Assembly (NCBI GenBank): GCA_950295325.1
Contig: OX485805.1
Span: forward strand, 41,440,758 to 41,504,757
Origin: Polytrichum commune
Taxonomy: Eukaryota > Streptophyta > Polytrichopsida > Polytrichales > Polytrichaceae
Direction of reading: 5' to 3'
DNA length: 64,000 nt
Part shown: in pieces, positions 1-64,000 of the stretch
Position numbering within the stretch: position 1 is the stretch's first letter
Layout of the letters: every line of letters begins with the position of its first letter
Notes under the pieces: model-generated
Told to the model about the DNA's origin: nothing
The model's database searches: none
What the model saw: only the letters and a program-made list of their open reading frames with translations
Made by a program: the position numbers and the translations under genes

Positions 1-354
1 TATCCGGAAGGTAGACATTTTTCAGTTTCTACTTCTGGACGAAGAACTCATAAACTACATATGAAGGGAAATGCAAATAACCAATAAATGAGCAGACCTC
101 ACCTGCATTTGGCTAGAGAGGATGGGAGATCCACTGCTATGTGAAGCAACAGGATCATGGTTCAGTTCTAACCTGGAGATTTGGGCATAATCAGTGAGAA
201 ATCTAGTGTTTCCAAAGTCCAACCGCTTTACATGTTGTGATCTTTCGGTTTCCCTATATTAATTTGAGGTATGCTCTACAGATTCCTCTAAATTGATTGG
301 TAATTTTCCTGAAGGCTTCAAACTGCAACCAGTTATTTCTCGAACGTAACTGGT
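1..354. other. No recognisable gene
   Basis: AT-rich sequence. I see no coding exon, RNA gene or repeat structure that I can support here. Confidence 0.4.
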
Positions 355-777
355 TCATCTGTAACTGGCGGTCACTTCTCCCCATTCATTGGATCTAACA
401 AGTGAGTTCGGCAGGTGCAGTTCGGGAGGTGCAGTTCGGCAGTATGTCACATCACGACCCGGCATGCCTCGGGCAAACGGGCTCACAACCTGAAGGCCTA
501 CTAAACCAACATCATGACTCAGGTCTATAAAAATCCGAGCATCTGTCTGATGCCTCCCTTCTTGAGACAAACATCCAGCTGTGTTTGTGCCTTGGTTATA
601 ATCTGCAATGTTTTCCAATAAGTGTCTTGGCCTTGCTCTTTCCAGCTCATTGTCATTAATGTCAACAGTCTCTCCCATTCTCCTTAACTTTCTGACTCTC
701 TTAAGCGGGCTGGGTTCAGATATATGTACACCAATCCCTCCAACTGGATGAACCATAAGCTGACATATCCTTTCCAA
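355..777 (-). CDS. Unrecognised 140-codon open frame
   Basis: This minus-strand frame is open for 140 codons and its composition looks protein-like, mixing charged and hydrophobic residues (for example RHLLENIADYNQG and DARIFIDLSHDVGLVG). I do not recognise a family. It lies upstream of ParB/methyltransferase-like copy 1 and points away from it, the same relative position that the MULE-like transposase has to copy 2, but I see no sequence similarity between the two minus-strand proteins. It could be an exon of a longer gene leaving the window on the left, or chance. Confidence 0.25.
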   Translation of the reverse strand: MERICQLMVHPVGGIGVHISEPSPLKRVRKLRRMGETVDINDNELERARPRHLLENIADYNQGTNTAGCLSQEGRHQTDARIFIDLSHDVGLVGLQVVSPFARGMPGRDVTYCRTAPPELHLPNSLVRSNEWGEVTASYR

Positions 778-1443
778 CCACTTCTTCCCTCACAATTAAA
801 GTGGGGCACTTCATACTTTTATCCACATTTCACAATTTCCCCTTCCAAGTCATTTCAAACCTCATCATCTCACCATCACTTGAGGTACCTCATTCAAATG
901 TGGGTGCTTCTGACATGAGCTGAAGGTGGCATTGTGTTGAACTTGTTTCAGTTCAAGCGAGTGTTGTGAGTCCAAGAGATGGTGGAGATGGTGGAGAAGG
1001 TGCATTCCACATTGCTTTGTGGGGTTTATTTATTCATTCCAATTTCATGATGTTTGGTATTGCATTCCAATTTCGTGAATGAACCTTGTCGATTATGAGG
1101 TGTGTACATTGTTAGGGGTCATTCACCATGTAGTCAAATGCCTCTCTTCTTCTGATATTTTAGAAATCGAGTTCATTTTGTTTGCACACAATTTTATTAT
1201 GACTTTTATTGACTGATATGGCATTGTGCGTTTCCTCAGCTTCTTCGGGTGAGCCTGCCGGTGGTACGTTCTGCGTCGGTCACGAGTCCAAACTTGGCTG
1301 TCATCTGTTCAATTTGCAGTTTACTATTAACTCATTAGTGGGATTTTCAAAATAAACATTCACTCACGATTTTGGCTCTGTATTCACGTATTGCTTTCTG
1401 GACTGTTGATATACATGTCGCATTCTCTTGAGGCAGAAGTCTC
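778..1443. other. Region upstream of copy 1, no supported exon
   Basis: By analogy with copy 2, N-terminal exons of the ParB/methyltransferase-like gene should lie here. I cannot identify them: no segment resembles the acidic and basic N-terminal exons of copy 2. A short open stretch at about 1240-1370 has a plausible acceptor but no recognisable counterpart. Confidence 0.35.
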
Positions 1444-1559
1444 ATGCAATATCTCATGCAATATCTGATGAATTTGCCTTCATTTTTAGACAATCCAATA
1501 GATGCTCGCTCGAAGCTCCATACCATGGTCTCTAATGAGATTCCCAGCACCAAATCCAG

Positions 1560-2160
1560 GATTGAGGGACTTAGATTTCAACCGAAGAACAAGTCCAAGA
1601 TCTTCATTCCTCTATGTCGAATGGTTTGTCTTCCCGTGGTCCGTCCCTTCCTTAAGAATGATGTCCTTAAGTTGGCTTGGCATTTCCAGAAGAACGGTTA
1701 CATGGAAGGTAATGGTGTTTTCTATGTTGCCCTGGAGGACAATGAAGGCAAAACTTCAGACGTTTCCGCAGAGATCATTTCCACTTGGAGTCAGCATTGG
1801 GTGACAGTGAACAACGAATTTGAGGCCATGCTAACCGCCGATCCAACTCTCCAAGTCTTTTGTGGGAAGATGTTCCATGTTTGGGATGGCAACCACCGCA
1901 TCCAAACTTGGATGCCAATTATCAACAATGACCACCTGGATGACATTTCTTGGCATTATACGGTCGAGAGTATTATTCTCGTTGTGAATGGGGATGTTGT
2001 ATCCATGCTCACTGCCTTATACGAGGTCAACTGGTATGTTCTCATTGCAATCACATGCTCTCTTGATTTCATCTCATTTTTGTCATGGTACCTCATCTCT
2101 CATTTAATCTTGATTTTCTGCCACTCAGGAGAAATGAAAATTCACATGTGGTTGCAAACC
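1560..2160 (+). other. ParB/sulfiredoxin-like domain of copy 1
   Basis: The order is IPLCRMVCLP (beta strand plus proline), a helical stretch ending in GYMEG, then GKMFHVWDGNHRIQTW with the GNHR codons at 1888-1899, then hydrophobic strands ending in EVNW. ParB N-terminal domains show an IPL...L...P start, then a G-x-H/x-R box and an ENL-like helix. The equivalent in copy 2 is GKMFFVWEGNHRLSAW followed by DINW. The family assignment rests on motif spacing and is inference. Confidence 0.5.
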
Positions 2161-4046
2161 TTGTGCATCGGCTCTACCGCACTCAGAGTCTTGCCAAACA
2201 GCCATTGGAGTTCTTCAAGTCTTTGGTGTCTCAAGATGATGTTCAAGCTGCGGAGACAAAACAGAAGAATCCTAAAACCAAGACTTGGTTCACCCTTACA
2301 ATTGCATCGCTCACCTCCATACTCTACCAGGTTCAATTGTTTTCATACTCTTCCTATGGTTTCATTCCCACTTTTAACTTCCTCTATATTTTTGCATTGC
2401 TAATATACTAATTCCTTGCTTTTCAAATGTCTCAGCAAGAAATTGGAGTGGTTGCTGCATCTACAGAGCGGAAATTTTATGATCGATATCCAAACCCTGA
2501 GGACTGGACATCTCAACGTGTTGATGACATCGTTGGCAAGGCGGTTACACGTGCCAAGGTGCATTTCAAAAGTGAGTTGACAAAAATCTTACCAATTGCT
2601 GATCCTCAGAACACTCCTGCTTTTCTTGCCGAAGTGAAGACTCATTATGAGTGTCGTGATGACGGTGTTGAGATGAAGTTAGAGAAGTTGTGGATGTTGG
2701 CTGTGTCTGCCATGGATCCATCTATGAAGGTACTTTGGCTTGAGAGCTGGAATCAGCCTCCAAGTCTTTGGGTGCAACTGAAATTCCCCAAGCAAGGTTT
2801 CAACGATGACGCCTTTTACACTTGGTTGAATAAGGCAACATGGTGGGCTCAAGTATGTGATTCTCCACCTCTCCTCTTTGTTGAGTTCTCAAAAATTGTT
2901 TTTTTGCTTTTGAACTTTCATTGCTAGGCCATTGCAAATTTGTTATCTTCTTTGTTCATAACTCCTCTGTCGTGCTATGCAGTTGGCAGTGGAAGCACAA
3001 AAACTTCTCGATGGTGTCCTACGTGATCAAAAGGCCACCATCAACTATCAACCTGATGGCCGGGATCCAATTCCAACCCTTTTTTATTATATTGAGCAGA
3101 TTCGCATATCATTATGGGACACGGCATTCTTCCGCGAATTCGCAGTGGAGAAATGAGTGAACAAGAACAACACTATCGACAAGCAGTACTTGTTCAAGCC
3201 AGCATTACACCGTGTCCTGTCCTCTTCTCCTCCAAGGCTATCTCTAGATCCCCTCCCTTCTTTGTTAATTTCTTGGAGAGAGATAGTGAGGATTTCATGC
3301 TCACTAAGGGAATCATAAAATCATGGGATTCTGTGCACTGGGAGCGATGTGGGTGGTATCTTGACTGCCCAGCTTCGAAGGCCCCTTCGTTTGACATTGT
3401 TCTTCGAGACTCCATCCAACCACCTTCCCTTCGAACTGGGACTCCCTCGGATACCGTCGACACTCCGCTTGAGGTGCTTGCCAGTCAACGGCCGGCCTCA
3501 AAATCCAAGAGGCAACTGAGGCAGAAGAAGGCTCCCGTTTCTGATCAGGTTCAGAGGGCCACTTCCCCGGTTGGGACGCCGCCCCTCTTCTCTGCAGCAG
3601 ATGCTGCACTTGCTTCAAGTGCATCTAGACTTCCTGCATCACCACCGAGTCCTTCAGTTATTCTAGCAGAGCCAATTACGAAGCGCCAGAAAGTTGATGT
3701 CCCGGAGTCCAGTACTGCCACCACGTTCTTGTCTCCCCCTAAGTGTCATCCCATGAAGGTGAAGGCTGTTGCATTGTCAACCGCATATACTTCTCAGCAA
3801 CTTCTTGTGAATGATTCTTTTGTTCGTATTGTGGAGGAGAAGACAATCACTGGAAAGTTCAGCACCAATTACGAAGACATTGTTTACTTTCTGAACAAGG
3901 TCTCCCCCTAATTTTCCAATTCACTACAGTATTGCTTTCATTTTTTCAATGTCATGTTGTAGGTTGGTAGTTGGATTTTTGTGGCATTTTTTCAATGTCA
4001 AGTTCTAGCTCGGAACTCCCAGGACTTACATTCCTCTCCGGTTTAG

Positions 4047-6030
4047 GTTGGCACTGGACGCCACTTCTACTTTGATGGCAAACTCATTCAGAAACCTACA
4101 GTGGACTTGCTTATTGCTGAGTACCCTGACGGGCAGAGAGTTCCTGGAGTTTTTAATCCCCCGTCTCAGATCCCACCTTGGAATGAGTACTCCGATACTT
4201 TTCTTAAAGTGACCATGGGATTTGCATATTCCTACTTGCATGACGATGGAGCCTTCATTCTTTTCTACCCCGACAGTCCCATGGTTCGCAAGGAGATTTC
4301 ATCATTTTTCAAGAATTACGAGATGAAGGTTCTTGACGAGTGGACCATCATCAATTATTTGCACCTTGCCAATCCCCTCGTGTCAGCCAAAAATGTTTGT
4401 TTCTTGTCCTTCTCTCTTTCCTACTATTTTAACTAAGTTTTTTCTTCTCTTCCGATTTTTCTTCTTAAGACTTAGCTGATTATTTGATTTACCTTTGCAG
4501 ACTTTGAAGGTCAAGGCTATTCTTATAGTCAGATCTGTCCCTACTTCTGAGGCTAGGCAGCCAAAGATCCTCACGATCACTCCAGACCCTTCAGTCCCTC
4601 AGGTGGACTTAGCGTGTGATGATGTCCTCTTCAATCCTGTCACATCCGAGACCCAGCTGATTCGTAAAAGCGATGGTTCGCCATGGCGAGGCCCGAAGGA
4701 GAAATCGGATGTTCTCATGAAGCTCTTTGTGCATGGATTATCTCCTCCAGATGGTATTGTCGCCGACCTAACCGCTTCCATAGGTACCTCATACCCACTT
4801 CTCCTTCCTTTTTATTTTTAATTTTCATACCATGTTTGTCGCGCACCTCTCCATGAGGAGTGCCCGAAACACCATGGGCACAAGGGGGACCCCGGAGTGA
4901 CACCCGGGACTTGTGGCGCCGTTGGTGAGAGGGCCCAAGTGATCCTAGTGTGGGTGAGGGCCCCGGGCGTTGGGAACGCCTCCCACCCACGGAGACTAGG
5001 AGGCACAAGGGTAAGGCCATGAGCTATGCGTAGCTCATGGCGTGGTGATTCTAGAATGCTCAAGAACACCTCAATCGGAGGTGTGAGCTAGCAGTTATGG
5101 CCATTTGAGTGGGGCGCTGTCCCGGGACAGCGCCTGGTACAGCAGTGCCTGGGCGTGATTCCCGGGACTGCCAAGGTTCAAAGAGGCATAACGTCCTCAT
5201 AACTTGCCCGAATGGGGTAAGTGAGGAGTGCATCGGCATCTACGTGAAGCGTAGATGAAGATGGAGTGGTCAAGTGTTAGCATCAGACATCATACAAGGA
5301 AGTTATGATGGTCTGAAGCTGTGGGGGCTTCTAGGCCCAGCGGCTAAGGGAAAATGTCCACTTGGCCCCAACTCTTGGTAGAGAGACAAGAGGTTGGTTG
5401 ACAGTGGGGTAGGGGCCCCGCGTAGAGTCCTAGAGGCTTATATGGGTGAGGTGGTGTGGCCTCACCCACCCGAGGCCGAACGGCACGGCCTCCATTGGCA
5501 TTGGCCTAATGTGAGGCCATAGTTGCCTAGTATGGTTCGGGTTGTTGTAGTGTTGCTCCGGCAACGCGATGATCAACATAAGATTGGACTTCCATGGATG
5601 GAAGTCCACATCTAAGGATTGGTTACCGATTGAAGGGGTGAGTCCCGAAAGCAAAGTAGGAGGGTTGGTTCCCCTCCTATGAACTATAAGGTCCGGGGTG
5701 AGAGGAGCTAACCATTAGCATGGCGGTATGCGAAGGGTTAGCACTCGTAACCTTTGCTAGGAAATGAAAATTGCCAAGATGGTCAAGGGGGACTAGCAAG
5801 GGTTGCGACAATGTTTCATGTCCTAATTTATCCCATTTCTCCAGGAGCTACTATTCGCGCAGCCCGTGCATGTAATCGCCACATTCTGGTTTTAGAGAAC
5901 GACTCTATGCTCTTTTCTGAAGTCCTTGAACCCTTGGCAGTTCCACCTCCAAATGCTTCGACTTTCTCTACTGCGGGCGACCTGAGTGACGATGACGAGG
6001 CCATTCCAGATGCCCCTTTGCACGATATAT
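4047..6030 (+). other. Beta-class amino-methyltransferase-like domain of copy 1
   Basis: Motif order matches permuted (beta-class) N4/N6 DNA methyltransferases. Motif IV comes first (EYPD at codons 4119-4130 instead of DPPY), then the strands of motifs V-VIII. Next is the motif X helix with E-K near its start, SPPDGIV, and finally the motif I loop DLTASIGAT, followed by a helix and ILVLEND, which ends in the acidic residue expected to contact SAM ribose. The intron 4784-5844 cuts motif I after the first base of a Gly codon. Cofactor binding is possible; the changed tetrad argues against ordinary base methylation. Confidence 0.6.
4837..5810 (+). mobile_element. Solo LTR (974 bp) in the motif-I intron of copy 1
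   Basis: The sequence starts TGTCGCGCACC and ends GGGTTGCGACA and is flanked by a perfect 5-bp target duplication, ATGTT (4832-4836 and 5811-5815). It is 974 bp, the same length as each LTR of the full element at 10059-17343, but in reverse orientation and with scattered substitutions, so it is an older insertion. No internal region remains, consistent with LTR-LTR recombination. It lies between intact splice sites (donor 4784, acceptor ending 5844) and does not break an exon. Confidence 0.93.
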
Positions 6031-6367
6031 GTGAGTAAGTCCACGCCTTCGTTGGTTGATATTGTTTTCTATTTATCTCTTACTTGTAATCCATCCTTTG
6101 TCCATCTCTAAATCTTGCTCTGAACATGGCAGTTTAACAAATTCAGGGAGACCGTTACGAACTCCACCTTCAACTTGGTACTTTCCATCGCCGCCCCCAA
6201 GTCCTCGTGGCTTACCTGTATATGCTGAAGCCATGGCCTTGGCATATGCCCATGGTAGCTCTGGGAATTCGACATCCTTCTTCACTCCTAAGAATCATGT
6301 TGACCCTCGAGTTCTACGCTACTTTGATTTAGAAGCAGTGTCGAGCCCTCTATGTAGCAGTGATTGA

Positions 6368-6579
6368 AGTAATGGCGACCTTCTTAATCATACAAAGTAT
6401 CTTGAGCTCCCAGGAATTGTCATGGATATAGGCCCCTTTAATAAAAATTGTGTTCTAAAACTTTCAAGTTTTCAGTGAAAACCGCGGTCATAGAGCTCAA
6501 AAGTTCTCAAATTCTTGCTCTAGTCCTGATTATAGGGCTTTATTTTCAATACAAAATTTCTAAAAACTGTAGAAGTTAT
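6368..6579. other. 3' region between copy 1 and the MULE-like gene
   Basis: AT-rich sequence after the copy 1 stop codon, presumably its 3' untranslated region. It ends at the GCTCACC array where the tail-to-tail MULE-like gene also ends. No other feature seen. Confidence 0.4.
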
Positions 6580-6614
6580 CGCTCACCGCTCACCGCTCAC
6601 TGCTCACCGCTCAC
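6580..6614. repeat. Short (CGCTCAC)n tandem repeat
   Basis: Five units of about 7 bp, GCTCACC / GCTCACT, immediately after the copy 1 3' region and overlapping the stop codon of the minus-strand transposase. A related GCTC-rich run, CCGCTCTCCGCTCTACGCTC, lies at 35155-35195 downstream of copy 2 in the same orientation. This could mark an element end or a breakpoint. Confidence 0.6.
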
Positions 6615-8008
6615 AGAATAGCATTCCTCGGATGTGGGATACCGTGGCGGGCCATGACGTGGTTGAGGTTCTGCCAGAAGAGCACTTGCGCATCCTTATC
6701 CTCCGATTGGAAATCACAACATGAAATGGTCATAACCCGTTGATAAGTCCCATCGTAGACATGAGCGGCCATGGTGGTCCACCCTTTGACCCGCTTGACG
6801 TGATCGGACATCATCCACGCGTTCTCGAGGTCCCCACCCGGTTGCATCCGATGAACCAAATCCACTCCACTTCCAAGACCAACCTCGGACATCTTGAAAA
6901 CGAACACCTTGTCAGCATCGTCACCTTGTCCTGGGAATTGGTTCCTTTGGACGTAGGTCCAATTGCTAACGCCTCTAAGCTTAGCGATGCCATCCATAAC
7001 ACCGAACCTCCGCAAAAATTTGAAAGAGGTAACCTTAGATCGAAGGTTTGGGGAATTCAACTCTCTACAGCTCTCAAACACAGGTTCGAGCTCTGTTAAG
7101 GAGAGGAGACGGTGTTTCTCACTATTTTCAGAAAGGAGGAACTCACCAACAATGTCCTTGCTGGCTTCAAGGACGATCTTGCTGTGCGTGGCCTGAGGCG
7201 TACGCTCAACGTGCTCCTCGAGAAGTGCATTGATACACTTCCGACTGTCTCGGCAGTCTCCAACCTTGACTGGATGTTGATGAGTACCGATATGAATGCA
7301 GGCTCTTTGGGAGGACTCCTTCCCATGGACGTAGAAGATTTTTGCATCGCATAGTGCAATGCATTTGGGAGGCTGTTTGCAGATCCTGCACACAAGAGTA
7401 GATCCGGATGGCACAATGCCAGAGAGAGGGAAAGGCTCTTTAGTGAACCCATCAAATTCCATGTCGTTGACCTCAGAGAGACGATGGGCGCGTTGAAGGT
7501 AATCACAACTCGGGTTTTGGCATTGTAGATGGCCAACACAGGTAGAGGAACGAAATGCAAGGCCAACGTCGTTTGTAATGTTGGTGGTTTGAGTCTTCGT
7601 CCAAACATGGCCATCATATTGCTTGTCCATGCCGTCCATGGACTTGGCCCTGGATTGAGATGATGAGACTTCGGGTGCAGGGAGGACAAATAACTGGGTA
7701 CCATCAAAACGAGGGGGGAGGTGATTAACCTCTAGGATTTTGATTTTATCGTAATCTAGTTTCTTGAGAACGCTCTTACTACCGGGTATAGAACAAAGAC
7801 GATGAAGGCAGTGAACAATAGGTGGAAGAGGTTTGGACGTAGACGGTACGGAAGGAGAAAAAGGCACAGAGCGAGAAGGAGAAGGTGTTACATAGGAAGA
7901 AGAGGGAAACAAAGGAGGGGAATCATGAACATCAGCCTTCCTCACAGATACATCTTCAGTCGAAGAATCAGACAAGTCTACAACGTTGTCTACGTCAGGC
8001 TCGGTCTT
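6611..8008 (-). pseudogene. MULE-like DDE transposase, C-terminal segment (split by CACTA)
   Basis: About 465 codons. After a Ser/Pro-rich stretch there is a Cys/His zinc-binding region (CVGHLQCQNPSC, then CRICKQPPKCIALC, then ACIHIGTHQHPV) resembling WRKY-GCM1-type fingers of MULE transposases. A DDE fold start follows: MMSDHVKRVKGWTTMAAHVY, then VMTISCCDFQSEDKDAQ, which fits the first catalytic Asp and the strand-helix after it. The protein stops at 6611, just after this, so the second Asp and the Glu are absent: the gene is 3'-truncated. Its upstream part lies at 25590-25967 on the far side of the CACTA element, in the same reading frame. The superfamily call is inference from these motifs. 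Confidence 0.65.
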
Positions 8009-8037
8009 CACTACAACAGATTGGGTATTTTGTGACT
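8009..8037 (+). repeat. Left terminal inverted repeat of CACTA
   Basis: 29 bp, perfect inverse of 25561-25589, beginning CACTACAACAG. Preceded by target copy CTT. Confidence 0.95.
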
Positions 8038-8760
8038 GAAATTTATGACTGCCTTAAGTCATAAAATCCCAAAATATGACTGACGAGGCTCCGGATGAGG
8101 ATGACGCGCGCGGTGACTGGGTCTAGTCATTACCGACGAGTCGCTTCGGACATGAGTCATATGAATATATACGGTTGTGGAGGCGTATAAAAGGACAGTT
8201 TCTACGATCCCCACTGCACGTGGGGCATACCTTGACTAGCCTTGGAGTCAGTGCCCTTTTTTGACCTGCCCGGGCAGAAAAAATACCAAACCGACGTGGA
8301 ATGTGACTCCATGTGATCATGTTCTCTGCTGACGTGTAATATGACTTGCATGCGTCATAATTTTGCCGACGTGGCAGGCCACGTGGAATGTGACTGCTAG
8401 TTTTTTGACTGCTTGTAGTCATGTTTTTTGGGGCGTTACTCACATTTTTTGCGGGGATGACATTGTTATATAACGTTCTGTAGTCATATTCTTAGCAACA
8501 TGTTCTGCACAATATGACATGATGGAGTGATATTCGCGTAGATGGAGAGTCACATTGCGTAGTTCTTTGTGCGTTGTGATAACTGTATTGAGTTAGATTC
8601 GTATTACTTGTAATTTTGAATGTCAGTCACATTTCGTGCCACATCCCAAGTAATGATGACACATTCAAGTCATGCGCTACATGACTGAGCCAAGTAAGAA
8701 ATTGAGCACACAAATTGAGTACATAAATTTCAATAACTTGAACGACTTTATGTAGTCCAT
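8038..8760. repeat. Left subterminal palindrome region of CACTA
   Basis: Repeated motifs ATGAC / GTCAT, often as short palindromes such as ATGACTGCCTTAAGTCAT at about 8045 and ATGACTACAAGCAGTCA-type pairs around 8390-8420. Subterminal repeats of CACTA elements are the usual TNPA-type binding sites. No coding sequence is supported here. Confidence 0.75.
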
Positions 8761-8827
8761 GTCTCCAAGCATATCCAAATGTGTTCATCTTTCCTACATG
8801 ACCCCTAAATGCGTAAACTACCGAAAT

Positions 8828-9208
8828 CTAAGTGGCTTGTTGAGGTTCCAGCGGGATAGCCTTCAGTGCTTCCACTGGCCACTTGGTGATGGACTTCAGT
8901 GCATCGCCCAGACGCAACATCGGAGGATCGTCGTCGTTGTTGCCCTCGTACAGCAACACGGACTCTGCTCCTGGCTCAATCGAGGACACGCAAACTGATA
9001 CGTTGCCCTCCTCAATGAGGCGCCCGTGGAGTGAACCTCCTGCAAGGCTCACGATGATGCCTTGCGCCACTACGTTCGCCTTGGCCTTGTTCTCATCGTC
9101 CAGGTCAAACAATGCGACATTGGACCCCGTGGCCAACGGCAAGGGTGCGTCCTCCACCATCGCATTAGGCGTCTCCGACAATACGGCGGTGACCTCTTCT
9201 GCTTGTGT
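8828..9208 (-). pseudogene. TNPA-like gene, last exon (DUF8039-like domain)
   Basis: Acceptor at about 9209 (CTGCTGCAG), stop TAG at 8828-8830. The exon has DAPLPLATGSNVALFDLD, then VVAQGIIVSLAGGSLHGR, a strand with VSVCVSSIEPGA, and DALKSITKWPVEAL. This pattern (something made 'less or more' in a beta-rich domain, ending in a W-P motif) is what I know from the DUF8039 domain found in plant transposon-derived proteins. The exon itself is open. It is the 3' end of the minus-strand CACTA gene whose earlier exons run back to 20.6 kb. Confidence 0.6.
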
Positions 9209-9661
9209 CTGCAGCAGAAAACGTAATTATCAACAATCAAAACAATCCGCGTGGAGTTACTGGAGCTTCAATACTCAATATATGACCTCACACTAGGCCA
9301 TGATTGCATAATATGATAGGACATACTCATATACCGCACCGTAGTCATCAGATATGACAACAATGAGTAATATAATTGCGACCTATAACTGAACATAGTC
9401 ATATGACTGGACACAGTCATATAACCCATGACTAGCCATAGTCATGTGACTGAACATAGTCATATTGCCTATGGCTGACCATAGTCATATGACTGGACAT
9501 AGTCATATTAGAATGACCACAAAAAGTAACACATTCGCCTAAGGTCCTCATATTGCTTCGTGGAGTGACATACCTATGCGGACATGTGTTATCAGCATTT
9601 TCCTTGTTTACGATTGGAGTGAGAACCAAATAGAAACAAAAAATATCCAAGAACAGCTTAC
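9209..9661. repeat. Intron packed with ATGAC/GTCAT palindromes
   Basis: Last intron of the minus-strand CACTA gene. From about 9300 to 9530 it holds repeated units such as CATATGACTGGACACAGTCATAT, i.e. ATGACT-N-AGTCAT palindromes, alternating with AT-rich spacers. The same motif fills the element's termini. Confidence 0.7.
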
Positions 9662-10058
9662 CTGTGTCGATGAACCTACCAGGTTCGCAGGTACCGACGC
9701 TAGATGGACCTCCTTGGTCAGATACGCCAAGCAATATTCGATGTTGGATTGCTTGCGGGCCAATCCTTCGAATGGCCCGCAAATTCTGCCCAGGAAGTCA
9801 TCGTTGGGGTTTAGGGGATCCCAGCGCGGAAAGTTTAGGACATTTGAGGGGGGGGAACGCGCCGTCGCCGTTGTATCCCAATCGATTTGGAGACACCGTG
9901 TTGAGCCGTGCGTGGGGTCCGGAATCATATCAAATAGATTGCGGAGGTCTCTTATTGGGTTCTGGAGGGGGTAAGTCCTCCCCCACAGAAAGCTCCATTG
10001 AGTTGTCGTTCCCGATGCAAGAAATGCGCCTACAACCTCTAGTACGTTCTGCTCTAAG
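9662..10058 (-). pseudogene. TNPA-like gene, exon segment 3' of the LTR insertion
   Basis: Donor GTAAGC lies at 9661 downward. The frame starts LEQNVLEVVGAFLASG directly at the LTR border and continues to EVHLASVPANLVGSSTQ. It is the second half of an exon whose first half ends at 17344. Removing the LTR element with one 5-bp target copy keeps the frame open across the joint. Function unknown beyond membership of the CACTA second gene. Confidence 0.6.
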
Positions 10059-11032
10059 TGTCGCAACCCTTGCTAGCCCCCCCTTGACAATCTTGCCAAT
10101 TTTCAATTCTAGCAAAGGTTACGAGCGCTAACCATTCGCATTCCGCCATGCTAATGGTTAGCTCCTCCTACCCCGGACCTTATAGTTCATAGGAGGGAAC
10201 CAACCCTCCTACTTTGCTTTCGGGACTCACCCCTTAATCGGTAACCCATTCCTAGATGTGGACTTCCATCCATGGAAGTCCCATCTTATGTTGATCATCG
10301 CGTTGCCGGAGCAACACTACAACAACCCGAACCATACTAGGCAACTATGGCCTCACAATGGGCCAATGCCCATGGAGGCCTTGCCGTTCGGCCTCGGGTG
10401 GGTGAGGCCACACCACCTCACCCATATAAGCCTCTAGGACTCTACGCGGGGCCCCTACCCCACCGTCAACCAACCTCTTGTCTCTCCACCAAGAGTTGGG
10501 GCCAAGTGGACACTTTCCTTTAGCCGCTGGGCCTAGAAGCCCCCGGCAGCTTCAGACCATCATAACTTCCTTGTATGATGTCTGATACTAACAAGCGACC
10601 ACTCCATCTTCATCTACGCTTCACGTAGATGCCGATGGACTCCTCACTTGCCCCATTCGGGCAAGTCTTGAGGAAGTTATGCCTGTTTGAACCTTGGCAG
10701 TCCCGGGAATCACTCCCAGGCACTGCTGTACCAGGGCGCTGTCCCGGGACAGCGCCCCACTCAAATGGCCATAACTCCTAGCTCACACCTCCGCTTGAGG
10801 TGATCTTGAGCATTCTAGAATCACCACGCCATGAGCTACGCATAGCTCATGGCCTTACCCTCATGCCTCCTAGTCTCCGTGGGTGGGAGGCGTTCCCAAC
10901 GCCCGGGGCCCTCACCCACACTAGGATCACTTGGGCCCTCTCACCAACGGCGCCACAAGTCCCGGGTGTCACTCCGGGGTCCCCCTTGTGCCCATGGTGT
11001 TTCGGGCACTCCTCATGGAGAGGTGCGCGACA
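10059..11032 (-). repeat. 3' LTR of the chromovirus-type element
   Basis: 974 bp with TG...CA ends. The reading frames inside it on + (for example at 10800-11138 and 10849-11316) are chance frames repeated in every LTR copy and are not genes. Confidence 0.93.
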
Positions 11033-11052
11033 CTCACCCCCACCAAACGGAG
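11033..11052 (-). promoter_or_regulatory. Polypurine tract
   Basis: On the minus strand CCGTTTGGTGGGGGTGAG directly abuts the 3' LTR, as expected for the plus-strand primer of an LTR retrotransposon. Confidence 0.75.
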
Positions 11053-11920
11053 TCGATGCCCTCATCGACTATACTCGTAGTCGGCACACCAATTCTCAAG
11101 TTGCCATCCTCTATGGTGCGGCATTGTGTTTACCTTAGGGCGCGACCCCCACAATGCATCTTCAAATTTGGCATAGCCCCAAAGGTGTCGTTCCTAGGTG
11201 GTCCGTTAGCGACCTTGGATCTTTCATCCAAGGACCTAACCTACACTAGACCCACCTACTTTGGGACTCACTTGGGTTGCCCCTCCTTTGAGGCCTCCCC
11301 CGTTAGGCTCCACTAGCCTAACATGACACATCTAGGCGAGACCTCAACGCTTCCACTACGTTGTCTCGGTTGCAACTCCGAGATGGCTTTCCATTGTTAA
11401 GCCACGCCTCGATCGCACGGGGGTGATGCCAAGTCCCGCCCGACTCGGTTCCCACTTTGCTCTTTCGAGACATGGGTTCATGACTCCCATGCGCCAACTC
11501 TCGTTAGCTCGCGGGTAGCACTTTTATGAGCACGCGCCATCACCTTGTCCCCGCCCGGACAAGCCCGCGGCTAAGAAGTTTCTTGGTTTTATACAAGGCC
11601 CGTCCAAGCCATGGCCCCCAATTACTCGGCTTACCCAACCTAGTTTGGCATATCTATTCCCCCTCTTCCATTAACCAAGCATAAGTGCAAGACTAGGACC
11701 TCATCTCATACTTTTCTCTTTGCACCACTAAAGTTTGGACTTTATTCCCTCAAGCCAAAGAACAAGTTCATGTTGTGGAGTAATTAACCTCGAAGCTAAG
11801 TGTGCTACTAGCGTCTCTCCCCCACTAAAGGAGATTGATGTCCTCATCAATGCCTATGCTTCATTTTATTGGAATCCTTAGCCTTAGTTTCTTCAAAGTG
11901 CTTCACCAATTCATTGGTGT
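11053..11920. other. 3' non-coding region of the LTR element
   Basis: About 870 bp between the chromodomain remnant and the polypurine tract. It is relatively rich in CCC and CTC on +. I recognise no coding domain. Confidence 0.5.
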
Positions 11921-12308
11921 TCACCATGTCTCTTGCCGCCACCCAAGCGGTTTCTTTCTCATGGTATCTTCACCATTTCACCAAGTACTCCTTTGTACAT
12001 TTTCTTTCATTTTCACTTGGACTTCCTACACTTGAGGATGCCCTCCTACCTCATGTTCCAAATGACCTCCACAAGGTCGGGACGTGGCCTAATCACTTGC
12101 TTGTGATCGGGCCACAAGGTGTCGTCCTAAAATGACTTTCGTAATGAGACATGAAATGTTGGATGCACTTTGATCTCCGGCGGTAATTCCAACTTATACA
12201 TGTCCTTGAACACTTGTTCCACCATGGAAAACGAAGCTCCAATTTTGGACATGAACTTTTGGAGTAAGGCCTTTGGGCAAGGTGAGGTTGTCCACATTCA
12301 ACAACACC
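11921..12308 (-). pseudogene. Integrase C-terminus and chromodomain remnant
   Basis: Minus-strand reading from about 12240 gives VFKDMYKLELPPEIKVHPTF, the end of a Ty3/gypsy integrase. Near 11925-12000 is KEYLVKW, a stop codon, then RYHEKETAWVAARDM, a chromodomain core. The in-frame TGA after KEYLVKW and others upstream destroy the frame. The chromodomain assigns the element to the chromovirus branch. Confidence 0.7.
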
Positions 12309-13265
12309 TTATTGGCCCACCTCATACTCCACTTCGCGTCTTCCGGCATTGATTTGCACTCCGTAGCACCTTCGGGCTTTCTCCACCAACAACTTGGTCA
12401 TCTCCAAGACTTGTTTACCATCCTTGGCCAAGTCCTCACCATCTTGGTTGAACTCTAGTGTTGAATGTGCCCCCTCGAGAGCTAGGTTAATAGGTTGGAG
12501 CGCATCCACTCCATAAGCCACCACGAAAGACCACCCCTTGGTAGCCAAGTGCGTGGCTACATTGCAATTACACTCCGCTCGACCCACATAGTCCGCCCAA
12601 TCTCCTTGGTCCGCCCCCACCAAGTTCCTCAAGTATTGCTTCAAGACTCCATTCACATGCTCCGCTTTCCCATTCATTTGGGAATGCAAGGCCGTGCTAA
12701 ACCTTAGTTTCATTCCGACCTCCTTAGAGAAATGCATTGAAAATGCACTTGTGAACTTTGGATCTTGATCCCACACAATCACTCTTGGCAACCCGTGGTG
12801 CCTCAACCATCCTTTGAGAAAAGGCTATGCGGTCTCCAACGCGGTGGCGGTTCCCACAATCGGCACCATGTGTGCCAACTTGGCAAACCGCTCTACCATC
12901 AACAAGATGGCATCATACCCATGTGACTCCAGCAAACTTGTGATCAAGTCCATGCACTTACTATGCCATGGCGCCGACGGGATAGGCAACGGTTGCAAGA
13001 AACCGCCTTGCTTTTGGTTAGAGGCTCGGTTCACTTGGCACTTTATTCACGCCTTCACAAAGTGGGTTATATCCTCCGTTATGCACCACCAATGGTACCT
13101 CCATGACACCATTCTATGGCGGTTTTTTCTTTCTCCTCTATGGCCGGCAATAGGACTATCACATTCTTCCTTCAAAACCGATAGCCTCAACTTGCCTTGA
13201 GGCACATACACCCGACTTTGCTTACACTTGAACAATCCGTCCACCAACTTAACCTCTTTGAGCAC
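12309..13265 (-). pseudogene. Ty3/gypsy integrase, broken into three frames
   Basis: 13265-13047 has the zinc-binding part with a SPIAGHRGERK H-box and a WCITEDITHF stretch that should carry the cysteines. 13034-12825 has WHSKCMDLITSLLESHGYDA, matching the first catalytic Asp region, and VERFAKLAHMVPI. 12806-12309 has RVIVWDQDPKFTSAF, the second Asp region, and STALHSQMNGKAEHVNGVL, where the catalytic Glu of QTDGQTE-type motifs should lie. Frames change between the pieces, so no intact protein is encoded. Confidence 0.8.
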
Positions 13266-13654
13266 CTTGCTCTTGCGAAGCTCACCTAAAAGCTTTTGTG
13301 CCTCGGGGTAGTTAATTTATCCCTCCCGTATCTTGCATCACAAGTTTCCTTCGCCGGCACACATTAGCCACAAGGTTTGGATGGTTCTCATTGCTTGGAA
13401 CTCTTCCGGTCTACTTAGTGCATCCGGCACCACATTTCCACGGTCCGGTTTGTGGACCAAATCCACCTTCATAAGCGCCAAACTATCATGCCACCGCAAT
13501 GACTTGGCGCTCACTTGCGCTTGTATATGTTAAAATACTTTTAGGACACATTGTCCATGTAGATCTTTGCTTTGTGCGACCCCAAATAATGTCGCCACAT
13601 CTTCGAGCAATGCACTACCGCAAAGAAGTTCTTTGTCATGAGTTGGTTGTCTTC
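13266..13654 (-). pseudogene. Degraded RNase H to integrase linker
   Basis: Minus-strand sequence between the RNase H repeats and integrase. Frames are broken; scattered similarity to the RNase H C-terminal part is likely (a His- and Val-rich stretch) but I cannot trace a continuous domain. Confidence 0.4.
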
Positions 13655-14545
13655 TTTGACAACTATCGAGCCTCAAGCCCCCATATGCAAAGGCCATCCA
13701 TCTTACATTAACAATCCATCATTGGCAAAGTTACTCGCCCCCGTATGCACCTCAAAAGGTTTGTCAAACTCCACGAACTTGAGCACGGGCGGCGAGGAGA
13801 ACTTGCTCTTAAGCTCCCCAAAGACTTGGTGACAAGGCTAGTCCCACTCTTGGGATAGCCATTTCTTTCACAAGTCCGACAACCATCGAGCTTCATGCTC
13901 CCATATGCAATGGCCATCTTTTTTTTTTACATCAACATCCGCCAACGATAAAGTCACTCGCCCCCGTATGCACCTCAAAAGGTATGTCAAACTCCGCGAA
14001 CTTGAGCACCGGCGGCGAAAAGAACTTCGTCTTAAGCTCCTCAAGGACTTGGTGGCACGGCTCATCCCACTCTTGGGATAGCCATGTCTTGCACAAGCCG
14101 GACAAGATTTAACAACCATTGAGCTTATTGCTGTCATATGCAATGGTCCTCCATCTTGGATCAACATCCGCCAATGGCAAAGTGACTTGCCCCCGTATGC
14201 ACCTCAAAAGGTTTGGCAAACTCCGCAAGCTTGAGCACGGGCGGCAAAGACAACTTGCTCTTAAGCTCCCCAATGGCTTGGTGGCACGGCTCATCCCACT
14301 CTTGGGATAGCCATTTCTTGCACAAGCCGGACAAGGTTCGACAACCATGGAGCTTAATCCTCTCATAAGCAATGGTCATCCATCTTGGATCAACATCCGC
14401 CAATGATAAAGTCCTTCGTCTCCATGTGCACCTCAAAATGCTTATGAAAACCCGGAAACTTAACCACATCTCGTGAAGGGAACTTGCTCTTGAGCTTCCC
14501 AAAGGCTTGGTGACAAGGCTCATCCCACTCTTGGGATAGCCATTT
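13655..14545 (-). repeat. Four-fold tandem duplication of the RT thumb / RNase H start
   Basis: The block containing TCCCACTCTTGGGATAGCC recurs at about 13838, 14063, 14292 and 14520, a period of about 220-230 bp. A partial fifth copy sits near 13660. Each copy encodes on - a version of ELKSKLS-PPVLKLAEFAKPF-EVHTGASHFAIG, the RNase H entry of a gypsy polymerase. Copies differ by substitutions and 1-bp indels. In intact elements this segment is single. The repeats therefore break the polymerase. Confidence 0.8.
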
Positions 14546-14880
14546 TCCTCAATAAGTTGACTAAGGTCCTAGCAACCTTAAAACAAATCTAGAATGAAGT
14601 GGTGGTAGTAGTTGGCTAGGCCAACCAATGACCTAAGCATTTTTTGAGTCAAGGGCCAATTCTCCTCTTGGATTGCCTTGACATTCTTCATGTTTGTCCA
14701 CCAACTTCCTTTGTCACCACATGCCTCAAGAATTCAATTTCTTCTTGAGCAAAGTTGCAATTCACTCCTTGGCGGTAACATTTTGAGCAACACATTGATG
14801 AATACATCCTTGTATCTCACCAACATCCCACAAGTATGGTTTGGGGGAGGCCCATCTTTCCTAGCCTCCCCATGAGTTCC
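14546..14880 (-). pseudogene. Reverse transcriptase remnant with deleted palm
   Basis: Minus reading near 14860-14790 gives LVRYKDVFINVLLKMLPPRSE, the segment that leads into gypsy reverse transcriptase. Directly after it comes FAQEEIEFLRHVVTKE (about 14755-14700) and then MLRSLVGLANYYHHFI, the thumb. The whole fingers-palm region with the YxDD box, normally several hundred bases, is missing between them. The deletion joint is at about 14755. Confidence 0.75.
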
Positions 14881-15735
14881 TTGGAGTTGCTCCAATTGAA
14901 CCACGACCATTATGTTTACCATTTTTCATTTGGTCCATTAAGACCAAATTCAACTTGGGTCCTCCTACCATAGGAGTCCTTGTCAATTTGAACCTCAATT
15001 CTTTGCCATTATGACACATCATAATGCACGGCAAGCACACCGGCTTGCACCTCACATCTATCATGTGAGTTTCAAAGAAGGCGGCCTTCACAATGACATG
15101 CATTTCATCTATTTCACATGGTGTGAAATTTTGACAAAAATCCAATGTCCCACATTGAAAGGTTACATGCATCGCGGCCTCCTTTGTCTCATGCGGTTTG
15201 CCCTTTCCAAACCGCACCTTGGTGGGCTTCACCACTCTACCAATCGGCAAACCCCAACTCCCTTGTGAGCTTTGGGGTCATGAAAGAATGCCTTAACTCT
15301 TTGTCAACCCATGAGACAAGTCTCCCATTCATTTGAGCCTCAAGGTACAAAATACTTGGCCTCGGATTAAGGCTACTAGCCTTGGCCACAAAGCCATCGT
15401 CCAACATTTGGTCCTCGGCAACTTGGCTTGGCTTGGTCCGTAAAGCCAACTTTAAACATTTCGTCCGCGGGACAAATTGGTTTGGTGCCACAAAACAAAT
15501 TTCTAATAATTTGTCCGCAAAACAAACATGTTTTGCCTTGGTAGCACAAAGCCACCTTCCCACACTCCGTCCGCGGCACGAACATGAATTGCCTTGGTAG
15601 GACAAACCCACCTCCCAACATTCCGTCCGCGGCACAAGTATGATTTGCTTTGGAAGCATAAAGCCACCTTTCAACATTCCGTCCGCGGCACCAACATGTT
15701 TTGCCTAAGTAAAATGGACCAAACAATTTGCACTC
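14881..15735 (-). pseudogene. Retropepsin-like protease region, active site lost, with minisatellite
   Basis: From about 15350 downward on -, the frame has YLEAQMNGRLVSWVDKELRH then SFMTPKLTRELG. In a working gypsy protease the position reads VDTGATHSF; here DTG is DKEL. Further on are DEMHVIVKAAFFETHMIDVR and GKELRFKLTRTPMVGGPKL, the rest of the domain and its linker. Upstream, about 15450-15720, CCGTCCGCGGCAC-type units repeat about five times with a period near 57-60 bp and encode a Cys-rich repeat. Confidence 0.65.
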
Positions 15736-16351
15736 ATTTCTTTGGGACCTACTTTGGCTAAAGCCACTTGTGGTGATGCACCGCCGAACTTCTCTTTGGG
15801 ACCATCGTCTTCAATGCTCTTGCAAACTTGATGGTCCCCACCATGTCCTCAAGAAGCCTTGGGGACTTAAACAAGGCATCCACCACCCGCTTTTAAAACC
15901 CCACCTAAAAGGATGCATTTCTTAGAAAGCTCGTCCGTTTTAGGTGTATCCTTCATTTGTGCGTTTGAATAGCGCACATAGGCCTTAAGAGGCCCCGGGT
16001 GCCTCATTAGCACCAAATTCATTCCAACATCAATACCTTCCAAGCATTTCGAATTGGAATTTCAATCCAACATTAATGCCCTCCAAGGTTTTGGGTGCTT
16101 TCGGTATTCTAAGCCCCAAATGTTTTTTGAGGTTTGCGGGAGCCTTTTCAAAGCACTCCTCCATTTTCATTACCAAATCCACCCTCATGCCCACCATTGT
16201 CATTAGAACCAATGGTATGGTCAAATTCCACTTGCACATGATCCTTGTTCCAATTTGAGCCTCACAACCTTTTGGAAACCCCGGGCTCACCATCATAACC
16301 CGCATTTTTGATAGCCATGTTTCCCTCAAAGTGCGAGCTCAAAACTTGGAA
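15736..16351 (-). other. 5' internal region of the LTR element (gag position), unrecognised
   Basis: The gag gene should lie here, next to the primer binding site, but only 100 codons at 16030-16329 are open and I do not recognise capsid or zinc-knuckle motifs. Gag is probably deleted or badly degraded. Confidence 0.45.
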
Positions 16352-16367
16352 CCCTGCTCTGATACCA
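16352..16367 (-). promoter_or_regulatory. Primer binding site (initiator Met tRNA)
   Basis: On the minus strand TGGTATCAGAGCAGGG starts 2 bp from the LTR end. It is complementary to the 3' end of plant initiator methionine tRNA, the usual primer of plant LTR retrotransposons. Confidence 0.9.
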
Positions 16368-16369
16368 AG

Positions 16370-17343
16370 TGTCGCAACCCTTGCTAGCCCCCCCTTGACA
16401 ATCTTGCCAATTTTCAATTCTAGCAAAGGTTACGAGCGCTAACCATTCGCATTCCGCCATGCTAATGGTTAGCTCCTCCTACCCCGGACCTTATAGTTCA
16501 TAGGAGGGAACCAACCCTCCTACTTTGCTTTCGGGACTCACCCCTTAATCGGTAACCCATTCCTAGATGTGGACTTCCATCCATGGAAGTCCCATCTTAT
16601 GTTGATCATCGCGTTGCCGGAGCAACACTACAACAACCCGAACCATACTAGGCAACTATGGCCTCACAATGGGCCAATGCCCATGGAGGCCTTGCCGTTC
16701 GGCCTCGGGTGGGTGAGGCCACACCACCTCACCCATATAAGCCTCTAGGACTCTACGCGGGGCCCCTACCCCACCGTCAACCAACCTCTTGTCTCTCCAC
16801 CAAGAGTTGGGGCCAAGTGGACACTTTCCTTTAGCCGCTGGGCCTAGAAGCCCCCGGCAGCTTCAGACCATCATAACTTCCTTGTATGATGTCTGATACT
16901 AACAAGCGACCACTCCATCTTCATCTACGCTTCACGTAGATGCCGATGGACTCCTCACTTGCCCCATTCGGGCAAGTCTTGAGGAAGTTATGCCTGTTTG
17001 AACCTTGGCAGTCCCGGGAATCACTCCCAGGCACTGCTGTACCAGGGCGCTGTCCCGGGACAGCGCCCCACTCAAATGGCCATAACTCCTAGCTCACACC
17101 TCCGCTTGAGGTGATCTTGAGCATTCTAGAATCACCACGCCATGAGCTACGCATAGCTCATGGCCTTACCCTCATGCCTCCTAGTCTCCGTGGGTGGGAG
17201 GCGTTCCCAACGCCCGGGGCCCTCACCCACACTAGGATCACTTGGGCCCTCTCACCAACGGCGCCACAAGTCCCGGGTGTCACTCCGGGGTCCCCCTTGT
17301 GCCCATGGTGTTTCGGGCACTCCTCATGGAGAGGTGCGCGACA
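16370..17343 (-). repeat. 5' LTR of the chromovirus-type element
   Basis: 974 bp; aligned by eye to 10059-11032 with no mismatch and no indel found. Confidence 0.93.
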
Positions 17344-17743
17344 CTACGGGGGACCATATCCCGACATCAAAATTAGAGAACAACATCGACAAAAACTTGT
17401 CGCAGTCGGTCATTTTTTTGATTTTCACATTCAGGTCCTTTGCGTGGTGGATGACTAGATCCGGGCCCCACTCTCTCCTATCGTGCAGAGGTCTGATATC
17501 GCAAAGAAGTCCTACAACATTCAACACTATAATTTTCCTACGCCCGGAGTCCGACACTCTTACCGAGGGGACCTTCGGGGGTAACGGCTGAATCTTCGGA
17601 GCATTGCCAGCCTTCTTCTTCTTCTTCTGTGGACTGCCTCCTTTATGTGCCCGTTTTGCTGGCCTCTTCGTCGCAGGCGCCTCATGGTCCTCGTCCTCCT
17701 GCAAGTCCACGGGTTGATCTTCACTCGCTCCAACCGTCATAAC
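17344..17743 (-). pseudogene. TNPA-like gene, exon segment 5' of the LTR insertion
   Basis: Acceptor CCTCCCAG before 17743. The exon is acidic and then strongly basic (QEDEDHEAPATKRPAKRAHK, then PQKKKKKAG), a likely nuclear localisation signal and disordered region, and ends GIWSPV at the LTR border. It continues at 10058. Minus-strand CACTA gene. Confidence 0.6.
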
Positions 17744-18059
17744 CTGGGAGGCCACGACCCAATAACACTCTAGCGTTAGAATATGACTCGGCCCTGTCAT
17801 ACACGACTGCTTGTGATAACCTCATGTCATGTTATATGACTGCTACTTGTCATGTTTATGACTGCATTGAGTCATATACTATGACCGCCTATAGTCGTAT
17901 AACATGACTGCCTAGAGTCATGTGATATGACTGCCTTCAGTCATATCATGTGACATAGTCATATGACTGTCCAATGTTGAGGCCACATCAAAGATACAAA
18001 GCTTGCACGTAAGTATAACTATCGGACAAGTATAATGTGCATATGACATGAATGCCAAC
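17744..18059. repeat. Intron with ATGAC/GTCAT palindromes
   Basis: Includes CATATGACTGCCTTCAGTCATAT near 17925-17947 and several related pairs from 17780 on. Non-coding; same motif as the element ends. Confidence 0.7.
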
Positions 18060-18263
18060 CTCTTTCTGTCGAGCCATTGCACGCCGGGTAGGCCGTGCAT
18101 CGTGTTCCGCCAATAGCTTCTCCGCTTCGCCCTTCCTCTTCTTGGCTATGGGTTTCTTCTTTTCAATGACGGGTTGGCAACCCATATCTGCTAGGGTGTT
18201 ACGCAGGGGCTCCGATGCCGCGGTCGACCCAGTATGCCCGGATTCCGCCGACCTCCCAGTTGC
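18060..18263 (-). pseudogene. TNPA-like gene, small basic exon
   Basis: 204 bp between acceptor ACATGCAG and donor GTTGGC. Encodes ATGRSAESGHTG..., then VIEKKKPIAKKRKGEAEKLL, a basic, probably nuclear-localising stretch. Frame is open throughout. Confidence 0.5.
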
Positions 18264-18394
18264 CTGCATGTTCTAATGATCCACACGAGGCGTGTATTAG
18301 TGAACGATCCTAATGCATGACATACAACATTGCTGAAGCAAATGTGTTCCATACATGTATTCGACTGGAGTACTAGAGGGTATACAGACGCAAC
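18264..18394. other. Short intron of the TNPA-like gene
   Basis: 131 bp; unlike the larger introns it has no clear palindrome cluster. Confidence 0.4.
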
Positions 18395-18736
18395 CTTTTC
18401 GGCGGTTACTTGGATCACGTCGACTCCCGCTTCCGCCGTGGCTGGCGGTTCCATGTCCGTGGCCGTCGTTCGCTTCTGCACCTCCAGCAGAAGCTGCTTC
18501 ATCATAGCCTTCACATCTTCCATCTCCCCCTTCATGCTATCTTGGAAGTCGTGCAGCTCTGTCCGCGTAACAAAGAGGGCTCTATCTCCCGCTCTTGCAT
18601 TTGGGAGTGGCCCTCTGGATGACGAGGACCGGCCCCGTCCTGATTTCCCGGGTGTCGCTAGCTCGGTTTCCACCTCCAGCTGCGTGGGGGGCCGCTCTAA
18701 ATCTGCGGCCTGTGAAAGGAGCAACTGTGGATCCAT
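18395..18736 (-). pseudogene. TNPA-like gene, exon with coiled-coil-like helix
   Basis: Encodes GKSGRGRSSSSRGPLPNARA, then a helical heptad-like stretch FVTRTELHDFQDSMKGEMED and VKAMMKQLLLEVQKR, suggesting a coiled coil for dimerisation. An acceptor (GATCCACAG) precedes 18724; an ATG at 18736 is an alternative start. Donor GTTGCG. Confidence 0.5.
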
Positions 18737-19058
18737 GAAAAATACGTAAACATACTAAATATGACTATGGAAAGTCATATTACTAAGAATATGACTAGCT
18801 GAAGTCATATTACTCAACATATGACTAGGTGAAGTCATATGACTCACAATATGACTAGGTGAAGTCATATGTCTCTGAATATGACTATGTGAAGTCATAT
18901 TCAGGCAGCGTGTGACTATCTATGGTCATACGACTTCCGGTGTAACTATCTATGGTCATACGACTTCCGGTGTGATTATGTAAAGTGATATCATTCATTA
19001 TATGACTTCAGGTTGTCACATATTTATGTTTGAATGACTTGCACACAAAATCACTTAC
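18737..19058. repeat. Intron array of about eight ATGAC-N-GTCAT palindromes
   Basis: From 18755 to about 19000 roughly 20-bp units of the type ATGACTAGGTGAAGTCATAT recur every 29-31 bp, eight in a row with small changes. This is the densest cluster of the motif in the CACTA element. It lies entirely inside an intron of the minus-strand gene. Confidence 0.85.
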
Positions 19059-19887
19059 CAGTCTAGAGCGCACCTCCCCTTCGGACCTTCCAGAATACGA
19101 CAAGGTCTGCACGGTCTGCCGTGCGGCTTTCATGCGCGTGGCTTCCGCGATTTTGTCCGTCCGGGCAATTAACCTCTTGAAGTTGTCGACGTGCGCCTTC
19201 TTCACATACGGTGGGAGCGGGCCACAACTCTCTATGAGTTTCTTCATGTTCGACCTGCGAGTGCGCATCTGCTGCCGCAAAATCTGGAAAAAAATAGCTT
19301 CAGGCACGTCTCCGAGTCCACCACGGTACTCGAACTGTGCGGCCATCTTGTCTTTAATTGCCAACAACAAGGGCCGTGGGTGTGCCCTGAAGTTGTCGAC
19401 GCTCTAGTCGAGGTCGCGAGAGTACCCGCGTAGTCGCGTCAGCCAGTCAGGCCTGTGTATCCCTGTCGGGCACCCGGCCTCGTCGACCTCGACCCACAAA
19501 CGCTGACCACCACTGGAACTGTGCATCTCGTCACTCTTCTTCAAGGACCACCTAAGGTTCTTCAACTTCGACTGTCGAAGCCGCGCGCTTCCGTCGCCGC
19601 CTTCAACCTCTGCTGTCCGGCCAAGGCAACGCACCTTCTCCCGAAGTTCTGTCGGATCGGCTCCTTTTTGAGCCATACGCCGCAAAATGCTTACTTCCCG
19701 GAGCTCCAGCTCGTCAAGGAGCTCGTTACGATGCCCTATGCCTATGTCTGCCTCCTCGCTGTCCGCCGATGCTTCGTCGGCGTCCATCTCACAAGCCCGG
19801 AGAGTATCTTGCATGTCTTGGGACAGCAGGATATCCTCCTCCTCGACCGCCTTGCCCTTCTTTCCGCTAGATTGCAACGGCCATGAC
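19059..19887 (-). pseudogene. TNPA-like gene, large exon with in-frame TAG
   Basis: Encodes an acidic start (GKAVEEEDILLSQDMQDTLR), RHDNELL-like helices (GIGHRNELLDELELREVSIL), a central WVEVDEAGCPTGIHRPDW (typical 'VD..G.P.G' entry into plant transposon proteins), and FFQILRQQMRTRRSNMKKLI ending at donor GTAAGT. A TAG at 19404-19406 interrupts the otherwise continuous frame, so this copy would give a truncated product. The region corresponds to the main conserved part of CACTA second-gene products, but I name no domain. Confidence 0.6.
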
Positions 19888-20245
19888 CTGGGTTCATTTG
19901 CATTACCCTACACACCCAGTCGTACAGTATGCTATATGAGACCGTGGAGTCACCCTACATGACTGTAGTAAGTTACATGATTGCATCGAGTCACACTACA
20001 TGGCCGAGTGGAAGGATATGATTGCATAATATGACTGGACAAAGTCATATGACTACCTATAGTCATATTACATGACTGCACTAAGTATCATGTTCGGGGT
20101 CAGATTATGACCTCCTGGAGTGATATGCATATACGGACATATGTTATCAACATTTTTTCTATATGTGTTTGGAATGAGACCCAAGTAACGCGAACGACTA
20201 AATGCGTTTCCAAGTGCAAGAAACTACGGAGATTTATGTTTTTAC
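19888..20245. repeat. Intron with ATGAC/GTCAT palindromes
   Basis: Palindromic pairs such as ATGACTGGACAAAGTCAT at about 20031-20050, plus a run of TACATGACT / AGTTACATG motifs. Non-coding. Confidence 0.65.
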
Positions 20246-20614
20246 CTTCCGCCTCCTTGGTCTGGGCCGCTCGTCCTCGGAAGTCTCCTCTTCGTCCTCT
20301 TCGTCCTCGTCATCATCGAGGTCCGTTTCAGGAAGTTGTTTTTTTCCCTTCGCTCTAGTGGTCACACCCCAGCCACCACCCTGCTCTACAGATGGGCCCG
20401 GCTCTCCCACAGGCACGCCACGGCTGCTCTCAAAAACACGCGCAACCTCATTCGAAGTCATTTCCAAAACCGGCAATGTAATTGCCGGGAAACTAGCAAT
20501 TGTGCGAAAAACTTCCACTTGCATGCCATCAGGCAGATTAGCTATTTTTGTTATCAAATTGACAAGTACATTGTTCATTTCGGCATTTTTGGTGGAAGTC
20601 GCGGGAACCACACT
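20246..20614 (-). pseudogene. TNPA-like gene, first recognisable exon
   Basis: Encodes a helix (NNVLVNLITKIANLPDGMQ), then GGGWGVTTRAKGKKQLPETD and an Asp/Glu run followed by RPRPRRRK at the donor GTAAAA. No ATG begins it; an acceptor is plausible at ACTGAACAG just upstream, so earlier exons may exist or may start in the shared promoter region. I could not make its phase fit the next exon cleanly. Confidence 0.45.
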
Positions 20615-21254
20615 GTTCAGTACGAGCGTGAGTTATTAGACGGACATTACATCCCACAAAAATTGAAAGGTAAACGACTGCCAATGCTGTAACATGACTC
20701 AAATGAGTCATGTGGTCTCCACATTTTTTTGACTGGGAGGAGTCATAATCATGAAATTGTTCACAACATGGATTGAGGATGGTTGAAAATAAAAATTGAA
20801 ATTGAATGTTATGAATCTATTGCAGAGTTGACAACACATACACATTGTCAACACATACACAACACATACACCACACATACATGTTGTCATAACATACACA
20901 ACACATACACAACACATACACATTGTCAACACATAAAATTGAGTTTGAACCTTTGTGAATTCATCTTACGAAAGGAATATGTAACAAACACATACACGTG
21001 CTCTAGCTAGTAATAATTGAGTTCCAATGATTCAAACTTTCATTATCATCACGGGCACCAACCAATCATGCATGTGGGCAGCTTAGTTAGCCCTCGCTAC
21101 ATTGTTACTCAATATGACACCCGAAATATTTAGCCTATGCATTATGGTTTCAATTCCCTTTCAAATTTGGTAACTCTGGACTGTTGGGTAGTATGGAATT
21201 ATTCATTCATTATGTGATGTCAAACAAAAACATTGTTCATACACATGATCATAA
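20615..21254. promoter_or_regulatory. Divergent intergenic region of CACTA with CA-rich repeat
   Basis: Lies between the minus-strand gene and TNP2 on +, so it should hold both promoters. At about 20834-20935 ACACATACACA-type units repeat around a TTGTCAACACATA core. ATGACT pairs occur at 20690-20745. I see no convincing TATA pair to assign. Confidence 0.45.
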
Positions 21255-22687
21255 ATGCACGATCATAGACAACCAATAGAAGCCACATATGATGCACAAC
21301 AACATGGATGTTCGAAGAAGTTGCTCGGGGATGCATTGGTTGAAGACGATGAAGGGGAGGATGGTTTCACAACGAAGGACAGTGAAGGTAGCGAGGGGGA
21401 AAGGGAAGAAACGAATGACCCCATGGAAACAAGAGGGAGTACGATGAACAGTGAGGACCCCAGTGGGGTAGACCACCAGAAGCTCTTATGCGAAGCTGGA
21501 ACTCCACTGTATGAGGGAAGCCCCTCGAACCGTCTCACATCGACACTCTTGATACTATTGTGTTGCACCACATTCGCTGTACCAAACAACTTTGTGGATG
21601 AGTTGTTGAAGTTGTTGAAGGAGACAATTTTACCCAAGGACAACACACTACCGAAATCATTTAACGAGGCGAAAGGTTTGTTGATGAAGTTGGGGTTGTC
21701 CTACAACTCAATACATGCGTGTAGAGATGGATGTTGTTTGTTTCGGAAAGAATTGGAGAATGCAACGGAGTGCCCAACATGCCACAAATCGCGCTTTGTA
21801 GAGAACTCCGGTACAATTCCAGTCAAAGTTTTGAGACACTTTCCCTTGATTCCTCGTTTGCGAAGGATGTACAGCTGCACACGGATCGCGGGCCTAATGA
21901 AGTGGCATGTAGGTGGGAAAAGTAAGGACAAGGTGATGAGGTCCGTGGTGGACTCAAAGGCTTGGGACCACGTAAATAATAGGTGGCCATGGTTTGCGGA
22001 AGATGAACGGAACGTTAGGCTTGGCCTTGCACTGGATGGCGTAAATCCATTTAGGAACCAAAGTCTCAGCCACTCTACTTGGCCCGTGGTCATGCTAAAC
22101 TACAATCTCCCCCCTTGGTTAGTGACCAAAAACTTCTTCATGATGCTTGCGCTAATCATACCAGGAAAAGAGAGTGTAAAGGACAGGAACGTGGATGTGT
22201 ACATGGCACCGTTGATTGAGGAGCTCCAAGAGCTTTGGAAAGGGATCGATTGCTTGGACGGATCGCAAGGAAACCCCAAAGAGAAAACATTTAAGCTACA
22301 TGGCATGCTTTTGTGGACGGTGAATGACTTCCCGGCGTACGGTTTGATTTCGGGGCAAGTAACAAAAGGACATAGGGCTTGCCCCGTGTGTGGCCCCAAC
22401 GTGGCAACACGGCGTTCCAAAGCGCTGAAAAAAATGTTTACCTTGGGCATAGACGACAACTGCCAATGACCCACCAATGGAGACGACAAAGGTCCAATTT
22501 TGATGGGCAGCCGGAGATGAGACCACCGCCAAGAAGGATGAGTGGTCGAGAGCAATTGCGATATGCGAACGAGCGAGAAGAGTGGACGAAAAAACACTAC
22601 AGAAACCAAACTGGGCAGACGACAGACCCCGTACACGAACATGGAGTGAAGAGGAGGACATGTCTATATGACCTTCCATACTGGAAA
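21255..22687 (+). pseudogene. TNP2 transposase, exon 1 (Transposase_21), one frameshift
   Basis: ATG at 21255. After an acidic N-terminus the protein follows the TNP2 layout: a Cys pair ATECPTCHKSRF, PLIPRLRRMYSC, then NVRLGLALDGVNPF (first acidic catalytic position), YNLPPWLVTKNFFMMLALII, VDVYMAPLIEEL, and LLWTVNDFPAYGLISGQVTK followed by the zinc-binding ACPVCG. At about 22426-22432, a run of seven A, the frame must change by one base: the typical continuation VYLGHRRQLPM, then RPPPRRMSG and CLYDLPYWK, is in the next frame. The original frame stops at 22467-22469. Donor GTACGT at 22688. A sequencing error in the A run is an alternative to mutation. Confidence 0.9.
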
Positions 22688-22863
22688 GTACGTGTTTCTT
22701 ATTATGAGAATTAAGGGAGTGGACGTAGTGACATGATTGCATATAGTAATATTGTTTATGAGTATTATGTGAGTGGACGTAGTCATGTACAGTCACATGA
22801 TTGCACGTAGTGATATTGTGATTCGCTCCGGAAAATTTCTCACTGGGTCGAGTCATTGTGCAG
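22688..22863. other. TNP2 intron with ATGAC/GTCAT motifs
   Basis: 176 bp from GTACGT to TTGTGCAG. Contains GTGACATGATTGCA and GTAGTCATGTACAGTCACAT, the same motif family as the element ends. Confidence 0.8.
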
Positions 22864-23763
22864 GATCTTCTAATTCGACACACGTTGGATGTTATGCACT
22901 GTGAGAAAAACATCGCTGAGAATGTGATGAAAATCATATTTGGAGAGAAGGATACACTTGGAGTTCGTCTGGACATGAAGGAGGCGTGTATACGCCCGCA
23001 TCTTTGGCCCGTAGCAGGAACAAAACCCGGTAGCGTGATTCTACCTCGATCCTCGTACGTTATGACGAAAGAAGAGCGTGAAGTCTTTGTGGAGCAAGTG
23101 CGTGCACTGCGAACCCCCACTCACTATGTGGGACAGTTGAAGAAGCGCGTAAACGTAGATGGACAAATTAAAGGCCTGAAATCCCATGACTACCATGTCC
23201 TCATGCAGCAAGTGTTGGCACTATGTGTGCGCTGCACAATGGAAAAGGAAGTGCGGACATCAATAATAATGTTGAGCCGTGTATTCAGGAGGGTGTGTGC
23301 TAAGTCCATTGATCCTGCAACAATACAGGAGATGAGGTGTGAAGCGGCCATAGCACTATGCATGTTGGAAAAAGAATTCCCGCCATCATTTTTTGACATC
23401 ATGAGCCATTTGGTCCTGCATCTCGTGGAGGAAGTGGAAATTTGTGGACCTGTACATACACGTTGGATGTACCCTATCGAGAGGTACCTGAAGACTCTAA
23501 AAGGGTATGTCCGAAACCGTACTCGCCCAGAGGGTTGCATGGCTGAAGGCTACGCCATAGTAGAGGCATTGGGATTTTGTACGGAGTATATGCAAGAATA
23601 TACAGTCACCACTCGAAGAGTGTGGGATGACAAAGAAGACCCATCAATGTATGATGAGATCCTCGAAGGTGGCGGGCGGGCGCGTCATCCCCCATCCGAC
23701 CTTCGACAATGGATACATGAGTTCGTGGTAAACAATGCGGCACCACTGGAGGAGTGGAGGAGG
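22864..23763 (+). CDS. TNP2 transposase, exon 2 (DUF4218)
   Basis: Starts DLLIRHTLDVMHCEKN, the end of the transposase domain in TNP2 proteins (the HNLDVMH.EKN block), after which MKEACIRPHLWP leads into DUF4218: HYVGQLKKR, LALCVRCTMEKEVR, FPPSFFDIMSHLVLHLVEE, GPVHTRWMYPIERYLKTLKG and EGCMAEGYAIVEAL. Open throughout. The donor is GAG|GTGAGT at 23764 with the codon split after two bases. Confidence 0.92.
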
Positions 23764-24053
23764 TGAGTTCACATTTTAGTAGAAGAACCTTAAATGCACC
23801 ACCTCTCATAGAACAACAGTGCAGACCATACGAACTATAACAAAACACATCTTTTGTGACAAAAAAATATGACTGCAGTCAGTCATATTTTGGGATTTAT
23901 GACTGAGTACAATCACAAAATGTAGTCGTAAAATATGCATTTCGTTGTAGTTATCGCGACACAGTACGACTACTGTTGTATGCAAATATGACTGCCCTTA
24001 GTGATTTCAGCAAGTCACGGGTAATGATGTGGTGGGTTGTATCCAAAATGCAG
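23764..24053. repeat. TNP2 intron with ATGAC/GTCAT motifs
   Basis: 290 bp, GTGAGT to AAAATGCAG. Between 23866 and 24010 ATGACTGCAGTCAGTCATA and related units occur. Non-coding. Confidence 0.7.
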
Positions 24054-24933
24054 GAAACACGAGGATGACATGTCACGGCGGGAATGTGAGCGGCACGAAT
24101 ACAGGCGCAAGAAGCGGAAGGCGCGGGTAATGTACCCAGCGGAGCTGCGCGACGAGGATTTCCACATTTGGTTTCCAAAAGCAGTGATGCGCACCATAGA
24201 AGAAGGCACGGAGGAGGTACATGAAGACGTTAGGGCCTTGATGTTACCTCCATCGGATGCAGCGAAGTCGTATCGATCCATGTATGCGTTTGGAAACCAC
24301 ATCCGTGTCCGAAGCGCACAGGCGCAATTGACAACGATGGACTCTGGGGTGGCCGCAACATTTCGACAATTATGTCGCTCGGGCCTGAAGGACACAAATC
24401 CAAAGGCAGCGGAGTTGGAGTATGTGGGTTGGGTGGAGGAAATCCTATCTGTGGACTATGGATTCTTCGAGGTGGTGGTCCTCTATTGCAATTGGGTCGT
24501 TGCAAACATTAAGGGAGATGGGGCGACGATGAAGCGCGACGACTATGGTTTCACCAGTGTAAACTTTGACAGATTGATCCCGTTCTCAGCACAATCATTT
24601 GCATTTCCTCTCCACATCGAACAAGTTTTTTTTGCACCTGACGTAGCGAAGTGTGGATGGGAAGTTGTTTTGCGCAAGGAACCGAGAGGGGTTCGGGTAT
24701 TCTCCAAACAACAAAGAACGGATGAAGTACAGTGCATAGCACTAGGTAGGACTTCTGATTTTCCCGGATTACAAGTGACGGCGTTTCAGGACGATATCGT
24801 ACCGAGAACACCCATATTGGGCGATGCAGTGGAAGTAGGGCCAGGAGTGGTTGCCAAGGCACTAGAATGTCTAGAGGGACCGGATGACGCATCGGTAGAT
24901 GACTCCGAGCACTGCGTATCGGACGGTGATTGA
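24054..24933 (+). CDS. TNP2 transposase, exon 3 (DUF4216)
   Basis: Joins exon 2 in frame across the split Arg codon. It begins with a highly basic stretch (RRECERHEYRRKKRKARV). Near residues 140-230 of this exon's product it shows FEVVVLYCNWV, DDYGFTSVNFDRLIPFSAQS and IEQVFFAPDVAKCGWEVVLR, the DUF4216 pattern that is typically the last domain of plant TNP2 proteins. It ends with an acidic tail and a TGA at 24931-24933. No breaks. Confidence 0.92.
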
Positions 24934-25299
24934 CTTCCCGTCCGTGCAAGAAGTTGTATAAATGAAACTTAGGTTTTTTATATATTTAATTTCAATTATA
25001 TACATGTTCAATTAGTCTCTTGGCAATAGTAAAAATCAAATTTCCTCCCCAATTTCCCCCCTATACTCCCTAAAACATCAATCAAGTAATTATTCAATAA
25101 ATAAACATGGGCCATTCCCAATTCTCATTGCCGTTCATACTATAACACACAAAGTACTTAATTTTGACCAATATCTGTCATTATTAAATAAATACTCCAC
25201 ACCATAATACTAGATAATGAGTCATGGGGCAAAAACACAAGAGGCCCATCTAGGGCAGCCTGAATTATCAAGGGCTGCCCAAAAGAAGGAAAAAAATGG
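24934..25299. other. 3' region of TNP2
   Basis: AT-rich; probable untranslated and polyadenylation region. No clear motif cluster. Confidence 0.45.
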
Positions 25300-25560
25300 T
25301 CCTAGTCAGAATGTGACTGAAGAATATGACTCGCAGAAAAATATGACTGCCACACATGACTGGGCGTCCACCATAGACGTTCCCCGTCGTTCCCTATAAA
25401 GGCACTCGCCGTTCCCATACGCCATATACAGTACATTTGCCGAATACGACACAAAAATATGACTGCGAGTCATATTTTTGAATTTCGTACCCGACAAAGG
25501 TCGAGGCCTGCCAAAATGTGACTGCATGTAGTCACCAGTCATCCCCAGTCATATTTCCCT
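25300..25560. repeat. Right subterminal palindrome region of CACTA
   Basis: ATGTGACTGAAGAATATGAC, ATATGACTGCGAGTCATAT and several further ATGAC/GTCAT units up to the terminal inverted repeat. Shorter than the left subterminal region. Confidence 0.75.
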
Positions 25561-25589
25561 AGTCACAAAATACCCAATCTGTTGTAGTG
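25561..25589 (-). repeat. Right terminal inverted repeat of CACTA
   Basis: 29 bp, perfect inverse of 8009-8037, followed by target copy CTT. Confidence 0.95.
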
Positions 25590-25967
25590 CTTGACACTTA
25601 TTACCGGAGGTGTGCTAAAGTCAGCAGTGGAAGATCGAAGAGGAGCAAGGAGTTATGTTGACTCTTCCATCTGAGAAGCTGGCCAGCCAACAACACTATA
25701 CTTTCCAGCGCGAAGCTCCCACACATTGCCATTGTCAGTTAGCTTGGAGGACTCATGGAAGGAATGAACGAGCAATCCAGTATCATCGAAGATCTCACGG
25801 TCTACCCATACTGTATCAGGTTGAAGAGAGAACCTAAGGCAAAGATGAAGCTCCGAGACTACAGCAATACCCTGTGCATCAATGGGGAAGAGAATAGGAA
25901 CACCGATGCCATGGGAACGAATTTCGGCCATCTCAGAGATGGGAGGAAGAATTGACGATGAAGCCAT
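25590..25967 (-). pseudogene. MULE-like transposase gene, N-terminal segment
   Basis: Start chosen at ATG 25967 (MASSSILPPISEMAEI). It continues with TVWVDREIFDDTGLLVHSF and NVWELRAGKYSVVGW, which I do not recognise as a named domain. A TAA at 25653-25655 interrupts the frame; after it the same frame runs on to the CACTA border at 25590 and continues at 8005 in the left segment without a shift. The TAA could be a nonsense mutation or fall in an unrecognised intron. Confidence 0.55.
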
Positions 25968-26283
25968 GAATGAAGAGGACGCAAACAAAAAGGACCAAAG
26001 ATTTAAATGTCCATGTGAAAGATAAAGGAGATGACGATGAAGGTATAAAAATACACCCATGATAATCTGGAAGAGACAAAATTGTCAGACCCCCAAAAAA
26101 GGATACCCTTAATGAAAAAGACGGTTGTCAGACAGTGAAGCGCGCCTCGCAAGGGGAGGTCATGCAATTATATATAGAGAAGAAAACGAGTGGTCATTGT
26201 CTTTCCAATGTGAGAGTTTGATGTGGTGAGGTTGTGGAGAGGGAATAGAACGAGTTGGTGTGAATTGCGGGAGGGTTGAACAC
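25968..26283. promoter_or_regulatory. Divergent gap between MULE-like gene and ParB/methyltransferase-like copy 2
   Basis: About 300 bp between two start codons pointing away from each other. TATATATAG occurs at 26171-26179. If the two genes belong to one element, this would be a shared promoter region; that is inference. Confidence 0.35.
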
Positions 26284-29200
26284 ATGAAGGAAATAGGAAA
26301 TTCACAACCTTTGACAACGGAACCATCACAGAATAAGAAGAGGAGGTGAACATCTACACATTACACTAATAGGAAGAGGAAGACGGTGAGGACACAAAAG
26401 ATACAGACACCAAAGGCGCCAATCAAAGGCCGAGGGACACCCGAGGATTTAAGGAAGAACATCAAGACTAGGCGTAGACCAGCTTTGAGGTTAGATTGTG
26501 AGATTCCGCCATTTCATTTATCACCGATTTTGGAACAGGCGGACGGAAGTAACGCCCATACAATGACAGACGATGAGGAGTTGGGAAGTGACCACATACA
26601 CGAGGAAACACCCCAAGAGACGGAATCTACAAGTGTTGTAAGCAATCTTCAAATTCCCATGAATTCAGTTAATTGAGAAGAGCAGTAAAATAGTAGAACA
26701 CAATGACAAGTGATTCAACAATGTCGTTTTGTATGATTTGTGAAAATTGTTATGGACATTGGTTTATCTCGAATATAGGAGGTTGGGAAGAGTGGGGAGA
26801 GTGGAAATAGCTCCGACGAGGAAGAAGATGCGGAGTTAGAACAACAAGCACAAAACGCGTCGGTAGAGCTAGGAACGGAGGGAGCAACTCCATCGGGACA
26901 ATTCCATGTTCAAAGAAGATCAGAAATGAGGGAGTCCAAGGGAAAAACGGCCAAGGATGAAAGAAAAATATTTTCCGTGGGAGAAGGGGATGGTGAGGCC
27001 GAAACCCTAAATGGGGGGGTCGGAGGTACTACATCTAGGGTTCTCCGAAGTAAGGCGGCCACACCACAAAGGGCCGCCAACCGAGGGAGAGGGCGAAACC
27101 AAGCTAGGAAGGAGGGAAAGAAGTTGGAGAAGAGCACTTTGGAGAAGGCCATGGCCACGGAGGAGGGGAACTCGGGTGCTAGTGGTGATGGCGTCCACCA
27201 AGTTTTGGTATGGTTTGAGAACTCAAAATCAGATTTTGTTTGAAGTTTGTGGGTTGTGGATGGGATTCGGGTGATTCCAGGTGGCCATATATGGTGGTAT
27301 CGGCCGAGAGGGAGGAGCCCTCGGATCCGAGGCCTCATGTCTATGATACTAGGATTTCATATTTTGCTTGACTTTGTGGGAGGAGGTTGAGTTTCGGGCG
27401 ATTTCAGGGTGGCCATTGTGGGTGGTTTCGGCCGAGAGGGAGGAGCCCTCGGATCCGAGGCCTCACGGCCATGATACTTAGATTTCAGATTTTGATTGAC
27501 TTTGTGGGATGAGGTTGGGTTCGGGTGATTCCAGGGTGGCCAAATGAGATGGTTTCAGCCCTAGAGCGAGGAGCCCTCGGATCCGAGGCCTCACGGCCAT
27601 GATACTTAGATTTCAGATTTTGCTTGACTTTGTGGGATGAGGTTGGGTTCGGGTGATTCCAGGGTGGCCATATTCGGTGGTTTCGGCCCTAGAGGGAGGA
27701 GCCCTCGGATCCGAGGCCTCATGGCCATGATACTTAGATTTCTGATTTTGCTTGACTTTGTGGGATTTTGTTAAGTTCATGTGATTCAAGGGTGGCCAAA
27801 TGAGGTGGTTTCGGCCCTAGAGGGAGGAGCCCTCGAATCCGAGGCCTCATGGCAATGATACTTAGATTTCAGATTTTTGCTTGACTTTCTGGGATTTTGT
27901 TAAGTTGATGTGATTACTGGGTGGCCATATTAGTTGGTTTCGGCCGAGAGGGAGGAGCCCTCGGATCCGAGGCCTCACGGCCATGATACTTAGATTTCAG
28001 ATTTTGCTTGACTTTGTGGGATGAGATTTGGTTCGGGTGATTCCAAGATGGCCATATTAGGTGGTTTCGGCCCTAGAGGGAGGAGCCCTCGGATCCGAGG
28101 CCTCACTCCCATGATACTTAGATTTCAGATTTTGCTTGACTTTGTGGGATGAGGTTGGGTTCGGGTGATTCCAGGGTGGCCAAATGAGGTGGTTTCGGCC
28201 CTAGAGGGAGGAGCCCTCGGATCCGAGGCCTCACGCCCATGGTACTTAGATTTCAGATTTTGCTTGACTTGGTGGGATGAGGTTGGGTTCGGGTGATTCC
28301 AAGGTGGCCAAATGAGGTGGTTTCGGCCCTAGCGGGAGGAGCCCTCGGATCCGAGGCCTCACGGCCATGATACTTAGATTTCAGATTTTGCTTGACTTTG
28401 TGGGATGAGGTTGGGTTCGGGTGATTCGAGGGTGGCCAAATGAGGTGGTTTCGGCCCTAGAGGGAGGAGCCCTCGGATCTGAGGCCTCACGCCCATGATA
28501 CTTAGATTTCAGATTTTGCTTGACTTTGTGGGATGAGGTTGGGTTCGGTTGATTCCAGGGTGGCCAAATGAGGTGGTTTCGGCCCTAGCGGGAGGAGGCC
28601 TCGAATCCGAGGCCTCATGGCAATGATACTTAGATTTCAGATTTTTGCTTGACTTTCTGGGATTTTGTTAAGTTGATGTGATTACTGGGTGGCCATATTA
28701 ATTGGTTTCGGCCGAGAGGGAGGAGCCGTCGGATCCGAGGCCTCACGGCCATGATACTTAGATTTCAGATTTTGCTTGCCTTTGTGGGATGAGATTTGGT
28801 TCGGGTGATTCCAAGATGGCCATATTAGGTGGTTTCAGCCCTAGAGGGAGGAGCCGTCGGATCCGAGGCCTCACGGCCATGATACTTAGATTTCAGATTT
28901 TGCTTGACTTTGTGGGATGAGGTTGGGTTCAGGTGATTCCAGGGTGGCCAAATGAGGTGGATTCGGCCCTAGAGGGAGGAGCCCTCGGATCCGAGGGCTC
29001 ATGGCCATGATACTTAGATTTCAGATTTTGCTTGACTTTGTGGGATGAGGTTGGGTTCGGGTGATTCCAGGGTGGCCATATTAGGTGGTTTCGGCCCTAG
29101 AGGGAGGAGCCCTCGGATCCGAGCCCTCACGGCCATGATACTTAGATTCCAGATTTTGCTTGACTTTGTGGGATGAGGTTGGGTTCGGGTGATTCCAGAG

Positions 29201-32200
29201 TGGCCAAATGAGATGGTTTCGGCCCTAGAGGGAGGAGCCCTCGGATCCGAGGCCTCATGGCAATGATACTTAGATTTCAGATTTTTGCTTGACTTTCTGG
29301 GATTTTGTTAAGTTGATGTGATTACTGGGTGGCCATATTAATTGGTTTTGGCCGAGAGGGAGGAGCCCTCGGATCCGAGGCCTCACGGCCATGATACTTA
29401 GATTTCAGATTTTGCTTGAAATTGTGGGATGAGATTTGGTTCGGGTGATTCCAAGATGACCATATTAGGTGGTTTCGGCCCTAGAGGGAGGAGCCCTCGG
29501 ATCCGAGGCCTCACTCCCATGATACTTAGATTTCAGATTTTGCTTGACTTTGTGGGATGAGGTTGGGTTCAGGTGATTCCAGGGTGGCCAAATGAGGTGG
29601 TTTCGGCCCTAGAGGGAGGAGCCCTCGGATCCGAGGCCTCACGCCCATGGTACTTAGATTTCAGATTTTGCTTGACTTGGTGGGATGAGGTTGGGTTCGG
29701 GTGATTCCAAGGTGGCCAAATGAGGTGGTTTCGGCCCTAGCGGGAGGAGCCCTCGGATCCGAGGCCTCATGGCCATGATACTTAGATTCCAGATTTTGCT
29801 TGACTTTGTGGGATGAGGTTGGGTTCGGGTGATTCGAGGGTGGCCAAATGAGGTGGTTCGGCCCTAGAGGGAGGAGCCCTCGGATCCGAGACCTCACGGC
29901 CATGATACTCAGATTTCAAATTTTGCTTGACTTTGTGGGATTTTGTGAAGTTCATGTGATTACAGGGTGGCCAAATGAGGTGGTTTCGGCCGAGAGGGAG
30001 GAGGCCTCGGATCCGAGGCGTCATGGCAATGGTACTTAGATTTTAGATTTCTGCTTGACTTTGTTGGATTTTGTTAAGTTCATGTGATTACAGGGTGGCC
30101 AAATGAGGTGGTTTCGGCCCTAGAGGGAGGAGCCCTCGGATCCGAGGCCTCATGGCTTTGATACTAGGATTTCAGATTTTGCTTGACTTGGTGGGATGAG
30201 TTTGGGTTCGGGTGAATTCGAATCATTAATATGAATTCATCACTTTGAATTCAAATCATTTATTTTTGGTTGGGATTGTATTGGCCTTGCTAATATGCTT
30301 TCATGTTGGTAGGATTTCGACTTCTCTCTAGCTGGGCAGTCCCAACAAAATTCCGAAGAGGTCGTTCCACTGGCTTCTCCCGCGGCTGATGTGGATGCTG
30401 CCCAAGTTGTTCTAGGAAAGGTGATTATACTATTTACGCTTTTTGCAATTGTCTACATGTTTAGCCATCCCCCATTGGATCAACATATTATGAGTTCTTT
30501 CGTTCTAAACATGTTTGGTTTTTGTGTTTTTTTAAGGCTTCTTCACTTGGCCAAGATACGGTCATCGCAGTTGCCGACACGGATCCGGTTGTTAGTGAGC
30601 TCGAGCTTCGCAAAACACAAAAGGAGGATTCTAATGGTGTAATCCAACGCCTCCGGATTAAACCCATTGTAAAGTCCCGCTTTTTTATTCCTTTATGCCG
30701 CTTGCGATGCCTACCTCTTATCTGTCCAATCAGTGAGGTGGAGGTGCAGCGTCTAGAATGTGAATTTGTGATGGGGTACCGTGAGGGAGATCATGTACTG
30801 TATATGTCCTCGTTCAATGACGTTTCTGTGGACATGCCGGTCTCCCCTGATATTGTGTCCTCTTGGAGCCCTCTATGGCAAGAGACCAATGCTGAGTTCG
30901 AGGTCAAACTCAGAGATGGCCCAGATCTTGCACATCTATCTGGCAAGATGTTCTTTGTATGGGAAGGAAACCATCGACTCTCAGCATGGTGGAGGCACAT
31001 CAACAACAACCATGCCAATGAGAAGAGTTGGCATATCTCCGTGGATTGTATTGTGGTCGACCCCAGGGAATGCACGGGTGTCTTCCTCAATGCCATGAGC
31101 GACATTAATTGGTAAGCATTTTCCATTTGTTTTTTTATTTTTCTCGATCTTGTTATTCGACTTCCAACACATCTATTCTTCCAGGTCAACTGAGCATGAC
31201 CACGTGAAGGCAAGCATTCCTGCCAAGCTCCTTCGAATTCGTACGTTTGGAAGGTTGGACTTGTCGACATTCAAGGATCTCATTTCCCCGGCTGATTACA
31301 AAGCTTGCGAGAAATCGAAGGAGATTCGCCCTACTTGGTACAACCTCACCGCGGATGTCTTCGTGAAATTCCTCTACAAGGTATTCTAATGCATTCCCTC
31401 TTCCCCGTCTTCCAACCTTCTCAATTTCCATTCCGATTGTTTTTGCTTACAATGTCTTCCCTTGCAGAGAGACATTTCGGCTCAAGGAGACCTCGCTGTC
31501 AGGCAATATCGTGAAACCACACCCATTGCAGAGAGGAATGCCACTGATATTTGGAATGTCATGACCAAGGCCCAAGAGAGGACGATCAAGAGCATTCGGT
31601 CACGCACCTTTGAGAAATACATCTCCGTTGTTCACCCTGACAATGGAGATGACTTCTTTCACGAGGTATCATTTTTTTCGTGTTCCTAGTGCTCTTCGTA
31701 TTTTTTCAATAGCCAACTCTTCGAGAGTTTTTACTCATTTCACTCTTTTGGTTGTTTCAAGATTGACCGACACTTTAATGAGTTCCACTCGCCCGACATG
31801 ACAATTGAGAAGTTGCAAAAGATTGTCACGTGTCATGTTGAATCTTCATTCAAATCCAAGTGGCTTCATTGGTGGAACGCACCTCTTCAAGAGAGGTCGG
31901 ACAACAAGTTCCCCATCGATAAGCCCTTGAGGGAGAAAATTCTGGACGACTGGCTTCACAAGGTGTCCTTTTGGGCTCAGGTTCATACACCCCCTCCACC
32001 TCATTTTCTTTCACTTTTTTTTATTCTGCTTGTTCCATATCTAATCATCTCACTCTGTGCAGTTGGAGACAGAGGTCTCCATTGAAATTGATACCTTTCA
32101 AGAGAACCTCGGCGTCGACATTGATTGGGATGCATCCGAGACTATCTTGCGCCCTCGTGAGTATGTTGATCATTGGCGGATTGTCCTTTGGGATAGAGCC

Positions 32201-34534
32201 TTCAAACCTTATCTCGGCGATAACCCGGACATCGCCTTTGCCAAAGGTGATAACATCTCGGAGTTCGAGGAGGGGGCTCTCGCTATCAAGTGCGTTACAT
32301 ATCGGTAATGCATCTATCCTCCTCCTTTGCACTTCTCCCTCTTCATGGTTCTTGCTCCAACCCATGGTTTTCTTACTCTCTTGTTTTGTGTTGTAGTTAT
32401 ATCATGAGAGAGTTGGTTGCAAAGAATGCATTGGCATTATCTTCCTTGCCCGCCTACCTCTCGGACTGGGTGAACGTACTTTCTAGCCTTTGCGTATACA
32501 CGACCAAGCAAACAACCAAGTTTTCCAAGTCCCATTTGCAGGCTGCGGGATGGTACTTTGATTGTTCCGCAGGATTTGTCCCAGTGGAAGAGAAGCCTCT
32601 ATTTGATAGCCTTGTTAGTAGTGCTCCCGAGGACAACAATGTCACCTTTGAGGAGCCCGACATCATTGAAATTCCCCCTCCTCCGCCTAAGGTACCAAGG
32701 GGAAAGGGTAGAGCAAAGAAGACTGCCACTCAAGCCTCTTCCCAAGTTGTCACTCGGAGTGGTTCAAAGCCTCCCTTTGAGCCACCCACCCTTCCACACA
32801 GTCCATCTCTCGTTCCCTCGGTTCTTCCATCGGTTGCCCCCTCCGGTACTCCCTCGGCCTTTCGTCCACAATCTAATGCTACTCCTTCTCACAGTGGCAC
32901 TTCTCTTCTCTCCTTGCCTCGCAAGAGGAAGGCCGCCCTCTTGGATACGAGTGCCACCTCTTCGGAGTCGCCTACCACGCTTGCCCTCATCGAAAATGTG
33001 GACATGGTGCAACTCATGCTGGATTCTGACATTGCAGGAAGTCCCCTCCCGGCATATACGCGCATCCAAGAGTTCATTGCCAAGGTTTGTATGTTTTCCT
33101 TTGGAATTGATCATACTCCTTTTCGTTTGGATTGTTTTTTTTTCCTTCTTCATTTTTTCTCATTAATTTTTCCTTGCAGGCTGGGGCAGGTCGTTCCCGT
33201 GTGAACACCTCCTCGAATATTCACAACGGGCTCGATTTGATTTTCGCGGACATTCCCGAGAATTTGCCGGTGCCCAACATCTCCACCGAAGTTCATGTTT
33301 GGAACAAGCTCCACGAGTCATACTATGAATGTCTTTTTGCATTTGCAAAATCTAACCTATATGATCATGGTGTCGTTGTGCTTGCCCATTGTGCGAGTGC
33401 AAGTGTTTTTAGGCTTATTTTTTATTGGGCTCACACTTACGACTTTTACGTGGCCGAAGATTGGTTCGGGATGGCTGATTTGGACCTCCAAAACCCCGTG
33501 GTCCCCTCTGGAGTGGTAAGCAACTCTTTATCTTCCAACCCGCATTTGTTTTGCTTTTCATTTCACGAATTCAGTCTTATGAAATCGTATTCATTTTTTC
33601 AGACTCGGAAATTCAGTATCAAGGTTCTTGTTCGTGTTAACTCCGTTCTAAAAGTGCGACCGGAGGCCGCACAGGAGTATGGTTACCACCTCCAGCGTGA
33701 TGGCTGGTTGAATACCTTCACCGATGATAAGTGCCAGGCCATGCGCAGTGATGGGGTACCTTGGAGGGGTGCTCGCGAAAAGCATCACGTTTTTTTTTCT
33801 ATCATTTTCGCTACTCTCACCGACAAGAACGATATTATTATGGACTGGCAGTGTGGTGTAGATAAGCATTATCTTTCCGCATCGTCCTTACATTGAATTT
33901 TCCTTGATTTTTTTTACCCAAGTTACCATACTAACCTCCTACATGTCTTTGTTTTAGGTGGTTCGATTGTAGCATGTCGCTCCCTTGAGCGGCATATTGT
34001 GGCTCTTGAGAGTGACCCCGTCATTTTCAATGCACTCCTACTCCCTATGCGCGATCCCCAGCCTGCTCTAACTACTCGATCAGTTCCACCACCGTCTACA
34101 TCTATGTTTGATCCGCCTCAAAAGAAGACCAAAAGGGCATTCAGGTTCCTTTGTGCATAAGTTCGAATTTTTTTGTTTTTGCGTGTATGCCTTGATGTCA
34201 TTTACCCTTCCTCCTTTGTCATATTGTTTCTAATATTTTTGCTTTGGTGTTCTGAGACCCCACAGAGAACGCAATCCTTTGTCGACGCATGTTTTCGAGT
34301 CCTAAGGCCAAGTCCCCACTTTCTAATCGCGTCCTTACTGCGGACATGTTCTCAACGCCTTCCACGACGTTCGAGCTCCCTTGCTATGCGGCCGGGCTTG
34401 CCAATCTTTTAGCGGAAGCTCCGACTCCACCTCCTAGTCGCATCCGACCTTTCAACAAACTAGTAGAGGTTTATGTAGACATAGAGGCGGAGGAGGGCGA
34501 GGATAGTGATAGACAAGGTAGTCCTAGTTGTTGA
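26284..34534 (+). CDS. ParB-like / beta-class methyltransferase-like gene, copy 2 (largely intact)
   Basis: Exons by GT-AG and frame: about 26373-26637, 26779-27207, 30313-30420, 30537-31111, 31185-31380, 31468-31665, 31762-31980, 32063-32304, 32397-33084, 33180-33515, 33603-33855, 33958-34144, and a last exon in 34266-34534. Phases agree from 26373 to 34144 without an internal stop, about 1,200 codons. Order: basic/acidic disordered N-terminus; ParB-like domain; a Trp-rich helical region; an LQAAGWYFDC motif; a Ser/Pro linker with PRGKGRAKK; methyltransferase-like domain; tail with LPCYAAGLANLLAEA. Five intron positions coincide with copy 1 although the proteins are well diverged. Open points: the start (ATG 26284 is followed by an in-frame TGA at 26347), and the final exon, whose conserved frame is one base off my predicted join. 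Role unknown; nuclear DNA binding is plausible. Confidence 0.75.
27226..30213 (+). repeat. Minisatellite, about 128-bp period, 23 copies, in an intron of copy 2
   Basis: Each unit carries the 14-bp palindrome CCTCGGATCCGAGG within GGGAGGAGCCCTCGGATCCG, and TTTGCTTGACTTTGTGGGAT. The palindrome recurs 23 times from 27321 to 30138. A variant unit (GTTGATGTGATTACTGGGTG) appears at about 27906, 28672 and 29313, i.e. 6 and 5 units apart, showing block duplication. The array fills the intron between donor 27208 and acceptor 30312. Minus-strand frames through it are repeat artefacts. Confidence 0.95.
30537..31111 (+). other. ParB/sulfiredoxin-like domain exon of copy 2
   Basis: FFIPLCRLRCLPLICPISEV opens the domain, GKMFFVWEGNHRLSAWW is the GNHR box (codons 30966-30977), followed by KSWHISVDCIVVD strands and AMSDINW at the donor. 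The last Trp codon is split TG|G exactly as in copy 1. Confidence 0.55.
33180..34144 (+). other. Beta-class amino-methyltransferase-like domain of copy 2
   Basis: Motif IV position reads LDLIFADIPEN (DIPE at 33249-33260, compare DPPY). Then FAKSNLYDHGVVVLAHCAS, KFSIKVLVRVN, and the motif X region VPWRGAREKHHVFFSIIF. DKNDIIMDWQC follows, then across the intron GGSIVACRSLERHIVALESD, the motif I/II region. The intron 33856-33957 splits the glycine loop at the same codon and phase as in copy 1. Confidence 0.65.
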
Positions 34535-35154
34535 CTACGTCTCGGACCTCGATTTTGTTTGTATTGATTTTACTTTATAAGTTTATTTCTTGAATTTTTA
34601 AGTGGCTATTGCAAACGTCATTCATTCCCTTATTGAAGTTGGTTGGTGTTTGATTTCAATTCTCTAGATAGGTTCGGGTGGACAGGTTGAATATACTTTG
34701 GAGGTTGTCTAGTTTAGTTGTACTTGAAACAACCTAAGGATGTGAGTGTCTTTGAATGGTTACAATGGTTTCAATGTTTGTGTTAAGGTTAAATTATTGG
34801 CCCCATTGCCGAACCTTGAATGTTGTTGGTAAGGTTAGGCTCTCGACCACATTTCAAGATGCTTGAATGTGTGTGTTAAGGTTAACTCATATGTTCATCA
34901 TATGATTATGTTGGTATTCAATTGATGACGTAAGCCCTAATTTAATATGAATGTATTTGAAACCTAGACTATAAGAAGTTTGATAACAAATGCAATCTTC
35001 CACGCCTATAGATTCCGTTTGTTCCTCGAACAAGGTTTGGTTAATATCTCCACGGGAATGGGGTGTCTTTCCAAAAAAATTGAAGACATACTATCCCTAA
35101 AATCCACGGAAATAGGCAACCCTTCCCCTAAAATTATCCAACAAATCTAAAATT
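34535..35154. other. Region downstream of copy 2
   Basis: No gene seen. Probably the 3' untranslated region followed by unique AT-rich sequence. Confidence 0.4.
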
Positions 35155-35195
35155 TTCCGCTCTTCATTCTCCGCTCTCCGCTCTACGCTCACATA
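35155..35195. repeat. GCTC-rich run downstream of copy 2
   Basis: CCGCTCTTCATTCTCCGCTC followed by TCCGCTCTACGCTCAC. Related in composition and orientation to the run at 6580-6614 downstream of copy 1. Confidence 0.45.
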
Positions 35196-35989
35196 CTTGA
35201 GTTTCCCACCTATATAGCTAGTAAAGGGGGAAATCGGGTCCAGTTTCAATTGAGGAAGGCGCCTTCATGCTTGACAGATTAAGGTAAGACGACAAACTCG
35301 CACGTGTTTGCACTTGCAGGCACATAGGAGACCGAAGAATATCTTATGGCTATGTCCATATGCTCCAAGTGGACATGGTGAGAAACCCTTCCACAAATAA
35401 CGGATTATTGAGGTAGGAGTGGATGCACTTGTAGCGGCGAATTCCTACCGTCGATCAAAATGAGCATGCAAGAGAAATACAGAGATGCAGATTCCTCATT
35501 CATTCCATGGCGCCAGAGAAATTACAAAACTCGAAAATCTGCCATGCATACGAGACCCACCATCAAAATTGTTGAACTCATGGGGAGGAGGCTAGCGATT
35601 CATGTGCAAACGACAAAGAGCATCACATCACATCTCCTCTCCTCTCCTCAACTCTGCCGCCCAAGCCCACTCCAACTCCAACTCCTTGGCTTCAGCAGAA
35701 GTTACTTGGTGAAGTGTGAGCACAACATTCATGGACTACTACATACACAGCCCCTCGAAGCAGGCTTCTTCCAGGAAGTGGCGGTTCAGAAGATATGGAA
35801 GAAAGATTGGCAGGCCTGGGGAGAATGCCGACTGACTTACAGTCAACGATGACTCTTCCGAATTCAGGAAGGGCACTCAGCATTTCCAAAGCTCGTCCTT
35901 GAGATAATGCTTCTCCAGAAGTGAAAAATCATACAAAATTCATTATTAAAGTTCTTGGCCACCAATAGAGGGCCTCCATAAAGACAGTG
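35196..35989. other. No recognisable gene
   Basis: Open frames of 65-130 codons on both strands here have no features I recognise. A CTCCTCTCCTC / CCAACTCCAACTCC simple stretch lies at 35634-35683. Confidence 0.4.
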
Positions 35990-36225
35990 CACTGTTACCG
36001 ATGGGGGACGTTAAAGCCACGAACTTATAGGGGAGGTAGATTCGGGCAGGGGCAGCCGCCCGCCCATCCACAAATTTCAGATTTTTAGGATCCGACCGAA
36101 AATTGTTGCCCGCCTGCCCGACGTTAAATAAACCATTGTCCTTGCATTCTTGAAGACCACTTATCCATAAATCCCATCTTGAGTACATTTCACTTTCAAG
36201 GCCCAAAATCCACTATATATGTTTA
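35990..36225 (-). repeat. Dispersed repeat family A, copy 1
   Basis: On the minus strand it reads GGATTTTGGGCCTTGAAAGT...CTCAA.ATGGGATTT and a GGGCGGG/CAGGCGGGCAAC stretch. Two further copies lie on + at about 40010-40240 and 45045-45265. Confidence 0.65.
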
Positions 36226-36555
36226 ATTTCATTGAGTAAATAAACAATTGACTCGGATTTCATTTTTAAATTGGAACTATCATCAAAGTATGTAAATAAC
36301 TTGGAAGTCAAAAATATTATAAAACCCTCATTAGCACCGAGGTTATGATTTTTGTGACTTGCCATTGCAAGGGTCTTTGTCATTATTAAAACTTCAGTTG
36401 TATTGGGTTGAAATGACACGTATTACTAGGTTACTTTAGTACTATAAACTGTAGCTCAAATATCCGGAAAGCATGACCCATAACATTAGGAGAACTTCCC
36501 AGACTCACTTACATACTTAAGTTCAGCCTTGTCCTGTAATTTTCTTTGTAATCGG
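36226..36555. other. No recognisable gene
   Basis: AT-rich, nothing supported. Confidence 0.35.
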
Positions 36556-36669
36556 GAAGGCTCTACAGCTGAGACGGTGATAAGAGAGGTGGTGGAAGGT
36601 AAGTACAAGGCCGACAAGACCATTGTTCATGGTCTCTTGCGGATGTATTTCCACAATTGTTTTGTGCAA
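36556..36669 (+). pseudogene. Class III peroxidase exon fragment
   Basis: Encodes STAETVIREVVEGKYKADKT then IVHGLLRMYFHNCFVQ, followed by donor GTATGTG. Plant secretory peroxidases have AE.I+R..V near the mature N-terminus and LLRMHFHDCFVQGCDGS with the distal Arg and His. Arg and His are kept here, but the Asp after His, a ligand of the distal calcium, is Asn. Neither a signal peptide exon before it nor the following GCDGS exon is visible, so this is a captured or decayed fragment. Confidence 0.7.
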
Positions 36670-36945
36670 GTATGTGAATGAACAATTTGCCCCACCAAAT
36701 CTCAAAAAGTGATGTTTTGGCTGGTTAAATAATGGGTTAATTATGAGGCGTCTGAGCTTGACACGAGGATGATTTGAGGTAGACTTTGCAAAGTGCATAG
36801 ATCCTCTCCAAATTGAGTATAGTGTACAATGTTCAATTCACAATGCATGAAATGAAGCTAGATTGGAAGCATTAATGTTGTTGGGGTCTGTGATTTCAAT
36901 GCCATCAATTTGAATTGGCACACAAATTGGCTTAAATTATGCACC
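36670..36945. other. No recognisable gene
   Basis: Between the peroxidase fragment and the hAT fragment; nothing supported. Confidence 0.35.
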
Positions 36946-37165
36946 TTTGGTACTCATTCCATCAAGTATACCTATTTGTGAGAGAGGATTTTCCAAACAA
37001 ATTGCAATCAAAAGCCACTTGCACAATAGGTTGAACTTGAAGACCCTTGATGCTCTTATACGGGTCTCTCCTTGTGGGCTTGAAGTGGATGCAATGGATT
37101 GGGCTATAATGGCCAACATTTGGAGAAACATGCGAGACCGAAGGATCCTCATGCTCGATTCATAG
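36946..37165 (+). pseudogene. hAT-type transposase C-terminal fragment
   Basis: CERGFSKQIAIKSHLHNRLN then LKTLDALIRVS and MDWAIMANIWRNMRDRRI. The 'ERGFS..N.IK...RN+L....LD.L+R+S' pattern is the dimerisation region of hAT-like transposases. The frame is open to the TAG at about 37163, but no catalytic domain is seen upstream. Confidence 0.6.
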
Positions 37166-39265
37166 TTTTTTTGTTACAAATCAAGATTGTATTTTGATTC
37201 TTCAAAATATTGGGTTTTCTAACATATTGTGTAACGCAAAATTGAGGTGGCATTTTAGAATAAAGTGGATGTCAATTGACATTCGTTTTTGTTTTTGAAA
37301 ACGTCACGTCACACTTTGGATTTGAAGTTGCACGTCAAATAAAATTTGTCAAACAAACACATTGTCTAGAACTATCGAATTCATATATTTTTTTTAATTG
37401 TTGTCCAACACATTTAGGAACTCATTGTTTGGATGTCATATGGATAGGTTACAAGGCATTAAACTTCTATTTGTACATGACCTAAATTAAAACCAACACC
37501 CAAATCACATGTTCAAGTAGTGTACATTCTCATAATCGCTATATACCTATTGCACAAGATTTCTAGGTGTTGATTTCCTGTCAATGTTGGTGATGAATGT
37601 ACATACATTCAATTTTAGATTACGTTGATTATCCCGATTAGTGTGTGTTACCACAGAAAGTTACGCAGTGCAATAATGCCATACTCAGGAGTTGGTTTCT
37701 ACTAACTAAAGCTCAATTGGTTGTTTGGACATGACAGCACATAAATGGCTTTCCTTGGTAAAATGTTACATTCTCATTGACTAGTTGTAGGACTCCATAA
37801 CTCCGAATAGTGCGATGCACTAATTGGGATAATTGATGTACAGAATTGGGGAGCGGAGAGTGGAAGACGTAGGAGTTTAGGCCCGTGGTAGAGACTATTG
37901 GTAGAATAAGAGCCTCCACAAGGCAGAGCCACGTGTTGGGCCCCTACCAAAGGTACAACTATTTTCTTTCTTGAAAATCTTGAATTGTGGCAAGCAAGAG
38001 TAATCCATGTATACAAACGTATGTTTAGGAATGTCTTAATTGATACTAAGTGGACTACTTAGATAAGGTTGCTTGGTTTAAGTACATGATGTGCGTATCT
38101 GTAGAATTTTCTCTTGTGTTAGAGAAAATAAGGGTTGGTTAACCCCCCTAAGTGTCTAAGAGACGCACATTGAGCCTTCTACAAGAAAAAAATAGCATAC
38201 ATGAGCTACGTACTTTCCACGGGGAGGTCACTTCATTGTCAAGTTGACACCACAGGCGGACAAAGTTTGCTACCCCTATATTACATGCCATATATAATTT
38301 TAAAATTTATGATATTTTTTCTACATATACATAACCATTGATAGTATCTTTTGTATACTTTTTTGAAATTTTTAGTCATCTTTATTTTTTTAGTAATTTT
38401 TTTAGTTCAATTCAGTGTCATTCTAGCTAGAAATGGTATGTTTTATGAAAAAAACAAATCATCAAATTTAGTTACCACTTTTGACTATGTCATAGGTACT
38501 GTGTATATCTACTCATGAAAGTTTTTTGATAAAAGTTTGACCCATTTTAGTGGTGCAACTTACCAAAAGAAGATTTTTTTTGGTCGCACGTGGTGTTCAA
38601 CTTGACAATGGAGTGATCTACCCGTGGTACTTTCCTGTTTAGTTGATCACGTCAAAAGTGATATTGTCTAAAATTAGTTTATTTGTGTGAGTGCCCTATT
38701 TAAATAAGTTGAACATTTGGATGTAATTGAACATTCAAGTTCATTATGTAGAGTGGGTGCCTTTGGGGCCAGGGATTCGTGGCTCTTAAGTAAAGTCATC
38801 CGGTAACAAAAATCGGATGAGTCCATCAAGAAGCTCAGATGGAGCTTACTTTAGTGAAACGCCTCCGAGTTGGCATGTAAGACCTATTTTCTCCCTCATA
38901 GCTATTGTGAACTACTAATTATTTTGTAAATATCAATTAGGTGGCAAGGGGCAATGATGTGGCCTTGGAAGTTGTAAGCCTATTTTCTAACCTCCCATGA
39001 GTTGTTTCCAAGGCCATGATGTGAATTTGAATTTCACATGGTTATTTTGATAAATATCACAAGATATTATTGTGTGCAACATATAATTATGACATATTGT
39101 CATAGACATTTTGTTTGTTTGTTCATAATTCATTTATATTGCACGGGTGTGATTGCTCAAATATTTGTAATGTGTCAAAATAATATATATCACCTTATGG
39201 TAAATTGGTGAACTACATAAATCAATTCAATATTATTATTATTTTATTTTAATATAATGAAATTG
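37166..39265. other. AT-rich region without recognisable genes
   Basis: About 2.1 kb with only short open frames. Nothing I can support beyond AT-rich simple stretches around 38285-38420 and 39170-39265. Confidence 0.45.
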
Positions 39266-39880
39266 ATTAGATAATACAATATATGATGAGGATAAAATAT
39301 TAAAATAATTTAGATAGGTTATAGTCAGAAACTTATGATTTTCTGAGTATACCCCATGCATAACATTGTCCCACAAGTCTAATTCCAAAATAACATACCA
39401 TCTAGGTATACCTCATATTCTATTACCTAATAATAAAATTGATTGTTATATAATATTTTTTGTTATATGTTGTATATTCTATCTTCATTGTTTCATTTTG
39501 GTTATCTTATGAACACTTGCACTAATCTATCATTAGAATGACAAAGATAATTTAAATGACAAAGATAATAATGTGATTTCAAAGATAATACAATATATGA
39601 TGAGTATAAAATATTAAAATGATTCAAGATAGGCTATAGTCGGAAACTTATGATTTTTTGAGTATACCCCATCCATAACATTGTCTCACAAGTCTAATTC
39701 CAAACAACATACCATTTATTTATACCTCATATTATATTACCTAAAAAAATTATTTTTAAATTTAATAATATTCTATTTGCTTTTTATTCTATCTTCATTG
39801 TTTCATTTTGGTTATCTTATGAACACTTGCACTAATCTATCATTAGAATGACAAAGATAATTTTAAATAATAAGTCACAT
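39266..39880 (+). repeat. Local tandem duplication, about 300-bp units
   Basis: ATACAATATATGATGAG...AAACTTATGATTTT...AGTATACCCCAT...ATAACATTGTC...CTATCTTCATTGTTTCATTT occurs at about 39270-39560 and again at 39588-39880, with small differences. Confidence 0.8.
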
Positions 39881-40009
39881 AATTATAATTTTAATGTTAT
39901 TGAGTATTTTGCAATGTTTTTCCACCTCCGAGTTAATTATGTGCTTCATTGATGGTTTCACTTGCGGAATGAAATCCTAATCAGTTGCTTATTTACTTAT
40001 TCGAAGTGC
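39881..40009. other. Spacer between duplication and repeat family A
   Basis: No feature seen. Confidence 0.3.
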
Positions 40010-40240
40010 ACATATAGATTGGATTTTAGACCTTGAAGGTGAAGTGCACTCAATATGGGATTTGTAGTCAAGCGGCCTTCAAAAATGCAAAGGCAATGTT
40101 TTTTTCAAAGTTGGGCGGGATGGGCAACATATTTTGGCCAGGTTGAAATTTTTTTTTGGAGGGTTTCCCCAACCCGGATTTGTCACCCCGAAAATTTGTG
40201 AGCGGGTATTTAACGTCCACCCATATTAATTTCTTAAAAA
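40010..40240 (+). repeat. Dispersed repeat family A, copy 2
   Basis: GAAGTGCACTCAATATGGGA followed by TTTGTAGTCAAGCGG, then TTTTTCAAAGTTGGGCGGG. Matches 45045-45265 and, inverted, 35990-36225. Confidence 0.75.
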
Positions 40241-40858
40241 TAACTGGACTAGTAATGATAGGTTGGCAACGCATGATGCACCCACTTGCTTTTATATGAG
40301 GCATTTTTAAAAAAAAATTATGTCTAACCCCCTTTGTATTATTGCCTCAAGTATTAGATTAGAGTAGGATTATTTAGAACTAATAGAACTTGGTATTTTT
40401 GAAACCCTTGAGACAAGGAGCCGACTACGTAAGTTAGTGTCTAAAGTGATTCATCTCATCCACAAAGATGAATGAACTCTCACTAAGTTCATGAGTGCCA
40501 CGAATCCCCGGCCTGCCTTTGGATGCAAATACATACATTGTATTTTCGCCATCAATGTCTAGTATGAGTATATTTTCATTTTCTCCTTGACATAAGACAA
40601 TGTATATGATAAGGTTACAAACACACACACACACACATAGAGAGAGAGAATATGATATATGAACTTGGCAAAATTCATATAAATTGTGTACATGGCCGTA
40701 TATTGAGACCCCAAGTCCTTTAAGGGCTAAGAGGGGTGAGCTACTTCAAGTTGCTTTCAAATAAATGTCATTACTTCTTGAAGGACATTAAAATTATCCT
40801 TTTAACTAGATATGGGATTTCGTCAAGAGGTGGTACCCTATGGTTATAGTTGTTGTTG
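40241..40858. repeat. Gene-free stretch with (CA)n/(GA)n microsatellite
   Basis: A perfect CA run followed by a GA run at about 40619-40650. Otherwise nothing supported. Confidence 0.6.
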
Positions 40859-41000
40859 TTGGAAGTATGTAACTTAAAGCAGCAGCTTCGAGTTTATGGG
40901 GGTTATCATTTTCCATCTTCCAGGCGGAGTCCCTTTGGTTATGGACCCTACCACCCACTCCACGACTGCACATGTAGAATGGCTCATTTCCCAAATATGA
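40859..41000 (+). repeat. Dispersed repeat family B, copy 1
   Basis: GGAAGTATGTAACTTAAAGC...CCATCTTCCAGGCGGAGTCC...AGAATGGCTCATTTCC; a close copy lies at about 51780-51920. Confidence 0.8.
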
Positions 41001-41196
41001 TGCTTAGTGTGACTTACTGTTTGAATTTACACGATGCTATATCTTCTTACTATTGAAATAAATTTTTACCAAGTAAAGTTGTCAATGTTTTATAATGTCC
41101 AAACTACCATTTTAACATTTGTTGGTAAAATATGAGATGTACAGTAGATAAATATAGCATTGCGTAATTCCAAATAGTAAGTGACACTAAATGTCA
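41001..41196. mobile_element. MITE-like inverted repeat
   Basis: Left arm AGTGTGACTTACTGTTTGAA...ACGATGCTATATCTT at about 41008-41056; the right arm, inverted, reads AGTGTCACTTACTATTTGGA...ACGCAATGCTATATTTAT at about 41145-41196. About 48-bp imperfect arms around an AT-rich centre with no coding capacity. The same arm sequence occurs singly at about 50335 and 57820. Confidence 0.6.
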
Positions 41197-42985
41197 TATT
41201 TAGTGTACTCACTTCTTGCAACAGCAGCTGCTAGTAATAGCGTTGTGGTTGGTTTCCTAACACTTAACAAGGGGTAGTGAAGAGTAAACTTAATATCTTA
41301 TAAGTCGGTTGTTGATTCATCCCAATTTGAGTTTATTAGACTAACTTTGGGTATGTACTTTTGATTTATATTTTATTGTAGCCAAAATGACAATTACCCG
41401 GGCTCTATAACAATAATCAACATTTTCACCCCGCTCTTGCCGAGTTTGTCCGACCCCTCGGTAGATTTTGTGAACGTTCACCCAATGTTGGGTCGGGGCT
41501 ATGTAGTTGCATTGTTTATGGTAAAATTGGTGGGCACACTTTTGGGGTGACTTACTGTTCATTGTATTGTATTGTGGCTCATTAGCAATCATCGTCACTC
41601 ATTGAAATAGCGTGGAACTTTATATTTGGGTGAAATTTTAATATTTTGTGCATCAATTTCTCCATATTCTTGAGTTACACATGAGACTTCAATGGAGTCT
41701 ATGTGATTTCATACCATACCCAACTTTATGGATTTTCCTATTTTTCGTTTTGACCAATTATAAGATTCAACAAAGAGAATTCCTAACAATGGCGATTTCC
41801 AACTTTGTTGACGTCTTAAAAAAACATCTTGAATTTTAGATTCAACATTGTCCATGTAGGACATATTTGAACTGGATATAACTTTGTTGCGAATCTTTTA
41901 GATGCACAACATTTTTCATTCATCATTATTAGTGTAATTTACAACGCAAACCTCCAATGTTACATATTGTGGGTTGGAATATCCAAAGAAAGTATCCATG
42001 ATGTTTTTAAACTCAGTTTCCTCATTTATAGTACAACCCACATTCTTTACAAGAAACAATGTACATGCCGTGCTCGGATTTCGTTTCCCCTCACCTCCTA
42101 GGGGTTACATTGGGAGAGAGTGCACATGAGGGATTTATAGGATTATTGTTGATTCATCCAAATTCAATCCCGACTAAATCATGATTTTTGTTTCACCCTT
42201 AATTGGATTTGAAATTGCCTAAAACTAGAAATCTATGCTCTCTACATAACAATCAACATTTTCACCCTCTCACTTGGTAGGTGCTACGAAACATCACCCT
42301 CCCCCACAAACGTCTTGTGGTAGTTCACAATTAAACAAATTGGGCCGTTAATCTTAAACATTAGATTAGGGCCATGGCTACATTTTATTTCTATGTTCCT
42401 TTGAGCCCCCCCCCCCCCCCCTTGAATTCGTGATCGATTTATCTCACTTGAGTTTCACTACATTGATTGTGGGCCACATTATTAACAAAGTATTCAATAA
42501 AAACAATTGGGGATGTATTATGAAGCATTAGATATGAACATTGTAGGTTACGATATTTATATTGGGTTGAAGTAGTGTGTGTGGAGAGCATTTACAACAA
42601 CTCCTTTTAAGCTATTGTATCCATGGAAAGAGCATTTCAAAGATAAACTTCGGTTTTGGTCCAGGAACAAGTTAGTTGTGTTTCATAAATGACTTGAGTA
42701 GGTGGATGAATCGATCATTGTCACAATGTTTATGACATGAATATGAAGCTAATTAAGTGTCCACGTTTGTGGACCATTAGGGAGGAGCTACACAGTCTAT
42801 TGTATTGAGTGTTATGGATTCTTTTTGTCTTGCGCAATACTAATTATAAACTGCCCGTGTAGTGTCACCAATACTAAATGTAAACCTAACATTATTTGTC
42901 ATTCCTTGTAAAAAAATTTGGGGATATAGATTTACGATGTTGCAATTATTGTCACTGACAAAATGATTTGCATCCAAAAATTAAG
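41197..42985. other. AT-rich region without recognisable genes
   Basis: Only short frames. A run of about 15 C lies at 42407-42421. Nothing else supported. Confidence 0.45.
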
Positions 42986-43850
42986 AAAGAAGTTTAATTA
43001 CATAAATGTCAGGATTGCAGAATATACCAAACTCAAACTCGATGAACCGAAAGTAAGTTGGGATGACGGTACTTGCAAACTTATTCATAAGGAACATCCT
43101 TAGAAAGCTTACCACACTGACATAAAACACCATACGACATTAAATACAATATTTAGTGTACTTACAACCCGCCCCTTACCAATATTCCCATCATTGTTGT
43201 CCCTTTTGTGGCTGGCAAGTCCACATAGGTGGTGTTTGAGTGGAGGTTTGTGTTTTGGTTAGTGGGTGTTGGTGTTTGCGGGTGGAGGTTACCACAAAGT
43301 GTTATGATGATTGGTTCCGGTTGCTATGGGTTTCTCTGCGGTAGGCAAGGGTCTCCTTCAGTTTATGTTGGTTGGTATGGGGTGTTGTTCGGCTAATATG
43401 CGGTGTTGTTTGGTTGGTATGGGGTGGCTTAAAACCAAAACCACTAAAAACATAGCATTTGCGATTCAAAATATGCATCAAACATTCAATGTCAACACAC
43501 ATTTGTCCTTGTATACCTTTAAAAAGACCAAAACCCACAAAAAGAAATTTCTTGTCCATCAACGATCAAACAACACCACACGTTTGACCTTCTGCTCTTC
43601 ATAAGGCCAAAAATAAAAAATGAAGAAGCTTGAAGGCCTCAGAAATATGCCGCAAACAAATATTGCCTAATTTTTATGAAAGTATTTAATCACATAAATG
43701 TTACGATTGCAGCATATACCAAACTAAAAGTGGATGAACTGAAAGTAAGTTGGGATGACAGTGCTTGCAAAGTTATTCATAAGGAACATCATTAGAAAGG
43801 TAATGACACTAAATACAATATTTAGTGTACTTCGTGTGAGAGGGTCACCG
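42986..43850 (+). repeat. Internally repeated segment of the 43-45 kb duplication
   Basis: GCATATACCAAACT...GAA.GTAAGTTGGGATGAC...TTCATAAGGAACATC occurs at about 43015-43100 and 43705-43795, and again at about 52330-52415. Confidence 0.7.
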
Positions 43851-45655
43851 AGTAAGTGACAAGTTGTCATTTATGGTAAGGTAGAAATTTGGAAAACAAT
43901 GATTGACTGCTACTCGTGCACTAGTAGACTAGGAGTAGAATGATTCTTATGTAGACCCAAACTGACTAATGGTAAAATAAGTGATCTGATGAGGATGCAG
44001 TGATTGGTCGGATACGTCCTATTTCATGCCACTTGAGATCAGTTTTGGGTGCCATTGAGTTATTTGTTTTATGAGCATTCCTATACAGAGTAGGATATAA
44101 TAATGCTGAGATTAGGGAGACTCTATTATACAACTAGGGAGTTCGACTTACTTGCGTTGTAAAAAAAATGCAACAAATTCTTTACAGGGAGTAGAACTAC
44201 GAAACAACTTGCCAATTCCTCCTCATTCCCTCACCTCCGTCTCTGCAAGAAGATTGCACAAATCTCAGCTTCTTCTCACCGTCAATTGGAGTTGTCCCTT
44301 GAGATTCACTTTCAGTCTGGAGCATTCTCGATTACACGCAAGCGTGGAGTGCAGCATAGCGTACCTTGAATTTGATGCACAAAAGTTTGTTTTGGTGTTT
44401 CCAAGGCAGACGGTGTCGCATGGCAAGGCTTTTTCAAAGGCCTTACACCTTCATGCTGCCTGGCAATGACCAGGTCGTCAACGCAGTTTCCTTGCAGATG
44501 AGATGAGCTTGAGGACCAGGTCCGGCGGAGATGGAGATGGAGATGCTGTGTAACTTAGGCCTAATTACTGGGAGTGGCAGTCGGCAACACTGCTCTGTAA
44601 TGCCCTGTAGTGTGCCCTGTGTTTTTCGAAGCCCTGTAATGGCGGCCAAGAACTTTCCTAATGAGTTTTGTATGATTTTTCACATCGTGGGAAGCCTTAT
44701 TTCAATTGAGGAGCAGCTTTGGAATTTGCTACGGTGGGTGGCAGAGAACACTCAACAGAGGCTTCACTTAACTAGTTTGAATGCGTATGAATACATGTGA
44801 AAGTAGACAACATTACCTAAAATATTATCAACTATACATACTTAATCAGCACACTAATTTGAGTGTCATTTTAGAATGACGAAGACAAATTAAAATTGTA
44901 ACTCACAAAAATTATATCCTCAGTGGTAGTGAGGGTTTTGTAATATTTTTGACTTCCAAGTCAATTACATGCTTTATTGAGGGTATCACTTTCATAATGA
45001 AATCCCAATCAATTGCTTATTTACTCAATGAAAGTGAACATATATATATTGGATTTTGAGCCTTGAGAGTGAAGTGCACTCAATATGGGATTTGTAGTCA
45101 AGCAGCTTCCAAGGATGCAAGGGCAATGTTTTTTCAAAGTTGGGCGGGGCGGGCAGTAGAGTTCGGTCGGATTCAAAAATATCCCAAGAGGGCTGCCCCC
45201 GCCCGGATTTGACACCCCCCAAAGTTTGTAGGGGGGTGTTTAATGTCTGCCCGAGACAACCCATACATTGGTTTCTTGGAGACAAGGGTTTAGGAATCCA
45301 ACAAGGATCGAGTGTATTGTTGGGTTCGCCCAAATCGTGTGTTAGCCAACCCTCTTGTCATGGCCAAAACTTAGGACTAATCTTGCTCTCTTTCATCATC
45401 TAAGGTAGATGTGCCTAATTCGGTTACTTATCTTAATCGCACACCTTTGTGTGGATGGTATGTGGTAAGGTGGGACTTTTCAAAAATGGATACCAAAATA
45501 ATTAACAAGCGCTTTAAAGAGATTGGACTACGTGTTCTAAATATGATAACCATTTTAAGCTTAGTAGTCAACATAATTTGTGTGCGTACGTGGGGGGGGG
45601 GGGGGCTATATGACCATTTAATGCCCACAAGTATGACAACTGCAAGTTACCACTA
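43296..45655 (+). repeat. Segmental duplication, left copy
   Basis: Matches 51930-54950 in order and orientation. Shared landmarks include GTTGTTTGGTTGGTATGGGG, CCAATTCCTCCTCATT, GGTGTTTCCAAGGCAGACGG, GGGAAGCCT.AT.TC.AT.GAGGAGCA and CCAACCCTCTT.TCATGG. No protein family is recognised in the open frames at 44152-44469 and 44531-44800. Confidence 0.8.
45045..45265 (+). repeat. Dispersed repeat family A, copy 3
   Basis: GAAGTGCACTCAATATGGGA, TTTGTAGTCAAGCAGCTTCC, CAAAGTTGGGCGGGGCGGGC. Inserted within the left copy of the segmental duplication; I do not see it at the matching place in the right copy, which would make it younger than the duplication. Confidence 0.7.
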
Positions 45656-46559
45656 GAATCCTCGGGGGGTGCACCTTTCATTAAAACCTAGAATCACGTG
45701 CGTTCACTACATACTCTAAAAACCCCCTATATACAAGTTATTTTTTGTGAAATGAAGTAATACACATACAATTGCAACAATAAATATACAAGTGACAATA
45801 TGTATACACAAAAAACATCCATTCATATATAGTCATTAACATAAGTATACAAATATACTTTTGAACAATAATCAACCCCTATAATATGTATAACAAAATA
45901 TCCTAGCTTTCATCAGCAAAGTCGTTGAAAACTTTTTCATCTCCCGGATGTAACTCATAAACATTTGATTCACCAATATATGTCATTGTAGCCAATGCAA
46001 TTATTGTCTCTAAGTCTACCATCAAATGATCAGTAAGATCATATGTTCACTTGTTGTTAGGCCCTTTTTGATACCAACATAAACCAATCTCCACGTTTGA
46101 TGGACGGTCCATCAAGTCAATTGGATCCCTATACTCCACCCAACGACTACAAAACTTCCTCCGCATCCAATATGAAAACTTATGATATGTAGTATAGTAA
46201 CAATACCATACAAGTACAATTATTGTATACTTTTTAAAGGCCTTCCATATATGTACGTAACTATAAATTATAACATGTATACCATATGTATACATAATAC
46301 GGCAAGGTCCAAATCAATACCCCTCCTGTGCACTCACGTATACTCGTACATGTTTAGTACAGTGCACCCCCCGAGCTAGAATCTTGTGTAGGCCTTGATG
46401 TTGCTATGAGATTGAGAAGGGTTGAGTGCCAATGCTTTCGTAAATACAAAAAGAACTCCCTATGTCTTTTTGTGAATTTAGATAGGCTCTCTCAATTACC
46501 AATTATAGTAGTAGGTAGTAAGTTTGTAGTGACAATGAGTGCATAAGAATATGTGCATT
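45656..46559. other. No recognisable gene
   Basis: AT-rich with short frames. Nothing supported. Confidence 0.4.
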
Positions 46560-46866
46560 TTGAAGTTGAGGTTGATCTAAGTCATCCTTATGTTCAATTG
46601 AGGAAGATATATTGAATGTACTTGGTGCATCATAGGTATCTAAAATCATTGAGGATGATTAAGAAATTAGTAAAGTGGTAGTTCCTAATGTTTCATTTTC
46701 TCAAGTGCGAGAAGCAATGGCAACCCTATCTACATTTATAGAACAACAATAGAGTAATGTCAATGAACTCATGACAAATCTTTTGTCTTTACAAAAATCC
46801 ATCATTGTTTTATGTACTCAAGAGTCTCATCAAACAACAATAGACTCTTATTTTGGTCACTAAGTA
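46560..46866 (+). pseudogene. pogo/Tigger-like transposase C-terminal fragment
   Basis: With several stops and frame changes the + strand gives VPNVSFSQVREAMATLSTF, then a leucine-rich helix, then HQTTIDSYFGH and a stop. The ending QTTIDSYF fits the PCNA-binding box (Q..I..FF/YF) found at the C-terminus of pogo/Tigger transposases. A second, better kept example is at 53168-53557. Confidence 0.55.
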
Positions 46867-48330
46867 AGTGTAAGTTTTCAAAAAAAATCAAAAAATCAAA
46901 AAAAATGTGAAGACATTTAGAAGTGTTACTAATGAATTTATTTTCATCATGTAATTGTTACTCTCATAAGTGTTATTGTTTTTTTTAAATCCATCCTCTA
47001 TAACTAGTATTGTATTAGAATTCCATAAGTGTTACAAATTATATACTCCTGAAAGGTAACATTTAGAGAGGCAAGATCGCATCTATAGATTCTCACTATG
47101 TAAGTCAAGCCCAAGGTTTGTGAATCTTGTGTTCAATAAATTAGCCGTAAAAGGCATAGGTTGGCCAATGTTTTATTTGAGGCATATGTATGGGGTGCCA
47201 ACTTTGTATGGCCTACCTCCATCCATGAAGTGAAGTGAAGTGAAATGATATTGATTTGAAAGTTCAGGGCGTCAAAAAAGCTAATGAAACTGAAAGTACA
47301 TCATGATGGTTCCAAACCAACTAATTCTCTAGAGTGGCGGAGTGTGGTTGCTTCCGTGAGATAGAGGCTAATGTCAACTTGATGGTTCAATTGAAAGAAA
47401 GACTTGAAACTCCCTAGAACTACACTCTTACACAATGATGAAAATTTATGTCTAATGAGATTATAAAAGAGCATTCCAACACAAAATGTGCCCCGTTTTC
47501 AACTGCATCATGTGAAGTATGAATGTCATTTCCAATGGTAGATGCACTTGTCCGTCACATTCCTTTAGTGTCCATCAAATAGAGCATCCCAACTTGTGAA
47601 CATTTGCTAGCAATGCGACTCTGAAGTGCATGGTGATACACCATCCAAGAGCTTGCTACCAACTGTGAGTGGCGGCACTTGACACAATATTTGGCATGTC
47701 CCCCAAATTTGAACTCTTGGTCTTACTCAAAAAATTGAACATGCAATTCATCTCGGTACTAGGAATTAGGGAGAGAGGGAATTAATCGTATACGAGTGTA
47801 GTATCTCCCATCCATCGAGCACAAAAACTTGATCTCTACATAGGTTTGTTGTCGATTCATCTCAAATGACTTCTGAGTAGATTATTTTGGGGCCTTTGAA
47901 GCTAATTTTAGTGTCAAATCAATTAAACAAATGTACTCTCCATGTTGCAAATTATTTTAGGGCTTTTATGTTGGATGAATGAGTATACACTTATATACAT
48001 AATTCCTTCTCTTCGGGAGTTTACGGGTAACTTCTATCATTTGTATCATTTTGTATCATAACATTATAGAGCTCAGTATGTACAGTGGTTGGGCAGGAAA
48101 TAAGCCAAATTTTATCGTAATTATACTTGGTTTATTCACAAAACATAGCACTGTACTGACAAATTCATGCTAAAGACTTGGGTGAGGCAATGTATTGATA
48201 TTATTAGAATGGAACAATTGATATCGGTTGACTAATGCTATGTGCCACTAGGTGGGGCCGGGAATAAACCAAATTATATATGGAGTTATATTTTATTTAT
48301 CCTCTCAACACAACATATTCAAACTTGACA
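46867..48330. other. No recognisable gene
   Basis: AT-rich; nothing supported. Confidence 0.4.
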
Positions 48331-48369
48331 AACTCACAATATTCGTTAATCGGAGACTTTGGAAAGTCT
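48331..48369 (+). repeat. Short sequence shared with 60296-60334
   Basis: ATTCGTTAATCGGAGACTTT followed by GGAAAGTCTCAAAAT is identical at both sites. In the second it sits in an open frame (IFVNRRLWKVSKSNS). Origin unknown. Confidence 0.7.
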
Positions 48370-50319
48370 CAAAATAAATGCAAATGATTTAATATTTGGT
48401 CCAATTTCTTATTCTGATGACATATATTTGTGCCAAATTGGTTAGTGTCGCCCATGTGAATCCGTTTATTAAGTCACATTGAATATATATATATATTTTG
48501 TGTTTTTTGTTTTTTATTTGAAAAATCATGCCCTTAAGTACTCTCAAAATCATTAAAAAGTCTCCAATTACCATATATAATGATTGACGCAATGCCATTA
48601 TTATATTAGAACGGAATAATTGCTAGCATTTGAATGATATTATGTGATCTTCCTTCCTCAATATATCTATCTATTGTGCTTGTGATGAGAGGCATCAATA
48701 TGAGCACATCAAGCGGAGGTCTAGGCTATGTGGGGGTTCCAATGGCACCTTCATACATACACAATAGAATTAATCAAAAAATTATGTGGATCAATTGGCA
48801 TCACATTGTCTTAATGATCTCTTGTTTGAATGTAACTGGAAAATGTTGGAGGGCTTCTTTGAGTTTTAGACGCCAACATGTTTTATCCTTGGGGGGGGGG
48901 GGGGGAGGAGGGGGGGTCGATGCCTCTTATATTAATGCACACACGTGCATTGAGGACCTGTTTATCCGGGGGCTATTTACCTTGCAAAAAATATCACAAG
49001 GTATGGTATTCTTCAAAATAAAGGTAAATGCTTGTATTTTAATACACCCTATAAGTAATTATAATTTATTATAGGAATCATTTCAAAATACCTTATTTTA
49101 CTTATACTGCCAAAGAAAATTGGAAAGAAGATTGTAATCCAAACAATGTGTTGAAATTTTCCCTCCCGGCACATAGGTAGAGAACACTAACTCCACATTG
49201 GATGCATTGGTTCAATAAAGTTCAAGCCAGCCAACCTGCGAAGTCATCCATCCAAGCTTCTTCAACATAAAATTACCTCTTTTCATCCACTAGCACAAAC
49301 CCTACCCTAGACCCGCTACCCCTAGGAATAATTTCCACGTTATTTTACATGTACTAACTAGATAAAAAAGGCCATTATATGCGATGGTATTTTTCATGTA
49401 AACATATTTCATCATTTAAAAACCCCCTATATTATATGTACGTTTTTGCAAAATTTATCTACAATGAATTAATCAAACTTTTTTTTTATCGCACGTTGTT
49501 TCTACGATTTTCACAGGTGACCTCCCCAAGGTTTTATCTTTGTATGTCTAAGAATATTCTCATTATCTTTGCCATCTATGTGCACATCCATCTCTTTGCT
49601 CCTCTCACCACTTGTGTACTCCTTACACAGAATCAAACGTACGAAAGAACTCAACTTTTGTCAAAGTTTTTTGCCCCAAAGTAAAGAAAATTGACCTCCT
49701 TCCCTGATTTTATTTTTAGCTTACTGGCCCAAGTGTTGGAGTGGCAAATATGGAGACTCCATCAAGAAACTTGAGTCGGTCCCCACTTTTGGTGAATGTT
49801 CAATTAACTCGAATGCACATAGAAAGCCCACTGCTCGGTACATATGAACCGGTTGAAGTTCAATACCGCAATAAAATTAGAGGAATTAAGAGAATAACCT
49901 CAAATCAATCAAAAGAATACCCATAAAAATATCAACATGTAACCGGTTGGACTTGGAAACACTAGGATCTTGACCAGTTATGCCCAAAAATCTCCCCAAA
50001 CACTATGGTTATCCATAAAGTCCCTCGAAGAGATATGAAACCGTGCGTCTGGTTTCATGCGTTAAGCTATGATTTGGGCTCGGCATCATCAGGTGCCCTT
50101 TCTTAAGTGCTCCAGAATGTTCCGGGCCTGGGGAGATGTGTCACTTATTAAAGTTACATAATATGTGTGAAGTTATGGGGCCAAGATATGAGAGAGGGAA
50201 TTATCGGAGACAAGCATACCCATCATTCATCCAACATAAGAACCTTGAAATACTATGTAGCATGGAGGTTACTTGTTTTAGTTGGTTTGAAACCGGAATC
50301 AATTTTAAAGACCCCAAAA
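48370..50319. other. AT-rich region without recognisable genes
   Basis: Contains an AT dinucleotide run at about 48486-48498 and a G run at about 48892-48910. Short frames only. Confidence 0.45.
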
Positions 50320-50710
50320 TGCATTAAATATAATATTTAGTTTCACTTACTATTTGGAATTACGCAATGCTATATCTATTTATTGTATATCTCATATTTT
50401 ATGAAGTATATTGGATTTGGACCCCAAGTTTCTCGGACATGAACCCTAATGTAAACCCGCAATTATAGAGGTTGCGACTTCAAATATTGAAAAATTGAAA
50501 CCAATTGATCAACTATTAACGTCCCCTTTCCACTACACTAAACATGCTTGTTGGCGTAACTTTGTGAATGCTATGGGTTATTGTGTGGACTTGAGGTTCC
50601 AAGATACTACTCAAGAAAGTCATATTCACTATTTGCCACATGAAGAGATGATGGGTTGTGTGAGCGTGTTTGTTATTGTTGCGTAAGTATGTGCTCTTAC
50701 TTGTTTACTA
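50320..50710 (+). repeat. Dispersed repeat family C, copy 1
   Basis: GCAATGCTATATCTATTTAT...GGACCCCAAGTTTCTCGGAC...ATTATAGAGGTTGCGA...AACATGCTTGTTG; about 85% like 57785-58225 by eye. The first 70 bp match one arm of the MITE-like element at 41001-41196. Confidence 0.8.
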
Positions 50711-51779
50711 TAATAAATTTGGTGCATTATTATAATTACTATTACAATGAAAGCCAATATATTGGATGTTTGAAATATGTTGGGAAACTATAATTTTTTT
50801 TTCTTTCTTCTCTTAAGTGTTAATCTCATTGTTTAAAATTGATTATTTATTGAGCCAATCATCATGTATCCGCTTACAGAGAACCTAATCATTTTGCGAC
50901 AACCAATTTCAAACCCCAATGCTTGAATGACACATGCCCTCCTCACAGAATTTGAATTCCCACAACCAAAGAGAAGAAAAAGATTAGTGTTAGTCACACT
51001 AATGAGCTTGTTTAGTATAGACTCGGAGGTTGGAAGCTTGAAGAATTGGAGCCTCCATGTCAACATGGGAATCTTACTCGTGCTCACTTGCTCAAGTCCA
51101 CTCCACCACTTGAGTTTTCAACTCATAAGCTCGACCTTTTCACTGGGCCTTACAATGCTTAGATGGTGCCTTGATGGATCCCATGGGAAACGTCTATGAC
51201 AAGCACTTGGTCGAAATTTCAAGCTACCTCGTGGAGGTCACTTGGGAGGAGTATTGAGAGTTCAAGGTGTTGTTTTGTGGGTAGTGGGTAGTGGGCTTTC
51301 ACTTTTTTGGGGGTTCGTTATTATTTCTCTTTGTCATCCCATTCGGCTCTCAACTTAATCTCTAGGGTAAAGGAAACTTGAGCCACCCATGACACGAGGC
51401 AACATCATACATGTGAAAGATGGGGAAAGGACCCTTCATTCATACTTGCTCATGGACTGTTCTCCCTCTTTAGTATGACACATTTGGGAAACACAAAAAA
51501 AGTCGTATTATCGAGGTCTCGTCTTCTCATTAATATGATAAATGGCGTAAAGTTGTCGTATTATCAAGGGAATGCGAAAATATAAGTAATATGAACCTAA
51601 AATTGTATACAACGAGTTTAAATAATATAGATGGTATGAAATAATAGCTTCTAACTCCAAACAAATACAAATATTCTCAAGAACTCTTGAAATAGGAGTC
51701 CAACGATACCACCGCAATGCGTCGAACACAACTCCATTGTTTAATTTCATGTCTTTTTTATAGCAACCGCAGGAGTTGA
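50711..51779. other. No recognisable gene
   Basis: Open frame 50927-51199 on + has no recognised motif. Nothing else supported. Confidence 0.4.
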
Positions 51780-51920
51780 CTGGAAGTATGTAACTTAAAG
51801 CAGCAGCTCCGAGTTTATGGGGGTTATAACTTTCCATCTTCCAGGCTGAGTCCCTTTGGTTATGGACCCTACCACCCACTCCACAACTGCACACGTAGAA
51901 TGGCTCATTTCCACTACACC
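51780..51920 (+). repeat. Dispersed repeat family B, copy 2
   Basis: Close copy of 40859-41000. Confidence 0.8.
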
Positions 51921-51929
51921 AAATATGAC

Positions 51930-54900
51930 AAAGTGTTATGGTGATTGGTTATGGTCGCACTAGGCAAGGGTCTTCTTCAGTTTATGTTGGTTTGTATGGG
52001 GTGTTGTTCGGCTAATATGTGGTGTTGTTTGGTTGGTATGGGGTGGTTTAAAACCAAAATCACAAAAACATAGCATTGACGATTCAAAATATGCATCAAA
52101 CATTCAATGTCTGCACACATTCTCCTCATATACCTTTTGAACGACCAAAACCCACAAAAAGAAAGTTCTTGTCCATCAACAATCAAACAACACCACACGT
52201 TTGACCTTCTGCTCTTCATAAGGCCAAAAATCAAAAAAGAAGAAGCTTGTGGGCCTCAAAAATATGCCGCAAACAAATATTGTCCAAATTTTGTGAAAGT
52301 ATTTAATCACATAAATGTTACGATTGCAGCATATACCAAACTAAAAGTGAACGAACTGAAAGTAAGTTGGGATGACAGTGCTTGCAAAGTTATTCATAAG
52401 GAACATCATTAGAAAGGTAATGACACGTAATACAATATTTAGTGTACTTCATGTGAGAGGGTCACCCAATAAGTGACAAGTTGTCATTTATGGTAAGGTA
52501 GAAATTTGGAAAACAATGATTGACTGCCACTCATGCACTAGTAGACTAGGAGTAGAATGATTCTTGTGTGGACCCAAACTAACTAATTGTAAAATTAGTG
52601 GTCCGAAAAGGATGCAATGGTTGGTCGGATATGTCTTATTTCACACCACTTGGGATCAGTTTTGGGTGCCATTCAGTTATTTGTTTTATGAGCATTCCTA
52701 TACAGAGTAGGATATTATAATGTTGAAGTTAGGGAGACTCTAATATACAACTAGGGGGTTTGACTTACTTGTGTTGTTGAGAAAATGCAACAAATTATTT
52801 ACAGGGAATAAAACTACGAAACACCTTGCCAATTCCTCCTCATTTCCTCACCTCCGTCTCTGCAAGAAGATTGCACAAATCTCAGCTTCTTCTCACCGTC
52901 AATTGTAGTTGTCCCTTGAGATTCACTTTCAGTCTGGAGCATTCTTGATTACACGCAAGCGTGGAGTGCAGCATAGCGTACCTTGAATTTGATGCACAAA
53001 AGTTTGTTTTGGTGTTTCCAAGGCAGACGGTGTCACATGGCAAGGCTTTTTCAATGGCCTTACACCTTTGTGTTGCCTGGGAATGACCAGGTCGTCAACG
53101 CAGCTTCCTTGCGGAGGAGATGAGCTTGAGGACCAAGTCCAGCGGAGATGGAGATGGAGATGGAGATGAAGTTGCTACTTTACTTCATCAACTGACGTTG
53201 TTGTCATCTGATAGTGAGGTGGGTGACGTGATGAATGCTAATGAATACCTCAATTATGAGATGAAGTTTGATTTAAACAATCCCTATGAACCTACCGATG
53301 AGGAGTTTTTGTATATGTATTCCTCATAACATCAAGAAATTGATGTTGATGAGGTTATGGTTGATGTGGTAGAAGAAGTTGTAGGATTTAGTGTTGTTGA
53401 GCGTTCTCTAGAGACTTTGAAGAAATACTTTGAACAAAGACCAAATGGTGCCCTATCACACATCAAGAGCATTCAAGGACTCCAAAAGGAAGTTTCATCT
53501 CATCATTTGGAAGCTTCTCGTCAAACTACTATAGACTCTTTCTTTCGGTTAGTTTAGTTGGAAGAATCTCGTCAAGTTACTACTATATAAATTATTTCAT
53601 TCAAGTAGTTTAGTTGAATTATGTATTATCATTTCCACTTTCATATTTATTTTGTAAAACGTTATATTCTTCATTTTCGGAAATTTGAAGTGTTATTTCT
53701 ATAAATTTGATTAATCATCGGTATGAATTCTATAAGTGTTACTTGTTATAATGTTATATATGTTATTGTTTTGCTACTCTTGACCTGTAACATTTATAGA
53801 GTCTTGACTGTAGTGTGTTTTGTGTTTCCAAGGCAGACGGTGTCGCATGGCAAGGCTTTTTCAATGGCCGTACACCTTCGTGTTGCCTGGCAATGACCAG
53901 ATTGTCAACGCAGTTTCCTTGCGGATGAGATGAGCTTGAGGACCAGGTCCGGCGGAGATGGTGACATCACATGCTGCAAAACATTGTCTAACTTAGGCCT
54001 CAACATTGGGAGTGGCAGTCGGTAACAGCCCACCTTCTGTTACCGAGCCCCTGTAATGGCGGCCAAGAACTTTAACAATGAATTTTAATAGTGAACTTTA
54101 ACAATGAACTGCGTAATGTGCATTAAATTTGATGTACAAAAGTGTGTTTTTGTGTTTCCAAGGCAGACGGTGTCACATGGCAAGGCTTTTCAAAGTCCAG
54201 TCGGCCTTATACCTTCGTGTTGCCTGGCAATAACCAGGTCGTCAACGCTGTTTCCTTGCGGATGAGATGAGCTTGAGGACCAGGTCCGGCGGAGATGGAG
54301 ATGCTGTGTATCTTGGGCCTAATTACTGAGAGTGGCAGTCGGCAACACTGCCCTGTGTTTATCGACGCCCTGTAATGCCAGCCAAGAACTTTCATGATGT
54401 GCTCTGTATGATTTTTCACATCGTGGGAAGCCTCATCTCGATCGAGGAGCAGGTTTGGAATTTGCTACGGTGGGTGGCAGGGAACACTCAACAGAGGCTT
54501 CGCTTATTATGAAGATCAACTTATCTGGCAGGGTGTGTTAGCGGCTGGAGCGAGACAACCCGTACACTGGTTCCTTGGAGGCAAGGGTTTAGGCATCCAA
54601 CAAGGAACTAGTGTACGGCTGGGTTCGCCCAAATCGTGTGTTAGCCAACCCTCTTATCATGGATCGTGTTCAAAAGTTAGAATTAATCCTGCTCTCTTAC
54701 ATCATCTAAAGTAGAGGTGTCTAATTCGGTTACTTATCTTCATCACACACCTTTGTGTGAGTGTTATGTGATAAGGTGTGACTTTTCAAAAACGGATACC
54801 AAAACAATTAACAAGCGCTTTGAAGAGATTGGACTACGTGTTCTAAACATGATAACCATTTTAAGCTCAATAGTCAACATAATTTGTGTGTGTGGTTGTG

Positions 54901-54950
54901 TGTGTGTGGGGGGGGGGGCTATATGACCATTTAATGCGCACAAAAGCCTC
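51930..54950 (+). repeat. Segmental duplication, right copy, with pogo-like insertion
   Basis: Collinear with 43296-45655. It is longer because a pogo-like piece interrupts it at about 53160, and because the segment with CAAGGCAGACGGTGTC and GAGATGAGCTTGAGGACCA recurs at 53820-53965 and 54130-54300. No repeat family A insert. Confidence 0.8.
53168..53557 (+). pseudogene. pogo/Tigger-like transposase C-terminal fragment with PCNA-box
   Basis: ATLLHQLTLLSSDSEVGDV, then ANEYLNYEMKF and EPTDEEFLYMYSS with a stop at 53327-53329, then the same frame resumes with VMVDVVEEVVGFSVVERSLE, TLKKYFEQRPNG and ends SRQTTIDSFFRLV. This is the usual tail of CENP-B/pogo transposases: an acidic linker, a paired helix, and the PCNA-interacting box QTTIDSFF. 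No catalytic domain nearby. Confidence 0.65.
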
Positions 54951-55184
54951 AATTTGATAACATATTCGATATTCACATATATGATGAGCTTCAAAAATCA
55001 TAGAGGAAGTGGCTACAACATCTATTTTAGTTTGCTAACCATCTCATACTAACCGCGTGTTTCATATCTTAAAAGAAGTGGAGTAGTGGGGGAAAAAACA
55101 CATTATCATTTATGACCCATCTTCCTTACCCAGACAAATCTGCTAGACTCATCAAGTGGAACTTGAAAGAAATCTTCCAATTTG

Positions 55185-55300
55185 GCTCGGGAAGAGAGGA
55201 TGATCCCCACATCGTTACACTAAATATTGTATTTAGTGTCACTTACTATTTGGAGTTATAGTAATCACACTTGAACCAGAGTTGGTTCAAATGAACCGGA
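55185..55300 (+). repeat. MITE-arm fragment with palindromic junction
   Basis: TACACTAAATATTGTATTTA then GTGTCACTTACTATTTGGAG. The inverted pair CACTAAATA/TATTTAGTG recurs at 43810, 52430 and 57803 and marks the ends of the MITE-like family. Confidence 0.5.
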
Positions 55301-55377
55301 GCCGTTGGTGCAAACTTAGTTGGTAGGTGTGTACTTTACTCAAATTGCTTTCTAGACCCTCTGATTTGATGAATTGC

Positions 55378-55560
55378 AATGAGAAATGGATGAAACTTGA
55401 GGCAACCCGCTTGACCAATGTGCAACGATGTGAAATCATTGTAGAGTTGAGCAAGCCGAACATGCCAAGCAACCATGCACTGGGGTGGGAGTATGAAGTT
55501 GGTGAAGGTGCCATCCGGAAAGCCTGGGACAATTAGGAGAACATATTGCAACAAAATCCA
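55378..55560 (+). pseudogene. pogo/CENP-B-like helix-turn-helix fragment
   Basis: RLTNVQRCEIIVELSKPNM followed by VGEGAIRKAWDN, a stop (TAG), then ENILQQ. The pattern 'RLT..Q+.EI...L......S...LG..+.V....IR+.WDN+E.I' is the N-terminal DNA-binding HTH of pogo/Tigger-type transposases. The TAG in WDN*EN kills the frame. Confidence 0.65.
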
Positions 55561-57784
55561 GCCTAGAGAAGATCCCCACATCATTACACCTATTGGGAGA
55601 TGAGGAACAAGGGTGCAAAAACCTTGCCCTCTATAGGTTATGGATGATTCCATCCAATTAAAATTCACTTTTCTAATTCGAAGACAAACCTAGCTCGGTG
55701 AAAACTAACCTAGATAAGTCACTTTAGACTAGTAGGCTATCGTTGGAGGCAAGTAAAACATTAATGAATTGGGAAGATGGTAAGCCATGTAGCAAGCCAC
55801 TTAGGATTACTATGCTTGATGTGATCAAATATCATTTTGGCCACATAAGTGAGAAAAAACCAGAGGTAGAAGAGAATAAGAGTCAACAACCAATTTATTG
55901 GACTACTCTTAAAACTTCCCCGTATCTAGATAATAGTAGGTAGATCCTAGGATATAATCTACCACACGATGGATGTAAAAGGAGATTGAGGAGATATGTT
56001 CTCTTTTTGAGGATTTCTAAAAGAGCATTACTCATCTACTTGGAAGAAATAAAAGTTATAGACATCTAGGCGGGTGGTACATGTGAGGCACCACCTCCCA
56101 CTCTAGAGAGTTAGGATTAGTGTTAGCATCCCTTTGTTCATGATAATAGGCTACGTAAGAGCTAGGTCCTTTGTATCTCTACCATTATGCATACAAGACT
56201 TTCAAGCTCAAACCTTCCCCTTAGTTATTTGAGGTAGGCGCAAAGTAATTGATAACATAGACTTCATCAAGTTGATGAGTGCTATGAATAGAAACGCACA
56301 TGAAGTAAGCTAGTCACATGAGTTGGAAGTTGAGTGTGATTGAGAAATTATTATATAACTTATAAGAAGTGAGAGAAAGTGTAAGTATTGAAAGGCAATT
56401 GTGTGATGAGAGATCATAGAAGCTCACATGCAATGAGAATAGTTGTATCACAAAGTTGGTGAGTAGAGTTGGAGCTTTGAGAGATTGTGAGTAGAGTTGG
56501 AAACTTAGAGTTCATCAATTGAGAAAGAGAGGAGAAGATTAGAGACATTAAGAAAAAAATTTGAGAGAAAGAGAAAATTAAAGAGTATCGGAATGTGAAT
56601 GTATGATGTTGCATGCAAGGACGTTGGATAATTCAACAAATATATCTTCCTAAAATCAATGTCGCTATGAGTCTAGAGTTATTAATTGCTCAACATAAAC
56701 CAAATTAAACTTAATTCCTTACAAATCTATTGCATTATGCCAACATTCTTTATAATGATTCTTGAACCTACGTTATCTAAGATCCAAAATCATGATTGAT
56801 TGCATAAGAAAATGAATACAACGAGAAGTATGAATATTAAAGGTGTTATGACATAATTTTTAATATGATAAATTTGAATATATGATTATATTGACAAAAA
56901 ATATTGTATTATTTATGATCTAAAAATAAAATATGACCAATTATAATTGAACCTTTGTAGAATTCAAATATGTGCTAAAAATAGACCGAAATATATTTAT
57001 AATCAGGATTGAGATATATTCACTCCAGACATTATTCATTTATAGCTGATATACCATAAATCAAGGAGCTATACTAAAAATATACTACAATCCATTTATA
57101 GCTGAAATTATAATACAATTATTGTGAATGTGCTAAAAGTATATTATATCTCATATATTTGCGATTTCCAAAACACTAAATGTCAATAATATGAGAGGGA
57201 ATTTGCCTCTTCAACTCGAGGGGGAGGGGGTAGTCATTGGTTGGAGTAGCAATATACGTGCGAACAAATGATAGGGTATTTTAAAAACATGGGGGCAAAA
57301 AATTATAAATGGACTTAAGAGTAATATAGGGTATCAAAAATGGCACTGGACATCTTTAAAGTAGTATAGAGTATGGAATAAAAGGTAATTTGGAATTATA
57401 AGTAATGCAAGCCATTTTTCTTTTAACCCAAAGTAGAAAATAACATAATGATAGCATGTGAAAAAAGAAAGAGAATTGAAAGTAATACCCCCTTATAAAA
57501 TAATGGTTGTTCGCACCTATATCCTTAACTTTTTAACACATTGCCCCCCCCCCCCCCCCGAGCTCTTCAAGAGTTGATAAGAAAATGGAAGGTTAGTAGA
57601 GATATTATTACACATGTAAAGAGGAAATCTTCTCTACATGGTAAGAGAGTGTCCAACAACAACTTGATCATTATGAAAAATAATTTCCATACATGTTTCA
57701 TCGAAAAGAAATTCCGATAACGAAGACTAACAATTAGGAGAATAAGAAGAGAATAGAGAAAGATTTTTTTTGAAAACGGAATTA
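55561..57784. other. AT-rich region without recognisable genes
   Basis: The frame 55743-55943 on + is open but unrecognised. A C run of about 15 lies at 57545-57559. GAGA-rich stretches lie at 56360-56590. Nothing else supported. Confidence 0.4.
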
Positions 57785-58225
57785 ACTTTAAAGGCCCCAA
57801 ACTGCACTAAATATGATATTTAGTGTCACTTATTATTTGAAATCATGCAATGCTATACCTATTTATTGTATATCTCATATTTAGTATAGTGTATTGGTTT
57901 TGGACCCCAAGTTTCTCGGACATGGACCCTAATGTAAACCCTCCATTATAGAGGTTGCGAGCTCAAAATTTGAATATTTGAAACCAATTGATCAACTATA
58001 AAGGTCCCATTGTTAGTACACTAAACATGCTCGTTGCTGTAACTTTGTGAATGATGTGAGTTCTTGTATGGACTTGCGGGTCCAAGATACTGCTCAAGAC
58101 AATCAAATTCACTATTTGACATATAAAGACGTTGTGTGAGTGTGTTTGTTATTGTTGTGTAAGTATGTGGTCTTACTTGTTTAGTACAATTAAATTGGTG
58201 CAATATCACAATTACTATTACAATG
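57785..58225 (+). repeat. Dispersed repeat family C, copy 2
   Basis: Second copy of 50320-50710, starting with the MITE arm TTTAGTGTCACTTATTATTT and including GGACCCCAAGTTTCTCGGAC. Confidence 0.8.
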
Positions 58226-60295
58226 AAAGCCCATATATTGGATATTTGAAATATGTCATGAAATTATATAAATTCTTTTCCCTCTCTTAAGTGTTAGCCA
58301 TGATGATGTGCCTAAGACACTTAGACACATCACAAAATCTATAACTTTGTTTATTTATTTGCATAGTAACCACAACAAACATAACCGTTATTCTTTTTAC
58401 CTTTTAGTTAATACATAAAAATTGTAATGTTGAAAAATTAGTGTGGGGAACCTAACTGCATATATTAGTGTAGAGGGGGAACGTTTTACACACCCCCATG
58501 GCATGTGTAAGTTGGGAAATGAAGCCCGTCTTTTAGGGTTTAGATCGTCTACCCTCTCTAAGCGCTAACTCTTTAAAAAACCAAAAGACAAATGGTTTTG
58601 TGAAAGAACTCATTGCAGCTGCCCCCCACCCATCCTTCCCAATGAAAGTGAGGCCATTCACATCTTTCTCCATGAATCAAGTTCCCAAAGTCTGGTAAAA
58701 TCAAAACATTAGCTCACATTATAGCCAATTTAAAAGTTTGGGAGGCACGGACGTTGCCCATGTGGCAGCCACATGGCAAAATGCTGACTCACCCCTTTAG
58801 CCACTTGCCACACGTGCCCTGGAATCAAACTCAATAACCAATTCAGTCGCATACGTTAAATGCACTGCAATCAACAATAATCAGCTACTGGAGGTACTGA
58901 GATTTTATTGTGCTGTCCGGACCACTTTCAATGTTCACGCTCCGGCCACCGGTTCGGGTAGTTCGGAAAATGAGCACGAAAACTAAAGCAGCCTTTCCCC
59001 CAAAAACATTGTGATGCGTTTGAATATTGTTAGGCTACACCCTTCATGGTCTTTAGTGTCATTTATTTCCCAAATATGAAGTGGCACTAAGTACCATAAA
59101 CGGTGTAGAAGTAAGTTTTGAGTGTAACTTAACATTGAGTTTCAAAACACTGCAACTTGTGATAGTAATTATAGTTGAATCTCAATTTGATCAATGAAGT
59201 CTTAGTTTATTGCTCGTTAAGTCGATGTAGAAGTATTCCTTCATTTAAATTATTGACATGTCCTACATCTAGTGTCTAGGGGTATTTGTGGGCATGGATA
59301 ATCGGCTGAGATCCTAGTGGTGTTCCCAAGGCCAACGAATTATGTGTTGTGATCTTCCGGTTTTCGTTACTAATTTTAAGGTACATTCCGTAGATTTCTC
59401 TAAGAGGACTGATAATGTTCTTGAAAGTCTTGAACTTCAAAAGGTCATTTCTCAAACTCAACCAATTTATTTGTAAATATAGGTCAGTTCAACTTGTGCA
59501 TTGCATGGATGCATGGGAGGCAAGGATTTGTTTATGCGGTCGGAATCGTCTCCCAGTTGTAGACAAAAAACACTGCCCCTTCATGTATTGGAGAGAGAGA
59601 GAGAGAGAGAGAGAGCTCTTTGCATGCTCCAAAGCACTTACTTATAAACAACATGGAGTTTTGAAAGGGTGTACTGGACCAAAGATATGACTTGTACCAT
59701 CTAGCAATCAACCCAAAAGACTTGAAGACTCAAAAGATTGCAAGAATAAACAAACAAAACAAAGAAAATGCTCAGGAACATCATGGCCGCATGTTGAAAA
59801 ATACAAAACAAAAAAGAAAACTACAATAGCAACGTAAAGTTTTCTTTCTCCAACCGACTCATTGTAGGGACCAATAAAGTTATCATGAAGTTATAAATAC
59901 AATCTCGTCTACATAATTTGAGTTGAGAAAAGAAACCGCAAACGCTACGAACATAAGAGTCGTGGGCAACCTGCATCACTAAAAAAATGTCCTATGTCAA
60001 TAGAAAATATGCAAATCTATCACCATCATAGATTTGCAAATGTCTTGGAGTGATTAGTGACGACTGCCTAGGACTCGTACGTTCGTAAGTAGTGCAAGTT
60101 TGGACATTCAAAAGGCCCGAGTGAGGTGAGGCACAAGACAAGAATTAAAGGAAAAGTGTTCTCCTTTGATTTGCTTTGGTTCCAGGGATTGACAGCACAA
60201 CACTCAATGCATCTCTGAGAGGGCTACAACACTCGAGGAAGGGAAGAACATTAAAGAAGAAGAAGAAAATAAACGGACCCAGAGGTTCAAACACT
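58226..60295. other. Gene-poor region with GA microsatellite
   Basis: A GA run at about 59591-59615 is the clearest feature. At 58750-58800 there are CACATGG and CACACGTG palindromes that could be plant G-box-like sites, but no gene follows. Nothing else supported. Confidence 0.45.
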
Positions 60296-60334
60296 ATATT
60301 CGTTAATCGGAGACTTTGGAAAGTCTCAAAATCA
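60296..60334 (+). repeat. Short sequence shared with 48331-48369
   Basis: Same 35 bases as at 48.3 kb; here within an open frame at 60176-60451 that I do not recognise. Confidence 0.65.
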
Positions 60335-61219
60335 AATTCACCCATAGTTTGGGATGCCAATATTGTGAGCATACATTATAATGGGAACATTGGGAACATT
60401 GGGAAAATGATAGTTCATAAGTTTGTACGCAAAGAATATTCACATTACTAAATATAGTAATTTTAAATATCGTGATCAAAACATGAACTTTACATGGAAA
60501 ATAACAATCAAATCTCCCAAAATATGGTTTTATGTCATTATAGAGTCTAGGATGCGCATCCCATATGGAAAGGTCTTATTGAATTAGATGGCATATCCCA
60601 AACTTATTTAAAATAAGTTTGAATGTAGCCGCAATACAACCAAGTCTATACAATGCCCCTATTTTCACACTAATTCCAACCTATGTTATGTCCACCGAAA
60701 GATGTATCCACAAACACACCCACCACGATTGTCCCGTCAATATTGTCAGCCGATCGGGAAGAGAGTTCACATTCATTATCTAAAGACGATGCATATGTCG
60801 ACAACTCAAAGGCACTATCTACTACATCCACTACCATCACACCTAAAAAACTACCATGGAATGGACAACCGCATAACCGATGCTATGCAAATAAGAGTGG
60901 ACACACTATATGTGAGTATATATGACCTGAAATACATACATTTTCCAACCAAAGAGACAATAATGACTAGCAAACCAAAGACACGCTCGCATTGTGGACA
61001 TTAAAAAGTAGGTGTTGGGATACCATTGGAGAACCTCATAAATAAACACGAACATGTGTTCCAAAACAATCCATGGTCAAGTGCAAATAATCCTTATTTT
61101 TCCATTCCAATAAACATGGGCATCACATGGTGTTATTTATTATCTTTAGAAGGCATTGAAATGATTTGTTAAGTAACCATGGACATGGTTCTACATCAAT
61201 ACAAGACATGATTTTCACA
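60335..61219. other. No recognisable gene
   Basis: The frames at 60683-60925 and 60702-61004 overlap and lack recognised motifs. Confidence 0.4.
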
Positions 61220-62290
61220 TATGTTCACGAACGCGCGGTCGTAAAGCACATCCCATTTCATGATCAAATGTGCATGGGACAAACAACACATGATGTTAAA
61301 GATCACACGATACATATATTCACATTGGTGTCAAAGAACATTATACATGCATATGAAAAAAATTGAATGATATGGATTTAAAAAATATTAGTCGCATACA
61401 CAGTCGACACGATGTATGTCGTCGATTATAGGCCCAAAATACAAAAATTACGACTTGGGATATACGAATGGGCGTTCGTATACCTCCCTATACATATTCC
61501 AGGAGGGTATCTTTATGAACGGCTGCGCGTATGTCACATGTTGTATTTTTTATGGCAAATAAAATTTAGACTGTAATAATTGAGGTATTTTACGGATGTA
61601 CTTTCGCAAAACGTATGCCATCATACGGGTATTTGGGGCAATTGGATTGGTATACTCCATACGAATGGCCGTTCGTAAAGCTTTGGTAGGTATCTTTATG
61701 AATGCCCATTCGTATATCATCATGACAGACTTGTATCATATATCATCATCATATTTGGGTCGATGCATAGATGTGTCTATGTATGGATGTTGTTTGGATA
61801 CATAGACCATATTCACAGGTGGTATTTACAAACGACCGTTCATAAGGCTTTGGGTCATATCTTTACGAACGTGCGTTCGTATATCACCATGACATATTGT
61901 TTGGGTATATGCATAGATGTATGTCCATCTATGGATGTTCCTAGACACATAGACCATACTCATAGGTGGTATTACGAACGCACGTTCGTATATCACTATG
62001 ATATATTGTTTGGGTATATGCATAGATGTATGTCTATCTATGGATATTGCTAGATACATAGACCATACTCACAGGTGATATTTACAAACGCACGTTCGTA
62101 AACTCTTAGCCATCACATGTGATTGAATCATTAATACAAATGCGTTCATTTGTGATTTACGAACGCGCGTTTGTAAACTCTCAATCACCATATATGTTTC
62201 AACCAATACTATAAATGCGTTGATTTGTGATTTACGAACGTGCGTTTGTAAACTCTCAACCATCATCTATGTTTGAACCAATACTACAAA
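61220..62290. repeat. Scattered TACGAACG/CGTTCGTA palindromes
   Basis: Sites such as TACGAATGGGCGTTCGTATA near 61463, ACGAATGGCCGTTCGTAAAG near 61660, TTACGAACGTGCGTTCGTAT near 61863, TACGAACGCACGTTCGTATA near 61974 and TTACGAACGCGCGTTTGTAA near 62158. Between them ATGCATAGATGTATGTC.ATCTATGG recurs three times (61757, 61910, 62020), a roughly 120-150-bp unit. Confidence 0.8.
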
Positions 62291-62717
62291 TGCATTGATT
62301 TGTGATTTGTGATTTATATTTGTACCATAGGTTGGTTGAAGCTTAGAAACATTGGATCTGGATTCGGTTTGCGAAAACCACCTTTGACCAAAAACGTTAG
62401 CTAGTCATAAGGATCCGAAAACTCCACTATAGGTTGTAGAAGGTTACAAATGCCAGCTCTAAGCTTATATTATGGAAATAACATCTAAAAGTTGGCCATT
62501 CAGACCAAAAACGTGAGCTCGTAGGTAGTGTCCAAGACATATTTTTTAGCCTTAAACGGAAGTTTAAGGCGATCATACGTCAAAGGAGTTTTCTAGAGAT
62601 GCACTAGGTTGGGAGGTGTTTTTGCAAGGCTTGGAAATGACTAGCAAGAAAAGAGTTAATGTAGCAAGGAAGGATTGCAAACACCCATCAACAATGGGCT
62701 TTCATATATACGTACTA
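62291..62717. other. Spacer between palindrome fields
   Basis: No palindrome and no gene seen. Confidence 0.35.
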
Positions 62718-63243
62718 TGCAGCATTTGGTTGCTGCGCAGAAGTTTACGAAAATGTGGGCCGATGTTTATGAACGCCCGTTCGTAAATGTGCATCGAGGT
62801 TTACGAACGCCCGTTCGTAAATGTGGGCCGAGGTTTACGAACGCACGTTCGTAAATGTGGGCCGAGGTTTACGAACGCACGTTCGTAACTGTGCAGCACT
62901 TGGTTGCTGCGCAGAAGCTTACGAAAATGTAGGCCGATGTATACGAACGCCCGTTCGTAAATGTGTGCCGATGTTTACGAACGCACGTTCATAACTGTGC
63001 AGCACTTGGTTGCTGCAAAGAAGTGTACGAAAATGTGGGCCGAGGTTTACGAACGCCCGTTCGTAAATGTGCGCTGACGTTTACGAACGCACGTTCGTAA
63101 CTATGCAGCACTTAGTTGCTGCGCAGAAGTGTACGAAAATGTGGGCCGAGGTTTACGAACGGGCGTTCGTAAATGTGGCGGAGATTTACGAACGCCCGTT
63201 CGTAAATGTGGGCCGACGTTTACGAACGCACGTTCGTAAAACT
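62718..63243. repeat. Dense palindrome array, TTTACGAACGCNCGTTCGTAAA
   Basis: Eleven near-perfect 20-22-bp inverted repeats in about 480 bp, with a longer unit beginning GCAGCACTTGGTTGCTGCGC at about 62718, 62890, 63000 and 63104. The middle bases alternate between CCC and CAC. Reading frames through it (63067-63453 on +, 63101-63376 on -) are repeat artefacts, giving VYERAFVN-type peptide repeats. Confidence 0.9.
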
Positions 63244-64000
63244 CCGGAATACGCGGCGGTATATGCGGTGGATATACGTTGTACATACATGAAGTGTGTA
63301 GTGTGGACGTATAGAAATGTGATATTATGCGCGCACTCCTACAAGTCTCTAGAGGAGTCTCTAGAGCATGCCGCAAAAAAGAGCTATGGTGTGGGGGGGA
63401 AGACCTTTAAGTACTGCTCTAGGGCGATTCAAAATCCCTTGGATGCTCTTTAAAAAGCGGATTCCCGCCGCCTACCTTAACCTAACAATATGTCATTCTA
63501 TCCATGCGAAACATGTATGACGCTATGTATGGAACATGTATGGCATGCATGCAACATATTGAAAATATTAATGTCGCTCGCACACCTTAGGTGTTACCAA
63601 GGCCTCAGGATAGAAACATAAATACTATAATAGTCAAATGTTATTGAAATATGATGATGCTTAACATTAAATAAATGATTTGCGACCAAGTTATGAAATC
63701 CAAGTTTTTGGGCAATTGATACCTATATGTTACCAAGGTCTAAGTGATATATATATATACACATATATACAATGAGGTAGGAGTGGGTCAAAATTAGTTG
63801 TGGAGGCCCCTAAAATTGCATATATTATATGATTCACATCAAAACATGTCCAGAATATGCTCACTAAGTGTGTGGCCACCAATAAAAAGTCGGATTAATT
63901 TGGAATGGCTTGTAAGGTAGAGGAAGGATATGATATGAAACCATACCTAGGTATAATGTAGGTCTTAATTTAAGTGCAAACCTAGATGTGGAAAGATTGA
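63244..64000. other. No recognisable gene
   Basis: The last 750 bases are AT-rich with an AT/AC run at about 63749-63770. No feature supported apart from the tail of a frame discussed with the array. Confidence 0.4.

Follow-up and report, generated by a model that had tools for sequence, protein, structure and literature searches.

Two genes in the window (the whole stretch of 64,000 nucleotides of Polytrichum commune DNA analyzed here) join a ParB-like domain to a methyltransferase-like domain and are carried by transposons. Our leading interpretation, held tentatively and at slightly under even confidence, is that both are the accessory (second) genes of two related Mutator-type DNA transposons, and that their proteins may bind arrays of symmetric sites within their own elements and counter silencing there. 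Several parts of it are shown or strongly supported: the transposons themselves, the ParB fold, purifying selection on the accessory gene, and a separate dyad site for each of the two families in the DNA between its two genes.

Transposon context

Window positions 1-35207 are mainly a nest of three transposons, because the element carrying the first gene (copy 1) and a CACTA element both sit inside the transposase gene of the element carrying the second (copy 2). The copy-1 element is 16,863 bp long; its right part occupies 1..6629 (+ strand), and its left end lies 10,233 bp to the left of the window. The copy-2 element, which spans C3:41427479-41475964 including nested insertions, accounts for 6630..35207 in the window. 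This comprises a piece of the transposase gene at 6630..8008 (- strand; 91.7% identical to element J, dN/dS 0.28 over 458 codons), the CACTA element at 8009..25589, and a continuation at 25590..26809 that includes the 5′ part of the transposase gene (- strand; 81% to element J), followed by the array and accessory gene described below. Its left end, GGACGACACTTGTATGTGAGCG at C3:41427479, is preceded by the target duplication ACCTATATAG, which recurs at 35208..35217, immediately beyond the right terminus GCTCACATACTTGAGTTTCCC (35187..35207, + strand). We aligned ten relatives (copies a-j) together with the 10 kb to their left and right; over the main match, nine of them agree with copy a at 96.6-99.0%. 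This right terminus was common to all ten, nine exactly and one with one mismatch, and the flanks beyond it differed. Terminal inverted repeats (TIRs) matched at 33/40 bp in the copy-1 element and, by eye, at 24/30 bp in the copy-2 element. Target duplications were 10 bp for both elements (GGATGTAGGA / GGATGTGGGA for copy 1), with 10/10 bases identical in one case and 9/10 in the other.

These TIRs and duplications, together with the common right terminus and differing flanks, show that the genes are transposon-borne, one of the origins proposed in an earlier note on this DNA. The open frame and purifying selection would also fit a family of host genes that modify DNA through a ParB-like protein and only happen to lie among repeats. 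Yet the gene lies between TIRs and target duplications, and its many near-identical copies share one right end, so that this explanation is already contradicted and we consider it very improbable.

Both elements are provisionally filed as Mutator-like, because their 10-bp duplications fall within the 8-11 bp that are the rule for this group (PMC6446971). In each accessory-gene element, the transposase gene is on the opposite strand. The transposases of the two element types share 69%, 46%, and 43% identity across three blocks, and both types end in a CxC...CxH pattern that looks SWIM-like by eye; neither had a Pfam transposase or SWIM match. The absence of a Pfam transposase match holds for the transposases at L040 3930-5833 and L027 1083-3383 (both - strand), although their elements are multi-copy.

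Other repeats were observed in and around the nest. The CACTA element (17.6 kb; TIR CACTACAACAGATTGGGTATTTTGTGACT, duplication CTT) encodes Transposase_21 and DUF4218. A repeated element of ~970 bp occupies an intron of copy 1 (4837..5808) and is absent in relative K, where the flanking matches overlap by 9 bp. More copies lie in element J and inside the CACTA element, the latter holding two of 970 bp (10059-11035 and 16370-17345) that are identical across the 300 bp compared. It is probably a non-autonomous Mutator-like element. Beside the left part of element J, L037 1437-7151 (+) holds a long open frame that by eye resembles a Ty3/gypsy polyprotein and seems to interrupt the left end of J. 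The remainder of the window, 35218-64000, covered by the list of open frames, is mostly AT-rich.

Structure and selection of the accessory genes

We rebuilt the exon chains of both copies manually with GT-AG introns. The copy 2 accessory gene (30537..34534, + strand) has ten exons (30537-31111, 31185-31380, 31468-31665, 31762-31980, 32063-32304, 32397-33084, 33180-33515, 33603-33855, 33958-34144, and 34264-34534) and forms one open frame of 1054 aa plus a stop, counted without an assigned start codon. The copy 1 gene (1444..6367, + strand; exons 1444-2033, 2129-2330, 2436-2852, 2983-3899, 4047-4394, 4501-4783, 5845-~6027, and 6147-6367) is broken by an in-frame stop at 3154 and, compared with its 97% relative K, by a 19-bp frame-breaking deletion. 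K, which lies in C3:16428872-16446871, has an open frame along the same exon chain. Exon 1 encodes the ParB-like part in each gene (30537..31111 in copy 2, by predicted structure and fold matches; 1444..2033 in copy 1, by alignment with copy 2). The methyltransferase-like exons lie at 33180..34144 in copy 2 (motif IV-like ADIP, then X and I) and at 4047..6027 in copy 1 (motif IV-like AEYP, then X and I), all on the + strand.

The motifs first reported for these genes were seen again. GNHR is encoded at 1888-1899 in copy 1 and 30966-30977 in copy 2, the IPL block is present, and the GWY-DC motif reads GWYLDC and GWYFDC, with a proline/serine-rich linker after it. The C-terminal motifs run in the claimed order: IV-like, VIII-like, X-like (PWRG..EK), and I-like. 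The two copies share 32% identity in their N halves (460 and 467 aa) and 29-30% in their C halves (594 and 588 aa), and dN/dS for copy 2 was 0.17-0.18 over 960 codons against two members of its 81% subfamily. Chance open frames are excluded by these identities and this ratio, and the accessory gene is under purifying selection. Broken down by region against the same two members, dN/dS was 0.10-0.11 for the ParB-like part and 0.11 for the middle region; the GWY-DC part gave 0.27, the linker 0.31, and the two methyltransferase-like parts 0.17 and 0.27-0.28. Of the ten subfamily copies, we projected seven (a, b, d, f, g, h, and i) onto the copy 2 gene, omitting c, e, and j because of insertions or a deletion. 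Two of the seven had no stop, one had a single stop, two had two stops, and two were frame-shifted, with the last intron projecting poorly.

Copy number and relatives

The genes belong to a far larger family than the two loci first proposed. The 408-Mb genome to which the window belongs gave at least 40 matches to exon 1 of copy 2 (200 candidates, of which 40 were scored), 31 to exon 1 of copy 1, and at least 250 to the methyltransferase-like part (1843 candidates, of which 150 were scored). The suggestion that the genes had been domesticated is contradicted by their copy number and transposon context, and a domesticated two-copy gene is ruled out by the copy number of exon 1 and the methyltransferase-like part. 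Horizontal acquisition, also put forward in the earlier note, was not shown: pattern-based scans gave no confirmed relative among viral contigs, covered with both the ParB exon and the methyltransferase part, and none among prokaryote genomes, covered with the ParB exon only, and we reject a viral or prokaryotic source visible by sequence.

A full-length protein search returned a single match, Adiantum nelumboides L7F22_000284, a predicted fern protein in which a Ty3-type gag domain is joined to a ParB-like N half; it either reflects a faulty gene model or is a chimera formed from two transposons. A protein search with the methyltransferase part gave 709 candidates, none at E <= 1. None of the titles and abstract beginnings surveyed describes a ParB-like domain in a transposon of a plant or another eukaryote; a paper on plant domains (PMC1182354) mentions ParB four times.

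ParB-like and methyltransferase-like domains

A ParB/Srx fold in the accessory protein is strongly supported by a good structure model of copy 2 exon 1 and its fold matches, in agreement with the domain assignment made earlier. Among these matches, a phage Vincenzo "DNA methylase" ranked third in BFVD (E 1.5e-3); Foldseek against the PDB gave none at E <= 0.001 for the ParB-like part. The single-sequence fold of the same exon had a pLDDT of 35.6. Pfam scans of both genes and four members of one alignment found no ParB family match. With the N half, the best PHROGs hit was at E 0.014, for one of four members and to a family without known function, and the one match in a PDB profile search was a ubiquitin hydrolase at E 0.98.

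For the beta-class methyltransferase-like domain, support comes from profiles only, and the Pfam score falls below the cut-off. In hhalign, this part scored 49.8 against a shuffle maximum of 25.3, and the copy-2 type alone scored 24.8, which does not exceed the shuffles. Pfam gave 18.5 bits (cut-off 26.7), with N6_N4_Mtase matching the copy 1 C half at a sub-threshold E of 0.0091, and an NCBIfam scan of this part found none. The nearest profile and PDB sequence neighbors of the C half were N6/N4 enzymes, and the motif X- and I-like blocks were its best conserved part.

The catalytic motif IV of beta-class N6/N4 DNA methyltransferases is [DNS]PP[YFW]. In all four sequences read, this motif was absent and its place was taken by EYP or DIP. 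A degenerate DNA pattern for D-L-x-[IF]-A-E-Y-P occurred at 63 places in the genome (reversed control 0), 55 of them inside methyltransferase matches, among the matches listed. Of the matches listed, 94 start at query residues 1-4. Among these, the EYP pattern was present in 16 of the 19 with >=86% identity, in 39 of the 55 with less than 57%, and in none of the 20 with 57-66%, families whose motif IV letters were not read. The D-P-P counterpart occurred at one place, in none of the matches listed. Because the changed motif is kept down to 46% identity and in several codon spellings, the methyltransferase-like half looks like a conserved pseudoenzyme rather than the product of decay.

These counts bear on whether the ParB-like part might instead target an active N6-adenine or N4-cytosine methyltransferase to the element, with the mark protecting or activating it. 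Such a role would fit the N6/N4 neighbors, the conserved X- and I-like blocks, and the existence of ParB-methylase fusions in bacteria (PMC5512222). We nevertheless consider it quite improbable given the EYP or DIP in 4/4 sequences and the 63 EYP places against a single D-P-P place, a comparison that leaves the 57-66% families unread. Of the earlier alternatives, DNA modification or DNA reading, we favor reading, because both window families have another sequence in place of catalytic motif IV and many copies preserve this substitution.

Dyad site arrays

Tandem repeats fill the DNA between the transposase and accessory genes. In the window, 23.3 units of a 128-bp repeat span 27229..30214 and contain 16 exact occurrences of the palindrome CCTCGGATCCGAGG between 27319 and 30134. 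The unit length is 128 bp in the window but ranges from 96 to 307 bp in element J and from 96 to 475 bp in element i, with one palindrome common to all. Of the palindromes of >=12 bp, it made up 28 of 30 in J, 48 of 50 in i, and 18 of 22 in the window. In the array of J, the 22 bp of GAGGCCTCGGATCCGAGGCCTC approached 2 bits per position and the flanks ~1, while the window's own array and element i were too uniform to reveal selective conservation of the palindrome. Ranked among frequent 6-mers by the conservation of their neighbors, GGATCC was 1 of 25 in J and 28 of 112 in the younger-looking i.

The palindrome core occurred at 2434 places genome-wide (reversed control 0) and upstream of the gene in all 18 fetched loci of the copy-2 family. 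It was found in none of eight copy-1-family loci (L029-L036, one of which is the center of K) and nowhere in the 18 kb of K. Among the first 50 of the 2434 places, 11 adjoin a known copy-2-family locus, and the other 39 were without a gene match among the at least 40 listed. For the copy-1 family, K 5900-9900 was searched for 12-mers that recur in three or more different contexts, and the only one returned was GCCGGTGCCGGC, whose arms are inverted repeats. The 17-bp pattern CCCCRGCCGGTGCCGGC had 35 places in the genome (control 0). All of them lie upstream of exon 1, at distances of 1139-4529 bp, and they are spread over 11 of 23 copy-1-family loci (>=95% identity). In the window's own copy-1 element, where the corresponding stretch could be read only in part, the site was not seen. 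The predicted dyad sites of the two families are GAGGCCTCGGATCCGAGGCCTC and CCCCAGCCGGTGCCGGC, and these patterns strongly support a dyad specific to each family in the DNA between its two genes. Sites and gene travel together on a single repeat, so finding them side by side is no independent proof of binding.

The same search by context in J ranked TTGCTCTCGGCC (5 contexts, 9 places) above parts of the palindrome (3 contexts), and it may be another conserved site in this array (L027). This second 12-mer, and the fact that palindromes can be unstable, would suit arrays that the accessory protein does not bind: promoter or enhancer repeats for a host factor or the transposase, or repeats spread by recombination, with the protein doing something else. 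We think this unlikely, since the two families have different dyads in the corresponding place and the search in K gave the dyad alone. Alternatively, protein and arrays could serve transposition itself, by aiding synapsis or the choice of target or by nicking DNA as a ParB-like nuclease, much as the accessory genes of other two-gene elements do. Both genes are under selection (transposase dN/dS 0.28; accessory gene 0.17-0.18), and nicking has been reported for ParB-like domains (PMC5512222). However, the arrays are internal, between the genes rather than at the element ends, and copies a-j hold anywhere from 5 to 47 core sites; we give this account a similarly low probability.

Proposed function

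Beside the gene, each family carries an array of symmetric sites peculiar to it, an arrangement suggesting that the protein reads its element's own DNA. The accessory protein, of ~1050 aa, would consist of a ParB/Srx-fold domain, a middle region, a GWY-DC region, a disordered linker, and a permuted beta-class methyltransferase fold. The ParB and middle parts would bind the dyad array of the protein's own element, probably as a dimer because the sites are symmetric. The methyltransferase-like half, as a pseudoenzyme, would sense or shield DNA without methylating it. An occupied array might then keep the element's promoter region active or unmethylated, as VANC does on VANDAL, or control expression of the element. 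We infer both binding and effect, and hold this reading of the protein as a sequence-specific, anti-silencing or regulatory reader of its own element only tentatively, just short of an even chance. A more specific version seems to us improbable: a ParB-parS-like system in plant transposons, in which a ParB-fold clamp with a methyltransferase-fold reader loads on its own palindromic array, spreads, and blocks or reverses silencing, the protein-site pair having evolved per family.

How transposons escape silencing in plants is an open question, for which VANC of Arabidopsis is a described case of sequence-specific self-protection. The window offers a structurally different candidate, in a large superfamily (at least 250 methyltransferase-part matches in one genome), and places a ParB-fold protein beside arrays of symmetric sites in a eukaryotic nuclear genome. 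The predicted sites of the two families can be swapped and are directly testable.

Comparison with known systems

Maize MuDR is a two-gene Mutator element with mudrA and mudrB, and the elements described here likewise have two genes. To our knowledge, mudrB has no ParB or methyltransferase fold. The accessory proteins differ from bacterial ParB-parS and ParB-fold CTPases in the absence of a Pfam ParB match and in their setting, a eukaryotic nuclear transposon. ParB-parS partition systems combine CTP-dependent loading on palindromic sites with a ParA partner; palindromic arrays are present in the elements described here.

A ParB-like domain and a methylase are combined in one protein in Bce_0392 (PMC5512222) and, by name plus fold match, in the phage Vincenzo "DNA methylase." The present proteins differ from these fusions in their replaced motif IV, long middle region, many introns, and transposon context, and they had no sequence-level relative in the viral (ParB exon, methyltransferase part) or prokaryote (ParB exon) collections. 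Fungal DNA transposons that encode TET/JBP dioxygenases (PMC12730594) also carry an accessory gene of DNA-modification type, although the enzyme class differs and a self-targeting array is not described in the excerpt of that source.

The VANDAL elements of Arabidopsis have VANC proteins and short family-specific motifs amplified in tandem in their own non-coding DNA (PMC5735166). Like the elements in the window, they are multi-gene plant transposons with an accessory gene and repeated motifs that differ between related families. The VANC21 motif is YAGTATTAY, which is not a palindrome (PMC5735166), whereas the sites here are palindromic, the protein has ParB and methyltransferase-like domains, and its anti-silencing role is a predicted one. 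The accessory protein and its arrays resemble VANC and VANDAL in logic and ParB-parS in parts.
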